This document shows positions 1 to 64,000 of a DNA stretch of 64,000 bases, piece after piece. Source of the DNA: Crambe crambe (lineage: Eukaryota > Porifera > Demospongiae > Poecilosclerida > Crambeidae); assembly GCA_963924555.1 (NCBI GenBank), contig OZ004598.1, positions 4,748,858 through 4,812,857 on the forward strand, read 5' to 3'. The notes under the pieces were generated by a model. The model saw nothing but the letters and a program-made list of their open reading frames with translations, was not told where the DNA came from and did no database searches. The translations under genes were made by a program, and so were the position numbers. Every line of letters starts with the position of its first letter. The stretch's first letter is position 1.

Positions 1-33
1 TGAAGGTCGTGAGTTCGAGCCTCACAGGTGGCA
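1..33 (+). tRNA. 3' part of a tRNA gene, probably elongator tRNA-Met (CAT)
   Basis: The window opens inside a tRNA. A T arm with a 5-bp stem (GTGAG/CTCAC) encloses the loop TTCGAGC, followed by a 7-nt acceptor strand and a discriminator A at base 33. The variable region and T arm (TGAAGGTCGTGAGTTCGAGC) match what I remember of animal elongator tRNA-Met. The anticodon is off the window, so the identity is likely but not shown. A run of eight Ts follows at 36-43, as expected for RNA polymerase III termination. Confidence 0.75.
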
Positions 34-35
34 CG

Positions 36-43
36 TTTTTTTT
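36..43 (+). terminator. Pol III oligo-T terminator of the tRNA gene
   Basis: Eight consecutive Ts begin three bases after the tRNA discriminator base. This is the usual RNA polymerase III stop signal. Confidence 0.7.
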
Positions 44-111
44 CCCCCCTCTTTTTTTTTCTTTTCCTCCCCTCTCTTCCCACATCCCCATCCCCAAGAA
101 TAACTACTCAC

Positions 112-504
112 CTCTTGAATGGATTCATCCTTAGCAACTATAACTTCAGTGGTAGAAGTAGTTGTAGCTTCTTTACCAGATGCATCATTCACTGATGGAG
201 GTTTTAACTCCATCTTCCTTTCAGAAGCTTCTAAATTTTGTTGCATAATACCTGCACTCTTATCATCATTGTCAGGCAGAATTCGCTGTGTGTGTAGAAA
301 TTTGATGTTCCTGTTAGTATCTCGACTACGTGTAGCTGTCCTCCTCTCACTAGCCACTCCAACAACATGAGAACTGTGTGTACAAGAAGAGTTATCCTTA
401 ATACCATTTTGGATGTAGTTCAGTATATCCTTAGCATAGGGGGTGAAGCAAGGTTTGTATTTCCAGGCAAGAGTCTCTGTACTGCATGTAATTAGAGTTG
501 ACAC
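112..504 (-). CDS. Lone coding exon of an unrecognised gene (131 codons)
   Basis: A 393-nt open stretch on the minus strand is bounded by AG (506-505) and by a good donor, CAAGAG|GTGAGT (GT at 111-110). It is exactly 131 codons, phase 0 at both ends. The first in-frame ATG is deep inside, so this is an internal exon and not a whole gene. The product is hydrophilic and rich in Ser/Thr, Arg and Lys, with no domain I recognise. It lies on the GPATCH1 strand, beyond the NLR gene. It could be a far C-terminal GPATCH1 exon, but the conserved GPATCH1 residues expected next are absent. It may equally belong to a separate gene running off the left edge. Confidence 0.45.
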
Positions 505-1114
505 CTTGTGATGGAATCAAATTAGAATCACAGAGAAGGCTGCTTAAGCAGGGCTGGGACCTGGTACAGGGTTAGGTTTAATTCTGTTTACTGAGGTCAA
601 AGGTTAAGTAAGCTATAAATCTCACTATGTGCACACACAATCTAATAGTGGTCATAATATAACTGATGACCACTCACTGTGTAAGTAAAGTGGCTGCCAT
701 AATTGCTCTAATAGTTTATGCTCTAATAGTTTATGCTACCCAACTTCTTTTTAAAACGGAGGCACTATTGAAAATTTTAAAAATTAGTGGATTTTCTATT
801 AAAAGTGAGTCAGCTATGTGAGTTAGCTAAAGGTCCTACTGTACTATTCATATTTACAATAAGCATAAAGCCTTGAAGCCTTGGTTTCTATTCTTGGAGA
901 GCTCACACCTAATTAAAGCCACCCTATCGATATGATTGTATGACAGTACCATAGTACCATATTCCAACTTTGGGACAACCAGTAGGCACATTTGAGTGTA
1001 ATTTTGTGCCAATTTAGCTTAAAGTGTAACAGTCACACTGTTTTAGGCCTGCATTCAGTTACCTCTAACAGTGTTACTGAAGTTTTGCAGTCTCGAGGTA
1101 TTGATCATATCTAC
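505..1114. other. Intergenic stretch upstream of the NLR gene
   Basis: AT-rich sequence with no convincing exon on either strand. A short direct repeat, GCTCTAATAGTTTAT, occurs twice near 704-735. It presumably holds the NLR promoter, but I see no clear core element. Confidence 0.4.
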
Positions 1115-4100
1115 ATGATGGCTGAGTTTTCTACCATTGTCAACTGTGATAGGAAGCTTGAGATTGCTCTAAAGTCTGATCGAGAGATTGCTAAATTTCT
1201 CCTTCAGCAGGGATTCATCACACAAGAACTTTATGACGATATTAGTGACCCTAGATCAAATCTAACCAATGCCCAAAAGGCTAGAATGCTAGTTACTGCT
1301 ATCAGAGACAGAGTTGAACTCAATCCTCGCAATTATCATATTCTTGTTGACTATTTGTGTCAAAACAGAATAAGGTATGGAGATATCATTGATATCCTCC
1401 ATGGAGAATACAATGCATGTACAGGTCCTGCGATAGCTCACTTTCGTAACCCTCAAGCAGCAAGTACAGGTCCTGAGGTACCGGATAACCAACAAGCTGC
1501 AGGTATAGGTCCTCCTGAGGTACCAGCTATAACTTCTACTCGTAACCCTCAAGCAGCAAGTACTATAGCTCCCATTCATAATCCTCAAGCTCCAAGTTCA
1601 GGTCCTGAAGTACCAGCCATAAGTAACCCTCAAGCAGCAAGTACAGGTCCAGCGATAGCTCCCATACAAGCAAGTATAGGTCCTGAGGTACCAGCCATAA
1701 GTAACCCTCAAGCAAGTCCTGAGGTACCAGCTATAGTTCCCATACATAACCTGCAAGCAGGTCTTGATGTAAGTGGTGCTTCGTCATTATCACCACCAAG
1801 ATCTCCAGAAAATCTCTCAATGATAATGAATACAACTTCACCCACTCCATCATCCAGTGAATTTTCTCCTCCGTCAACATCTCTCTCTGTCAGGAGATTA
1901 CCATGTGAGTTTATGAACTTTACATCAATAGGCCATAATAATATTAGATTTCAACCTGATTAATTGCATTGCTCCCAAATTACATTCGCTAATTGTTCCT
2001 TTTCCCAGATCTTGAGCGTATAGCCATCAAAAAGCAAATGAAGCTACTTGAAGATGAATTCAATGACATTGCTGTTCAAACTTATGACAAGCTGAGAGAA
2101 ATGGAGGTTGATCGCTTCACGGCTCGTCTCATTAGTTTACCCTTCGAGTACAAGGAAGAGCATAAGGAATTTTTCCAGCAAATCAGAGATGAATTGGAGA
2201 AAGAGTCCATGAAGCGTATTTGGAGTAAACTCAGTGAATACTGGAACTTCTTGAATTACACTCTACTGGAAAATTTGATACGTCGTCTTGGTGACCACAT
2301 TCTCAAGCAGAAAATGAATAGCTACTTAAATGCACTGAAAGAATTTCAAAGTAGCACTCGTTTATGTGATTTTGCTGAGTGTTGCCAGGAAGTGGGCGAT
2401 AGACCTAGTGAAGCAGATCTTAAAATGTTCGTACTGAACCTAAAGTTGGAATGGGAAACATGCACTCTGGAGCAACTGGAAGAGTTGAAAGGTCACATCA
2501 TCCGCAAGTTCCTCCTCCCCTCCTTCACAATCATCTTGAAGAAAGTGTCTCACGGAAGCTTGATAATTGTGTGGTTATTGCCTGCTCAGATTGCCTCCAG
2601 TCTAATCGAAACACTTGAAAACATCGACACTAGAGAGTTTTGCAAAGAACATGGAATTGAATCCATCACTATCGATGACAAGGAATGTAAATATTCGGCC
2701 AGTAAGAAACATTCAGTTTACCTCAAGGGTATCTATTCTAACAAGGAGGGTAAAAATCTTGCTCCTTTTAAGCTGGTAAGTATACATAGGGAAAGATCAA
2801 AATGGAATCCAGATGATGTTGTCTACAAACAATATGATATGAATGAAGAAAGAGTAGGTCAAACTAGTATATTATGGCCGTATGACGAAACTGAACCCCG
2901 TCTCATTCTAATTGAAGGAGCTCCAGGTGTGGGCAAGACCACATTCAGTGAACAGTTTTGCTACAAGTGGTCTCAGGGCCAACGTCTCAAAGATCACATC
3001 CTCTTGGTGCTACTCTCACTGCGAAACAACAGAGTGAGATCAGCCAAAAGGGTATCTGACCTCTTCTACCAAACCCACCTCCAGCAGGCCATAGCACAGG
3101 AAGTGGAGAGCAGCCAAGGAGAGGGTGTGGCACTGCTACTCGAGGGTTGGGATGAACTGGAGGAAGAGATGAGAAAATCGTCCATATTCTTGGACCTGGT
3201 GTGTGGCCATGTTCTGCCTAAAGCCACCATAATCGTCACCAGCCGACCATGGGCCTCTAAGACCATTGTTGAGAGCTCTGATATTCAACTGGATCAGCAT
3301 ATTGGGATCATCACTACTCCTACTTTAGAATTCAATCGAGTGCTAAGGGAGAAAAAGGTTGATTCTAATAGCAGAAGCAAGTTCATAGACTACATCACTT
3401 CCAACTGCTTCATCAAAGCAGCCATGCACACACCTGTGACTGCCAATATGGTAGTAGAAGTATTCCAGTGGAGTCAAGACACTGAGTCATCCCTTCCAAC
3501 CACAATGACCCAGCTGTATATATCGTACACTTGTAAGCTGCTGACACAGCACTTTTCTACTCATGAGACACACAGAAAAGAGTTACAGAAGATTGGATCT
3601 CTGAAAAATCTTCCTGCTGATGTACAGAAGCAGCTGCAAGCCATAAGCCTACTGGCTGTGCAAGGAATTGTCAAACAAAAGCTGACATTTAGTAGTGCTG
3701 ATACAGTGAAGGAGACACTTGGTCTGATGGAGGAAGCAGAAGATCTCTATGGTGGAAAGGATGGTCAGGGATCCAAACACTTTATCCACTTAACATTACA
3801 GGAATTCCTTGCTGCCTATCACATCAGTCAACTCCCACTGGACAAGCAACAGGAAATTATTGGAAAGTTTATACGACTCGACCGTCTCAAAGTTGTTCTT
3901 CAGTTTTACTTTGGAATTTGTAAATATAATGGTTCTACACCATCAATGATATCAGAATACCTAAAATTTGGTGAGTATTATGATTCTAAAGTATCCCTAT
4001 GGATTCATGAGATAAATGATCCAAAGTTCACTCGTAAAAGTTTGCAATCATCTCAACAGATACGTGTCATTGCTTCATATGAATGGAGTCTACTTGATTA

Positions 4101-5178
4101 TTACAGACTTGGATATATTATTTCCTACTCTCTTTGTGAATGGCTATTACAATCTAACTATCCTTTCGCAGGAAATGAGGCTATAGAAATGATGTGCAAA
4201 GGAATGATGGAGTGTGAAAAAGAAATAGAAGAAAAAGGACGGGAAATATATATAGAGCAATGTTTCTTCTCAGAAGTTTCTGCAGAGGGCATTGAGTGGT
4301 TAATTAAAATGCCTCGTTACATTCTTCAGCGAATTGCACAGCTGGATTTCTCAATTTATAACAAGCTGGATAAGAAAGCATTAGATCTCCTTTCTCGAAT
4401 TGTACCTGCTCTCCCTAGGTTAAACAAATTATATCTTTCCTTCAATCCCATTGGTAAGGGGGGAGCAGTGGAGCTCATGAGAGCTTTCAAGACTCCATTA
4501 AAGAAGTTGAAGTTGATTGAAACATCGCTTGGAGAAGAAGATATAAAGATACTATGTGAAGTCCTGGCTAATAATTATATACAAAAACTAGGTATTGATG
4601 GCCCCACCATCTCCATTATGAGGCGTCATATTGATACTATCTCATTCAAAACTCTTAAGATGGGGTCACTTTTGACAGTGGATGACTGTGCATCATTGGG
4701 ATCACTCCTACAGCACCCAGCATGTCAGTTAAGCAAATTGGATATTGCTCACTGTGACATCAGTAGTGCTGGAGTTATTGAATTAGCAGCTGGGCTGAGT
4801 CAGAATAAGTCGGTGGTGAAATTCGATATGTGCAACAATGAAGAAATTGGAGATATTGGAGCTGGTGCTCTTGGGGACATGCTGAGGAAGAATGCAGTAT
4901 TACGTGAACTTCACTTGAGAAATTGTGGAAGAATATCATCACAAGGTTGTGCTCAATTGGCAGGAGGAGTAAGAAAAAACTCCACATTGCAAGTGCTGGA
5001 CTTATCCTGGACTATACTAGAAGAGGACGGAGCAGACCTGATAATAGCAAGTCTACAAAAGAATGAAACTTTGAGAGAACTCATCTTAGGTTATGAATAC
5101 ATACGTGCGCGGGAACAAGTAGACCCTAGAGTGCACGCAGGAGACGTGTGGGACATAGATGAGTATACCCTAGACTAA
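1115..5178 (+). CDS. NLR-type innate immune receptor: CARD-like + linker + NACHT + LRR
   Basis: Two exons, 1115-1904 and 2009-5178, join at CCAT|GTGAGT and TTTTCCCAG|AT with the frame kept, giving 1319 aa. I chose the ATG pair at 1115/1118 because the death-fold region starts just after it. Residues about 5-105 are helical and CARD-like. Residues 106-250 are a linker of degenerate Asn-Pro-Gln-Ala / Gly-Pro-Glu-Val-Pro repeats. An unnamed helical region precedes the NACHT domain: Walker A GAPGVGKTT at 567-575, Walker B LLLEGWDEL at 639-647, and a TSRPW sensor-like motif. The segment FIHLTLQEFLAAYHIS is a typical NLR hallmark. About 5-7 ribonuclease-inhibitor-type leucine-rich repeats follow from roughly residue 1067. 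Sponges are known to have large NLR sets of this design; cytosolic sensing is family knowledge. The acidic, aromatic C-terminus (ending DIDEYTLD) lies outside the repeats. Confidence 0.92.
1420..1775 (+). repeat. In-frame coding minisatellite in the NLR linker
   Basis: Exon 1 carries imperfect tandem copies of a unit encoding roughly NPQAASTGPEVPAI, with shorter and longer variants. Pieces such as AACCCTCAAGCAGCAAGTAC recur almost unchanged. Copy number and unit length could vary between alleles without breaking the frame, which would change the spacing between the CARD-like domain and the NACHT module. Confidence 0.8.
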
Positions 5179-6408
5179 CATGCACACAAATTCATTCACC
5201 ATAATGCAGCTTTGCTGCAAACTTGTGGGATAAATGACACTGCTGTAACAGTATAGCTACTGTCTTTTGTTCCATGAAGCTACTGCACAATCTCTACATC
5301 AATTTTTGTCACATTATATAGCTGTCTCATATGCACATACTGAGAACATCCTTAATTCCCCTCGATTAGCTACTTGTGTTCAAATACTTCATATTAATGC
5401 TTTAATGTGTACATATCCAAAAGCTATGAATCTTATAGCCTCGCACACAGGCCAGAGAAAAGCAAAAGGGCCTGGTTAATTGTATGCGCAGGTGCTTACT
5501 TAACTATATATATATGCATAAAAAATGTGATGATGTAATTATTAAAATGTATGTAGCATGCAGTCAGCACATTCTATCAGCCTAGCTAACTAGCTAGAGC
5601 TGGCTCTGGACCTGATCCACATTAGCGAAATAAACTGAGACACAATAAGAACAGCACTATCCCTCTTGAGTCAAGTTTATGATTGAAAACAAAAAGTAAG
5701 ACATCATGATAGCAATGACTCTTCTCATCTAACCAGTTGGTAGCAACACAAATACATCACTTCTTTCATACAGTGCCTCTCTGAGAGTGAGGTGAGTTGA
5801 ATCTAGCACAGAAAGAGCTGTCAGCCACTGACTCAGCTCTTGAAATTACTGTTTATTATGATTTGTGTAACGGATGTGCATGAAAAATAATAAGTGAGTC
5901 CCCATAAATTATTTGGATGGAGCGCATGCGCATTGAATTTATTATATCGGGCCCTTTCACACCCTGCAAAATCACACTCTTGTCAACCATTTGCATCCTG
6001 GATAGCTCCCTTTCATAACCCTCAAGCAGGAAGAGCTTGAGAGAGAAAGATCTATTATGTACCCACGGAGAAGGGGGAGGGTCTTCAGGGAGGGACGGGG
6101 GAGAAGGGAAGGGGGGAGAGGGGAGATAGTTCTATAGTTCCTATTCATAACCTTCAAGCTGCAAGTACAGGTCCTGAGGTAAGTGCAGTTTCCTCATCAC
6201 CAGCAGCTACTAAAAGCTAAGGACCATGCAGAGATGTATACAGAATTCATCAATGGAAGTATGTACTATATTGAAGCTATTAATGTGTACATGTGAAGAA
6301 GCTATGAATCTTATTGCAGTTGTAGGACAATGCATGAGGCCACCCCTCTAATCAGGATTCAACCCCTATTGTTACATGCATAGTACAGTACATATACTAT
6401 GGACTGAC
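5179..6408. other. Intergenic region with decayed NLR-derived sequence
   Basis: No intact gene. At 5390-5440 and again at 6268-6318 lies a related block (TAATGTGTACAT... AAGCTATGAATCTTAT), so part of the NLR 3' flank is present twice. Between the two blocks are linker-like pieces described separately. AATAAA at 5629-5634 could serve as the NLR poly(A) signal. I see no GPATCH1 exon here. Confidence 0.5.
5990..6225 (+). pseudogene. Relic of an NLR exon-1 linker (second, decayed NLR copy)
   Basis: Two pieces resemble the linker of the intact NLR upstream. One, near 6002-6030, contains TAGCTCCCTTTCATAACCC followed by CTCAAGCAGG. The other, near 6130-6180, contains CTATTCATAACCTTCAAGC then a copy of GCAAGTACAGGTCCTGAGGT. 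They are separated by a G-rich insertion (6060-6122). No NACHT or LRR sequence follows, so most of the copy is lost. The intact linker at 1430-1770 is the evident parent. Confidence 0.65.
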
Positions 6409-9400
6409 TTTGGATAAGGGTCAGGGATATTGAATCTCTTGCACAAAATCCGGTGAGGATGCCAGTCTTGAATCTCTCGAGTAAGAATACCAAACATGTT
6501 TGCCTTGGCTGCCTGCACTGCATCTGATTCTGGTGTCTAGCACAAGAACAAGAAGTAGTCACAACTTAAATGATGGGATACTCAGAATCTAGGACATATT
6601 GACTACAGTGGCTTCTCAACCATTGACATCATATTTTTTTCCTACTTTTTATCCGCATGTACATACCAGAGGTACCTTATTGCATGTACATACCAGAGGT
6701 CTTTCTGGTTGTCTTCCTGCTTTCTTCTTCTCCCCTTCTTCTTCCTCCTTGGTGTGTTCTGTCCCTCCGCGAGTGAACCGTGAGGTCAGGGAACTGGCGA
6801 GGGGCTGAAAGACCTTGGCCACTCTGGAAAACTCCTCTTTCTCCTTCTGTCTCTCCCACTCTGTCATCCTGGAGTCGACACCCTGCAAGTCTGGAAAAAG
6901 ACAAACTTTAACTTTCTTAGTGGCAGCTAGTGGAGAGACAGGGGAATAAGCTAATCCCTGTTCTTTCATACATATTTTGGTATGTGTAGTATGAACATTT
7001 AATGTTATTATTGCAAGTATGTACTTACTCTTTCCAGCCAAATACACTTCATAGCGTGCTTGCTTGGCCACATCACTAGCAAATGGCTTCATCTCTATTA
7101 AAAAGAGAAAGCATTTTAATAGGAATGGAATCTTTCAGAAGCAGTGGGAACTTCTGTTTACCGGAGGCACTGAAGGACTGGATGTCTGGTCTCTGCTGTG
7201 CTGTAGAGGGTTCAGTATTCCTTTTCTCCGACCTTTTGATCTCTGAGGAGGAGGAGTCTTTCACCCCACCACCACCACTCTTCAACACCTCTGTGGTGTG
7301 CTTCAGTTTTGCCCGGTCAGATTGTGACAATAAATTGAACACAGAGTCTGTAAAAAAACAAAAAACAAAAAAAACAACAAAACAAAACGGAACAAAACAA
7401 AATAAATAATGGGGTAGGAGCTGGGGCATTGATGGCCTGAGGCTATACATGGATATCCTGTACCTGGCTTGTCTGAAAGGAGTTGAGATCTTTGTGTGGA
7501 GGAGAGAGGTTTTTGGCCAACACTGGTTGTAGATTGGGGAGTGGGAGGAACTCTGGACGCACCAAACTTGTGTACACACACAAAGTCACGAGGAACTATG
7601 GGAGGCGGGTGCTTCTACAAGGAAAAAAAAAAAGGTCCAATAAATTTATTTTCGTACACACACACACACATATATATTAGTTTACCTTAGTATTTGAAAT
7701 CTCCTTTGAGGATTTTTTAAAAGATGACATGCTCCAGCCACCTGTTTTAAATAAATATGCTCGACACAGTAGAAGTTCAAACCTCTGAATAATGGACACA
7801 CTTGGGACTCAGCATTTTGTCCTTTGTAGAGAGGTTGTCCTCTTTTGGAGGTTATTTTGTATAGAGTGTATATGCAAAGGTACTTTTAAATTGTCCTCTT
7901 TTGGATTTAATCCTTTCTACCAATGGTGAAACAGCATCATTTAGAACATTGCAGGCCGGTTCACTAGCTATGTAAATCTCCCAACCTGCTTGCAATGCCC
8001 CAGTCCACCCAAATTTTCTCTCCATGGTGATGTCCCCCTCAGCAGCCAGAGTGCTGTCGTACGACGTCAAGACTTCCTCTCCATAGACATTGTCTTCTTC
8101 CTCTTCATCGTCCTCCAAAGCACCAACACCAAATGCCTAATTTAACAGTAGCAAGTGAGGAAGTGTAGTCAGTCAGAGTTGAATTACAAAAATGAACTGC
8201 TACTTCAAATAGATTGAGAGGGGCCCCTATTGCTATAGTACAGAGTATAATGTATATATCTCCTTCCCCTTCCCCCTCCTTCTCCCCCCTCCTTTCCCCA
8301 CCCCTTCCCCCTCCCCCTCCTTTCCCCACCCCCTTCCCCCTCCTTTCCCCTCCCCTCCCCACCCCTCCTCCCCTTCCTATTATATTGGGGGGGGGAGGGG
8401 GGAGGGGGAGGAACCATACACTACCCACCTCTCCTGACATCCCATAAAGTGACTTTGTAGCTTTTCTTGATCCCAGGATCCCCTGGTCCTGAATCCCCTG
8501 ATACCCAATCCCGTGCAAATCGTCCTTCCCTTCCACCTCCCAGGGGGTCACATCTGAGGGGGCAAAGAGGAACCCCTCGGCTTCCTTGGGGTACATTAAA
8601 CCGCTCTCCTCATCTTGATCAGGTAAAGAACAACCATACACTTTCTTCTTGGAGTGTGCGCCACCTACATTTAGAACTTTAAGAACACAAGAATAATAAT
8701 TATATTATAGAGCTATTTACTACTACATACCTCCCGTGGACTCATATTTGGCTATCTTGGGCCCCACCCCTTGTCCCTCCTTCCAGCCCATGGCCTTCAA
8801 TAGTGTGACTCCAATGGTAGATTGAGCAGGAACCACCAAGTTTTGGAGGGCTGGGGTCCCGGGAATGACCGATCGAAGCAAATCTGCTTCCCTCTTCAGC
8901 CCCACCCCTGGGAACGTCTCATTCTTCTGACTGAATGACTCTTTAGCTGAGATTCCTCTAGGGGCAATGCCATAATCCCCCAAGTCCTAAAGTGCAATGA
9001 TAACTATAACCAGTATCAAGAGATTCCTCTAGGGGCAATGCCATATCCCCCCAAGTCCTAAAGTGCAATGATAACTAGAGAGAGTCCTCTAGGGGCAATG
9101 TCATAATCCCCAAGTCCTAAAGTGCAATGATAACTATAACCAGTATCAAGAGATTATTGCCATAGTGAATACAGTATTTGCCTGACAACTATGAAAGCTA
9201 TTTTAGACCTTATGCTAAGACTCTAAAGAACCGGCAGACAGATCATTGATGTTCCTTAATGTAAAGACAAACTATTTACCTAACAACAACAACAATGAAA
9301 GTTAATTTTGAAATTGGAGTAGATGGTTTTCTGATAACTAGAACAATTGCCCAACACAATATTGAAGTTATTATTAGTCCCTAACGACAATGAAAGTTGT

Positions 9401-11745
9401 GCCGAGTTGATGGTTGCTACAAACAACATGTATGGACATACACTGATATATTAATGTGTACCTTCAGCTTGGTTCTTTAAAACCTACAGCTAGCTAGAAA
9501 GAATACACTTTATCCTCTTGATTAATTGGAGCAGAGTCTTATGAAAAATGAATAAAGTTTTTATAACTGTAGTGGTTCTCTCTTCAGCTGTGATGTTAAC
9601 TACAGGACTGCAAGCTAATCAAGTCAGTGATAACAATAATGGAACAGGAAAAAGTGAGTGTGCAAACTTCAAGTTTAACGCAGGTGAATGCACCAACTAT
9701 AATGATACGACCAAAGTAAGATATCAGGGATATTGTCCCTACATTTTCGAACTCGATAGTCACATATTAGTTGATACTTATCAAGAGATGGCCTTTAATA
9801 TCAGCTCCTGCAGTCAACTGAATGAGGTGATGTGTGGTCAAATGAAGAGAGAAGGACTCTTGTGTAGTAAATGCAAGAAAGGCTATGGTCCAGACCTTTA
9901 TTCCAGGAAGTCTAATTGTGTACGATGCAGCAAAGAAACTCTGTGGATGTGGATCCTCTATCTTGCAGTGCTACTCACTCCCCTCACCATATTTTTTATT
10001 ATAGTCATCATTTTCAACGTGCGTGCTACCTCACCACCCTTCACTGCCTTCATATTGTACTGCCAAATCTTCACTAACATGTATAAAATGAATCCACACC
10101 CTCTCACTCGAATATATATTGATAACTACATCAGTCCCTATGTATACAAACTTGTCTTCACAGTGATTGACATTTGGAGTTTGGACTTCTTTAGACATCT
10201 TGTTCCTCCATTTTGTGTCAGCAGCAGTCTATCTAACACCCATGTGTTGATGCTCGAGCTACTTCCACCTTTTTATATTCTTGTCTTGATCGTCTTGACC
10301 TATGTATTGATCGAATTGCATGCTAGAAATGTGTGTGTGATAGTCCAACTATGGAGACCTTTCCATAAATGTGTAGCTAAGCTGAGGAGATCGTATGACC
10401 CCAAAGCTTCCATCTTTAATGCATTTGCAACATTCACACTTCTATCATTTTCAAACATCTTATTCATTGGCAGTCACTTCATTTTAACAGTAAGAGTATA
10501 TGCTGACTCTTCATCATCACATAATTGTACATATAAGTTATACTATGATCCTGGAGAGTCACCTGCTAAAGATACGCCTTATTTTGTCATTCTTCTTCTG
10601 ACAGGATTCACTCTGTTCCCAATTCTTCTTCTCTGCTTGTACCCTATCAGGTGCATGCGAAGAATCTGTTGCAAAGATCTCCGTTTCCTGCAATCCTTTG
10701 TGGATGCCTTCCAGGGCCACTACAAAGATAGCACCAATGGAACACGTGACTATCGGGCTATGGCAAGCTCACAGTTCATCATCAGGGTGCTACTTGCTTA
10801 TAATTATTTGGCACACACTTTAAGCACAAAAATGAAGTTCAATTTAGTCTCACTGACATGTATGTCAATTTGCTATCTGAGCTTTCGACCTTACAAGAAT
10901 AAATACATGAACATCATTGAAGGTCTTTTATACTGTCTTGCTGCAATACTAACTACCATGTTAGCAACAACCAGTATGAGACTACATGGTGTTGGTTTGA
11001 TGATGTATCTAATGTTACTGCTGATACTACTCCCATCAGTAGTTGTCATGTTCGTTTTCCTACAAAAATTGATAATCATGGTACTGCACTTGGAGTGTAC
11101 GAATAACTCCATATCATGCACATACTTGAAGACCCATTTATTCAAGATGAAGGAAGAGGCAAGTACTCCAACAAGACTACCACACAGATTAGAACATCCC
11201 AATGAGTATACACCACTTTTATAACACAATCAGTGTGCAATCAATTCATGAACATCGAATTATAAATATTCAGGCTTAAATTATCCATTCCACTTTTGTA
11301 ATGCTTTTCAACCATTAGAGTGTAATAATAACTCTTGTATAATAGTTTACATTCATTTCTGAAGAATTTTATCCTATTAAAAATATAATGTCAATCCAAC
11401 TACTTCAATAGTGTAATGAGACAACCTCTCTATGAAATAACTCTGCCATGTCCCAACAGTACCTCCCTAAAGAGACCACTTCCTTATAAAGACAAAAGCA
11501 AGTGTCACTGTATCATACATCTGTAGCTACTGGTATTGAAATGAACACTTGAACGTCACACACTCTCGTGGGGCCTATAGATTTCAGCTATAGGACTTTA
11601 AGCAAATCATATTAGGGGAACAGGATGAAATAAGATGCTGGTGAATGCACCAACTGGCATGCACATAGAGTATAGAGTATGTCTGGGAAGTTTTGTGGTA
11701 ATGAAATTTCATGGTTCTCATGGTTTTTGAATTTATATCCATATA

Positions 11746-11782
<37 letters not shown>

Positions 11783-14700
11783 TAATACTGTTATAACGAT
11801 AGGTATAGAGAGTGCCTCATGAAAACTATTTCAAATTGTTGAAACACCACATTATCAAAGCAAAGCCATATTGATAGAAAGTTTATTGTAGGCTAATGTA
11901 AAAGACATATTGGAAGATCCTTCCTTTCAGCATAGCATATAGAGATAATCAAAATACTGTATCAGGGCTTTAACTTTAAACTTTAAAAGAAATCCTCCAT
12001 GCCTATAGCTAGGTGTGTAGTATTGGAATTTTCAATTCTCTCTTCAACTGTTATGCTAACTACACCAGCTAATCAAGACAGTGATAACAACAATGGAACA
12101 GGAAAAAGTGAGTGCACAAACTTGAAGTTATATGCTGGTGAATGCACCAACTATAATGATACGACCAAAGTGAGATATGAGGGATATTGTCCTTACATTT
12201 TCAAATTCAAAAGTCATAAATTTATTGGGGAAGAAATAGTCATTAATGTCAACTCCTGCAGTCAACTGAATGAGGTAATGTGTGGTCAACTGAAGAGAGA
12301 AGGACTCTTGTGTAGTAAATGCAAGAAAGGCTATGGTCCAGACCTTTATTCCAGGAGGTCTAATTGTGTGCGATGCAAAAAAAAAACTCTGTGGATGTGG
12401 ATCCTTTATCTTGCAGTGCTACTCACTCCCCTCACCATATTTTTTATTATAGTCATCATTTTCACTGTGCGTGCTACCTCACCACCCTTCACTGCTTTCA
12501 TATTGTACTGCCAAATCTTCACTAACATGTATAAAATGAATCCACACCCTTTCAGTCGAATGTTTATTGATAACTTTATCAGCCCCTATGTATACAAACT
12601 TGTCTTCACAGTGATTGACATTTGGAGTTTGGACTTCTTTAGACATCTTGTTCCTCCATTTTGTGTCAGCAGCAGTCTATCTAACACCCATGTGTTGATT
12701 CTCGAGCTACTTCCACCTTTCTATATTCTTGTCTTGATTGTCTTGACCTATGTATTGATCGAATTGCATGCTAGAAATGTGTGTGTGATAGTCCAACTAT
12801 GGAGACATTTCCATAAATGTGTAGCTAAGCTGAGGAGATCGTATGACCCTAAAGCTTCCATCTTTAATGCATTTGCTACATTCACACTTCTATCATTTTC
12901 TAACATCTTATTTGTTGGCAGTCACTTAATTTGCACTATAAGAGTAGATGCTTACTCTTCATCATCATATAACCGCACTTATATGTTATACTATGATCCT
13001 GGAGAGCCACCTGCTAAAGACATGCCCTATTTTGTACCAGTCATCATCCTTCTGACAGGATTCACTCTGTTCCCGATTCTCCTTCTCTGCGTATGCCCTA
13101 TCAGATGTATACGAAAAATAATTTTCCTTCTATGTTGTAAAGATCTCCGTTTCCTACAGTCCTTTGTGGATGCCTTCCAGGGCCACTACAAAGATGGCAC
13201 CAATGGAACACGTGACTATCGGGCTATGGCGAGCTCACAGTTCATCATCAGGGTGATACTTGCTTATAATTATCTGATCCACCAAACAAATGCTGAAATA
13301 CAGATAAATCTAATCTCACTGATATGTATGTCAATTTGCTATCTGGTTTTTCAACCATACAAGAAGAAATACATGAACATCACTGAAGGTCTTCTATACT
13401 GTCTTGCTGCAATACTAACTACCATAGTAGCAATGTCCAGTATAAGACCGTGCACTGATCATTTCATAGTGACGTATCTAATGTTACTGCTGGTACTACT
13501 CCCATCAGTAGTTGTCATGTTTGCTTTCCTACGAAGATTGATAATCATGGTACTGCACTTGGAGTGTACGAATAACTCCATATTATGCACATACTTGAAG
13601 ACCCATTTATTCAAGATGAAGGAAGAGACAAGTACTCCAACAAGACTACCACACAGATTAGAACATCCCAATGAGTATACACCACTTTTATAACACTATC
13701 AGTGTGCAAGAATCAATTCCTTTATTTAGCTAGTCAACATTAAATTACAAATAGTGTGTTTCTTACTCTGCTTATTTCTCTCAGCTAACATAATAAAAAT
13801 TCAATTGTAATGTTATCATGTTAACTGAGAGAGTTTGAACTTGTGAATGATACGGAATTGGCACACAGAAATGAATGAAGATATATGAAAGGACACTACA
13901 TAAGGAGGCTAGATAGAGCAATAAAAATAAGCTGCAGGGATGAGGATCTGGTTCCAAGGAGTCTGAAGGTAAGACCTCCGGTAAGAACTAAGGAGGTTTT
14001 TAAGATTGCTGAGAGAGCTAGTACAGAGCTTTCCTCTCAGCTAGAGTTAGGCAATCATATAGGGAGAAGATCAGGCTTCAGTAAGGTACTCACCCCAGCA
14101 GAGGAAGAATTTTTAAAATTAGGCTTGAATTTTGTTCCGGCACCTAAAAAACTCCCTTTATTAATACAGTGGCAGCATGCAGTATGGGGCTAGGAGGCTG
14201 AATGAGGAACTCTGACACCTATACAGCATCCTGAATAAGGATCTAACAAAAATCCAAGAGACTGCATGAGTTAGTTAAGGAATTAAAAGCCTTAGAGAGG
14301 ACAGGGGAGATTCCAACAGAACTATACAATGAGATCAGGCCCGTATGGAGTATACCACCTAGATTATATGATCTTAAACCAAATATTCCCTTAAGATCTA
14401 TTGTTTCTTATATAGATTCTCCATGTTATAAGCTCTCTAGTAGATAACACAGTTAATTTCCCCTTTAGCAGGGAAGTTTGATTCTTATGTAAAAAATTCA
14501 GAGCATTTTATGAGCATGATTAAGGATTTAAGCTTAGGTCCAGATGAAACACTTGTTAGCTTTGATGTTTCTTCTCTCTTTACCAATGTTCCTGTATAGG
14601 TGAGACTGTGGAAGTTATGTTGGTGAAGATGAGACACTGGATGAGAGAACAACGTTATTACCTGATAAGATAGCAGAACTCTTAGAAACATGCCTTAACT

Positions 14701-17700
14701 CTATTTATTTTAGTTATAAGAATGTTAGTGAAGACATCAGAAGGGTTTGTAGAAAATTTGATATTAGGGTTGTTTTTAGATCAGGAAATTTGAGAGCTAG
14801 ACTTTCTAAGGTTAAGGATAAGTTGCCATCAGACCAAAATTCTAATGTTGCTTACAGGGTGCCTTGTAGCTGTGGGAAGTTTTACATTGGTGGAACAGTG
14901 AGAAGGCTGGAAACTAGACTGAAGAAGCATAAGGAAGCTTGCCTATGAGGCGAACAAGAGAAGTCTGCAGTTGCTGATCATGCTTGAATTAATTGTCATC
15001 CTATCTTATGGAAGGAAGCTTCAGTCATAGATCAAGCTAGGACTAGGAAGGAGCTGCTTCTAAAAAGAAGCGCTTCACATTAATTTAACTTCAAAAGCAT
15101 TTTAATAGGGATGTAGGACTAGAACTTCAAGGTTGCTGGGTAAAGAGGAAATAATGTTTGTGCCTTCTGGTAATGGCATGCATGCATGTGCATTGTCTAG
15201 ATAACAAGCGTAGCTATATAAGAACGTTTGTGTGCATTTCTTGTATCACCCTGATGAAGGTTATTCTAGTTGAAATGTCGGTGGTTTATTTAATAAAGCT
15301 AATTTTTATGAGGACTAATTTAGAGTGTTTCTTATTCAGAAGACCATTAGAAATTTTTAGGCTTGAAAATTATCCATTCCACTTTTGTAATGCCATTAGA
15401 GTGTAACAATAACTTCTATATAATAGCTCTTATTGTTTATGAATGCAAAAAATTTCTTCGAAATAAAAATGTGAAGTAGGGATGACCACAAATTTAGCAC
15501 ATAATAATTATTATAGCTATTATAACTGCAGCTTCATTATGAAAACCAAGTACTGCAGCATCGAAGCAGTATGGCCCAAAAATCTAGCTGGAATATGTAT
15601 TATAACTGCATGCAAGAGAGTGAACATAGTGAAGTGACCCTTACCCATCATCAAGTACAAGATACTATTCCTACTTCACTCCCATGAGCCAAGGGAGTGA
15701 AGTAGGAATAGTATCTCGCATTGCAATCTCTGTTGTTTTTGTTCATTGCTGTCTTTTAGTTAGTTCTCTGCATGGGCTTGATTTGTTGGCAAAGACGGCC
15801 AAGAAGCATCAGCACTAGCTACACTGCGTAGTGACTGCGAGACTGAGCCTGAGCCTGTTTATCTTTTTGTGTTGGCTTAGCTAGCTAGTAGCTAGAGAGC
15901 TAGTGCTAATAATGCACGTGCTCGATACGCATCACCGCGCATCATTGTGCGCGCTATTAATACGTACCATCATAGATAGTCGCCTTCGGCACTGTGCCTC
16001 GGCACTCTGGTGCCGAGGCAAAAACTAAAATATGTAACCAGCATAATTGCCTAACAATAATGAAAGTCATGGGAGTTGATGGTTGCTACATTATTACAAC
16101 TGCAGGGTGTGTGATAAGCACACAAACGATATGATACATATGCATTGCTGTGTATGTATGGAAACACATCAATATAGGTTCTTTAAAACATACAGCTAGC
16201 TAGAAAGAATACACTTTATCCTCTTGATTAATTGGAGTGGAGTCTTATCAGAAGAATCCCTACATTTTCAAATTCAATAGCCATATATTTGTTGATGTAT
16301 ATAAAAACATGGCCTTTAATATCAACTCCTGTAGTCAAATGAATGAAGTGATGTGTGGTCAATTGAAGACTTGTGTAGTGAATGCAAGAAAGGCTATGGT
16401 CCAGACTTTTATTCCAAGAAGTCAAATGTGTGCGATGCAGTAAAAAACTCTGTGGATGTGAATCCTTTATCTTGCAGTGATTACTCATATTGGAAGATCC
16501 TTTATAGTTACTTCCTTTCAATTTTTTCATAGATAATCAACACCTTTAAACTTTAAAGAAATCCTCTATATGCCTATAGCTAGCTAGCTGATTAATTCTG
16601 GAACAGGTGTAAGATGAATAACATCTTTATATTTGTAGCATTGGAATTTTCACTTCTCTCTGTTATGCAAATTACACCAGCTAATCAAGACAGTGATAAC
16701 AACAATGGAATAGGAAAAAGTGAGTGCACGAACTTGAAGTTATATGCTGGTGAATGCACCAACTATATAATGAAGTGAGATATCAGGGATATTGTCCCAA
16801 CATTATTATTATACTGTCTTGCTGCAATACTAAGTGTAACCAGACCACCTCTCTATAAAACAACTCTGCCATGTCCCAACAGTACCTCCCTAAAGAGACC
16901 ACCTCCCTATCAAGATAACTTGTTCTTGGAAAGCAACACTGTAAAAATGAAAGTGTGTACTGCACACTAAATTGTCCCAATACACACACTGTTTTGTTTT
17001 TGGTGTGTGTATTGGGACAATTTAGTGTGCAGTACACACTTTCATTTTTACAGTGAATGTATCATACATTTATGAACACTTGAATGTCACACATTCTTGT
17101 GGGGTCTATAGGTTTCAGCTAAAATCATGTCACTGAAACAGGACAAAATAAGTTGCTGGTGAATGCACCAACAGGCACATAGAGTATAGAGTATGCCTGT
17201 ATATTGTGGATATTTGGTATAAAATTTCATGGATTTCATGGTTTTTGAATTTATATGCATATATAGTTCACATGCAAAAAAAAATTCTGCTTTTAGCCAT
17301 AGAAGGTATGGAGAGTACCTCATGAAAACTATTGACAATTGTCAGAACAGCACATAAAATATTGATAATAAGGATTAGATCATCAAAGCAAAGCAATACT
17401 GATAGAAAGTTTATTGTAGGCTTGGTAGCTTCCTTTCAGTTTTGCATTACATATAGAAATAATCAAAATATTGTATCAGGCTAAGCATATAGCTAGCTAG
17501 CTGGAAGTTTAAGATGAATAACATCATTATAATTGTAGTGTTGGAATTTTCACTTCTCTCTTCAGCTGTTATGCTAACTACACAGGCTAATCGAGACAGT
17601 GATAACAACAATGGAACAGGAAAAAGTGAGTGTGCAAACTTGAAGTTATATGCTGGTGAATGCACCAACTATAATGATACGACAAAAGTGAGATATCAGG

Positions 17701-20700
17701 GATATTGTCCTTACATTTTCAAATTCAAAAGTTATCAATTTATTGGGGAAGTAATAGTCATTAATGTCAACTCCTGCAGTCAACTGAATGAGGTAATGTG
17801 TGGTCAACTGAAGAGAGAAGGACTCTTGTGTAGTAAATGCAAGAAAGGCTATGGTCCAGACCTTTATTCAAGGAAGTCTAATTGTGTACGATGCAGTAAA
17901 AAAACTATGTGGGTGTGGATCCTTTATCTTTCAGTGATACTCACTCCCCTCACCATATTTTTTCTTATTGTCATCATTTTCAACGTGCGTGCTACCTCAC
18001 CACTCTTCACTGCCTTCGTATTGTACTGCCAAATCTTCACTAACATGTATAGAATGAACCCTTACCCTTTCACCCCAATGTTTATCGATAACTATATCAG
18101 TCCCTATGTATACAAACTTATCTTCACAGTGATTGACATTTGGAGTTTGGACTTCTTTAGACATCTTGTTCCTCCATTTTGTGTCAGCAGCAGTCTATCT
18201 AACACCCATGTGTTGATGCTCGAGCTACTTCCACCTTTCTATATTCTTATCTTGATTGTCTTGACCTATGTATTGATAGAATTGCATGCTAGAAATGTGT
18301 GTGTGATAGTCCAACTATGGAGACCTTTCCATAAATGTGTAGCTAAGCTGAGGAGATCGTATGACCCTAAAGCTTCTATCTTTAATGCCTTTGCAACATT
18401 CACACTTCTATCATTTTCAAACATCTTATTTGTTGGGAGTCACTTAATTTGCACAGTAAGAGTAGATGTTTTCCCTTCATCGCCACATAATCACATAAGT
18501 AAGTTATACTATGATCCTGGAGAACTACCAGCTAAAAACACGCCTTATTTCATACCAGTCATCATCCTTCTGACAGGATTCATTCTGTTTCCGATTCTCC
18601 TTCTCTGTTTGTACCCTATCAGGTGCATACGAAAAATAATTTTCCTTCTATGTTGTAAAGATCTCCATTTCCTACAGTCTTTTGTGGATGCTTTCCAGGG
18701 CCACTACAAAGATGGCACCAATGGAACACGTGACTATCGGGCTATGGCAAGCTCACAGTTCATCATCAGGGTGATACTTGCTTTCAGTTATCTGAGCCAC
18801 CATAAAAACGAAAAAATGCAGATAAATTTAATCTCACTGACATGTATGTCAATTTGCTATCTGGTCTTTCAACCGTACAAGAAGAAATACATGAACATCA
18901 CTGAAGGTCTGTTATACTGTCTTGCTGCAATATTGACTGAAACATTAGCAACATCAAGTATAATAAGACCATACACTGATCATATCGTAATGATGTATCT
19001 AATGTTGGTGCTAATACTACTCCCATCAGTAGTTGTCATGTTTGTTTTCCTACGAAGATTGATAATCATGGTACTGCACTTGGAGTGTACAAATAACTCC
19101 ATATCATGCACATACTTGAAGACCCATTTGTTCAAGATGAAGGAAGAGGCAAGTACTCCAACAAGACTACCACACAGATTAGAACATCCCAATGAGTATA
19201 CACCACTTTTATAACATAATTAGTGTGCAAGAATCAATTTAGCTAGTCAACATTGAATTACAAATAGCGTGTTTCTTATTCAGAAGATCATTAATTTTAC
19301 GCTTATACCTGATATACTGTTGCATCAAGGGTTGATTCATAACCAGACTAGTGCCTAGGGTTTACGGTCTGAGCATCGAGAGACCAACATCAAGAGAGAA
19401 AGCCAATGACAGATTTGCTAGTCAGTTGTGAGATCAAGGTTCAAGAATCGTGTGTATGGGGGCGGGGCATAAAAATGTCTGCAACATTGTAGGTTGAAAG
19501 CTAGCAAGTTGGAAAATGATATGCTATTTTTTAATATATCGAGTTAAAGGTAAAGAATTATAGCGCAGTCAATTTTGAGTAGTGTGGTACAAAATTATAG
19601 CATTTGAATGAATCATTTCTGAAATAAGCTGTTTAATGATGATGATGACGACGACGATGATGATGACGACAACCAGATGAAAACGGCGATTTTAGAAGTC
19701 GTAAAATGATACTGCTTTGTCTTCTGCTCTTCATACTCGAGTTCTAGCACACTGAAGGTGTTCTGTCTTCAAGTTAGGAGTTGCTGACTGTAGGAGGGAA
19801 GTATTCTGGAGTTATGAAAGAAAATACTAAGTATTAGTCCAATGGGGTGTTCCATGCCATCCCTACTTAGAAAATACTATATCGTACTCTCTGATTAAAA
19901 TATAATGCCATTTGAACTCTCTGATTAAAACCATTTGAACAGTACCACCTCTCCATAAAACCACTCTGCCATATCCAAACAGCACAGCACCTCCTTAAAG
20001 AGACCACCTCCCTATCAAGACCACTCATTCTTGGTAAGCAAGTTTCACTGTATCATACGTTTGTAGCTACTGAACCTTGAAAGTCACACTCTTTCGTGGT
20101 TTTTCTACTATAACAAATCATGTCAGTAATAACCATGTAATGGGAAATAAATGTTCGTAATCTTGATATTAAATGCACCAAGTTATTGTCCTTATATTCT
20201 TACACTTTATTTTCAAAGTTAAAAGATACAATAACCAAGTCCTAAAGTAAAAATATAAGAGTATCCAAAATACAGTGTATCTGTATACTGTGGGAAATTT
20301 TGTGGTGTAAAAAATTAAAGGACTCTATATGCACAGTTCACATGTATGAAAGTTTACCATAATTTTTTTCCCAATCACACATTCTTGTGGGGTCTACAGA
20401 TTTCAGCTAAAATCATGTCAGTAAAACAGGTTGCTGGTGAATGCACCAAAAGGCACATAGAGTATAGAGTACGTCTGGAAATTTGGTATAAAATTTAATG
20501 GATTTCATGGTTTTTGAATTTATATGCATAGTTCACATGCAAAAAAAATTCTGCTTTTAACCATAGAAGGTATGGAGAGTGCCTCATGAAAACTATTGAT
20601 GATTGTCAAAACAGCACATAAAATATTGATTATGATAAGGATTAGATCATCAAAGCAAAGCCATACTGATAGAAAGTTAATTTATTGTAGGCTTGGAAGA

Positions 20701-23700
20701 TCTTTTAGCTTCCTTTCAGTTTTGCATTGCATATATATAGAAATAATCAAAATATTGTATCAGGCTTTAACTTTAAACCAGCTAATCAAGACAGTGATAA
20801 CAACACTGGAACAGGAAAAAGTGAGTGCACAAACTTGAAGTTATATGCTGGTGAATGTACTAACTATAATGATACAACCAAAGTGAGATATGAGGGATAT
20901 TGTCCCTACATTTTCAAACTCAATAGTCACATATTTGTTGATAGACATAAAATGATAGCCTTTAATATCAGCTCCTGCAATCAACTGAATGAAGTGATGT
21001 GTGGTCAACTGAAGAGAGAAGGACTCTTGTGTAGTAAATGTAAGAAAGGCTATGGTCCAGACCTTTATTCAAGGAAGTCTAATTGCGTGAGATGCAGCAA
21101 AAAAACTCTGTGGATGTGGATCCTCTATCTTGCAGTGCTGCTCACTCCCCTCACCATATTTTTTCTTATAGTCATCATTTTCAATGTGCATGCTACCTCA
21201 CCACCCTTCACTGCTTTCATATTGTATTGCCAAATCTTCACTAACTTGTATAAAATGAATCCACACCCTCTCACTCGAATGTATATTGATAACTATATCA
21301 GTCCCTATGTATACAAACTTGTCTTCACAGTGATTGACATTTGGAGTTTGGACTTCTTTAGACATCCTGTTCCTCCATTTTGTGTCAGCAGCAGTCTATC
21401 TAACACCCATGTTTTGATGCTTGAGCTACTTCCACCTTTCTATATTCTTGTCTTGATAGTCTTGACCTATGTATTGATCGAATTGCATGCTAGAAATGTG
21501 CATGTGATAGTCCGACTATGGAGACCTTTCCATAAATGTGTAGCTAAGCTGAGGAGATCATATGACCCTAAAGCTTCCATCTTTAATGCATTTGCTACAT
21601 TCACACTTCAGCTTTATTGGCAGTCACTCAGTAAGAGTACATGCTTTCCCTTTATCATCACATAATCACATAAGTAAGTTATACTATGATCCTGGAGAGC
21701 CACCTGCTAAAGACACGCCTTATTTCATACCAGTCATCATCCTTCTGACAGGATTCACTCTGTTCCCGATTCTCCTTCTCTGCTTATACCCTATCAGGTG
21801 CATGCAAAGAATATTTTTCCTTATATGTTGTAAAGATCTCCGTTTCCTACAGTCCATTGTGGATGCCTTCCAGGGCCACTACAAAGATGGCACCAATGGA
21901 ACACGTGACTATCGGGCTATGGCAAGTTCACAGTTCATCATCAGGGTGATACTTGCTTACAATTATCTGATCCACCATATCTCACTGATATGTATGTCAA
22001 TTTGCTATCTGAGCTTTCGACCTTACAAGAAGAAATACATGAACATCACTGAAGGTCTTTTATACTGTCTTGCTGCAATAATAACTACCATATTAGCAAT
22101 GTCCAGTATAAGACTGTACACTGATCATTTCATAATGATGTATCTAATGTTACTGCTGGTACTGGTACTACTCCCATCAGTAGTTGTCATGTTTGTTTTC
22201 CTACGAAGATTGATAATCATGGTACTGCACTTGGAGTGTGTAATAACTCCATATTATGCACATACTTGAAGACCCATTTATTCAAGATGAAGGAAGAGGC
22301 AAGTACTCCAACAAGACTACCACACAGATTAGAACATCCCAATGAGTATACACCACTTTTATAACACTTCTTTAACTAATTGTGTGTGATAAATCAGCAA
22401 CTCTAAGTATAATAGCTAGTTTAGCTATTATCAGATTGTACGTAGTATATTATAAGCTATTTTAACCACTGCCCATATGCATGTAGGCATGACTGAGTGG
22501 ACTCTATGCATAGAATGTCAATTATTGCAGCGAGCGAGCTGACTCTCAGGTCATGACTCATTGAAATTGTAGATATATATATCTATGTCTACACTCCAAA
22601 ATGCCCCAGGCGTATGTATGGTACGTGTTGTCGTGCAATAGTAGCGCTCTGCGTGTGCACAATGCATGTGCACAATGCACATGCTCCAATTGTAATCAAG
22701 CTAGATGGTTTTCTACAGCCTTTTGTCATAGAGGCACTAGGCTTATCTAAGTGGATTGTAGGCGCTTGTTTATATCTAAGTGCTTGTGGTAAGTATTTAC
22801 AGCTTTCTATGTATGGAGCTACCCGGTTGCACTAACTTGCTTGCACTAACTTGCTTGCTCGCAGGCTGTCAAAATTAATAATGTATCAAGTCAAAGTGAA
22901 TTGTAGGCGCTTGGCTTATCTAAGTGCTTGTGGTAAGTATTTACAGCTTTTGATGCGGTGGAGCTTTCTGGTTGGAACCACCACTTACATGACTCTTGTC
23001 TCTGACGCAATATCAAGCACTGGAGCCTATCATGCTCACTTGCTCACTGTCTAAACTAAACAGCAAAATCTTCTAAAGAGTTGTAGCACTAAAGAATACT
23101 TGCTTGCTCGCTCGCTGCCAACTGAATGTTAAACATTGCCCTAGTATGAATATTTACCTCAGCATCCATGAAATCCTCAGGTCTTTGTGCAACACGTTCT
23201 GATTTCTTCCCTTTGGATGAAAAGAAAGTAGAAGGTGCCCATCCTGTAAATAAGGCCAGAGGGAGAGTCGCATATGTTTATTGCATCATAAGTAAGAAGT
23301 CCCATGCATATGCTTTATTTAGCAGGAATTCCTATAAAGTGAGAAAGCATGGCCAATTCAGGGTTTTCCCCAAAGGGTGTTAGAGAGGTGCAACACCACT
23401 CTTGGTGGGCCCATTTTTCTTTCATGTGGTTAAAACAATGTATTTTAATAGCCACAAGAATATTGAAATCCTTTAATGTGGTATTCAAGCACCGCTCTGA
23501 TCATTTTGACTGTTCTCCCTGCAATTTTTAGCTCAAATTCATTGTCGTGTACACTGCAATACCTTCTTTGGAGCCCACAGTGTTGAAATATCCAGCTGAG
23601 AAACCTCCTGTAAAGGCACCATGAAATCTCCTTCTGCCTTGTTCATCTGTAACATAATGCTCTTTTTCTTTCTTTCTTTTTGCCTTCTCTAAATCTTCTA

Positions 23701-23776
23701 CAGTCTCCAACTTCTCAAAGGCTGAGCCTATGGACACGTACGTGTCATCATCAGAGTCTTCGTGTCTCTGTGTCAT
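6409..23776 (-). CDS. GPATCH1: GPATCH1 orthologue, G-patch spliceosomal protein (C-terminus not found)
   Basis: Eleven phase-consistent exons: 23563-23776, 23158-23243, 8731-8986, 8429-8664, 7986-8136, 7686-7741, 7464-7614, 7162-7347, 7029-7094, 6694-6890, 6409-6536, together 575 aa. Exon 1 starts at ATG 23776 and holds the conserved DUF1604 block [20 protein letters not shown], continued in exon 2 as [10 protein letters not shown]. Exon 3 has the G-patch core [18 protein letters not shown]. Later exons keep family landmarks: [33 protein letters not shown] and [13 protein letters not shown]. The family works in the nucleus with a DEAH helicase during splicing. Human GPATCH1 is about 930 aa, so a long, mostly disordered tail is missing. 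The last exon ends at a weak GTCAGT donor and no continuation is evident. Intron 2 (8987-23157, 14,171 bp) contains antisense array A. The start is shared head-to-head with PHKB. Confidence 0.93.
7770..7905. repeat. Dispersed repeat, 'gaggttccactg' family, copy 1
   Basis: This stretch (AATAATGGACACACTTGG ... TAGAGAGGTTGTCCTCTTTT ... GCAAAGGTACTTTTAAATTG) has relatives at 50948-51118, 61042-61152 and, more degraded, 63592-63732. Complete copies run from CAGTGGAACCTC to GAGGTTCCACTG, so the ends are inverted repeats. It is probably a short non-autonomous DNA element. Here it sits in a GPATCH1 intron. Confidence 0.6.
8262..8412. repeat. C-rich/G-rich low-complexity tract in a GPATCH1 intron
   Basis: About 110 bases of CCCCTCC-type sequence are followed at 8387-8411 by runs of up to nine Gs. 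The two halves could pair into a hairpin, and each strand has enough G or C runs for a quadruplex or i-motif. It sits just downstream of exon 4 in the direction of GPATCH1 transcription. The proline-rich open frames here are a composition effect. Confidence 0.7.
8940..9175 (-). repeat. Tandem triplication of the GPATCH1 exon 3 splice acceptor
   Basis: The junction of intron 2 and exon 3 is present three times. The used copy has its acceptor at 8987-8988. Further copies, each with GCACTTTAG|GACTTGGGG on the minus strand, lie near 9022-9075 and 9083-9135. Copy 2 stays in frame for about 13 codons and then meets TGA; copy 3 is frame-shifted. They are decoy acceptors at the array-proximal edge of the giant intron. 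Confidence 0.85.
9548..11224 (+). CDS. Array A copy 1: Cys-rich, about nine-pass receptor-like membrane protein (558 aa)
   Basis: Single intact exon. A signal peptide (1-20) precedes a 110-residue ectodomain with nine cysteines, including [14 protein letters not shown] and CVRC, plus NGT/NDT glycosylation sites. Hydrophobic segments lie near 132-157, 162-178, 236-257, 288-315, 344-367, 409-422, 432-446, 455-475 and 484-513. Lys/Arg-rich loops (258-287, 368-408, 447-454) place the N-terminus outside and the tail inside. The tail ends [10 protein letters not shown]. The start is ATG 9548; an ATG at 9541 is closed after four codons. I cannot name the family. The CxxC-GYG-Cx2C juxtamembrane block with a multi-pass C-terminus is, as I recall, common in sponge and other invertebrate surface proteins. 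Signalling partners are unknown. It is nested in GPATCH1 intron 2, on the opposite strand. Confidence 0.85.
   Translation: MNKVFITVVVLSSAVMLTTGLQANQVSDNNNGTGKSECANFKFNAGECTNYNDTTKVRYQGYCPYIFELDSHILVDTYQEMAFNISSCSQLNEVMCGQMKREGLLCSKCKKGYGPDLYSRKSNCVRCSKETLWMWILYLAVLLTPLTIFFIIVIIFNVRATSPPFTAFILYCQIFTNMYKMNPHPLTRIYIDNYISPYVYKLVFTVIDIWSLDFFRHLVPPFCVSSSLSNTHVLMLELLPPFYILVLIVLTYVLIELHARNVCVIVQLWRPFHKCVAKLRRSYDPKASIFNAFATFTLLSFSNILFIGSHFILTVRVYADSSSSHNCTYKLYYDPGESPAKDTPYFVILLLTGFTLFPILLLCLYPIRCMRRICCKDLRFLQSFVDAFQGHYKDSTNGTRDYRAMASSQFIIRVLLAYNYLAHTLSTKMKFNLVSLTCMSICYLSFRPYKNKYMNIIEGLLYCLAAILTTMLATTSMRLHGVGLMMYLMLLLILLPSVVVMFVFLQKLIIMVLHLECTNNSISCTYLKTHLFKMKEEASTPTRLPHRLEHPNEYTPLL
11225..11998. other. 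Spacer between array A copies 1 and 2
   Basis: No gene. It contains a repeat at about 11410-11530 (ACTCTGCCATGTCCCAACAG ... GTACCTCCCTAAAGAGACCA), with relatives at 16843-16935 and 19935-20060, one per array unit. A (CA)n tract lies at 11749-11780. The block 11880-11998 (GATAGAAAGTTTATTGTAGG onward) recurs before copies 3b, 4 and 5, so it is the conserved 5' flank of the unit and the likely promoter region. Confidence 0.6.
11999..13693 (+). CDS. Array A copy 2: receptor-like membrane protein with a replaced start (564 aa)
   Basis: Intact single exon with the same plan as copy 1 (signal-like N-terminus, Cys-rich ectodomain, about nine spans, tail EYTPLL). Its N-terminus differs. Against the flank of copy 3b (16571-16640), about 45 bp including the usual ATGAATAAC start are missing. 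The frame instead opens at ATG 11999, within what is 5' flank elsewhere, giving [14 protein letters not shown]. The result is still hydrophobic enough for a signal peptide, but efficiency may be changed. The ectodomain patch [17 protein letters not shown] is close to that of copy 4, suggesting recent common origin or conversion. The Penelope-like relic lies just downstream. Confidence 0.8.
   Translation: MPIARCVVLEFSILSSTVMLTTPANQDSDNNNGTGKSECTNLKLYAGECTNYNDTTKVRYEGYCPYIFKFKSHKFIGEEIVINVNSCSQLNEVMCGQLKREGLLCSKCKKGYGPDLYSRRSNCVRCKKKTLWMWILYLAVLLTPLTIFFIIVIIFTVRATSPPFTAFILYCQIFTNMYKMNPHPFSRMFIDNFISPYVYKLVFTVIDIWSLDFFRHLVPPFCVSSSLSNTHVLILELLPPFYILVLIVLTYVLIELHARNVCVIVQLWRHFHKCVAKLRRSYDPKASIFNAFATFTLLSFSNILFVGSHLICTIRVDAYSSSSYNRTYMLYYDPGEPPAKDMPYFVPVIILLTGFTLFPILLLCVCPIRCIRKIIFLLCCKDLRFLQSFVDAFQGHYKDGTNGTRDYRAMASSQFIIRVILAYNYLIHQTNAEIQINLISLICMSICYLVFQPYKKKYMNITEGLLYCLAAILTTIVAMSSIRPCTDHFIVTYLMLLLVLLPSVVVMFAFLRRLIIMVLHLECTNNSILCTYLKTHLFKMKEETSTPTRLPHRLEHPNEYTPLL
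13885..15092 (+). mobile_element. Degenerate Penelope-like retroelement (RT + GIY-YIG remnants)
   Basis: Broken frames give reverse-transcriptase-like text: [20 protein letters not shown] near 14090-14150 and [15 protein letters not shown] near 14555-14597, the pattern I associate with Penelope-like elements. Near 14740-14945 a C-terminal segment reads [20 protein letters not shown], the GIY-YIG endonuclease signature typical of that class. Stops and frameshifts interrupt it and no long ORF survives. It sits between array copies 2 and 3: array-unit sequence stops near 13770 and resumes near 15320 (GTGTTTCTTATTCAGAAG). Confidence 0.82.
15245..15285 (+). ncRNA. Candidate hammerhead ribozyme relic of the Penelope-like element
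   Basis: Downstream of the endonuclease remnant lies CACCCTGATGAAGG followed after 11 nt by GAAATGTCGG. Penelope-like elements are known to carry minimal hammerhead motifs with CTGATGA ... GAAAC cores. Here GAAAT replaces GAAAC and stem II pairs poorly (mostly G-U), so it is probably inactive. Confidence 0.45.
15320..16257. other. Spacer with array-unit flank, hairpin and GC-rich patch
   Basis: At 15341-15430 the 3' flank of copy 1 recurs (TTATCCATTCCACTTTTGTA). A perfect inverted repeat lies at 15661-15714 (separate entry). At 15940-16020 is a GC-rich patch with a short hairpin (GTGCCTCGGCAC...GTGCCGAGGC). At 16025-16250 the 5' flank of copy 1 is repeated (GGTTCTTTAAAACATACAGC), leading into pseudogene 3a. 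No coding exon was seen. Confidence 0.6.
15661..15714. repeat. Perfect 23-bp inverted repeat with 8-nt loop
   Basis: GATACTATTCCTACTTCACT (15661 onward, arm to 15683) is exactly mirrored at 15692-15714, with ATGAGCCA between. The RNA would form an uninterrupted 23-bp hairpin on either strand. It lies in GPATCH1 intron 2. I see no second copy in the window. Confidence 0.9.
16258..16488 (+). pseudogene. Array A copy 3a: ectodomain fragment of the receptor-like gene
   Basis: This covers only the middle of the ectodomain, from the [13 protein letters not shown] segment through the cysteine block and the start of the first membrane span. A deletion after CGQLK removes the REGLLCSK codons and shifts the frame, and a stop follows the LWM-like region. 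The signal peptide is lost, since the 5' flank runs straight into ectodomain sequence at about 16250. The sequence after 16488 is the 5' flank of the next unit. Confidence 0.85.
16614..16836 (+). pseudogene. Array A copy 3b: N-terminal fragment joined to a C-terminal scrap
   Basis: It starts at a typical ATGAATAAC (16614) and encodes a signal peptide plus the first ectodomain residues ([16 protein letters not shown]). It is then broken by a small deletion and a stop, and at about 16798 jumps to sequence from the eighth membrane segment (TACTGTCTTGCTGCAATACT). Roughly 1.1 kb of the gene is therefore deleted. Its intact start shows what copy 2 has lost. Confidence 0.85.
16937..17055. repeat. 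Foldback (MITE-like) element, family F1, copy 1
   Basis: A 119-bp near-perfect palindrome. The left arm 16937-16989 begins CACTGTAAAAATGAAAGTGT, the loop is 13 nt, and the right arm 17003-17055 ends ACACTTTCATTTTTACAGTG. A second copy is at 33785-33901 and a diverged, interrupted one at 40660-40944. CACTG...CAGTG ends with no ORF suggest a small non-autonomous DNA transposon. Confidence 0.88.
17056..17513. other. 5' flank of array A copy 4
   Basis: No gene. It is the unit flank also seen before copy 5 (20380-20775): TTCATGGTTTTTGAATTTAT, then AGAGT(A/G)CCTCATGAAAACTAT, then GATAGAAAGTTTATTGTAGG. It is the most likely site of the promoter shared by array units. Confidence 0.6.
17514..19214 (+). 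CDS. Array A copy 4: receptor-like membrane protein (566 aa)
   Basis: Intact single exon from ATG 17514 with the family's typical start ([17 protein letters not shown]). It has the same ectodomain cysteines, span layout, basic inner loops and EYTPLL tail as copy 1. Copy-specific residues concentrate in the ectodomain patch ([17 protein letters not shown]), the second-span loop ([13 protein letters not shown]), the loop near residues 316-343 ([12 protein letters not shown], which lacks the usual N-x-T site), and the two short loops nearer the C-terminus ([15 protein letters not shown]). It is nested antisense in GPATCH1 intron 2. Receptor function is inferred from topology only. Confidence 0.85.
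   Translation: MNNIIIIVVLEFSLLSSAVMLTTQANRDSDNNNGTGKSECANLKLYAGECTNYNDTTKVRYQGYCPYIFKFKSYQFIGEVIVINVNSCSQLNEVMCGQLKREGLLCSKCKKGYGPDLYSRKSNCVRCSKKTMWVWILYLSVILTPLTIFFLIVIIFNVRATSPLFTAFVLYCQIFTNMYRMNPYPFTPMFIDNYISPYVYKLIFTVIDIWSLDFFRHLVPPFCVSSSLSNTHVLMLELLPPFYILILIVLTYVLIELHARNVCVIVQLWRPFHKCVAKLRRSYDPKASIFNAFATFTLLSFSNILFVGSHLICTVRVDVFPSSPHNHISKLYYDPGELPAKNTPYFIPVIILLTGFILFPILLLCLYPIRCIRKIIFLLCCKDLHFLQSFVDAFQGHYKDGTNGTRDYRAMASSQFIIRVILAFSYLSHHKNEKMQINLISLTCMSICYLVFQPYKKKYMNITEGLLYCLAAILTETLATSSIIRPYTDHIVMMYLMLVLILLPSVVVMFVFLRRLIIMVLHLECTNNSISCTYLKTHLFKMKEEASTPTRLPHRLEHPNEYTPLL
19215..20775. other. Spacer between array A copies 4 and 5
   Basis: No gene. It holds a GATGATGAC/GACGACGAT trinucleotide patch (19637-19672), the ACCACCTC...AAAGAGACCA repeat (about 19935-20060), and a duplicated 5' unit flank (20380-20775). 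A degenerate stretch at 20100-20340 echoes the same flank, suggesting a further, almost erased unit. Confidence 0.5.
20776..22364 (+). pseudogene. Array A copy 5: disabled receptor-like gene
   Basis: Full-length homology but broken in at least three places. The start codon and signal peptide are deleted: the flank CTTTAACTTTAAA runs directly into the CCAGCTAATCAAGAC ectodomain sequence. A deletion near 21609 in the fourth major span shifts the frame. A one-base loss near 22239 disrupts the last Cys-containing segment. A further in-frame loss near 21980 shortens the loop before ISLICMS. The original stop remains at 22362-22364. It is probably non-functional, though a truncated N-terminal product cannot be excluded. 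Confidence 0.85.
22365..23157. other. End of GPATCH1 intron 2 next to exon 2
   Basis: No coding exon. A direct duplication is visible: TAAGTGCTTGTGGTAAGTAT followed by TTACAGCTTT occurs at about 22777-22806 and again at 22920-22949, each preceded by AATTGTAGGCGCTTG-like sequence. Otherwise unremarkable. Confidence 0.5.
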
Positions 23777-23949
23777 GCTTTACTCCATGTCCACAGCTTT
23801 AAAGTTGAACGTTGAGCTGGCAGCTAGCTTTTTGATTTGCAGGGATTCCCAAATAATGCACACTTTTTAAAATTCTAAATAAAGATCATCACGTCTACCA
23901 AGTCGACTGTTTCTGGCTCTTCCTAATTCATTAGAGGCTTGAATTAACC
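23777..23949. promoter_or_regulatory. Shared divergent promoter of GPATCH1 and PHKB
   Basis: Only 173 bp separate the GPATCH1 start codon (minus, 23776) from the PHKB start codon (plus, 23950). Both 5' UTRs and both promoters must fit here, so it is very probably a bidirectional promoter. No clear TATA box is visible. Confidence 0.8.
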
Positions 23950-26900
23950 ATGGACGAAAACATGCGCGCTGCTCTACTCAATAAATACTACAATGAAGGT
24001 GAGCTCCCTAGAAATTATGATAAGACAGCTAGTTACTGGCGAGCTAGCCTGAAGGTTGGTTTTGACAGGTGTGTAGCTAGCTATCTACACTGAACACAAT
24101 GTGTTCGGGGGATGTTCTCAGCATGTTATGACTGAGGTACACTACCTCTGTCATAGTGTGTTATATACAACACTAGGGTATGCCCTTCAGCTGTCGTTTG
24201 TGATATATTCTTATTTGCAGTGCATGCCACAATGCTGTGCTATCAGAGCCACACACTGGGACTATTTCCAAGAGGCGAAAGCAGACATGCTAGAGTCAGG
24301 GATAACGTCTACTGTGCCTCGGCTCTCTGGGCCCTATCAATGGCTTACAGGTGAAAGAGACTTAAGAGCTACTCTCCTTCATACCAGTTTGATCTTTGAC
24401 CCCACCAATATAATACATCCCACTATGTAGACATGTTGGGGATGACAAAGGTCGGACACACGAGCTGGAGCAAAGTGCAGTCAAGTGCATGAGGGGGATC
24501 CTCTTCTGTTACATGAGACAAGCAGACAAAGTATGCATGGATGGTAGTAATGGGTAATGGCTTTCTTACAAGCTTGGGTCCTGATAGGATGTATAGATGT
24601 ATATAGATATTGGCTGTATACCCTGAACAAACATTACTGGCCTTCCAAAATAGCTTGGGATGTATATAAACGCACCCATCACTGTGCTCTTGAATGTAGT
24701 ACTAATTACATTATATGCAATACTTCTACACACAGGTAGAGGAGTTTAAGAAGCGACAGTTCTGGAAGGACGCCCTTCATGCTAGATTCGACTGCTTCAC
24801 AGGTGATACTGTAACCAAAGATGATGACTGGGGGCATTTACAGGTTAGTCTTATATGAAGGGGGGGGGAAAAAAATTATGCTAAATAAAAAGGCCATGTA
24901 GGGTTAGTCTGTACTTTATATTTGTTCACAGAAACTGCTACAGGTAAGTCTTAAATAGCTGTATGTACTGAACAGTTTTACTCAGTTATTACATACATGT
25001 GATATAATGTGTCTTGTATTTATATACATTCTATAGATTGATGGTACATCAATTTTTCTCCTTATGCTTGCTCAAATGACAGCCTCTGGTCTCCATGTGA
25101 GCACACATAGTTACATACAACCAACATTTGTCTGACCAAATCCAGATAATCTATTATTTGCTGGTCATTTATCTTTTTTTAATAGCATGTCCGACTAAAG
25201 TTGAATTGTCTGGCCAGTCGGGAAATGGCGCAGTAATATTGCACACTGCAGAGGGCACTTTAACCTTTGTCCTTCTATATAATATTATGCATTTTACATA
25301 AAGGTTATTTTCACTATGGATGAGGTGGACTTTATCCAGAACCTGGTCTACTATATCGAGCGTGCCTATCGCACTCCTGACTATGGGATGTGGGAGCGAG
25401 GATCCAGGGACAATATTGGAAGGAGGGAGCTGCATGCAAGGTGAGGGAAAGTGTAATATATTACACATCATACTTCCTTGATGACAGGAAATTTACAATT
25501 TTCATTTCCTATTTTAGTTCTGTAGGCATGGCTAAAGCTGCCCTGCACTCGATGAATGGGTTAAACCTGTTTGGCAGCCAGGGTTCGTCTCTCTCAGTCA
25601 TCCACGTAGACCCTGATGCTCACTATCGGAACTGTGTCATCCTAGACAACCTTCTTCCCCGTGAGTCCTCTTCCAAAGAAACAGATGCCTCCCTTCTCTT
25701 CATCACTGGCTTCCCAGGATTTGCCATCGACGACCCCACCCTCTGCAGGCAGACTGAAGAGAGGACCAGAAAAATTCTAGGGGTGTGTTATACTCTGAAA
25801 TTGCAGATAAATGCTAGTATAGTGGGGAATATTCATTGGATAAATTTTCGTGGATTTTCAAAATTAATTCATTATTGCAAAACCATACCCCATGAAAATT
25901 TCGGACCTTACAGTTGACATGTGCATGTGTATAGCCTGAGGATGGACATACTACACGTGGATTTAAGAGGTTCCTACGTGATGGCCACCACACTGTCAAG
26001 GAAGACAAGGATAAGAAGTATTATGAGCTGGCTGATCTAACTGTAAGAAGCTCATAATTGTATAGTTTATGCTTCTTCTAACTATTACTTTCCCCTCTCT
26101 CCTCCTCCTTCCTTACCCCCCTCCCCCTTCCTCTCTTCTCTCCCTCTTTCCCTCCCTATCTCCCTTCCTCCTCCCTCCCTCCCTCTCTCCCTCTCTTCCT
26201 CTCTTCCTCCCTCCCTCCCTCCCTCCCTCCTTCCCTCCCTTATCTCCCTCTCCCTTATCTCCCTCCCTCCCTCCCTCCCTTCTCCCCTCCCTATCTCCCT
26301 CCCTTCCTCCCTCCCCCTCATTATATGACATGATTAGCAATTTGAAGGCATAGAATGTGAGTGGCCGTTGTTCTATTTCATCATCATCCTGACAGGTACA
26401 GTAAATTCACATTCATACCTTATCATATTCTTCCTCCATTGTTTCCCAGAACTCTTTCGAGGGCATCAGGAAGTAGCTAAGGAGTACTGGGATAGAGCTG
26501 ATTCAACACTAATTGAAGTGGACGGTAAGTAACTATAGGAGCTATGTATTATACAAGATACCTATATGTAGACCATTAATTTTTCAACCAAAATGGTCAG
26601 TGTTTAGTATATTATTATAGAACAGCATTTTTTTTGTGGTTTTGCAAAATAGAAGTGTGTGAACTGTTGTTATGTGTATTAAGACCACAAAATTTCATCC
26701 CACAAAATTTTCCTGGTATAGCCTTGATCCTATGTTATTCAGGACACCAAGTGGTGCCTCGACTTTACTATGTACCCGAGGGGGAGCTGGTGGAAGATAT
26801 CGCAGCTTCAGGGAGTTTTCTCACCTTGAAGGACGTTCCCATGTACAAGATGGAAGCGCTGGTGGAAGAGATCCCATTCCAGTGGGCACAATCACTCTAT

Positions 26901-29900
26901 CTCATCACTCGCCTTACAAGTATGTCATGTGATGTTTGTGTATTTGCAAACTCAAAGATGAACCATGTAAGGTAAAGCCTGAAACTTCTGAGCTCAAAGT
27001 TAGAGGACATAATCTTCTATAATAGTAGAATATATTTTCGAAATAGCGCTCATAAGCTCGAGGAGTTTTGAACTATTTGGAATTACCCCAGTTTACCTTA
27101 ATTCCTAACCATGAGGTCCACTTCAAGAAATGTTTCCTGTCCCTTTGATATAATTGGGGCAAGCGAAGCGAGTCCCACACTAGGGAGTTGAATGAATATA
27201 TCATAGGTTCTTCTGGTTCCGTCCTTTGCATTACAGTGACATCATCAGCTAACTGAGCATGCACACTCGCCCCACAATGCTTTGCATTTCCCTAGTACCG
27301 GTATTTCTAGAGCTCTCAATGATCTTTTCTCCCTCCTCCATGTTTAGAGGATGGACTGATATCCGTGAATGAGCTGGACCCCCTTGGCCTGCATCTGCCT
27401 CACCAAGCGAGACACAGTGGTATGGCCCGGTACTTGGGCTTCAGAACCCTCGGTCATGACATTGTCGTTCAAGTGGCTCTCATCTCTGAAACCAACAGGT
27501 CAATTTTTTTGTTTGTTTGTTTGTTTGTTTGTTTGTTTATTGTTTTTGTTTTTGTTGTTACTGTCGTTGGTTGTTTCTTGGTGATTGATCAACACCAGGA
27601 CCGTCAACTAACAGGGCTAGTATTGAGACTATCAGTTCTTTCAAACAGTCTCTACTACCAACTTTCAGCGTATCAAATTCTTCTCCCTTATAGGTTGCAG
27701 TCTATCCTTGCAACCCATGGTATCCCATCACAGACACAAAAAGAAGTTGAACCCATCAAGATAAAGGCACCTAGTGATGTTCTAATGAAAGTAAGAAGTC
27801 TTGAAATATGCCATTTGCAAAATAATAGTAATAACAATATCTTCATACCTAGGTATTCCAGCGTATAGGTGAAAATAAGAAGCTGGGGTTGTCAGGGAGA
27901 CCAAGCAGACCTTTTGGAGCTCTCAGCACCAGCAAGATATACAAGATATATGGTCAGACTGTTGTCTTCTATCCAACCGACTCCATGATAGATTTCTACA
28001 CCTCCTTTGATGTGATGGTCGTCTTCAATCTCATCAAGGTGCTTTCATTTTTGAAGCCTTTATATTATTCAATCATCAAACTGCTTATTTCCTCCATTTT
28101 CTAGTCCATGCTGAACTTTCTGAGCCTGTACTGGAATATGAAGAAGAAACCCATTGTCTGTTTCTACTTGACTGAATATGGACTCAAGTATGTAGTATTC
28201 AGCATGTGCGTACGTACCTTATGATTTTTTTATCCCCTTCCCAAATAAGGGGTGCCAACTTTGGCAAGTTCATCAAGTTCCTGGCCGAGATAAAGCAGGG
28301 TAGTGTTGGTGGGGTCAAAGTCCGTTTAGATCGCTTGCAAGCACTGATCCCCACATCAGATGTGGAGCACTTGGAATTTGAGAAGGACACCGACTTAGAC
28401 AAACTCCTCCACAATGAGCTAATGTGAGTCTACATATTTGAGGAATTGATGCTTGGAATTACTGCCAATGTTCAGTGTGCACTGCATGTGCCCTAGCATG
28501 TGCCCTGCATGTGCCCTACATGTATGTACCAAGGACATGTCAATAAGGTTATGATTTACTAGGTACAATACCTAGAACTATTATAGAACCTGTGTGCATC
28601 TGTTCAATCATCCTCATTGTATCTTATTTCCCCATGGTTTGCTGCTTCCCCCTATCAATTAGTACCCCACATCGCAACTACTCTGTTGGGCGTACCAACT
28701 CCATGAGCAGTGACATGAGCCACACTAGTGGTCCTGGGACTGCCCTGGATGACTCCGATGTGTTCTCCATGGATGAGGGGAGTACCAATCCAGCAGAGAG
28801 AGAGGACCTGGATGAGGAAGAACCAGATTTCTCTCAAGCAGTGAGCAAAAGGGGTTTTTATTATTGTATCTAGTGGATGAGGTTTGGGAAGGGTCTGAAA
28901 GGGGTAGGAGGTGTGGCTAGGTGAAATATGAATCTTATTATTTACTTATTTATCTCACTGCGCAGGATGTTAAAAGCTATTCAACAGATTACATCAAGAC
29001 ACAGCTTCAGGTAATGTATGCAAGAGCTAAAATTTCAGCTGGAAAAGTATCTCATGTCAGTCTGTCACTATTTCAAACACTATTTCAAACACTTTCTTCT
29101 TCTTCTTCTTCTTCTTCTTCTTCTTCTTCTGCCAGGTCCCTTTAAGCCTTTTGGGAGAACTGTACTTATTACATGAACTCATCAGACGAAATGAGATGAT
29201 TTATCTGGACGTCCACAATAGTGAGTGAGCACTTACATACCAGGATTGATTGACATTACATACATAATTATTCTAACACTTGCTGCAGTGCACATTATGG
29301 AGAGAGTAAATGAGATTTATGGGATAGCTGGCGAGAAGAAGCTCTGGAAGACAGTTCGTCTTGCAGCTGCCATGTTGGGCAAAGTGGTGGATATGTTGGC
29401 TCCCTCTGTCACTAGTATGCTTGTCAGAGGGAAAGATGTAAGTGGCTTGTCGCTCAATCTGGAGTGCTACGTGCATGCCTGTTCTAGTATGGAAATGAAC
29501 CAAATTAATTGGAAAACTCGTTTTGGAACCAAATTGAAAAATCCAAGTTTTCAGAACCAAAGTTCAGTTCCAATACACAATGATGGTAGCTCATGGTGTG
29601 CATTACTGGGTGATTTCATTATCTGTCTCCTGTTTTATTATACGCAGGTGACAATTGGTGTGTTTGGTTACCCAGAGCAAGAGATTAGTGAACCACTGAG
29701 TCCGAAAGTCCTTGCCAAACTGATCTACGACAACTGCTTGCCCTACGACCCCATTGAAGCTGTCCTCCAGCAAGAGGTGAGGACCACGAGACTCTATTCC
29801 CTTTTCCCCCCTCTCCGTCATCTTTTCTCCCCCCCCCCCCCTCCAGCTCATCTTCTTCATAGGCGTATTTGTGACCTCTGAACTCAAAAATACAGCCTTT

Positions 29901-32900
29901 GAGGACATCTTGCGGATAAGAATAGGGTAATATGACCACACCCACCACTTCTTGTATACTAGGACAGTAATAGCTGATGAAAACCATTAGTATAGACTCT
30001 TTTTCACTGTGTCATTTTGGTTTTCTGCAGCTGGATCATACAGGCCATGAAGAAAGAATATGCAAGAACCATTGGAGATGGCAAGGTAGCACATGCTATA
30101 GTTGGGGTGGGAGGGTGTGTCACAGTATGAGGTAGGGGAAAGGGGTGCGGTGGGAGGGAAGTGGAGAAGGGGAGAGGGTGTGGTGTTACATCTATTTATT
30201 TGTCCCATTATAGAGCGTATACCACCTGCCTCCTTCTGAAGTGATGCAGTTACTCATTGATGTCCTGCAGGACAATGACTCCAGGTAAATTGACCTATAG
30301 GTCAGGTCAATCATTCAGTAGGGATCTTTTTAAATCTTTCAGATCTCCATTGAATCAAAGACAGCTCAAGGGAGCATTGAATCAAGTGCCTAAAGACTTC
30401 TACATAAGAAGTGAGTTACTGCTTAATTAAAGGGGCACCATCAATTATACCCTGTCTAGTCTCATAATATTTAAAGGATAGGCTGCCCTTATTGCTAATA
30501 TTGTTTTCATGGTAGCATTTGGTGTGCTGGAAAGAATTTCAGGTGGCATTCGGGTCAGAGGGAGGCATCTACCTCAAGTAAGTGAAAAATTTATATGTTT
30601 TACGTCCTGGTGTTATCTAATACACTGACTTGTTTAGTCTCTTCCCCAGGTGATTCCACGTAAACAAGCTATAAAAATTGCACGTGGAATCGCCTGGGGA
30701 AGAAGCTAGACTTGTTAAACCTGGTTGTGCAGTTATACTTGACTCGTTTTCAGGTTCCCACTGTGCATGAGCTTGTTGCTCATGAGAAAGTGTTTGCTTT
30801 GAAAGTGGAAGAGCTGCTTAGCAACATCACACAACTTGAATACCGCCAAGTCATTGTGGAGGTACGTGTGTACTTCAGTAGTTTGTTTGGGCAGTGAAAA
30901 GAGGCCAGGTATGTTGTAGATGGAAATTATAATTTGGATAAATGGGCCAGGCTAGATAGAGAGTACAATAAGGCACGGATGTCCCATTGCAGTAATACAA
31001 AACATTTTTCTTTCATTACATGAGTAATGCTCTTTTACTGTCCTGACTTGAAGAACAGAATACCTTCAGTGTGCTGGACTCAAGTACGCACCTATTTCAT
31101 ATACATACAAAAAAAAAATAAGAGGGCTTATCCATGCATGGGTGTGGTTAGAAATTAGGAGGGTAAGCGCTCACTTGTTCATGAACCATCCCTATACTTG
31201 TTAGAATAAACAATTTTCTTTACTTGTATACGTATACTTGATATTCAGGTAAGTTTTAGGGTAGGCCAGGATAGTAAAGAGTACCAAGTATATACAGGTT
31301 TAATTTAAAGGGGCTGTGAAAAAAGCTGCATGCATATCTCACATGTGGCTTGAGTGCATCTAGCAAGTTCTTATATGTACAGTAAGTGCTTAAAACTACC
31401 AAAAATCAGTCATACAACTGTATGCTATAATGCATTCCTAGAATGCATTCTCCTATAGCTAATGCATTCCTATAATGCATTCTCCTATAATACATTCCTA
31501 TAATGCATTCTCCTATAATGCATTCTCCTATAATACATTCCTATAATGCATTCTCCTATAATGCATTCCTATAATGCATTCTCCTATAGCTAATGCATTC
31601 CTATAATACATTCCTATAATGCATTCTCCTATAATGCATTCCTATAATGCATTCTCCTATAGCTAATGCATTCCTATAATACATTCCTATAATGCATTCT
31701 CCTATAATGCATTCCTATAATGCTATTGAAACTGAAAAAGTAATAATTACTGTAAAAAAATGATTATCACACACTCTTTAAAGGTGTTATAAAATGGTGT
31801 ATATTCGTTGGGATATTGAAGAAACACAACTTGTAGCTAATCTGCTAAATAAAGTAACTATACAGAAATGATTATTACAAAAACTGTATCAAATTATTAT
31901 AAAAGTGGTGTATATTCATTGGGATGTTCTAATCTGTGTGGTAGTCTTGTTGGAGTACTTGCTTCTTCCTTCATCTTGAACAAATGGGTCTTCAAGTATG
32001 TGCATAATATGGAGTTATTTGTACACTCCAAGTGCAGTACCATGATTATCAATCTTCGTAGGAAAACAAACATGACAACTACTGATGGGAGTAGTACCAG
32101 TATTAGCAATAAATATTTCTCAAGGATGTGATAAACATTTGTTTTCATATTGTATGTCATAAAGATGGTTGTTGGTATTACAGCAAGACCGTATAAAAGA
32201 CCTTCAATGATGTTCATGTAGCTCTTCTTGTAAGGTCGAAAGCTCAGATAGCAAATTGACATACATGTCAGTGAGATTAAATTGAACTGCATTTTATAGT
32301 CTGAATGGGGTGACAAGTAATTAAAAACAAATATCACCCTGATAATGAACTGTGAGCTTGCAATAGCCTGATAGTCACGTGTTCCATTGGTGCCATCTTT
32401 GTAGTGGCCCTGAAAGGCATCCACAAAGGATTGCAGGAAACGGAGATCTTTGCAACAGATTAGGAAGAATATTCTTCGTATGCATCTGATAGGGTAGAAG
32501 CAGAGAAGAAGAATTGGGAACAGAATGAATCCTGTCAGAAGGATAGTGACTGGTATAAAATAAGGCATGTCTTTAGCAGGTGGCTCTCCAGGATCATAGT
32601 ATAACATAGATGTGAAATTATGTGATGATGAAGAGAAAGCATGTACTTTCACCGTCCAAATAATATGACTGCCAACAAATAGGATGTTTGAGAATGATAG
32701 AAGTGTGAATGTTGTAAATGCATTAAAGATGGAAGCTTTGGGGTCATACGATCTCCTCAGCTTAGCTACACATTTATGGAAAGGTCTCCATAGTTGGACT
32801 ATCACACGCACATTTCTAGCATGCAAGTTGATCAATACATAGGTCAAGACTATCAAGACAAGAATATAGAAAGGTGGAAGTAGCTCGAGCATCAACACAT

Positions 32901-35900
32901 GGGTGTTAGATAGACTGCTGCTGACACAAAATGGAGGAACAAGATGTCTAAAGAAGTCTAAACTCCAAATGTCAATTACTGTGAAGACAAGTTTGTATAC
33001 ATAGGGGCTGATGTAGTTATCAATATACATTCGAGTGAGAGGGTGTGGATTCATTTTATACATGTTAGTGAAGATTTGGCAGTACAATATGAAGGCAGTG
33101 AAGGGTGGTGAGGTAGCACGCACATTGAAAATGATGACTATAAGAAAAAATATGGTGAGGGGAGTGAGTAGCACTGCAAGATAGAGGATCCACATCCACA
33201 GAGTTTTTTTTTTGCATCGCACACAATTAGACCTCCTGGAATAAAGGTCTGGACCATAGCCTTTCTTGCATTTACTACACAAGAGTCCTTCTCTCTTCAA
33301 TTGACCACACATCACCTCATTCAGTTGACTACAGGAGCTGATATATAAAGTCATCTCTTTCCCAGACTCGTCACTTATGTATCTATCAAATTTGAAAATG
33401 TATGGACAATATCCTTCATATCTTACTTTGGTTGTTTCATTATAGTTGGTACATTTACCAATAGCGAAGCTCAAGTACACACATTCACTTTTCCCTGTTC
33501 CATTGTTATCACTGACTTCATTTACTTGAAGTCTTGTAGTTGAAATTGCAGGTGAAAAGAGAAGTAATAGTTCCAACACTATTATTATGAAAATATTATC
33601 AAGACTCTGATGCTCCATGGATCCATATAGCTATTGCTCTTCTAGAGACTTTCCTTTCTTATAAATACTAGCTATTCTAGGGGATTTTGTACACATATGC
33701 ATACAACTGAAAATGGATTGAGGAACGTTATAGTCATAATTAAAAGGCTTTTCTGATTTTCTTTTTTTTTTTTTTTTACTATATCACTGTAAAAATGAAA
33801 ATGTTTACTGCACACTATTTGTCCCAATGCACACACTGTTTTGTTTTTAGTGTGTGTATTGGGACAATTTAGTGTGCAGTACACACTTTCATTTTTCAGT
33901 GAGACTGGCAGATGTGCATCAACAACTTCATACAAGTAATCAAGATCAGAATGTTTTGTGCAGTATTAATTTGTGCTCATGCGTGGCAGAATACCAACCT
34001 ACTTTTTGTCACTAACACCAAAAGGTGAACATAGCTATAGCACAACAGAAAAGATCACACACATCCAACAACAAATAGACAGTTTTCACAGCTGAGCATC
34101 ATGCATGTTCTCTGAACCTCATTTCATGATCCAATTTCATATACAGATGCTTGTAGAAGACCAAACTTAGGACTATATCATTGACTTGATTGTTTAGTGC
34201 ACTTCATTTGTATACTATAACAATCACTATAACTAACTACTCTTTAGTGTTCTACCTCATGCCATGCACAGCTCTACAGCTCTATTCCACATATTATGGT
34301 TTTCCAATGTAGGCAGTAATTCAAATCTATAATAGAAATGTATAACTTGTAACAAGTGGTTTAAACTTGTACATTGTAAAAGTGTTATAAAAGTGGTGTA
34401 TACTCATTGGGATGTTCTAATCTGTGTGGTAGTCTTGTTGGAGTACTTGTCTCTTCCTTCATCTTGAACAAATAGGTCTTCAAGTATGTGCATAATATGG
34501 AGTTATTCGTACACTCCAAGTGCAGTACCATGATTATCAATCTTCGTAGGAAAACAAACATGACAACTACTGATGGGAGTAGTATCAGCAGCAATATTAG
34601 ATACATCATTGTGGCATGAGTAGTGTGCAGTTCCATACTGGTTGTAGCTAACATAGTAGTTAATATTGCAGCAAGACTGTATAAAAGACCTTCAGTGATG
34701 TTCATGTATTTCTTCTTGTAAGGTCGAAAGCTCAGATAGCAAATTGACATACATGTCAGTGAGATTAGATTGAGGTTCATTTTTGAGTTTAAATGGTGTG
34801 TCAAATAATTATAAGCAAGTATCACCCTGATGATGAACTGTGAGCTTGCCATAGCCCGATAGTCACGTGTTCCATTAGTGCCATCTTTGTAGTGGCCCTG
34901 GAAAGCATCCACAAAGGACTGCAGGAAGCGAGGATCTTTGCAACATATTAGGGAAAAAATTCTTTGCACACACCTGATAGGGTACAAGCAGAGAAGAAGA
35001 ATCGGGAATAGAGTGAATCCTGTCAGAAGGATGATGACTGGTATAAAATAAGGCATGTCTTTAGCAGGTGGTTCTCCAGGATCATAGTATAACGTAGATG
35101 TGTAATTATATGATGATGAAAAGTAAGCACGTACTTGTATAGTGCAAATTAAGTGACTGCCAATGAATAAGATGTTAGTAAATGATAGAAGTGTTAATGT
35201 AGCAAATGCATTAAAGATGGAAGCTTTGGGGTCATACGATCTCCTCAGCTTAGCTACACATTTATGGAAAGGTCTCCATAGTTGGACTATCACACACACA
35301 CATTTCTAGCATGCAGTTCGATCAATACATAGGTCAAGACAATCAAGACAAGAATATAGAAAGGTGGAAGTAGCTCGAGCATCAACACATGGGTGTTAGA
35401 TAGACTGCTGCTGACACAAAATGGAGGAACAAGATGTCTAAAGAAGTCCAAACTCCAAATATCAATTACTGTGAAGACGAATTTGTATGCATGGGGACTG
35501 ATAAAGTTATCAATATACATTCGAATGAGAGGGTGTGGATTCATTTTATACATGTTAGTGAAAATTTGACAGTACAATATGAAGGCAATGAAGGGTGGTG
35601 CGGTAGCACGCACATTGAAAATAATGACTAAAAGGAAAAATACGGTGAGGGGAGTGAGTAGCACTGCAAGATAGAGGATCCACATCCACAGAGTTTTTTT
35701 ACTGCATCGCACACAATTAGACTTCCTTGAATAAAGGTCTGGACCATAGCCTTTCTTGCATTTACTACACAAGAGTCCTTCTCTCTTCAGTTGACCACAC
35801 ATCACCTCATTCAGTTGACTGTAGGAGCTGATATTGATAATTAATTTTTCCAAAACCTATCAATAAATATGTGTCTATCAAGTTTGAAAATGTATGGACA

Positions 35901-38900
35901 ATATCCCTCATATCTCACTTCGGTTGTTTCATTATAGTTGGTACATTTACCAATATATAATCTAAAGTACACACTCTCGCTTTTTCCTGTTTCATTATTG
36001 ATATCACTGATTTGATTTGCTTGAAGTCTTGAAATCACAGCTGAAGAGAAAAGTGATAATTCCAATGCTACAATTATAACAATAGCAATATTCATTTTTT
36101 CCCTCCATATAACATAACTAGTTATCGCACTTTAAGTCCTTCTTTATAAACTAGGGGATTTTTTACACATGTGCAACTGAAAATGGATTGAGGAGCATTA
36201 GTCATAATTACTTCCATTAAAAGATTTTTTATAGCTATACATGCATGGTTGTGTTGACTAATAAGAATTCACTAAGTGCAGTTTATGTAAGTAAGTGGTA
36301 TCCATCATAATAAATACTTTCAGTTCGGTACTCCCTGCATTTGGCTATGTACAATTCATTAGCACAGCTGAACATAACCACATATTCTGAATGAAGTGTT
36401 CGTCTTGCAGGCTTGTTATGCAGTACTCTATATTAAAATGGAAACAAGTTGGGGGGGTATATACTCAAACAATGCATTCTTTCTTTATTTACCCCTTGCT
36501 CATGGAGGCCCTAGTCTTCAGAGACTACTCATGGGGCATGAATACAGGCAGTAATTTAAGCCTAAGAATTGCTAATGATCTTCTGAGAAAACACTATTTT
36601 ATAATCAGTTAGTGCACACTGTATAATGTTATAAAAGTGGTGTATACTCATTGGGGTGTTCTAATCTGTGTGGTAGTCTTGTTGGAGTACTTGCCTCTTC
36701 CTTCATCTTGAACAAATGGGTCTTCAAGTATGTGCATAGTCTGGAGTTATTCATACACTCCAAGTGCAGTACCATGATTATCAATTTTCGTAGGAAACAA
36801 ACATGATAATTACATATGGGAGTATTATCAGTAGCAATATTAGATACATCCCTGTAAGTTGAATAGTGTTTGGTGTCATATTGAATGTCGCTAATATGGT
36901 AGTTAGTATAGCAGCAAGACAGTATAAAAGACCTTCAGTGATGTTCATGTATTTCTTCTTGTATGGTTGAAAGATCAGATAGCAAATTGACATACATGTC
37001 AGTGAGATTAAATTGAAGTTCAATTTTGAGTTTAAATGGTGTGTCGAATAATTATAAGCAAGTAACGCCCTGATGATGAACTGTGAGCTTGCCATAGCCC
37101 AATAGTCACATGTTCCATTGGTGCCATCTTTGTAGTGGCCCTGGAAGGCATCCACAAAGGACTGCAGGAAACGGAGATCTTTGCAACATAATAGGAAGAA
37201 TATTCTTCGCATGCACCTGATAGGGTACAAGCAGAGAAGGAGAATCAGGAACAGAGTGAATCCTGTCAAAAGGATGATGACTGGTACAAAATAAGGCATG
37301 TCTTTAGCAGGTGGCTCTCCAGGATCATAGTATAACATAGATGTGTAATTATGTGATGATGAAGAGAAAGCATATACTCTTATAGTGCAAATGAAGTGAC
37401 TGCCAACAAATAGAATGTTTGAAAATGATAGAAATATGAATGTAGCAAATGCATGAAAGATGGAAGCTTTAGGCTCATACGATCTCCTCAGCTTAGCTAC
37501 ACATTTATGGAAAGGTCTCCATAGTTGGACTATCACACACACATTTCTAGCATGCAATTCAATCAATACATAGGTCAAGACAATCAAGACAAGAATATAG
37601 AAAGGTGGAAGTAGCTCGAGCATCAAAACATGGGTGTTAGATAGACTGCTGCTGACACAAAATGGAGGAGATTTGAGTGAAAGGGTAGGGTTCATTTTAT
37701 ACATGTTAGTGAAGATTTGGCAGTATAATATGAAGGCAGTGAAGGGTGGTGAGGTAGCACGCACATTGAAAATGATGACTAAAAGGAAAAATATGGTGAG
37801 GGGAGTGAGTAACACTGCAAGATAGAGGATCCACATCCACAGAATTTTTTTGCTGCATCGTACACAATTAGACTTCCTGGAATAAAGGTCTGGACCATAG
37901 CCTTTCTTGCATTTACTACACAAGAGTCCTTTTCTCTTCAGTTGACCACACATCACTTCATTCAGTTGACTGCAGGAGCTGATATTAAATTCTATTATTT
38001 GATAATTTTCATGATAATTTTCAGCAAATATATGACTATCAAGTTTGAAAATATAGGGACAATATCCCTGATATCTCACTTTAGCTGTATCATTATAATT
38101 GGTACATTCACCAGCATATAACTTCAAGTTTGTACACTCATTTTTTCTTGTTCCATTGTTGTTATCACTGACTTGATTAGTGTGCAGTCCTGTAGTTAGC
38201 ATCACAGCTGAAGAAATTCCCAGCACCAAGATTCTATTTATAATTATTGTACTAAGACTGTGTTCTATATGATTGAGTCATTTCTTTTTAACCTAGTGAC
38301 CAGTTAAACTGACAGAGTTGGGAAAATATGACTATATCTGATGCAACATCATAAATGCGATTAACATAGTTAGATAAACTCACTATAGTTTCGTAACTAT
38401 CATTATCTTATCTATATAACTAAATCCTATTAGATACTAAGTAATGTAACTGATACAGTGAAACCACACATGATTCTTTCTAGTACCCACTTAGGGAATG
38501 CAAAGCATTGTGGCAAGTGAAACTTTAGCTGATGATGTCACCGTATCGCAAAGGACAAAACCAGAAGAACATACGATATATACACAAAGTTGTTAGATAT
38601 CTATTTCCTTCCTGTGAAAATCATGCCCACCATTAATATAGAAACGAGTGAGAATAAACTAGAGTGTGCTCATGGGTTAGCAAGTATAAAGTATATTTTT
38701 ATTCCCCTTCCAGATCCTGAGTCTGGTGATGATGCTGAATGCAGGCATTAATTAATACATTTTTTTTTCTAATGATCTTTTGAAGAAACACACAATTTGT
38801 AGCTAATCTGTGGTTCAAATAACTATACAGAAATGATTATCACGAACTGTATCAAATATCATAAAAGTGGTGTATATTCGTTGGGATGTTCTAATCTGTG

Positions 38901-41900
38901 TGGTAGTCTTGTTGGAGTACTTGCCTCTTCCTTCATCTTGAACAAATGGGTCTTCAAGTATGTGCATAATATGGAGTTATTCGTGCACTCCAAGTGCAGT
39001 ACCATGATGATCAATCTTCGTAGGAAAACAAACTTGACAACTACTGATGGGAGTAATACCAGCAGTAGTAATAAATATATGAACAAGAAATGCTGTTTCA
39101 TATTGAATATTATAAACATTTGTGTCAGTATTGCAGCAAGACAGTATAACAGACCTTCAGTGATGTTCATGTATTTCTTCTTATATGGTTGAATGCTCAG
39201 ATAGCAAATTGACATACATGTCAGTGAGATTAAATAGAATTGCAGTTTATAGTCTAAATGGCGTACTAAATTATTATAAGTAAGTAACACCCTGATGATG
39301 AACTGTGAGCTTGCCATAGCCCGATAGTCACGTGTTCCATTGGTGCCATCTTTGTAGTGGCCCTGGAAGGCATCCACAAAGGACCGCAGGAAACGAAGAT
39401 CTTCGCAACTTATTAGGAAAAATATTCTTCGCACGCACTTGATAGGGTACAAACAGAGAAGGAGAATTGGGAACAGAGTGAATCCTGTCAGAAGGATGAT
39501 GACTGGTACAAAATAGGGCATGTCTTTAGCAGGATCATAGTATAACATAGATGTGTGATTATGTGATGATGAAGAGTAAGCATTTACTCCTATAGAGCAA
39601 ATGAAGTGACTGCCAATGAATAAGATGTTCGAGAATGATAGAAGTGTGAATGTTGCAAATGCATTAAAAAAGATGGAAGCTTTGGGGTCATACGATCTCC
39701 TCAGCTTAGCTACACATTTATGGAAAGGTCTCCATAGTTGGACTATCACACACACATTTCTAGCATGCAATTCAATCAATACATAGGTCAAGACGATCAA
39801 GACAAGAATATAGAAAGGTGGAAGTAGCTCGAGCATCAAAACTTGGGTGTTAGATAGACTGCTGCTGACACAAAATGGAGGAACAAGATGTCTAAAGAAG
39901 TCCAAACTCCAAATATCAATTACTGTGAAGACAAGTTTGTATACATAGGGGCTGATGTAGTTATCAATAAACATTCGAGTGAGAGGGTGTGGATTCATTT
40001 TATACAAGTTTGTGAAGATTTGGCAGTACAATACGAAGGCAGTGAAGGGTGGTGAGGTAGCACGCACATTGAAAATGATGACTATGAGAAAAAATATGGT
40101 GAGGGGAGTGAGTAGCACTGCAAGATAGAGGATCCACATCCACAGAGTTTTTTTACTGCATCGTACACAATTAGACTTCCTGGAATAAAGGTCTGGACCA
40201 TAGCCTTTCTTGCATTTACTACACAAGAGTCCTTCTCTCTTCAGTTGACCACACATCACTTCATTCAGTTGATTGCAGGAGCTGATATTAAAGGCTATCA
40301 TTTTATATCTATTAACGAATATATGACTATCGAATTTGAAAATGTAGGGACAATATCCCTCATATCTCACTTTGGTCGTATCATTATAGTTGGTGCATTC
40401 ACCAGCATATAATTTCAAGTTTGCACACTCACTTTTTCCTGTTCCATTGTTGTCATGACTGACTTGATTAGCTTGCAGTCCTGTAGTTGACATCACAGCT
40501 GAACAGAGAAGTGACACTACAGTTATAAAAATGTTGTCCATTTTGGAACACTTTATAAAAAAAAGTTCTATGAGAAATCCATCAAGAAACACCAGGGTTA
40601 TTTATAACATAGCTTCTTATTTTCCTGTTGACACTTGAATTCACTTATATCCATCACTGCACTGTAAAAACAGAAGTGTTATATGTACACTAAAATGTCC
40701 CAACACACACACACACGCACTAAAGTCTATTTGGATTCACCTTGCCCCTTGATCATTCACTATAACTGCTGTAACTTTCTCAATTCTTCAAATTTCAAGC
40801 ACCAGCAGAGAGAGTGGATAATCAGCTCTCTGTTGATGCATTAAACTAGAAATTTGGTAATAAGGATCAAGGGGCCAAGGTGAATGCAAATAGACTTTAT
40901 AGGTGTGCAGTGTACACTTTAGTGTGCTATTTCACACTTTCAGTTCATAGCTATTAAATATGCTATATTGTTTTAATTTGTCTCTAATATATTATACATA
41001 TGAAGTGTTAACACATCTGATAATAAAATCTGATTTGTGATTCAGTAAACCATTAGACTCTAGAGTAATGCACCATAAGCCTATAAGATTAAGATAACTA
41101 GAGGAAGCTGTTTAATTACAATCATTAGATCCCGTTGCTATGTGCATTAAATCAGCAAGTGTGCACTAATTCTGTAGGAGTGCACTAATTTTGTAGGAGT
41201 GCACTAATATTTTGCATCCCCAGGCTATGCTGAATGCTGCAAGACAGCTTGAAGAAGTTGTTGAAGTTCTGCCTTTTATGCTGGCTACTATACTCTCTGA
41301 AAAGCTTGTTGGGTTTGAAACGTTATGTCATTATAAACGTGCAACGTGGCAATGAATAACATTAAAATTCCACGTTTCAAACCCAACAAGCTTTTCTGAG
41401 AGTAGCTAGTATAAAAGAAGGCTGGTCTACAGCAAGCTGGTGTTTCACACGCCGCCTTCTTTGATCTTCGGACTGGGTGCGGGCAGGCACAAAATACTTG
41501 TATCCTTCATGCTCGGGGAGTATCCCCGATTTATAGATAGCTATAACAGGAGCATCAGCAGGTACGTGGACTATTCTTGCCGCCATTTCACAACTCAAGA
41601 AAGAAGTGGAGACACAACAATTAGCTAGCTATAGCAAACCAAACAGTACTGATGTTTGTAACTATGGACTACAGTAGCTACGCGCATGCGCAATGGGATC
41701 TAAAATAGATAAAGCATGCGCACTCGGTTTCTGGTTGATTTAGTGCACCATCCCTCGGGCCCCAACTTGTCGATGAACTTGTCGCTCACGCCACCACCTG
41801 ATGCCGCCGAAGTATTCATCCTGAATGACAAACTAAACCAAACTCACTCCTTTTATATTTTTTCACTAGGGCGGGGGCAAGGGTGTGGTGTTATCTCTTA

Positions 41901-44900
41901 GTGTCGCGAAAAAAGAAGCAAAACGCATAAATTAAAATTGGTGCGTGTCATGTGATCAAGACAATGACCCGGCGCACGCGCACATGCTTTATCTATTACA
42001 TAAAACTGCAAGGCACATTGTCTATAGCTAAAACCAGTACCTTCATGTGAATATGCTTCTAAATGAAATGCCCCAAACAGTATGAGCCACACAACTTTAT
42101 AATGTCGCTTGAACTAGTAATCAAACATAAAAACATGTAACAATATAGAAATGATAATTGCACACTGTATCAGAGAGTGCGGTAGCACTCTCTATGTAGG
42201 GATGACGCGGACGGCCGTGCGCGCCGCCTATAGACTAATACAAAAGTGAAATTCTAGTTCCCCCACTTAGACCTAACAAAAGCTACTGTGAATGATTATC
42301 CAGCCTTGTATCCTTCCCTTACTTACTTGCTTACTTGCAAAAGCTACTGTGAATGATTATCCAGCCTTGTATCCAGCCTTGTATCTTTCCCTTACTTGTA
42401 ACTATTAAAAGTGTTATAAAAGTGGTGTATACTCATTGGGATGTTCTAATCTGTGTGGTAGTCTTGTTGGAGTACTTGTCTCTTCCTTCATCTTGAACAA
42501 ATGGGTCTTCAAGTATGTGCATAATATGGAGTTATTTGTACACTCCAAGTGCAGTACCATGATTATCACTCTTCGTAGGAAAACAAACATGACAACTACT
42601 GATGGGAGTAGTACCAGCAGTAACGCTAGATACATCATTATGATATGTTCAGTGTATGGTTTTGTATTACTGGATCCTGCTAATATATTAATAAGTATAG
42701 CAGCAAGACAGTATAAAAGACCTTCAGTGATGTTCATATATTTCTTCTTGTAAGGTCGAAAGCTCAGATAGCAAATTGACATACATGTCAGTGGGATTGA
42801 ACTTATCTGCATTCCTGTGTTTAATGACAAATAATTGTAAGCAAGTAGCACCCTGATTAAGAACTGTGAGCTTGCCATAGCCCGATAGTCACGTGTTCCA
42901 TTGGTGCCATCTTTGTAGTGGCCCTGGAAGGCATCCACAAAGGACTGCAGAAGACGGAGATCTTTGCAACATATTATTCTGATAGGGTACAAGCAGAGAA
43001 GGAGAATCGGGAACAGAGTGAATCCTGTCAGAAGGATGAGGACTGGTACAAAATAGGGCATGTCTTTAGCAGGTGGTTCTCCAGGATCATAGATGTGTGG
43101 TTATGAGATGATGAAGAGTAAGCTTATACTGAAAATGAAGTGACTGCCAATGAATAAGATGTTAGAAAATGATATAAGTGTGAATGTTGCTAATGCATTA
43201 AAGATGGAAGCTTTGGGGTCATACGATCTCCTCAGCTTAGCTACACATTTATGGAAAGGTCTCCATAGTTGGACTATCACACACACATTTCTAGCATGCA
43301 ATTCTATCAATACATAGGTCAAGACTATCAAGATAAAAATATAGAAAGGTGGAATTAACTCAAGCATCAACACATGGGTGTTAGATAGACTGCTGCTGAC
43401 ACAAAATGGAGGAATAAGATGTCTAAAGAAGTCCAAACTCCAAATGTCAATCACTGTGAAGACAAGTTTGTATACATAGGGACTGATATAGTTATAGACA
43501 AAGATTTCAGTATGAGGGTAAGGGCTCATTTCATACATGTTAGTAAAGATTTGGCAGTACAATATGAAGGCAGTGAAGGGTGGTGAGGTAGCACACACAT
43601 TGAAAATGATGACTATAAAAAAAAATATGGTGAGGGGAGTGAGTAGCACTGCAAGATAGAGGATCCACATCCACAGAGTTTTTTTACTGCATCGCACACG
43701 ATTAGACCTCCTGGAATAAAGGTCTGGACCATAGCCTTTCTTGCATTTACTACACAAGAGTCCTTCTCTCTTCAGTTGACCACACATCACTTCATTCAGT
43801 TGACTGCAGGAGTTGACATTAATGGCTATCATTTTACCATCAACAAATATGTGACTATCGAGTTTGAAGATGTAGGGACAATATCCCTGATATCTCACTT
43901 TGGTCGTATCATTATAGTTGGTGCATTCACCAAAATTTATCTGTAAGTTTGCACACTCACTTTCTCCTGTTCCATTGTTGTTATCACTGACTTGATTAGC
44001 TTGGAGTCCTATAGTTAGCATTACAGCTGAAGAAATTCCCAGCACTGAAATTATAAAGATTATATTCATCATAAGATCGTTCTATACAACCTAAAAGATT
44101 TCTTTTTATCTAGTGACCAGGTAATCTAACAGAGTTATGAAATTCATACATTGGCAGATCCAAGGTGATACTGAAACTAATCAGACTCAGACTAATGACT
44201 GAATAAACTTTACCATATTGAACTTAAAATGTGTAAAGGTCCACATAATGAATCTATACATTGCTGAACCAGTCAGACTCAACTAATAAAAGGACTAAAT
44301 AGAGCTTTACCATATCAAACTTAGAGCTAATTAAAATGTGTAAAGTCACATTAGTAAACATCTATAGCCGAGAAATCAAGACAATCAATCAATAGTTCAA
44401 TCATTTGCAAATATTGACTGCTACTGAAACCAAATAAAGTCCAGACATGACCCAGTGTTAATACCTATATACTCCTATAGAATAGGTGTGTTCTTAACAC
44501 CTCCAGCTGATCAACTTTACAGATAATAACACTTTTAGCAACTATGTGTGTGCTGCCCACTTCTAATTAATTTGATCTCATGACTCTATACTTATTTCAT
44601 AACTATTATTATTTCATGTGGATACTTGTTAACCACTACTATAATACTTCATTTATAAGTAACTGCATGGCTGTATACATATTCCCAACTCCTTTTTGTT
44701 GTCCTACCTCACAGCTCCAGCAGCTTGGAACTGTTCATTATAATCTTACAGGTTTATTATTTAGTATTCTAAACCAATTTGTAGTCACATTGTCGATCTT
44801 GCTGATCATTGGCTGTAAGGTGCCTTTTGCCTTAATCACTCCACCCTTTATAAATCACTCCACCTTTTATAAATCACTCCATCCTTTAATAAATGTTCTC

Positions 44901-47332
44901 GATGATTAATAATCTAGTGAGAAAAGTGTTTGTTTCCCATGCCCAGGCCCTGAATCTTTCTAATCATGAGGTTGATGACATTTAGTGATTATACGATGAT
45001 CATCTTTTTCTAATGATTTCCTAACTAAACACACAACCTAATGTGGTTCAAACTAATTATACGAAAATGATTATTGCACACTGTATGATTCAAAGTGTAG
45101 TGGTGTATACTCATTGGGGTGTTCTAATCTGTGTGGTAGTCTTGTTGGAGTACTTGCCTCTTCCTTCATCTTGAACAAATGAGTCTTCAAGTATGTGCAT
45201 AATATGGAGTTATTCGTACACTCCAAGCGCAGTACCATGATTATCAATCTTTGTAGGAAAACAAATATGACAACTACTGATGGGAGTAGTATCAGCAGCA
45301 AGAATAGATACATCATTACGATATGAATGGTGTATGGTGTCATACTGCATGTTGCTAATATGGTAGTTAGTATTGCAGCGAGACTGTATAAAAGACCTTC
45401 AGTGATGTTCATGTATTTCTTCTTATATGGTCGAAAGCTCAGATAGCAAATTGACATGCATGTCAGTGAGATTAAATTTATCTGCATTTTTGTGTCTAAA
45501 CGTGACAAAAAATTATAAGCAAGTATCACCCTGATGATGAACTGTGAGCTTGCCATAGCCCGATAGTCACGTGTTCCATTGGTGCCATCTTTGTAGTGGC
45601 CCTGGAAGGCATCCACAAAGGACTGCAGGAAACGGAGATCTTTGCAACATATTAGGAAAAATATTCTTCGCACACACCTGATAGGGTACAAGCAGAGAAG
45701 AAGAATTGGGAACAGAGTGAATCCTGTCAGAAGAATAGTGACTGGTACAAAATAGGGCATGTCTTTAGCAGGTGGTTCTCCAGGATCATAGTATAACTTA
45801 TTTGTGTGATTATCTGATGATGAAGGGATAACATATACACTTACTGTGCAAATGAAGCGACTGCCAACGAATAGGATGTTTGAGAATGATAGAAGTGTGA
45901 ATGTAGCAAATGTATTAATAACAGATGCTTTAGGATCATATGATCTCCTCAGCTTAGCTACACATTTATGGAAAGGTCTCCATAGTTGGACTATCACACA
46001 CACATTTCTAGCATGCAATTCGATCAATACATAGGTCAAGATGAGCAAGACAAGAATATAGGAAGGTGGAAGTAGTTCGAGCATCAACACATGGGTGTTA
46101 GATAGACTGCTGCTGACACAAAATGGAAGAACAAGATGTCTAAAGAAGTCCAAACTCCAAATGTCAATCACTGTGAAGACAAGTTTGTATGCATAGGGGC
46201 TGATGTAGTTATCAATAAACATTCGAGTGAAAGGGTGTGGATTCATTTTATACATGTTAGTGAAGATTTGGCAGTACAATATGAAGGCAGTGAAGGGTGG
46301 TGAGGTAGCACGCACATTGAAAATGATGACTATAAGAAAAAATATGGTGAGAGGAGTGAGTAGCACTGCAAGATAGAGGATCCACATCCACAGAGTTTTT
46401 TTGCTGCATCGCACACAATTAGACTTTCTTGAATAAAGGTCTGGACCATAACCTTTCTTGCATTTACTGCACAAGAGTCCTTCTCTCTTCAATTGACCAC
46501 AAATCATTTCGTTCACTTCACTGCAGGAGCTGATATTAAAGGTGATCGTTTTATCGCTATCAATGAATGTAAGTTTGAAAATGTAGGGACAATATCCCTC
46601 ATATCTCACTTTGGTCGTATCATTATAGTTGGTGCATTTACCAACTTTTAAATGCAAATCTGCACACTCACTTTTTCCTGTTCCATTGTTGTTATCACTG
46701 ACTTGATTAGCTTGCAGTCCTGTAGTTAGCATCACAGCTGAAGAAACGCCCAGCACCAAAATTATAAACTTTTTATTCATTATGAGACTGTCTTCTATAT
46801 GACATAAAAGAATTGAGTCGTTTAGTCGTTTCTTTTCAATTGTGCAGTTAAACTGACCGAGTTGAAGGAATTGATTTAATTTTATGGCAGTAGGAGTAAT
46901 AAAAAACTAATTAAAAACACAACAGAACTAAGTCAACTGTAATATATGCCACACTTGGACCAATTAAAATGTGTGAAGTCACATTAGCTAGCTACAATCA
47001 TGCTTGTGTATCAGCCACAATATCATAGCCACATGTTTTCCCCTCATTTGTAATAATATTGAACATACATTTCGTGAAATGAAAAAAGATGTAGGGATGG
47101 AGTTTGTCCATGTAGCTATGCCAGTTATGTAACTTGCTAGCTGATAACTATCCCATGATAATGCATGCAGTCATGTCTTCTCAACTCCCACACCTGCAGA
47201 TCCCAATTTTTTATATCAACCCTCTATGGGTGACCATACGTTGTAACCATACAAGTCGTTCAACAAATGTGCACTCTGTGTGCTGTTTTACTACAGTCAC
47301 TGGTTTCTGATTCACACAACTGATAAACATGG

Positions 47333-47397
<65 letters not shown>

Positions 47398-50300
47398 CAG
47401 GTTGGCAAATGATGTGCTATTTTGAATGATTATATAGATGAAAGTGAATACAGTACAGTGGGACCTGTTTTATTGCATTCAACCCCCAGCCTCGTACCCA
47501 GGTTCTAAAATTATGAGGTGGGAAATAGAACCTGGTACCCACTGTTTGTGCATGCGCCAAAAATTTCACGCGCCTATCACACATTTTAACGGTGTGTGAT
47601 GTCACAACATGTAACTACGTGTATGAGCATGCACTATAAGATACCAAGAAAGCTATTATTGCAATGAAATTCTCTGGAGAAGAGAAGACAAGACTGGCAC
47701 TTTTAAAACTATTCATAGTGGCAAGAATTTTTTTATCCATAAGCCGCTCTCCCTTAAATCCAGAGGAGATGATCACAGCCTCAGCTCTGTACTATTCCCC
47801 AACGAATAAACGAATGGAGAGAATTGCTTGCTGCTGCTCCTTGTTCAGTACTAGATGGGGTTGTCCCAGCATAAAACAAATAAAGAAGAACTGGTGAACT
47901 AGAGCTAGTCTGCTGCAGTGCTGATTCAGCAGTATTGCGTCATGCGTCACGGAAGATTACTGAGGGATTACAATTTCCCCCAATCATAGGGGAAAATTGG
48001 CACATGCGCAAACAGTGGGTACCAGGCTCTTTTATCCGCCTCCACAAATTTTAGAGCCTGGGGACGAGGCTAATAGAACCCACATGATTGGTTTTAGGAA
48101 CCAGCTTGGGTTAGTTTATTCTCACTCATAGCTTCATGCATGCATTTATCATGTGTCCACATGTCTTCACTATGTGTTCACTATGTCTCCTCATAAACAG
48201 TGATAGCTGACATAGGAGCACTTTCCCACTGAAAGTTTCCACAATGTCCTTATTATATTGGACCCTAAAAATTGCAAACTACAATGGAACCTGTCACCCT
48301 TGGGCCAGCAAGAAATGACTATATATAAGGAAGTGGCCTGCTAACTCAGGTTGAAGTGTACTCTTGGGACTTGGACCCATGGATGTTATAGAGAGATGAC
48401 CTGCTTATACAGAGGTCTCTTCCTTCACCTTGAATAAATGGGTCTTCAAGTATGTGCATAATATGGAGTTATTCGTACACTCCAAGTGCAGTACCATGAT
48501 TATCAATCTTCGTAGGAAAACAAACATGACAACTACTGATGGGCAGCAAGACTGTATAAAAGACCTTCAGTGATGTTCATGTATTTCTTCTTGTAAGGTC
48601 GAAAGCTCAGATAGCAAATTGACATACATGTCAGTGAGATTAAATCGGAGATGATTTTCGTGTCTAGACTCTTTGTCAAATTATATCTGCTAGCAAGTAG
48701 CACCCTGATGATGAACTGTGAGCTTGCCATAGCCCGATAGTCACATGTTCCATTGGTACCATCTTTGTAGTGGCCCTGGAAGGCATCCACAAAGGACTGC
48801 AGGAAATGGAGATCTTTGCAACATATTAGGAAAAATATTCTTCGCACACACCTGATATAGGGTACAAGCAGAGAAGGAGAATTGGGAACAGAGTGAATCC
48901 TGTCAGAAGGATTATGACTGGTACAAAATAGGGCATATCTTTAGCAGGTGGTTCTCCAGGATCATAGTATAACATAGATATGAAATTATATGATGATGAA
49001 TATATTTTTATAGTGCAAATGAAGTGACTGCCAACGAATAAGATGTTAGAAAATGATAGAAGTGTGAATGTAGCAAATGCATTAAAGATGGAAGCTTTAG
49101 GGTCATACGATCTCCTCAGCTTAGCTACACATTTATGGAAAGGTCTCCATAGTTGGACTATCACACACACATTTCTAGCATGCAATTCGATCAATACATA
49201 GGTCAAGACAATCAAGACAAGAATATAGAAAGGTGGAAGTAGCTCGAGCATCAACACATGGGTGTTAGATAGACTGCTGCTGACACAAAATGGAGGAACA
49301 AGATGTCTAAAGAAGTCTAAACTCCAAATGTCAATCACTGTGAAGACAAGTTTATATGCACAAGGATTGATATAGTTATCAATGTACATTCGAGTGAAAG
49401 GGTAAGGGTTCATTTTATACATGATAGTGAAGATTATGCAGTACAATACGAAGGCAGTGAAGGGTGGTGAGGTAGCACGCACATTGAAAATGATGACAAT
49501 AAGAAAAAATATGGTGAGGGGAGTGAGTAGTACTGCAAGATAGAGGATCCACATCCACAGAGTTTTTTCACTGCATCGTACACAATTAGACTTCCTTGAA
49601 TAAAGGTCTGGACCATATTCTTTCTTGCATTTACTACACAAGAGTCCTTCTCTCTTCAGTTGACCACACATCACTTCATTCAGTTGACTGCAGGAGCTGA
49701 CATTAAAGGCTATATTACCTGTGTGACTAGTTATCATATGATCAAATTTGAAGATGTAGGGACAATATCCCTCATATCTCACTTTTGTCATCTCATTATA
49801 GTTGGTGCATTCACCATAATTTATCTTTAAGTTTGCACACTCACTTTCTCCTGTTCCATTGTGGTTATCACTGACTTGATTAGCTTGCAGTCCTGTAGTA
49901 AGCATCACAGCTGAAGAAATTCCCAGCACTATAATGATAAACATGACGAGACTGTGATTCATACAAATTGAGCAAGAAGTGACTAGTTAAACTGACAGAA
50001 TTGGGGAAATTTTATATAGCTTGAGAAATAATCATATGATATCAAATAAGTTCCTATCAAGCACTAGCATATCCTATTAATATTTTTTTTTCATTAGTAA
50101 TAAGAAAGGTAAACTGATACAGTGAAACTCTACTAGATATTTTTCCTGTGCCCACTTCTAATTATTTCGATAGCTAATAATCTACTCAAAAATAACTGGT
50201 ATACAAAAAATTTTTACCTGCATGTGAAAATAGAACCCTTAATGATATCTGTGGTTATAACTATGCATTCACAATGCAGCATCTAGTCCAGAGTTCTGGA

Positions 50301-51487
50301 GAGAAAGCTGGATGTTACATGGCAGGCATGTTGCCTAAGGTAGCAGCTATTTTCTGGCAGGGTCTAAAAGTCGATGGCAAAGTGATAGCTATAGCATATA
50401 CATTAGCTGAACACATCCAGGCACATGGTGAATACATGCAGACACATGGTGAGCACATGTAGAAATGAATAAGAATAAACTATATCCTCATGGATTAACC
50501 AATAAAGCATTTTTGTGCCCCATACCCAGGCCCTCTGAACCTTCAGAAACTGATCATGGGGCTGAATGCAGGCAGTAATCAAGACATTTTTTTTTTCTAA
50601 TAATCTTCTAAAGAAACACACAACTTGCAATCTAAACTAGTTAAAATAAAGTAACAACATTACATGCAGAAATGATTAATGCACTCTGTATGATTAAAAG
50701 TGTATTCTGATTGGGGTGTTCTAATCTGTGTGGTAGTCTTGTTGGAGTGATAAAAGACCTTCTATGTATTTCTTCTTGTAAGGTCGAGAAATCAGATAGC
50801 AAATTGACACATGTCAGTGATATTAATGTAAAAATAACTATATATTCACATTGCAGCTACTTGTGGTGGTCTCCACAGTTCTGGAGAGAAACCCAGAGTT
50901 GAACTTCAAGGAAACTTTAGACTTGGATGAGGTAGATATGCACACAGTGGAACCTCCAAATAATGGACATGCACACTTCAATGGACCCATGCAGCCTTTT
51001 ATAGAGAGGTTGTCCTCTTTTGAAGATTATTTCGTGTAGAGTGTCTTATACAATGGATTGTCCTTTGTTGAGAGGTTAGTCCTCTTTCAGCGTGTCCTTT
51101 ATCGGAGGTTCCACTGTGGCTAGCTATGGCTGTACTAAAGGCATCTCTTGCTAACCAGTGATTGACTTGATCCCTATAATTATGATATCAAGATCTTGAA
51201 GAGTGCGCAAGAGATATACAAAGAAGACGAACTAGCAAAGCTGAAAGAAAGTGCCAGTATGTCACCAGAAGACACTATCCTGATTGAGGTGAGGTCCAAT
51301 TTCCTGTAGTTCCAATATTATAAATGCATGACATAATCCTGATAACATTATATAGACCAGATGGTTTTATTCATTGAATCCTGATGGTGCTTCAGGCAGC
51401 ACTTCTTACATGGCCCGTGCAGTGGTCAATAAAATGCTGAAAGGAGGTTTGCAGTACAACCCCAGCAAGTCCTGTACCATCAGTTAA
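23950..51487 (+). CDS. PHKB: Phosphorylase b kinase regulatory subunit beta
   Basis: Thirty phase-consistent exons give 1096 aa (human about 1093): 23950-23998, 24221-24350, 24431-24530, 24736-24843, 25037-25096, 25304-25440, 25518-25782, 25935-26042, 26338-26395, 26450-26524, 26743-26919, 27348-27498, 27694-27790, 27853-28038, 28105-28187, 28250-28423, 28663-28840, 28966-29010, 29136-29220, 29289-29437, 29648-29776, 29847-29926, 30031-30085, 30214-30284, 30343-30410, 30516-30577, 30754-30861, 50857-50931, 51193-51288, 51356-51487. Landmarks are [46 protein letters not shown] and [19 protein letters not shown] with [12 protein letters not shown] favours beta over alpha. The protein is a regulatory subunit of the calcium-activated kinase that switches on glycogen phosphorylase. 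It ends in CTIS, a CaaX prenylation box in the same place as human CLIS. Intron 27 (30862-50856, 19,995 bp) hosts antisense array B. Exons 27 and 28 encode residues that are adjacent in vertebrate PHKB. Confidence 0.96.
24932..24943 (+). other. PHKB: Candidate 12-nt microexon of PHKB
   Basis: Between exons 4 and 5, AAACTGCTACAG is flanked by TTCACAG and GTAAGT. It would insert KLLQ in frame right after the GHLQ motif. It is absent from vertebrate PHKB as I remember it. It may be an alternative microexon or chance. Confidence 0.35.
26085..26321. repeat. Polypyrimidine tract in a PHKB intron
   Basis: About 235 bases of CTCCCTCCCTT-type sequence lie just upstream of the acceptor of exon 9. Open frames on both strands here are low-complexity artefacts. 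Confidence 0.9.
27090..27297. repeat. Dispersed repeat, copy 1 (inverted relative in array B)
   Basis: The segment containing GTTCTTCTGGTTCCGTCCTT, GTGACATCATCAGCTAACTG and CAATGCTTTGCATTTCCCTA reappears in reverse complement at about 38480-38600. It is a shared interspersed element of unknown type, inside a PHKB intron. Confidence 0.6.
29090..29130 (+). repeat. (TTC)n tract serving as the polypyrimidine tract of PHKB exon 19
   Basis: About 12 TTC units end six bases before the acceptor CTGCCAG|GTCCCT. The microsatellite has in effect become the splice-site pyrimidine tract. Confidence 0.85.
30640..30703. repeat. Inverted repeat in PHKB intron 26
   Basis: TCTTCCCCAGGTGATTCCAC plus GT is mirrored 20 nt later by ACGTGGAATCGCCTGGGGAA plus GA, with one mismatch over 22 bp. 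The left arm contains an acceptor-like TTCCCCAG|GT that is not used. Confidence 0.8.
30862..31896. other. Start of PHKB giant intron 27 before array B
   Basis: No exon. It includes a minisatellite at 31427-31727 (separate entry). The rest is AT-rich with nothing recognisable. Confidence 0.5.
31427..31727. repeat. AT-rich minisatellite of ATAATGCATTC(T)CCT units
   Basis: About 20 alternating units of roughly 13 and 15 nt (ATAATGCATTCCT and ATAATGCATTCTCCT), some with an added AGCTA, form a 300-bp tract. Each unit carries the palindrome ATGCAT. It borders the 3' end of array B copy 1. Confidence 0.92.
31897..33618 (-). CDS. Array B copy 1: receptor-like membrane protein (573 aa)
   Basis: Intact single exon from ATG 33618. 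It has the family plan: signal-like N-terminus, nine-cysteine ectodomain, about nine spans and the tail EYTPLL. The N-terminus is slightly longer ([20 protein letters not shown]). It is among the most divergent in the outer patches: ectodomain [19 protein letters not shown], loops SPHSDYK and [12 protein letters not shown]. One normally invariant inner segment reads DYQAIASS instead of DYRAMASS. It is nested in PHKB intron 27 on the opposite strand and nearest to the 5' side of that intron. Confidence 0.85.
   Translation of the reverse strand: MEHQSLDNIFIIIVLELLLLFSPAISTTRLQVNEVSDNNGTGKSECVYLSFAIGKCTNYNETTKVRYEGYCPYIFKFDRYISDESGKEMTLYISSCSQLNEVMCGQLKREGLLCSKCKKGYGPDLYSRRSNCVRCKKKTLWMWILYLAVLLTPLTIFFLIVIIFNVRATSPPFTAFILYCQIFTNMYKMNPHPLTRMYIDNYISPYVYKLVFTVIDIWSLDFFRHLVPPFCVSSSLSNTHVLMLELLPPFYILVLIVLTYVLINLHARNVRVIVQLWRPFHKCVAKLRRSYDPKASIFNAFTTFTLLSFSNILFVGSHIIWTVKVHAFSSSSHNFTSMLYYDPGEPPAKDMPYFIPVTILLTGFILFPILLLCFYPIRCIRRIFFLICCKDLRFLQSFVDAFQGHYKDGTNGTRDYQAIASSQFIIRVIFVFNYLSPHSDYKMQFNLISLTCMSICYLSFRPYKKSYMNIIEGLLYGLAVIPTTIFMTYNMKTNVYHILEKYLLLILVLLPSVVVMFVFLRRLIIMVLHLECTNNSILCTYLKTHLFKMKEEASTPTRLPHRLEHPNEYTPLL
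33619..34384. other. Spacer between array B copies 1 and 2
   Basis: No gene. It contains the second F1 foldback element (33785-33901) and otherwise AT-rich sequence. Confidence 0.55.
33785..33901. repeat. Foldback element, family F1, copy 2
   Basis: The same 117-119 bp palindrome as at 16937-17055 (CACTGTAAAAATGAAAATGT ... ACACTTTCATTTTTCAGTG). The left arm has several changes while the right arm stays almost identical to copy 1. Confidence 0.88.
34385..36095 (-). pseudogene. Array B copy 2: receptor-like gene with two frameshifts
   Basis: Full-length homology from ATG 36095 ([18 protein letters not shown]) to the normal EYTPLL stop at 34385, but split into three frames. One shift lies in the variable ectodomain patch near 35850. 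The other, near 35295, is an extra CA in the short dinucleotide run that encodes NVCVIV, a slippage-type change. The ectodomain cysteine in SCSQ is also replaced (SYSQ). Because both shifts are single small indels, a recent loss or a sequencing error is possible. Confidence 0.8.
36096..36628. other. Spacer between array B copies 2 and 3
   Basis: AT-rich, no gene seen. It includes the 5' flank of copy 2 and the 3' flank of copy 3. Confidence 0.45.
36629..38241 (-). pseudogene. Array B copy 3: receptor-like gene, start lost and internally deleted
   Basis: Three defects. The start ATG has become ATA (38241-38239; the copy reads I-N-R-I-L-V-L-G where others read M-N-K/N). An in-frame deletion removes about 36 residues from MNP through the HLVP segment, joining MNPTLSLKS to PPFCVSS. 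One A is missing near 36796 and shifts the frame just before the C-terminal Cys block, although the tail and stop are still readable in another frame at 36629-36780. It is therefore a pseudogene even though a 480-codon open stretch survives. Confidence 0.85.
38242..38858. other. Spacer between array B copies 3 and 4, with dispersed repeat
   Basis: At 38480-38600 lies the reverse complement of the 27090-27297 repeat (GGAATGCAAAGCATTGTGG ... GCTGATGATGTCACCGTA). No gene. Confidence 0.55.
38859..40541 (-). CDS. Array B copy 4: receptor-like membrane protein (560 aa)
   Basis: Intact single exon. I chose ATG 40541 ([18 protein letters not shown]), matching the start of the other copies. An in-frame ATG at 40592 would add 17 residues with no counterpart in paralogues. 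The family plan is complete with the EYTPLL tail. Peculiarities are an extra Phe in ASIFFNAF, a four-residue loss that shortens [11 protein letters not shown] to YYDPAKD, and [12 protein letters not shown] in place of the usual [12 protein letters not shown]. It is nested antisense in PHKB intron 27. Confidence 0.84.
   Translation of the reverse strand: MDNIFITVVSLLCSAVMSTTGLQANQVSHDNNGTGKSECANLKLYAGECTNYNDTTKVRYEGYCPYIFKFDSHIFVNRYKMIAFNISSCNQLNEVMCGQLKREGLLCSKCKKGYGPDLYSRKSNCVRCSKKTLWMWILYLAVLLTPLTIFFLIVIIFNVRATSPPFTAFVLYCQIFTNLYKMNPHPLTRMFIDNYISPYVYKLVFTVIDIWSLDFFRHLVPPFCVSSSLSNTQVLMLELLPPFYILVLIVLTYVLIELHARNVCVIVQLWRPFHKCVAKLRRSYDPKASIFFNAFATFTLLSFSNILFIGSHFICSIGVNAYSSSSHNHTSMLYYDPAKDMPYFVPVIILLTGFTLFPILLLCLYPIKCVRRIFFLISCEDLRFLRSFVDAFQGHYKDGTNGTRDYRAMASSQFIIRVLLTYNNLVRHLDYKLQFYLISLTCMSICYLSIQPYKKKYMNITEGLLYCLAAILTQMFIIFNMKQHFLFIYLLLLLVLLPSVVVKFVFLRRLIIMVLHLECTNNSILCTYLKTHLFKMKEEASTPTRLPHRLEHPNEYTPLL
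40660..40944. repeat. Nested foldbacks: F2 element inserted in an F1 element
   Basis: The outer ends (CACTGTAAAAACAGAAGTGT ... TTCACACTTTCAGT) are diverged F1 foldback arms. Inside, 40721-40899 is a second palindromic element bounded by TAAAGTCTATTTGGATTCAC and GGTGAATGCAAATAGACTTT. The F2 family is also present at 57309-57463. This is a clear insertion of one small element into another. Confidence 0.8.
41271..41422. repeat. Long inverted repeat, arms about 52 bp
   Basis: The left arm 41271-41323 and right arm 41372-41422 match through GAAAAGCTTGTTGGGTTTGA and the neighbouring CTACT(C/A)TC region, with a few mismatches toward the outer end. The 48-bp centre is AT-rich. The right arm overlaps the end of the small ORF at 41377-41586. 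Confidence 0.85.
41377..41586 (-). CDS. Small hypothetical ORF of 69 aa with a promoter-like upstream
   Basis: It opens at ATG 41586 ([20 protein letters not shown]) and has less biased composition than nearby spacers. Upstream on the minus strand are NRF1-type palindromes (GCGCATGCGCA at 41682-41692, GCATGCGCA at 41713). A further 39-codon, GC-rich ORF lies at 41700-41819 (start [15 protein letters not shown]). No family recognised. Its last third lies in the inverted repeat, so it may be a captured exon fragment of a gene located elsewhere. Confidence 0.3.
   Translation of the reverse strand: MAARIVHVPADAPVIAIYKSGILPEHEGYKYFVPARTQSEDQRRRRVKHQLAVDQPSFILATLRKACWV
41823..42413. other. Spacer upstream of array B copy 5
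   Basis: No gene. It contains a GC-rich patch at 42178-42232 and a direct repeat: AAAAGCTACTGTGAATGATT occurs at about 42278 and 42338, each followed by ATCCAGCCTTGTAT. Confidence 0.5.
42414..44072 (-). pseudogene. Array B copy 5: receptor-like gene broken in the outer loop
   Basis: The N-terminal part (44072-43101, start [19 protein letters not shown]) and C-terminal part (43061-42414, normal EYTPLL tail) are in different frames. The break is near 43090-43115, in the loop that usually reads [11 protein letters not shown], where bases are missing compared with copies 4 and 6. A Cys in the CVRC motif is also changed (NRVRC). A smaller in-frame loss removes part of the RCMRRIFFL segment. It may still produce a truncated 323-aa protein. 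Confidence 0.82.
44073..45070. other. Spacer between array B copies 5 and 6
   Basis: AT-rich. Short direct repeats are CCATATTGAACTTA/CCATATCAAACTTA and AAATGTGTAAAG near 44200-44345, and ATAAATCACTCCA three times near 44848-44882. No coding signal. Confidence 0.5.
45071..46780 (-). CDS. Array B copy 6: receptor-like membrane protein with altered tail (569 aa)
   Basis: Intact single exon from ATG 46780 ([18 protein letters not shown]). Ectodomain, spans and inner loops follow the family. Unlike all other readable copies, the C-terminus does not stop at EYTPLL: a change at the former stop gives [13 protein letters not shown]. The YTPL (YxxPhi) motif is kept but the ExxxLL dileucine is lost. 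The outer patches are distinctive: a short ectodomain patch ([16 protein letters not shown]), [11 protein letters not shown] in place of [11 protein letters not shown], and [12 protein letters not shown] in the outer loop. It is nested antisense in PHKB intron 27. Confidence 0.84.
   Translation of the reverse strand: MNKKFIILVLGVSSAVMLTTGLQANQVSDNNNGTGKSECADLHLKVGKCTNYNDTTKVRYEGYCPYIFKLTFIDSDKTITFNISSCSEVNEMICGQLKREGLLCSKCKKGYGPDLYSRKSNCVRCSKKTLWMWILYLAVLLTPLTIFFLIVIIFNVRATSPPFTAFILYCQIFTNMYKMNPHPFTRMFIDNYISPYAYKLVFTVIDIWSLDFFRHLVLPFCVSSSLSNTHVLMLELLPPSYILVLLILTYVLIELHARNVCVIVQLWRPFHKCVAKLRRSYDPKASVINTFATFTLLSFSNILFVGSRFICTVSVYVIPSSSDNHTNKLYYDPGEPPAKDMPYFVPVTILLTGFTLFPILLLCLYPIRCVRRIFFLICCKDLRFLQSFVDAFQGHYKDGTNGTRDYRAMASSQFIIRVILAYNFLSRLDTKMQINLISLTCMSICYLSFRPYKKKYMNITEGLLYSLAAILTTILATCSMTPYTIHIVMMYLFLLLILLPSVVVIFVFLQRLIIMVLRLECTNNSILCTYLKTHLFKMKEEASTPTRLPHRLEHPNEYTPLHFESYSVQ
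46781..47487. other. Spacer upstream of array B copy 6
   Basis: No gene. A (TA)n(GATA)n microsatellite occupies about 47337-47397. Confidence 0.5.
47337..47397. repeat. (TA)n(GATA)n microsatellite
   Basis: About 13 TA units pass into 8 GATA units. It is a simple repeat in the array B spacer. Confidence 0.95.
47488..48071. mobile_element. 584-bp element with long terminal inverted repeats
   Basis: The left end AGCCTCGTACCCAGGTTCTA with GAACCTGGTACCCACTGTTT is mirrored at the right end by AGCCTCGTCCCCAGGCTCTA with GAGCCTGGTACCCACTGTTT on the other strand. Each inverted arm is about 70 bp. This is the layout of a non-autonomous DNA transposon. No clear target duplication is visible. It carries a 77-codon open frame (plus, 47664-47897; start [17 protein letters not shown]), probably a captured or decayed fragment. 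Confidence 0.8.
48413..49962 (-). pseudogene. Array B copy 7: disabled receptor-like gene
   Basis: The N-terminal 378 codons (from ATG 49962, [17 protein letters not shown]) are open. Then an insertion (CTGATATAGGG for CTGATAGGG, about 48853) shifts the frame in the inner loop. Near 48546 a deletion removes most of the last two spans, joining the eighth-span sequence to the ATGGGAG region. Homology stops near 48413, so the sorting tail is lost. The ectodomain has [10 protein letters not shown] in place of [10 protein letters not shown]. Confidence 0.85.
49963..50704. other. Spacer between array B copies 7 and 8
   Basis: No gene. It resembles the 3' flanks of other units (GAATGCAGGCAGTAAT near 50561; AAACACACAACTTGCA near 50613). 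A small repeated CACATGGTGA motif lies near 50423-50456. Confidence 0.5.
50705..50816 (-). pseudogene. Array B copy 8: short 3' fragment
   Basis: It contains tail-region sequence (GGGGTGTTCTAATCTGTGTG and GTAGTCTTGTTGGAGT) joined directly to the segment around the seventh span (TTTCTTCTTGTAAGGTCGAG). Everything between and upstream is lost. It ends 40 bp before PHKB exon 28 and marks the edge of the array. Confidence 0.8.
50948..51118. repeat. Dispersed repeat, 'gaggttccactg' family, copy 2
   Basis: The most complete copy, running from CAGTGGAACCTCCAAATAAT to TATCGGAGGTTCCACTGTGG with internal TAGAGAGGTTGTCCTCTTTT. It lies in PHKB intron 28. Confidence 0.7.
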
Positions 51488-51728
51488 ATTCAACTGTTAT
51501 ATTATGTAAAGTAGGAATTCATTGCATTGTCATCATTTTTATCTATGAGCAATTTCATTAACTTTTTTTTTTTTTTAATTCGAAAATGTGAAATGTGTTT
51601 ATAATAGTGATCATAACTATCTTTATTCATAACATTAATAAGTTGCTTCCCTGGCCTATCGTACAGGTGAGGTGCGTGAAAAGTGTAAATTGTGTGCAAT
51701 TTGAAGATAATTGAATTCATGTTTTTTA

Positions 51729-54700
51729 CTAAGTAAATCTTTCAACCATGTTACCGAGCGACTTGTCCAGCTGCTTCTTCTCTCCTAGTACCCGTGTCCT
51801 CCGCCCCTCCTGCAATCATCATACAGTAATCACCATGTGACAGACCTGAATCATTAGCTAGCTTTTCCGTAACTCATAATCACTAGTAGCCTTGTGAGAG
51901 ACCTATACCTGGGCGGGACTATTGCTCATTATTAAACTAGTTACATGAGATTCACAATCAATCATACCCTTTCCAGTGAGAGAGAGATGAAGTCTACTCC
52001 TTCCTTGATGCCTGTGAAGTATTCATCTACTCTTTTGGCATCCTGCAATGATCAAGGTATATATAGTTTTAAAAGATAATGCTCCTGACTCCTGACTCCC
52101 TGAAAATCTATACCTCATCAGGATACTCTCTGTAGCTAATTTACCCCTAAATGATCATGAGGACCCCTGAATGATCATGAGAACCCCCTATAATTCCCTG
52201 AATGATCATGAGGACCCCTATAATTCCCCTGAATGATAATGAGGACCCCCTATAATTCCCCTGAATAATAATGAGGACCCCCCTGAATGATCATGAAGAC
52301 CCCTATAATTCCCTGAATGATCATGAGGACCCCCTATAATTCCCCTGAATGATCATGAGGACCCCTATAATTCCCCTGAATAATAATGAGGACCCCCTAT
52401 AATTCCCTGAATGATCATGAGGACCCCCTATAATTCCCCTGAATGATAATGAGGACCCCCTATAATTCCCCTGAATAATAATGAGGACCCCCCTGAATGA
52501 TAATGAGGACCCCCTATAAAATAGCTAATAACTGAAGCACTTGAACATACGTATATAATTATTATGCATGACTCACAAAAGGTTCCTCGGGTTCTGCCTT
52601 GGCTTCTTGGACTGCTAGAGACGGAGCCCTGGCTGATGTCACTAGACCTGAGGGAGCTCCTGCTGCCGATCTCCGCTGCAAGGAAGGACAAAAGATTGAT
52701 AGAGGATATTGAAGGATGCCATGCATGCACTTATTACTTTCGGAGTAGCAAGGAGCAGTTCTCTTGATCCTCTAATTGATCCTTCAGCCTCCTCTGAGGA
52801 GATTTCACTCTGTCTGTCTTGCACAATTCCCGAGGAAGCTGTCTCTGCCATTTCCAACATGCTTGCTAGTTCATCGTCAAGCTGTTGGCTCTGTCGTGTC
52901 TGCAATGAGCACCAGAAAAATGTATTATGATAGGGATATAGAGTGCGTTGATAGGGATAATAGGGTGAGTTCCTTAGTCATACAAAGTGCAGACTAGTCA
53001 TAAACAATGCTTGATTAGAGGTGCATATTTCAGGGGTAAATTGACTAATATGCATGCATCTATAGGACATGACATAATGCACCTATCTATTGTTATACCT
53101 GGAGGTAACTATAAATGAACAAGTGTTATGATGAATACAGTTATCATGGGATTATTATTATCACACTCACAAATGATGCCCGCTTGACTTGCTGCAGTCT
53201 TTCCAACTGCAAAATATGGAAAAACATTATTCATTCTCATTTTTGTGTCACCTGATCAATACTGTAGTGACTTTAACACCTGCACTTTTAAACCATGCAG
53301 ACCTTGAGTATGAATAAGTAGCCTTTGTAACAATATTCATACATGACACATTGCCTGAGGTGCTGTCTGGTAGTATTGTATCATTGCTATACTGAATACT
53401 AACCTCTTTTGATCTCTTCTGCTGCATTTCTTGTCTTCTGAATGTGACTTCAAATGCTTCTGCCATTGTCTCTACCATTTTCTGTGCCTAAGAGTGCATG
53501 AGTCGTGTGGTACTTATTAATAGCCCTAGCCATAGCTAGCTATATCTTACATCACTTTCAGTCGCTTGAAACACATGGCAAAAGTTTCTTCTTTTCTTGC
53601 GATTGATGAAAGCAAACAGTTTGCGATTTTTAGGGTCCAAAGTACAGAAGGACACTGTCGAAACTTTCACAGTGGCAAAGTGCTCCTATATAAGTATAAT
53701 GTGGTATAATTACTTTAGCTATGGGGCCAGGGATAGCTATAATGATGAACACATGGCTGCTTACCATTGTCAGGACGTGGTAGAGCTTGATGCCTTTGAC
53801 AGAGATGAACATCTTGAGCTTCATCTTTCCCTTACCTCCGTAGAGGTTCTTCAGCTGATCAGCGGCATCTCTTACTGTCTCCATACCATATAGCTGCTCC
53901 ACTTCAGCAAACCCAAAGGCCTAGATGAATCATTATACAGTGTACATACATGCAGGGGGTGTGGAACAAAGGCTCTATGTTACACAATCTTTACCTTGAC
54001 ATTGTAATATTTCAGTGCTGTAACAATAAGAGAAATTTAGCACTTAACGTTTGAATTTAATTAACTAGTAACTATGTGGAATAAACTTACCTGCCAAGGT
54101 TCCTTTCTTCTTCCAGCCAACCTGCTTTTTCCTTAATTGCTATGAAATAATAATTGTAGCTAGCTACTGAGCCACTTCATGGTTAGTATTATCTTACATC
54201 TCGCTGAGCTTTTTCTTTCCTGAGTCGAGGAACCATTGCTCGAGCTTTTCTCCCCCTGAAAAGAGATTGAGCCAAAATTGTAGCCCTCTTCAGTTCCAGG
54301 AAGTGCATTCGTTTCCTAAATGAAGTGGAATGTGGAGTAAAGGAAGACCTAACTAGCCATACAATAGTCTTGATTTACCTTACCATCCTGTACCATGCTT
54401 GAATCACAACAGCTGCATCAAAGATTTGTGCTCTTTCTTCATCAAAGGCTGGATTTGTCCAATCTGTATTAAAGTCTTCCATATTCACCATTGGATTCTC
54501 TAAATGGCTGCTAGCAAAAGGGTCACTCTTAGGAAACTTTGGACCTCTGCCAATCGACTGATAGTTTTTACTCTTTCTCTTTGCATTTGGGCGCTTATTA
54601 GCTGGCCTTCTGTCCGTGGGCCGTTCGATTTTTCTCTTCTTCCTTCGTCTCCCGCGACCTCTTTCCATCTCTCTATCAGCAAGGAGGAAAGGTCTGGCAT

Positions 54701-54836
54701 ATTCGTCTCTCCTGAAGCACAGCAAGCGCTTCTTTCTTATCATCACAAAGGACGCAATTATAAAGACAAGAAGCAGCGCCACTAGTACCGACGCTAAAGC
54801 GACGACTGCTATCACTGCTGGCTCCAATTCTGCCAT
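51729..54836 (-). CDS. Single-pass membrane protein with two IQ motifs and a PTB domain (491 aa)
   Basis: Twelve phase-consistent exons: 54379-54836, 54198-54315, 54091-54139, 53995-54017, 53765-53920, 53551-53685, 53404-53487, 53171-53206, 52738-52899, 52577-52675, 51968-52042, 51729-51809. A short outer N-terminus is followed by a span (about 8-33), then RKKR, giving a cytoplasmic body. Residues 61-90 are highly basic. An IQ motif (IQAWYRMVRKR) crosses exons 1-2 and a second weaker one (AQSLFRGRKAR) follows; such motifs bind calmodulin-like proteins. Exons 4-7 form a PTB/PID fold (FAEVEQLYGMETVRDAADQL ... FCHVFQATESDAQKMVETMA). The C-terminus has Glu/Ser-rich coils. I know no vertebrate protein with this order. 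A membrane-tethered, calcium-linked adaptor is my inference. It is tail-to-tail with PHKB (241 bp) and head-to-head with the LIM gene. Confidence 0.85.
52143..52518. repeat. 32-bp minisatellite in the PTB gene intron
   Basis: About a dozen imperfect copies of CCCCTGAATGATCATGAGGA plus CCCCCTATAATT, varying TGATCA/TGATAA/TAATAA and in C-run length. It fills most of intron 10 between exons 52577-52675 and 51968-52042. Confidence 0.93.
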
Positions 54837-55182
54837 TTTCCCACTAGGCTTGCAACCGTAGGCGTAGAAGATGGGCGGGGCAAGGGGTTCATGCAAGATT
54901 GAGACCCGCCTTCTTTCGTAACGTTTAAAAATTCGTATTCGTAACAAGCACGTGAGAGCTAGCTCTTTGGGGAAAACAGTGAAAGATAGGGTAGCATGAA
55001 GAAGCATAATAACTATTAGCTGGCTACATTGAATAGAAAGATAGCCAGTAAGCTGCTATTAATTGGACTTGAGCTCTGCGGCCGGGTTCTTATTGTACCT
55101 CGCGAGCTCCGCCTCCTTTGCGGTCATTAACGGGTTGTTACGACTGCTCGACACTTATAAAGAATAGCTACACCCTGAAGGC
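54837..55182. promoter_or_regulatory. Shared divergent promoter of the PTB and LIM genes
   Basis: The start codons lie 346 bp apart on opposite strands. A CTTATAAAG box at about 55154-55162 is some 20-30 bp before the LIM gene start codon, so a TATA role would need a very short leader. GC-rich patches lie at 54870-54920 and 55075-55130. Confidence 0.65.
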
Positions 55183-58100
55183 ATGGAAGACGAACCTGCT
55201 GAAAGTAATTTATCTCTCGGCAACCTGAGCCAGAATTCACAGGATCTTGGTGATGAGAAAAGTGAGTTTAGTTTGTAAACTAGCTAGCTAGCTACCTGTG
55301 CTTTTTACTAGCTTTGTGACTGCAGCCAGAACTATCAATTGACTGCCTAGATCAAAGCTAAACATAAAGAGTTTTTAGTGTTCAAACAACTCTCCAGGTG
55401 TCATCTATCAAAGGAGGAAATGTTAATGTTTGCTGTAGTCCATGCTTCCCAAGTTTAAACATTCAAGAGTCCCTAATGTGATTCCTTGTAGCTATATATA
55501 TATGACCACAGTAGAGCTGTATTAGCTAGAACTTCCACACCCTGATCAATCAATCCTGTGTCACATGTCATCACAGTTTACAGAAATGTGGTAAATGTAG
55601 CGTTCAGTTTCCTTCCCTTGGGAGTGAACAGTTGTATTGTTTATATTTAACATAAGCTAACTATGGCCATGTCTTTAAGTTATAAAGACAGCTGATATAG
55701 CTAATGCAATGTTGATGATAGTGCCAAGGCAAAGTATCTTGATTGTACTGGAAAATCGGGTCATTTGTTCTACATTTTGCACCATGAGATATGAAAGAAG
55801 ACCATTGCCTGCCTGCTATTAGCACTCCTTAGCACCCAGTACCCACCAATTAGACCAGTATTTTATAAAAGCAACATGTTTTAATTTTGCTGCAGGCACT
55901 CCAGAAATCTGCCTGAGGTGTTCCAAGCCCATTCAACATATACCTTATAAGTACAAAGGCCACACCTTCCACGCTGTTTGCATAGTCTGTGACTTTTGCG
56001 GTGAGTTTGCAGTTAATTTTTGATATCAATGTGATAAAAAAGAGTGGCTATATAAATATCATTGTAGAGTTGTAGAGGTGTCTGTATTGAGTAGCAATGC
56101 AGTTTGCTATGATTATTATAACCCCAGGTCCAGTCCACCGTAGCAGAATTCCTCAACAAAATAAATGCTACATATAAAGAGAGGAAGATAATTCCATAAT
56201 CATTGTTATATTGTTTTAGATGAAGTTGGTTATTTTGACGACAACTATAGCCTTCTATCTAGCTACTTCAAAAGAATGCTCTAACTTATGAATTAGATTT
56301 TTTTGTTTTTGCTGATATTCATGCCCCCACCCCCACGCAAAGCAGGGAATTAAGTAGTAGTCATGCAGTATTTAAGTGAGTATGAAGAAATAAGCATGCT
56401 GCTCATGCATCCATCAAATCAGTGAGATATGAATAGTCTATAGGACCATAGCTATAGTGTTCTAATTTATAGTACAGTTAGTTACTGGTTTATAGCTAGT
56501 ACATATTTAATTACTGCACAGCACTGGTTTATTGAGTAGGACTAACACTGTCTGCAAATTTCTGCATGTGATTGTTCTCTATTAACTGCAGGAAAGAAAC
56601 TGGTAGCAAAGCCATTCACCATAGAAGGCTCAAAAATCTTTTGTTCAGATCAGGTAAAAATTAATGTGTGGTGGTAATATTTATATTGAATTGAATATAC
56701 ATAAATGGGTGGGGCTAGGCTTGATTCTTACATATGCTGGAACGTGAGTTCATCTTAACTCTCTCTTTCTTTCTTTAAGTGCAAGAAAAATTTCGAAGGC
56801 GCTGCAGCCGTCACTTCAGAGTCTGTAATGTCAAGTGAACCTAAGGAGGTAAATATCTAGTTATTAGCTGTGTAGAACTACACACAGAATAGGAAACCTT
56901 GCTGCTACAAAAGCAAAATAAATCCAGAAGTATTTCCAGCAAGTTACTACATGGTGACCTTGTTGTTTACAAACTGATGCTACATAGACACTTGTAAAGG
57001 TCAAGAAGTTCCTATTTTACACCTCTGTAAACTGACATTATGAGATGACTCATTATAGCTACTTTTAAAATTATAATAATTATAGATAGTCTTGTCTGCA
57101 TTGATTGAGGGATTTCATGCATTGCAGTCCAGTTATATAATGCTATATGTCCCTGCATGGCTGGCTGGCTGGCTGGCTAGCTGAACTGCTGTGGATCTAA
57201 AGTAGTGGGCTTTGGCATGCAAGCAACCTTACCATTCACAACTATGTAATCATCTATATTTAAAATTATTCCTAGCACTACTTGACTATAGATAGCTACA
57301 AGATGTGACTAAAGTCACCTTGCCCCCTTTAACTGCTATAACTTTCTTGGTTCTCAACCGAATTTCAAATATTAAACACCAGCAGAGAGAATGTTCTGAA
57401 TTAAGAAAGTTATAGCAGTTATAGTGAATGATCAAGGGGCAAGGTGAATGCAAATAGACTTCAATCATACACATATCTGCTGGCTATCTGCTGGCTATAC
57501 TTTCAATATAAACTGGGTAGTAGCTAGATAGAGTGAGTGTTTTTGCCCTAAGAGAAAAACTAGGTACTAAATGGGTAGCTCATTTTAGCTACAAGTGGTA
57601 AATACCTCAAATCAACATCAACAAAGGTCGTGCACATGATCAAATTAGTTTTCCAGGGTCAAATGTTGGAGACAAAAGTGTTATTATTGCAAATATTTAA
57701 GTGAAGATTTTTGGCAGTTTAAGTTAGTAGTTACTTATAATAACAAGCTAATCTGTTTGAATAGTGTAGCTTCATCCCCTGGAAGTGTGCCTTGATTTTG
57801 AGTGGTAGCTAAAGAAGTAATATTGTAAGCAGTGCAAGGAGCTATTGCTGAGGTTTTTTAAATCTCAAGAATTTAGCAAGTAATTGAAATAGACTAGTCA
57901 TTCTTTATCTTAAATACAGAAGTCGAGCAGTCAGGAAGAGGACGAATCTGAATCACTCATGGAAGTATTGGAGAATATTGAGGAAGGCACCATAGAAATA
58001 ACGAAGCTTTCATCCAAGCCTTCTCCTCTTTCCAAGGGGTATGACCCTGATCGTATCACCGATTACCCTCGGGCGCAATCCCCAGAGTCCACTCTCTCCC

Positions 58101-61100
58101 AATCTCCAATTAATGGGTCTCGAAGATCATCACTCTCTCTCTCCGCCATTAGCGAAAGTAGTTTCACTTCCGACGGATCTTCAGTTCTTTCATACGATGC
58201 GAACAAACTTCCAAAGAAGAAGATTTTGAAAAATCCTCATCGTTTGAGAAGATATTCTAAGAATCGTGTGAGGTGGAAGCTTCCCGGAGAAGAAGACAGT
58301 GACACAGCCTCTCTGCAGTCATTTGATTCTGTGAGCACATCTGCGAGCGACATATACGGTAGAGTCCGATCTGGGATCTCTGAAGTGAGATCCAATTGGA
58401 GAGAGTTCGAGAAAAATCCACTTCCCGGAAGTACTGGATTGACGCCTGCAAAACCACCGAGGAATAGTTATCACCCTGGTCTCCACTCACACTCAAATTC
58501 ATCGCTCTTCAATGGGTCCCCCATGGTGGGTTCGTTCCCAGACTCCTCCTCCTTGCATTCACTCCTAGGAGGAGCCCCTCACCTTCAATCTAATTATCAT
58601 TCTCGCTCAGCATCGGCATCAAGTTTACCTCAGATTGCTGTGAATGGTGATAGTTTGCCAGGAATTGGTAAAGGTCCTCATCATGCCTTTCATCGCTCCC
58701 TCTCCCCCCTGGCTTCAAGCACGGTGTTTCATCCTCCCAATGATTCCTCTCCAAGTGGGACAACTCTCCACTCCACTCCGAGAAATCGTTTCCACAGTGA
58801 CAGCTCCCTGTTGCAGCCAGTGAGGAAAGGGCTACATAATCTTAACAGGACACACAATTCTTCTAATGGGACACACAATCTTAACAGGACACACAATCTT
58901 AGCGGGACAGATGACGACACATCGATAAGCGATGCTTGTGATATTGACTTCCCAATTCTGAAACTAGACGAAAATAAAATCGGTGAACTTGAGGAGAGTA
59001 CCTCGGAGGACAGAAAAAGGATGCACATGTTCAAATTTCCACAGAATACTCCGATCAGATCTGTGACTTCTTCATCCACATCCAGTGTACTGAGAACTAA
59101 CACCGTCCCTGCCGTTGCCAAGGTGTTTCTGGACGATGATGATGCCAATGACTATGACCATCTCAGTCCAAAAGAAGCTGATCAAGAGAGCGACATGAAA
59201 GAAGTGAGTCCGAAAAAGGCTATAGATCAGTTATTCGAGTTCAGTAAGCAAAAGAAGAAGCCCAAAGAAGAAGAAAGAGAAGACAGGTCATTGAAATCCA
59301 TACACCAGTTAGTGGGATCCAAGAAGAGTGCCAAGTCTGAGAAGAATCTTGAAAAGGAAGTGGAAGGAGATCTGTATTCAGATAAAGATATTGATGATGC
59401 ACTCAATGTAATCGCCAGTGAGTGTGATACAGATGATAGTGATGGTAGCACAGTTGGTGATTCATCTTTCAAGGAAGAACAACCACCAATCATACCTCCA
59501 AAAGTGAGAAGAAAGCAACCTGTTGAGCAAGAGGAGGAAAGAACTGATTCTCCTGGTGATGATGGTAGTGGCGATCTGTCTCTTTTGGTCGAGGAGGGTG
59601 TGGAGTTGAATTGGACGATTAACAAAGCATGCTCGGGTCTTGCCGGCTTGAACACTAACACTGACTCAAATGCAAGCACAGAGCAGAAAGATGATTTCAA
59701 GCCGATTGATGTACAGGAAAGAGATGGCAATGCTTTGCAGGATTCTGACTCAATCAGTATTCTACAAGAGAGGGAAAATGTCATTACTCAACAGAAAGAA
59801 CCACACACGGGCTCTGGAGGGAGAAGGGTTGAGAAAAAGGTGGAAATTCCATCCACTAGAGAAGAAGGATCTGAATCAACTGGAAGGATGGAAAAAACAG
59901 AACCTGTTCCAAATTGGAGAAATAATCTCACTCCAGCAGATGAGACGCTTCCTCCAGTTGTACCCATTAAAACCGTGCGTATCCGACGACAAGACAGAGA
60001 TGAGAGAGGCAGTCCTTTAGATGATCATGTACAATACAAACCTCCTTCTCCACCTCCTCCATTATCATTGGGAACAGACCAATCCTCCACAAAAGAATTA
60101 AAGTTAACTTCTCCTTCCCATCCTCTGACTGCTTCTGCTGCTGATGATGATAATGAAGCACACACTGAAGACCTTCTCCCTCCTCCGCCTGAATTTGCTT
60201 CCCCTCTGTCCTTTGAACTCTTGGACTCCAGTTCTCATGTATTGCGGCAGCAGCAACGGGCTGGGTGGATCACACCCCCTGATGAAGCTCTCTCCAGCAC
60301 CTCAAACAGCACGCTGGTTCCTGATACTGATGAATCAGTAGACATCCGACGAGAGGCATTGGACACAGATACTTTCCATTCCAATTCATCATCTCCATCG
60401 TTATCAAGTTATGCAACCAAGAAGCACTCGTGGAAGGAAATACATTCCAAAACAATCAAAGATCAATCTTTCACTAAAACTGAAACTCTCTCTTCGTCTT
60501 CTACTCCATCTTCTGCCTCCAATACAACTCCACTGAGCATGCTCAGAGGAGAGAGTACTGATGTTGCAGATGTTCCAAAGAGACCCTCGGATTCTCCTCC
60601 TCCCCCTCCTCTTCCTCTCATTTCCAAGAAGGTCAGCATGGAAACAGCATACACTGAGGGGAATTTGATAAAGAACCATTCTACTTCTCGTCTCTCTTCC
60701 TCCCACAAGAGACACACCCCTACCAATCATGTGATGGCAAAAGGAACTTATGCACCGCTGAAACGAGTCCCCCACCGTCCTGCACCTCTTCCCCCTCCCC
60801 CTCCACCCAAACCAGTGAAGAGGAACATTGAGAAACCTCCCCCCAGAGACCAGAAAGTGTTGGAACTGACGTACCGGAGCAATGGAAAGCCGCCGCGGAT
60901 GACAAAGCCAACGGTCTATGACACAGAGAAGTGCATCCAGGAGATGTTGACGGAGATCAACAGTGAGGAGAACAGGAGCAGACGAGCAAACCCTCCATCT
61001 TATGGTGAGGCTCTATCCTAGCTACCATGCTTGTGGTAAATACAGTGAACCTCTTAATAATGGACACCTTTGTAGAGAAGTTGTAGGTTATTTTGTATAT

Positions 61101-61854
61101 ACAAAGGTACTTTTAAATTGTCCTTCATCCTCTTTCAGAGGTTCCACTGTAATAATTCTAACTATTGGGACCTATGATTTCGTCTGTCATTATCCAGGTA
61201 GCCACTAGCCATAGCTGCTTTCAGTGTCCCTACAGTTGAGGTTTCACTCACAATAGTCTTGCAGACCTTTAGAACTGCTTACATAGTCTTGGTATACTGT
61301 TGTTTGCTGTTTGGTTGTCATAGGAACATGTGGGAAGTGCAAGAGATCGATTCGGAGTAGGAGGGAGTTTTGCTCGCACGAAGGTTTGTGCTACCATCTC
61401 AAGTGCTACCAATGTGCCGAGTGTAGTAAGTTTGATGTAACCCATAGCTACCGGGGGGCAGAGAGTTAAGGCATTGCAAGGTTAGATTTTGCATTTTACA
61501 TTGAGGGAGTTGCAAACTTATATTGTAGTAGTATCATGAGGTAGCCCCTATCATTATTAAAACCTCCCCTCTAAATATGATGGTTTATATTGCATTTTAC
61601 ACTGGTTGCCCCTGTCATTATTAAATCCTCTCAGATATGATGCTGCAAGGAAAGAAAGTGTTCAGAGTGAAGGCAAGACTTTTGTGTCGAGACTGTTATG
61701 GAATTGAAAGAGTGAGTCCACATTCTATTAAACCTGCCCCCCCCCCCCCCCACCACATAATTACTGCGCTCTTTTCATACATCCACAGGTTCCAAGTTTT
61801 TCTTCTCACAATTTTCATGGGTCTTCTTCAAATGGGCAAATGACTACTGTGTAG
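55183..61854 (+). CDS. Large LIM protein: LIM - about 1000-residue disordered region - LIM (1214 aa)
   Basis: Eight phase-consistent exons: 55183-55261, 55896-56000, 56592-56653, 56780-56848, 57920-61004, 61324-61425, 61635-61711, 61789-61854. LIM1 (exons 2-4) has CLRC ... HAVCIVCDFC ... FCSDQC zinc ligands. LIM2 (exons 6-7) has CGKC ... YHLKCYQCAEC ... LCRDC. Between them the 3.1-kb exon 5 encodes Ser-rich, acidic and Pro-rich sequence with SH3/EVH1-type runs ([19 protein letters not shown]) and a final PPSY. LIM proteins with such centres usually act as cytoskeletal or junction scaffolds; that role is inferred. If the last introns are retained, the protein ends soon after PPSYG with EALS (stop at 61021) and lacks LIM2. 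I do not recognise a specific vertebrate orthologue. Confidence 0.9.
56849..57919. other. LIM gene intron 4 with foldback element
   Basis: The only notable content is the F2 foldback (57309-57463) and a short GGCT repeat at 57160-57178. No further exon seen. Confidence 0.5.
57309..57463. repeat. Foldback element, family F2, copy 2
   Basis: The ends AAAGTCACCTTGCCCC and GGGGCAAGGTGAATGCAAAT form an imperfect palindrome through ACTGCTATAACTTTC. The interior CACCAGCAGAGAGA also occurs in the element nested at 40721-40899. Confidence 0.8.
61042..61152. repeat. Dispersed repeat, 'gaggttccactg' family, copy 3
   Basis: It runs from CAGTGAACCTCTTAATAATG to CAGAGGTTCCACTG and shares the internal CAAAGGTACTTTTAAATTG with copy 1. 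It lies in an intron of the LIM gene. Confidence 0.7.
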
Positions 61855-61954
61855 ATAATTATCAAGACATTATTACATATTCAAAGCCAGAGAAAGTGTT
61901 TGTTAAAAAGAATTCTTTAAAAAAATAATGAGATAATTCACATACTGAATCATG

Positions 61955-62158
61955 CTAACTGGTAAAGGGTTCATTCCTCACATTCATCATTTTCCCTTCT
62001 ATCAAGTGTTCGCTGAGTTCCCAGAGAGCGACTGCAGTGCTGGGGTCCTGAGCTTCTGGGGACGGCTCCACTGGCCAGCACTCGTGCATGTAGAGACCGC
62101 TGATCCCCTTCATGCCTGGATAGCCTGCACAGTACACTATGGTGGAGGTGGCCTGCTC
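61955..62158 (-). CDS. Last exon of a short-chain dehydrogenase (WWOX/retinol-dehydrogenase-like)
   Basis: An acceptor TGCTTTTAG|GAG at 62160-62159 opens a phase-0 exon of 67 codons plus TAG. The text EQATSTIVYCAGYPGMKGIS, then SPEAQDP ... LWELSEHLIEG, matches the C-terminus of the SDR family that includes WWOX and the RDH11-14 group (GAATTVYCA..PEL.G....PSPEAQ..LW.LSE). The catalytic YxxxK and Rossmann motifs lie in upstream exons that I cannot find in the remaining 1.8 kb, so the intron is long or the exons are off the window. It is tail-to-tail with the LIM gene, 100 bp apart. Confidence 0.8.
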   Translation of the reverse strand, partial: EQATSTIVYCAGYPGMKGISGLYMHECWPVEPSPEAQDPSTAVALWELSEHLIEGKMMNVRNEPFTS

Positions 62159-64000
62159 CTAAAAGCATTTTGGTAAAGGGTCACCAATGCACTCAACTGT
62201 CCATTTTAGGTAAAAGGATTCCCAATTGTATATAGGTATGCTATAATTATCTAAAACTGTCGTAGTTCTCTTTATTTGAGTTCTGATACAATAGCTGTGG
62301 GGGATTTTTGTGATCACAGGAAAATGCGCCAACTCTTGGCACGCACACACTGATCAATCAGATACCGAGTCAAGAACTAAATTCTTCACTTAATTTGATG
62401 TTCCCAATGGAGATGACCTTTATCACGCCATAATCCCTTCATCAAAACATGTCATGCATGCATGTCACATGCTCAGCTCATGGCCACCACAATATGACCA
62501 CATGCTGGCATACTTTCACACAGGTTTGACCTTTAGCTGTATTATAACACACACAGTCTTGATCACATGTCCCCATTATGTCCATATGGTACCAGACAAA
62601 GGTATGTGGAGGTGCCATGCAAGTCACACCACACCAGACAAGCAATATTATTAACACAGGGGGGGCACGTCAATCACACATCAGACCGGTGGGGGTTTTT
62701 AATTAAGCTGGCTAACCACAGGGGTTCCATAAAATAAAAAATCCTTTTCAACCAGCTCATGCTAACGAACACAACAATTACTCTCTCCAATCTCCTGACA
62801 TTGCATGCTAACTACTTACATTAAAGTACTTACATTAAAGTACTTATATTGAAGTACTTATATTGAATTGAAGTACTTATATTGAAACACAGACCACAGA
62901 AATCAGCAGACTTGCAGACTCTTGTTACCTCATTAATTTCCATTGAAAAGGCTTGAACAAGGAACAACAATAAAGGAGGGAAGGGGGGTTGCTAATGGAC
63001 TCCAGGTCTTAACTACAAATCATTAATTAAAGCTAATGGAGTGACACAATAGGGACTCCCATGGAAACCAATGGAGCACTGGACATTACCCCCATCCCAA
63101 ATAAACACTCCTTTATCAACTCCCCTATACAGAAAGTGTCTTTGGAATGATAATAAGAGTTCATCAAAATCACGTCCATTAGGGATGTCCATTTAGGTTA
63201 AGTGATGTAGGCAATAGATCACAAGAAATCCAGCCAAATTCATCAGCTGTTATTGGGAAGGAAGAGGTCTAATTGGTTGCACGCTATAATGTTGCGAAGG
63301 ACATAACAATCTCTCTGTTGTTGCCGCAGGATTTCAGCGGTGACATGGTTACATTAATGTGTTTCATCTCTCCAGTGCCAATCCATCTACATGGAAACAT
63401 GTGCTTTTTATGGACTCGACACCTGTTCCGACCAAACTCTATCACAATTCAATTCAAACATTGTTACGACTAAGAATATCAGCCACAATGCTAGGAATAT
63501 AGCCACAATGAATGGTGAGTAGTGTAGTACAACACATAGTCAGAAAGAGCAGTATGCTATCACACTAACATTATAGTGGATAGTTTGGGACCAGCTTATT
63601 TTCCTTAATAGAGAGGTTTCCACTCTTCAGAGGTTCAATTCGTATTAGCAGTAAGGTTTGGTTCCTTGAAAAATATCTAATAGGAAGGTTTTTTCTATAT
63701 AGGGAGTTCACTAAGAGAGGTTCCACTGGGCCTTGCATAGTAGTTTGGGAAGGCTTCATCAGTCTCATAGTCCTGCTATAAACTATTTAGTCACCACAAA
63801 ATATGCCTATTTTAGTCTTCCATTCCATAAGCTTTCATAAGAGAAACAAACAACAAAGTTTCAGTTGTAACTCATTTTCCAAAAAAAGTTAACACATTTG
63901 TAAGCAGATGCCCATATATTAAGTATAGTTGCCATGGATTCCTCTCTCTGTATTATTACCTCAGTTTTGCACAGACAAGACATAAAGGAACCATTCAGTT
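62159..64000. other. Right edge: intron of the SDR gene or intergenic
   Basis: No convincing exon. Small features are a TTAAAGTACTTA(C/T)ATT tandem patch at 62819-62886 and a degraded member of the 'gaggttccactg' repeat at 63592-63732. Short ORFs here match no family I know. Confidence 0.5.
63592..63732. repeat. Dispersed repeat, 'gaggttccactg' family, degraded copy 4
   Basis: Recognisable pieces are TTAATAGAGAGGTTTCCACTC and AGAGAGGTTCCACTGGG. The interior no longer aligns well with the other copies. Confidence 0.5.

Follow-up and report, generated by a model that had tools for sequence, protein, structure and literature searches.

Arrays of a membrane-protein family nested antisense in long introns of the divergent GPATCH1 and PHKB genes of the sponge Crambe crambe

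The divergent host genes and their long introns

The window analysed, a stretch of 64,000 nucleotides of the Crambe crambe genome (contig C21, 4748858-4812857), contains two divergently oriented host genes, GPATCH1 on the minus strand (6372..23776; partial 7-exon model) and PHKB on the plus strand (23950..51487; 29-exon model of 1135 aa with C-terminal CTIS, supported by its protein match). Their start codons, at 23776 and 23950, are separated by 173 bp (23777..23949), the same distance reported in the first-pass annotation of this DNA. Each gene harbors one long GT-AG intron in phase 0, delimited by its splice sites and by the joined protein. Intron 2 of GPATCH1 (8987..23157, minus strand) spans 14,171 bp and the long intron of PHKB (30862..50856, plus strand) spans 19,995 bp, in agreement with the 14.2 and 20.0 kb annotated previously. 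The latter, earlier numbered 27, is intron 26 of the 29-exon model, which may miss one exon. The remaining introns of the partial GPATCH1 model measure 66, 157, 292 and 319 bp, and a 1,095-bp gap in it probably hides unmodelled exons; the other 27 PHKB introns measure 54-428 bp.

In GPATCH1, exon 2 ends in ..GATGCTGAG/GTAAAT and exon 3 starts at ..CACTTTAG/GACTTGGGG, in phase 0. The protein joined over this intron aligns continuously with solved GPATCH1 (9s2f_GP, E 7.9e-45), and the join completes the Pfam domain DUF1604, which the intron interrupts (profile positions 5-84 of 84). Both DUF1604 matches in the genome fall at this locus, with none elsewhere, and so no second, array-free GPATCH1 was seen. 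In PHKB, the donor side reads CAAGTCATTGTGGAG/GTACGT and the downstream exon starts at ..CATTGCAG/CTACTTGTG, also in phase 0. Here the junction-spanning piece aligns unbroken to solved PHKB (8jfk_B, E 1.4e-16), the intron falls inside Pfam KPBB_C and the join is unbroken over profile positions 123-186 of 238. The complete 1135-aa model, a single open frame, matches 8jfk_B with E 7.8e-250 and the alpha subunit less well (8.2e-170); both structure chains are presumably human. As far as can be judged from sequence, both long introns are real introns of real genes.

Additional features were observed around the host exons. In GPATCH1, the acceptor of intron 2 together with the first part of exon 3 occurs in three tandem repeats (8949-9155), with acceptor-like sites at 8987, 9058 and 9117 that share an identical final 20 bases ahead of the splice point, and choice of either upstream site would lead to a stop after 13 codons. 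Since GPATCH1 is described in one account as a splicing-fidelity factor (PMC11958768), the tripled acceptor is a possible candidate for a self-regulating poison splice site. Read-through at the PHKB donor (30862-30900) adds 11 codons before a stop, so that a message ending inside the long intron would be without the C-terminal CTIS. Also, an NLR-like gene (986-5178, plus strand; NACHT E 4.2e-12 and leucine-rich repeats), preceded by an ORF with a weak CARD match (E 0.086), lies convergent with GPATCH1.

The nested copies and their relatives elsewhere in the genome

The window was searched with one family member, copy A3, as query (tblastn E 1e-3, blastn E 1e-5). GPATCH1 intron 2 contains four near-complete copies and one fragment, all on the plus strand: A1 (9545..11224, open frame), A2 (11987..13693, open frame), a 5' fragment (16257..16804), A3 itself (17493..19214, open frame with its ATG at 17514) and A4 (20709..22364, broken frame). 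The PHKB intron contains seven near-complete copies and one fragment, all on the minus strand: B1 (31897..33630, open frame), B2 (34385..36107, broken), B3 (36629..38277, broken), B4 (38859..40601, open), B5 (42414..44081, one in-frame TAA), B6 (45071..46906, open with an altered C-terminal end), B7 (48411..49986, broken) and a 3' fragment (50670..50826) located 31 bp from the PHKB acceptor. Thus, uninterrupted frames are found in six of the 11 near-complete copies (A1, A2, A3, B1, B4 and B6).

Every copy lies wholly within one intron of its host gene, as nested genes do, and the outermost copies or fragments approach the exon borders to within 31 to 1,036 bp. All 11 near-complete single-exon copies and both fragments (13/13) are antisense to their hosts, and at the above thresholds no further coding match to A3 occurs in the window outside both introns, which bears out the earlier statement that the family is confined here to two introns in antisense orientation. 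Two extra stretches of A3 flanking DNA (52 and 29 bp, both plus) fall within GPATCH1 intron 2. The mirror symmetry claimed for the layout holds for orientation and fails for position, the array being near the 5' end in GPATCH1 and, in PHKB, three exons away from the 3' end. Among the A copies, plus-strand ORFs at 13879-14948 may belong to a Penelope-type retroelement, which they resemble; their GIY-YIG match is weak (E 0.018).

An alignment of 29 members reveals a cysteine-rich N-terminal part followed by several hydrophobic segments (seven, signal peptide counted in), and most, though not all, rows end in a NEYTPL-like tail, presumably a sorting-signal-like motif. Pfam searches with two copies recovered DUF7630 only, below threshold, and comparison of an AlphaFold model (pLDDT 77) with solved structures gave no clear relative. 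The products are therefore best described as a large family of predicted polytopic, cysteine-rich membrane proteins, and the term receptor used in the first annotation, which follows from their appearance only, is a guess.

A genome-wide search with A3 (143 Mb, 119 contigs) recovered at least 80 family matches, 15 in the window and at least 65 elsewhere; these are lower bounds, as 76 of 868 candidates were scored, and they count matching stretches, so that one broken copy may count two or three times. The outside matches sit on C3, C5, C8, C9, C10, C11, C12, C19 and C20, with 49 of the at least 65 in five larger arrays (C3 9.09-9.20 Mb; C20 3.21-3.24 and 3.68-3.71 Mb; C9 5.94-5.99 and 8.19-8.23 Mb). 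Inspection of 6.7-9 kb per flank, mostly by eye over ORFs of at least 45 aa or at least 52 aa, recognised no gene present on both sides of any of the five. Pfam analysis of eight flank ORFs, covering eight of the ten flanks, returned thiolase, a weak GATase, MCU, AhpC-TSA, FAM76, a weak SH3, TPR and patatin; the left flank at C9 8.18 Mb and the right flank at C9 5.99 Mb were judged by eye only. For the gene to the left of the C9 5.94-Mb array, the 3' end was not found. The remaining 16 of the at least 65 outside matches form smaller groups and single members on C5, C8, C10, C11, C12 and C19, at C20 3.37 and 5.45 Mb, at C3 4.72 Mb and at C9 4.95 and 5.12 Mb. Intronic residence as a rule or strategy of the family hence finds no support at the five larger arrays within the flanks inspected. 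Beside the C9 5.94-Mb array, there is a very long TC/GA simple repeat (flank positions 1000-1450), the translation of which consists of RE or SL repeats in several of the frames.

History of the arrays and their orientation

The 11 near-complete copies are ∼85-92% identical to each other in DNA (difference ∼8-15%). In a tree that included six outgroup copies they form one clade (100/100), within which the pairing of A2 with A3 alone is starred (100/98), the rest being mostly unresolved. A and B copies were not recovered as separate clades, and such a separation is not clearly rejected (AU p 0.050 and 0.053). As members of one clade, all 11 represent one or two events rather than eleven. Also, upstream stretches are common to subgroups of copies (e.g. 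A3 and A4, 85% over 416 bp), as expected if whole units were duplicated.

Ratios of dN/dS, computed on the DNA alignment in the codon frame of A3 with gapped or stop codons dropped, average 0.45 in the 15 pairs formed by open copies (range 0.37-0.59), 0.52 in the 10 broken pairs and 0.48 in the 30 open-broken pairs. Given these near-equal values, the ratio alone cannot tell working from dead copies; they do point to selection over most of the shared history, that of the copies now broken included. In a neutral simulation of substitutions only, with indels ignored, the chance that an open copy would have acquired no stop along its own end branch was 0.001-0.039 per copy. As the six copies were picked for being open, this constitutes support, not proof, that the open frames exceed what neutral drift would leave and that they have been under past selection. 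Single-exon frames kept open beyond neutral expectation suggest, in turn, that the copies are independent transcription units and may be expressed as such.

Synonymous divergence is uneven along the gene, ranging from 0.095 to 0.44, which fits local exchange of sequence between copies and could also be explained by constraints of another kind. Nine copies (36 pairs; B3 and B7 excluded as lacking pieces) were subjected to a permutation test, in which p refers to the best of all pairs, and three significant runs of identity emerged, namely A4-B4 (p 0.03), A1-B1 (p 0.034) and B1-B6 (p 0.001). The first and second of these, both weak signals, join members of opposite arrays and suggest that sequence may have been exchanged between them.

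With regard to orientation, about 63% of the nested genes in human are reported to be antisense to their hosts (PMC3192792), so that two arrays in this orientation call for no particular explanation. Tandem duplicates inherit their strand, and the 13 of 13 antisense copies and fragments are consequently not 13 independent trials; for two arrays placed with random strands, both would be antisense in 1 case out of 4. The usual reason offered for antisense nesting, interference of same-strand genes with the host message, is plausible. However, counts of the poly(A)-signal hexamers AATAAA and ATTAAA, compared with shuffles, run opposite to what avoidance of such signals would predict. Inside the copies, the host strand is enriched in them, with 22 in the GPATCH1 array and 30 in the PHKB array (8.2 and 14.7 in shuffles), and the strand that encodes the copies is depleted, with 2 and 3 (7.7 and 12.2). 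Spacer DNA in the GPATCH1 intron has even numbers on its two strands (host strand 13 vs. 10.0 in shuffles, other strand 12 vs. 13.1), and in the PHKB intron it has 26 on the host strand (15.2) and 9 on the other (12.3). The hosts are thus not spared these hexamers by antisense orientation and must ignore many of them anyway, which argues against the orientation argument in its simplest form. Poly(A)-signal avoidance was accordingly rejected as the cause of the orientation.

The locus as a whole is, in our judgement, probably best accounted for by a single founder and tandem growth. One family member would have entered the GPATCH1-PHKB locus once. Tandem duplication would then have raised its copy number, and one or more inverted transfers would have carried the family past the promoter region that the hosts share, until arrays filled one intron in each divergent host, always antisense to it. 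Some of the single-exon copies would have been kept by purifying selection and others would have decayed, with some perhaps exchanging sequence, and the hosts would splice the arrays out in vivo. The antisense orientation is probably a residue of selection against same-strand insertions that spliced into or ended the host message, and inheritance of strand by tandem duplicates would help to keep it. Any mutual effect of hosts and arrays would then be ordinary transcriptional interference.

An alternative is that the hosts control the copies, either because host pre-mRNA pairs with copy transcripts or because host polymerase collides with copy transcription, so that copies would be expressed solely where host expression is low, or small RNAs would act against the whole family. 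The geometry agrees with the first-pass annotation in that any full-length host pre-mRNA would carry the antisense of the copies in its own intron, and since A and B copies are ∼86-90% identical in DNA, each host could match the other array too. However, six frames have remained open for longer than expected under neutral drift, which makes a lasting silencing of the whole set unlikely, an argument that covers the past and not the present, and the five other arrays have no recognised host of this kind within the flanks inspected. We consider antisense control as a whole unlikely. An elaboration, by which the divergent pair would serve as a paired antisense source, its transcripts restraining or selecting copies, the point where the polymerase stops setting the expressed copy, and exchange keeping the arrays matched, appears to us decidedly improbable.

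Introns could also guard an expanding family against deletion, given that loss of host exons would presumably be costly. A deletion internal to the intron may nevertheless leave the exons intact, and broken copies make up five of the 11 intronic copies against 13 or 14 of the 49 matches in the five arrays elsewhere (Fisher p 0.28-0.30), which shows no difference and does not lean in the direction that shelter predicts; the latter count was made by hand from the match list plus two broken copies read directly, the doubtful 14th having a single stop that is perhaps outside its frame. The sheltering role put forward in the first annotation is hence very unlikely. Misassembly as the reason why the arrays appear within the hosts is extremely unlikely, since the window is free of N and the ∼8-15% divergence between copies makes a collapsed or mis-joined repeat improbable, canonical and phase-matched splice sites bound both introns at both ends, and DUF1604 has no other location in the genome.

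Nested antisense arrays in other genomes

The layout is a local one, and a striking example of nested genes, a known arrangement. With a diversifying gene family housed in the introns of two neighbouring housekeeping genes, the locus is a compact natural system. Once RNA data are added, it could be used to test directly how transcription is shared between antisense nested arrays and their hosts, the family's other arrays in this genome serving as an internal control.

As a class, nested genes are abundant in sponges, one count listing 2,432 in Aphrocallistes vastus, 3,358 in Amphimedon queenslandica and 5,032 in Sycon ciliatum (PMC10282587), and head-to-head genes are reported as very common in Amphimedon (PMC4773876); the relevant portions of these two accounts do not describe paralog arrays. 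The literature searched, with most subscription journals outside its scope, yielded no description of a mirrored pair of arrays. The earlier assertion that no description of this arrangement was known therefore applies to the mirrored pair, whereas antisense-nested clusters as such are in print for MED12L and CENPP.

Among systems reported elsewhere, LRRTM1-3 are nested in CTNNA2, CTNNA1 and CTNNA3, respectively (PMC3933685). As described there, and as in the sponge locus, a membrane-protein family occupies large introns of two or more hosts and is antisense to them; by contrast, each alpha-catenin host has one copy, and the family spread by joint duplication of host and nested gene and not across a divergent promoter. 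A second parallel is provided by the KRTAP5 genes, the products of which are not known to be membrane proteins. MOB2 hosts KRTAP5-1 to KRTAP5-6 (PMC4394429), which resembles the present case in that a paralog array of one family sits inside a host gene. There is one host instead of two, and KRTAP5-1, being opposite to an antisense gene that is itself opposite to MOB2 in that description, is not antisense to its host.

A third parallel is offered by MED12L and CENPP, whose nested genes are paralogs. In human, MED12L hosts P2RY12 and P2RY13, and CENPP hosts ECM2, ASPN, OMD and OGN, all on the opposite strand (PMC3933685). According to that account, several cell-surface or extracellular genes share one host and lie opposite to it, and in the sponge likewise several related genes occur per host on the strand opposite to it. 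Each human cluster consists of few old copies in one host, whereas the 11 copies of the sponge locus resemble one another more closely and are spread over two hosts that are adjacent and divergent. Antisense-nested gene clusters are thus known, and what sets this locus apart is an unusually large paralog array split between two divergent hosts.
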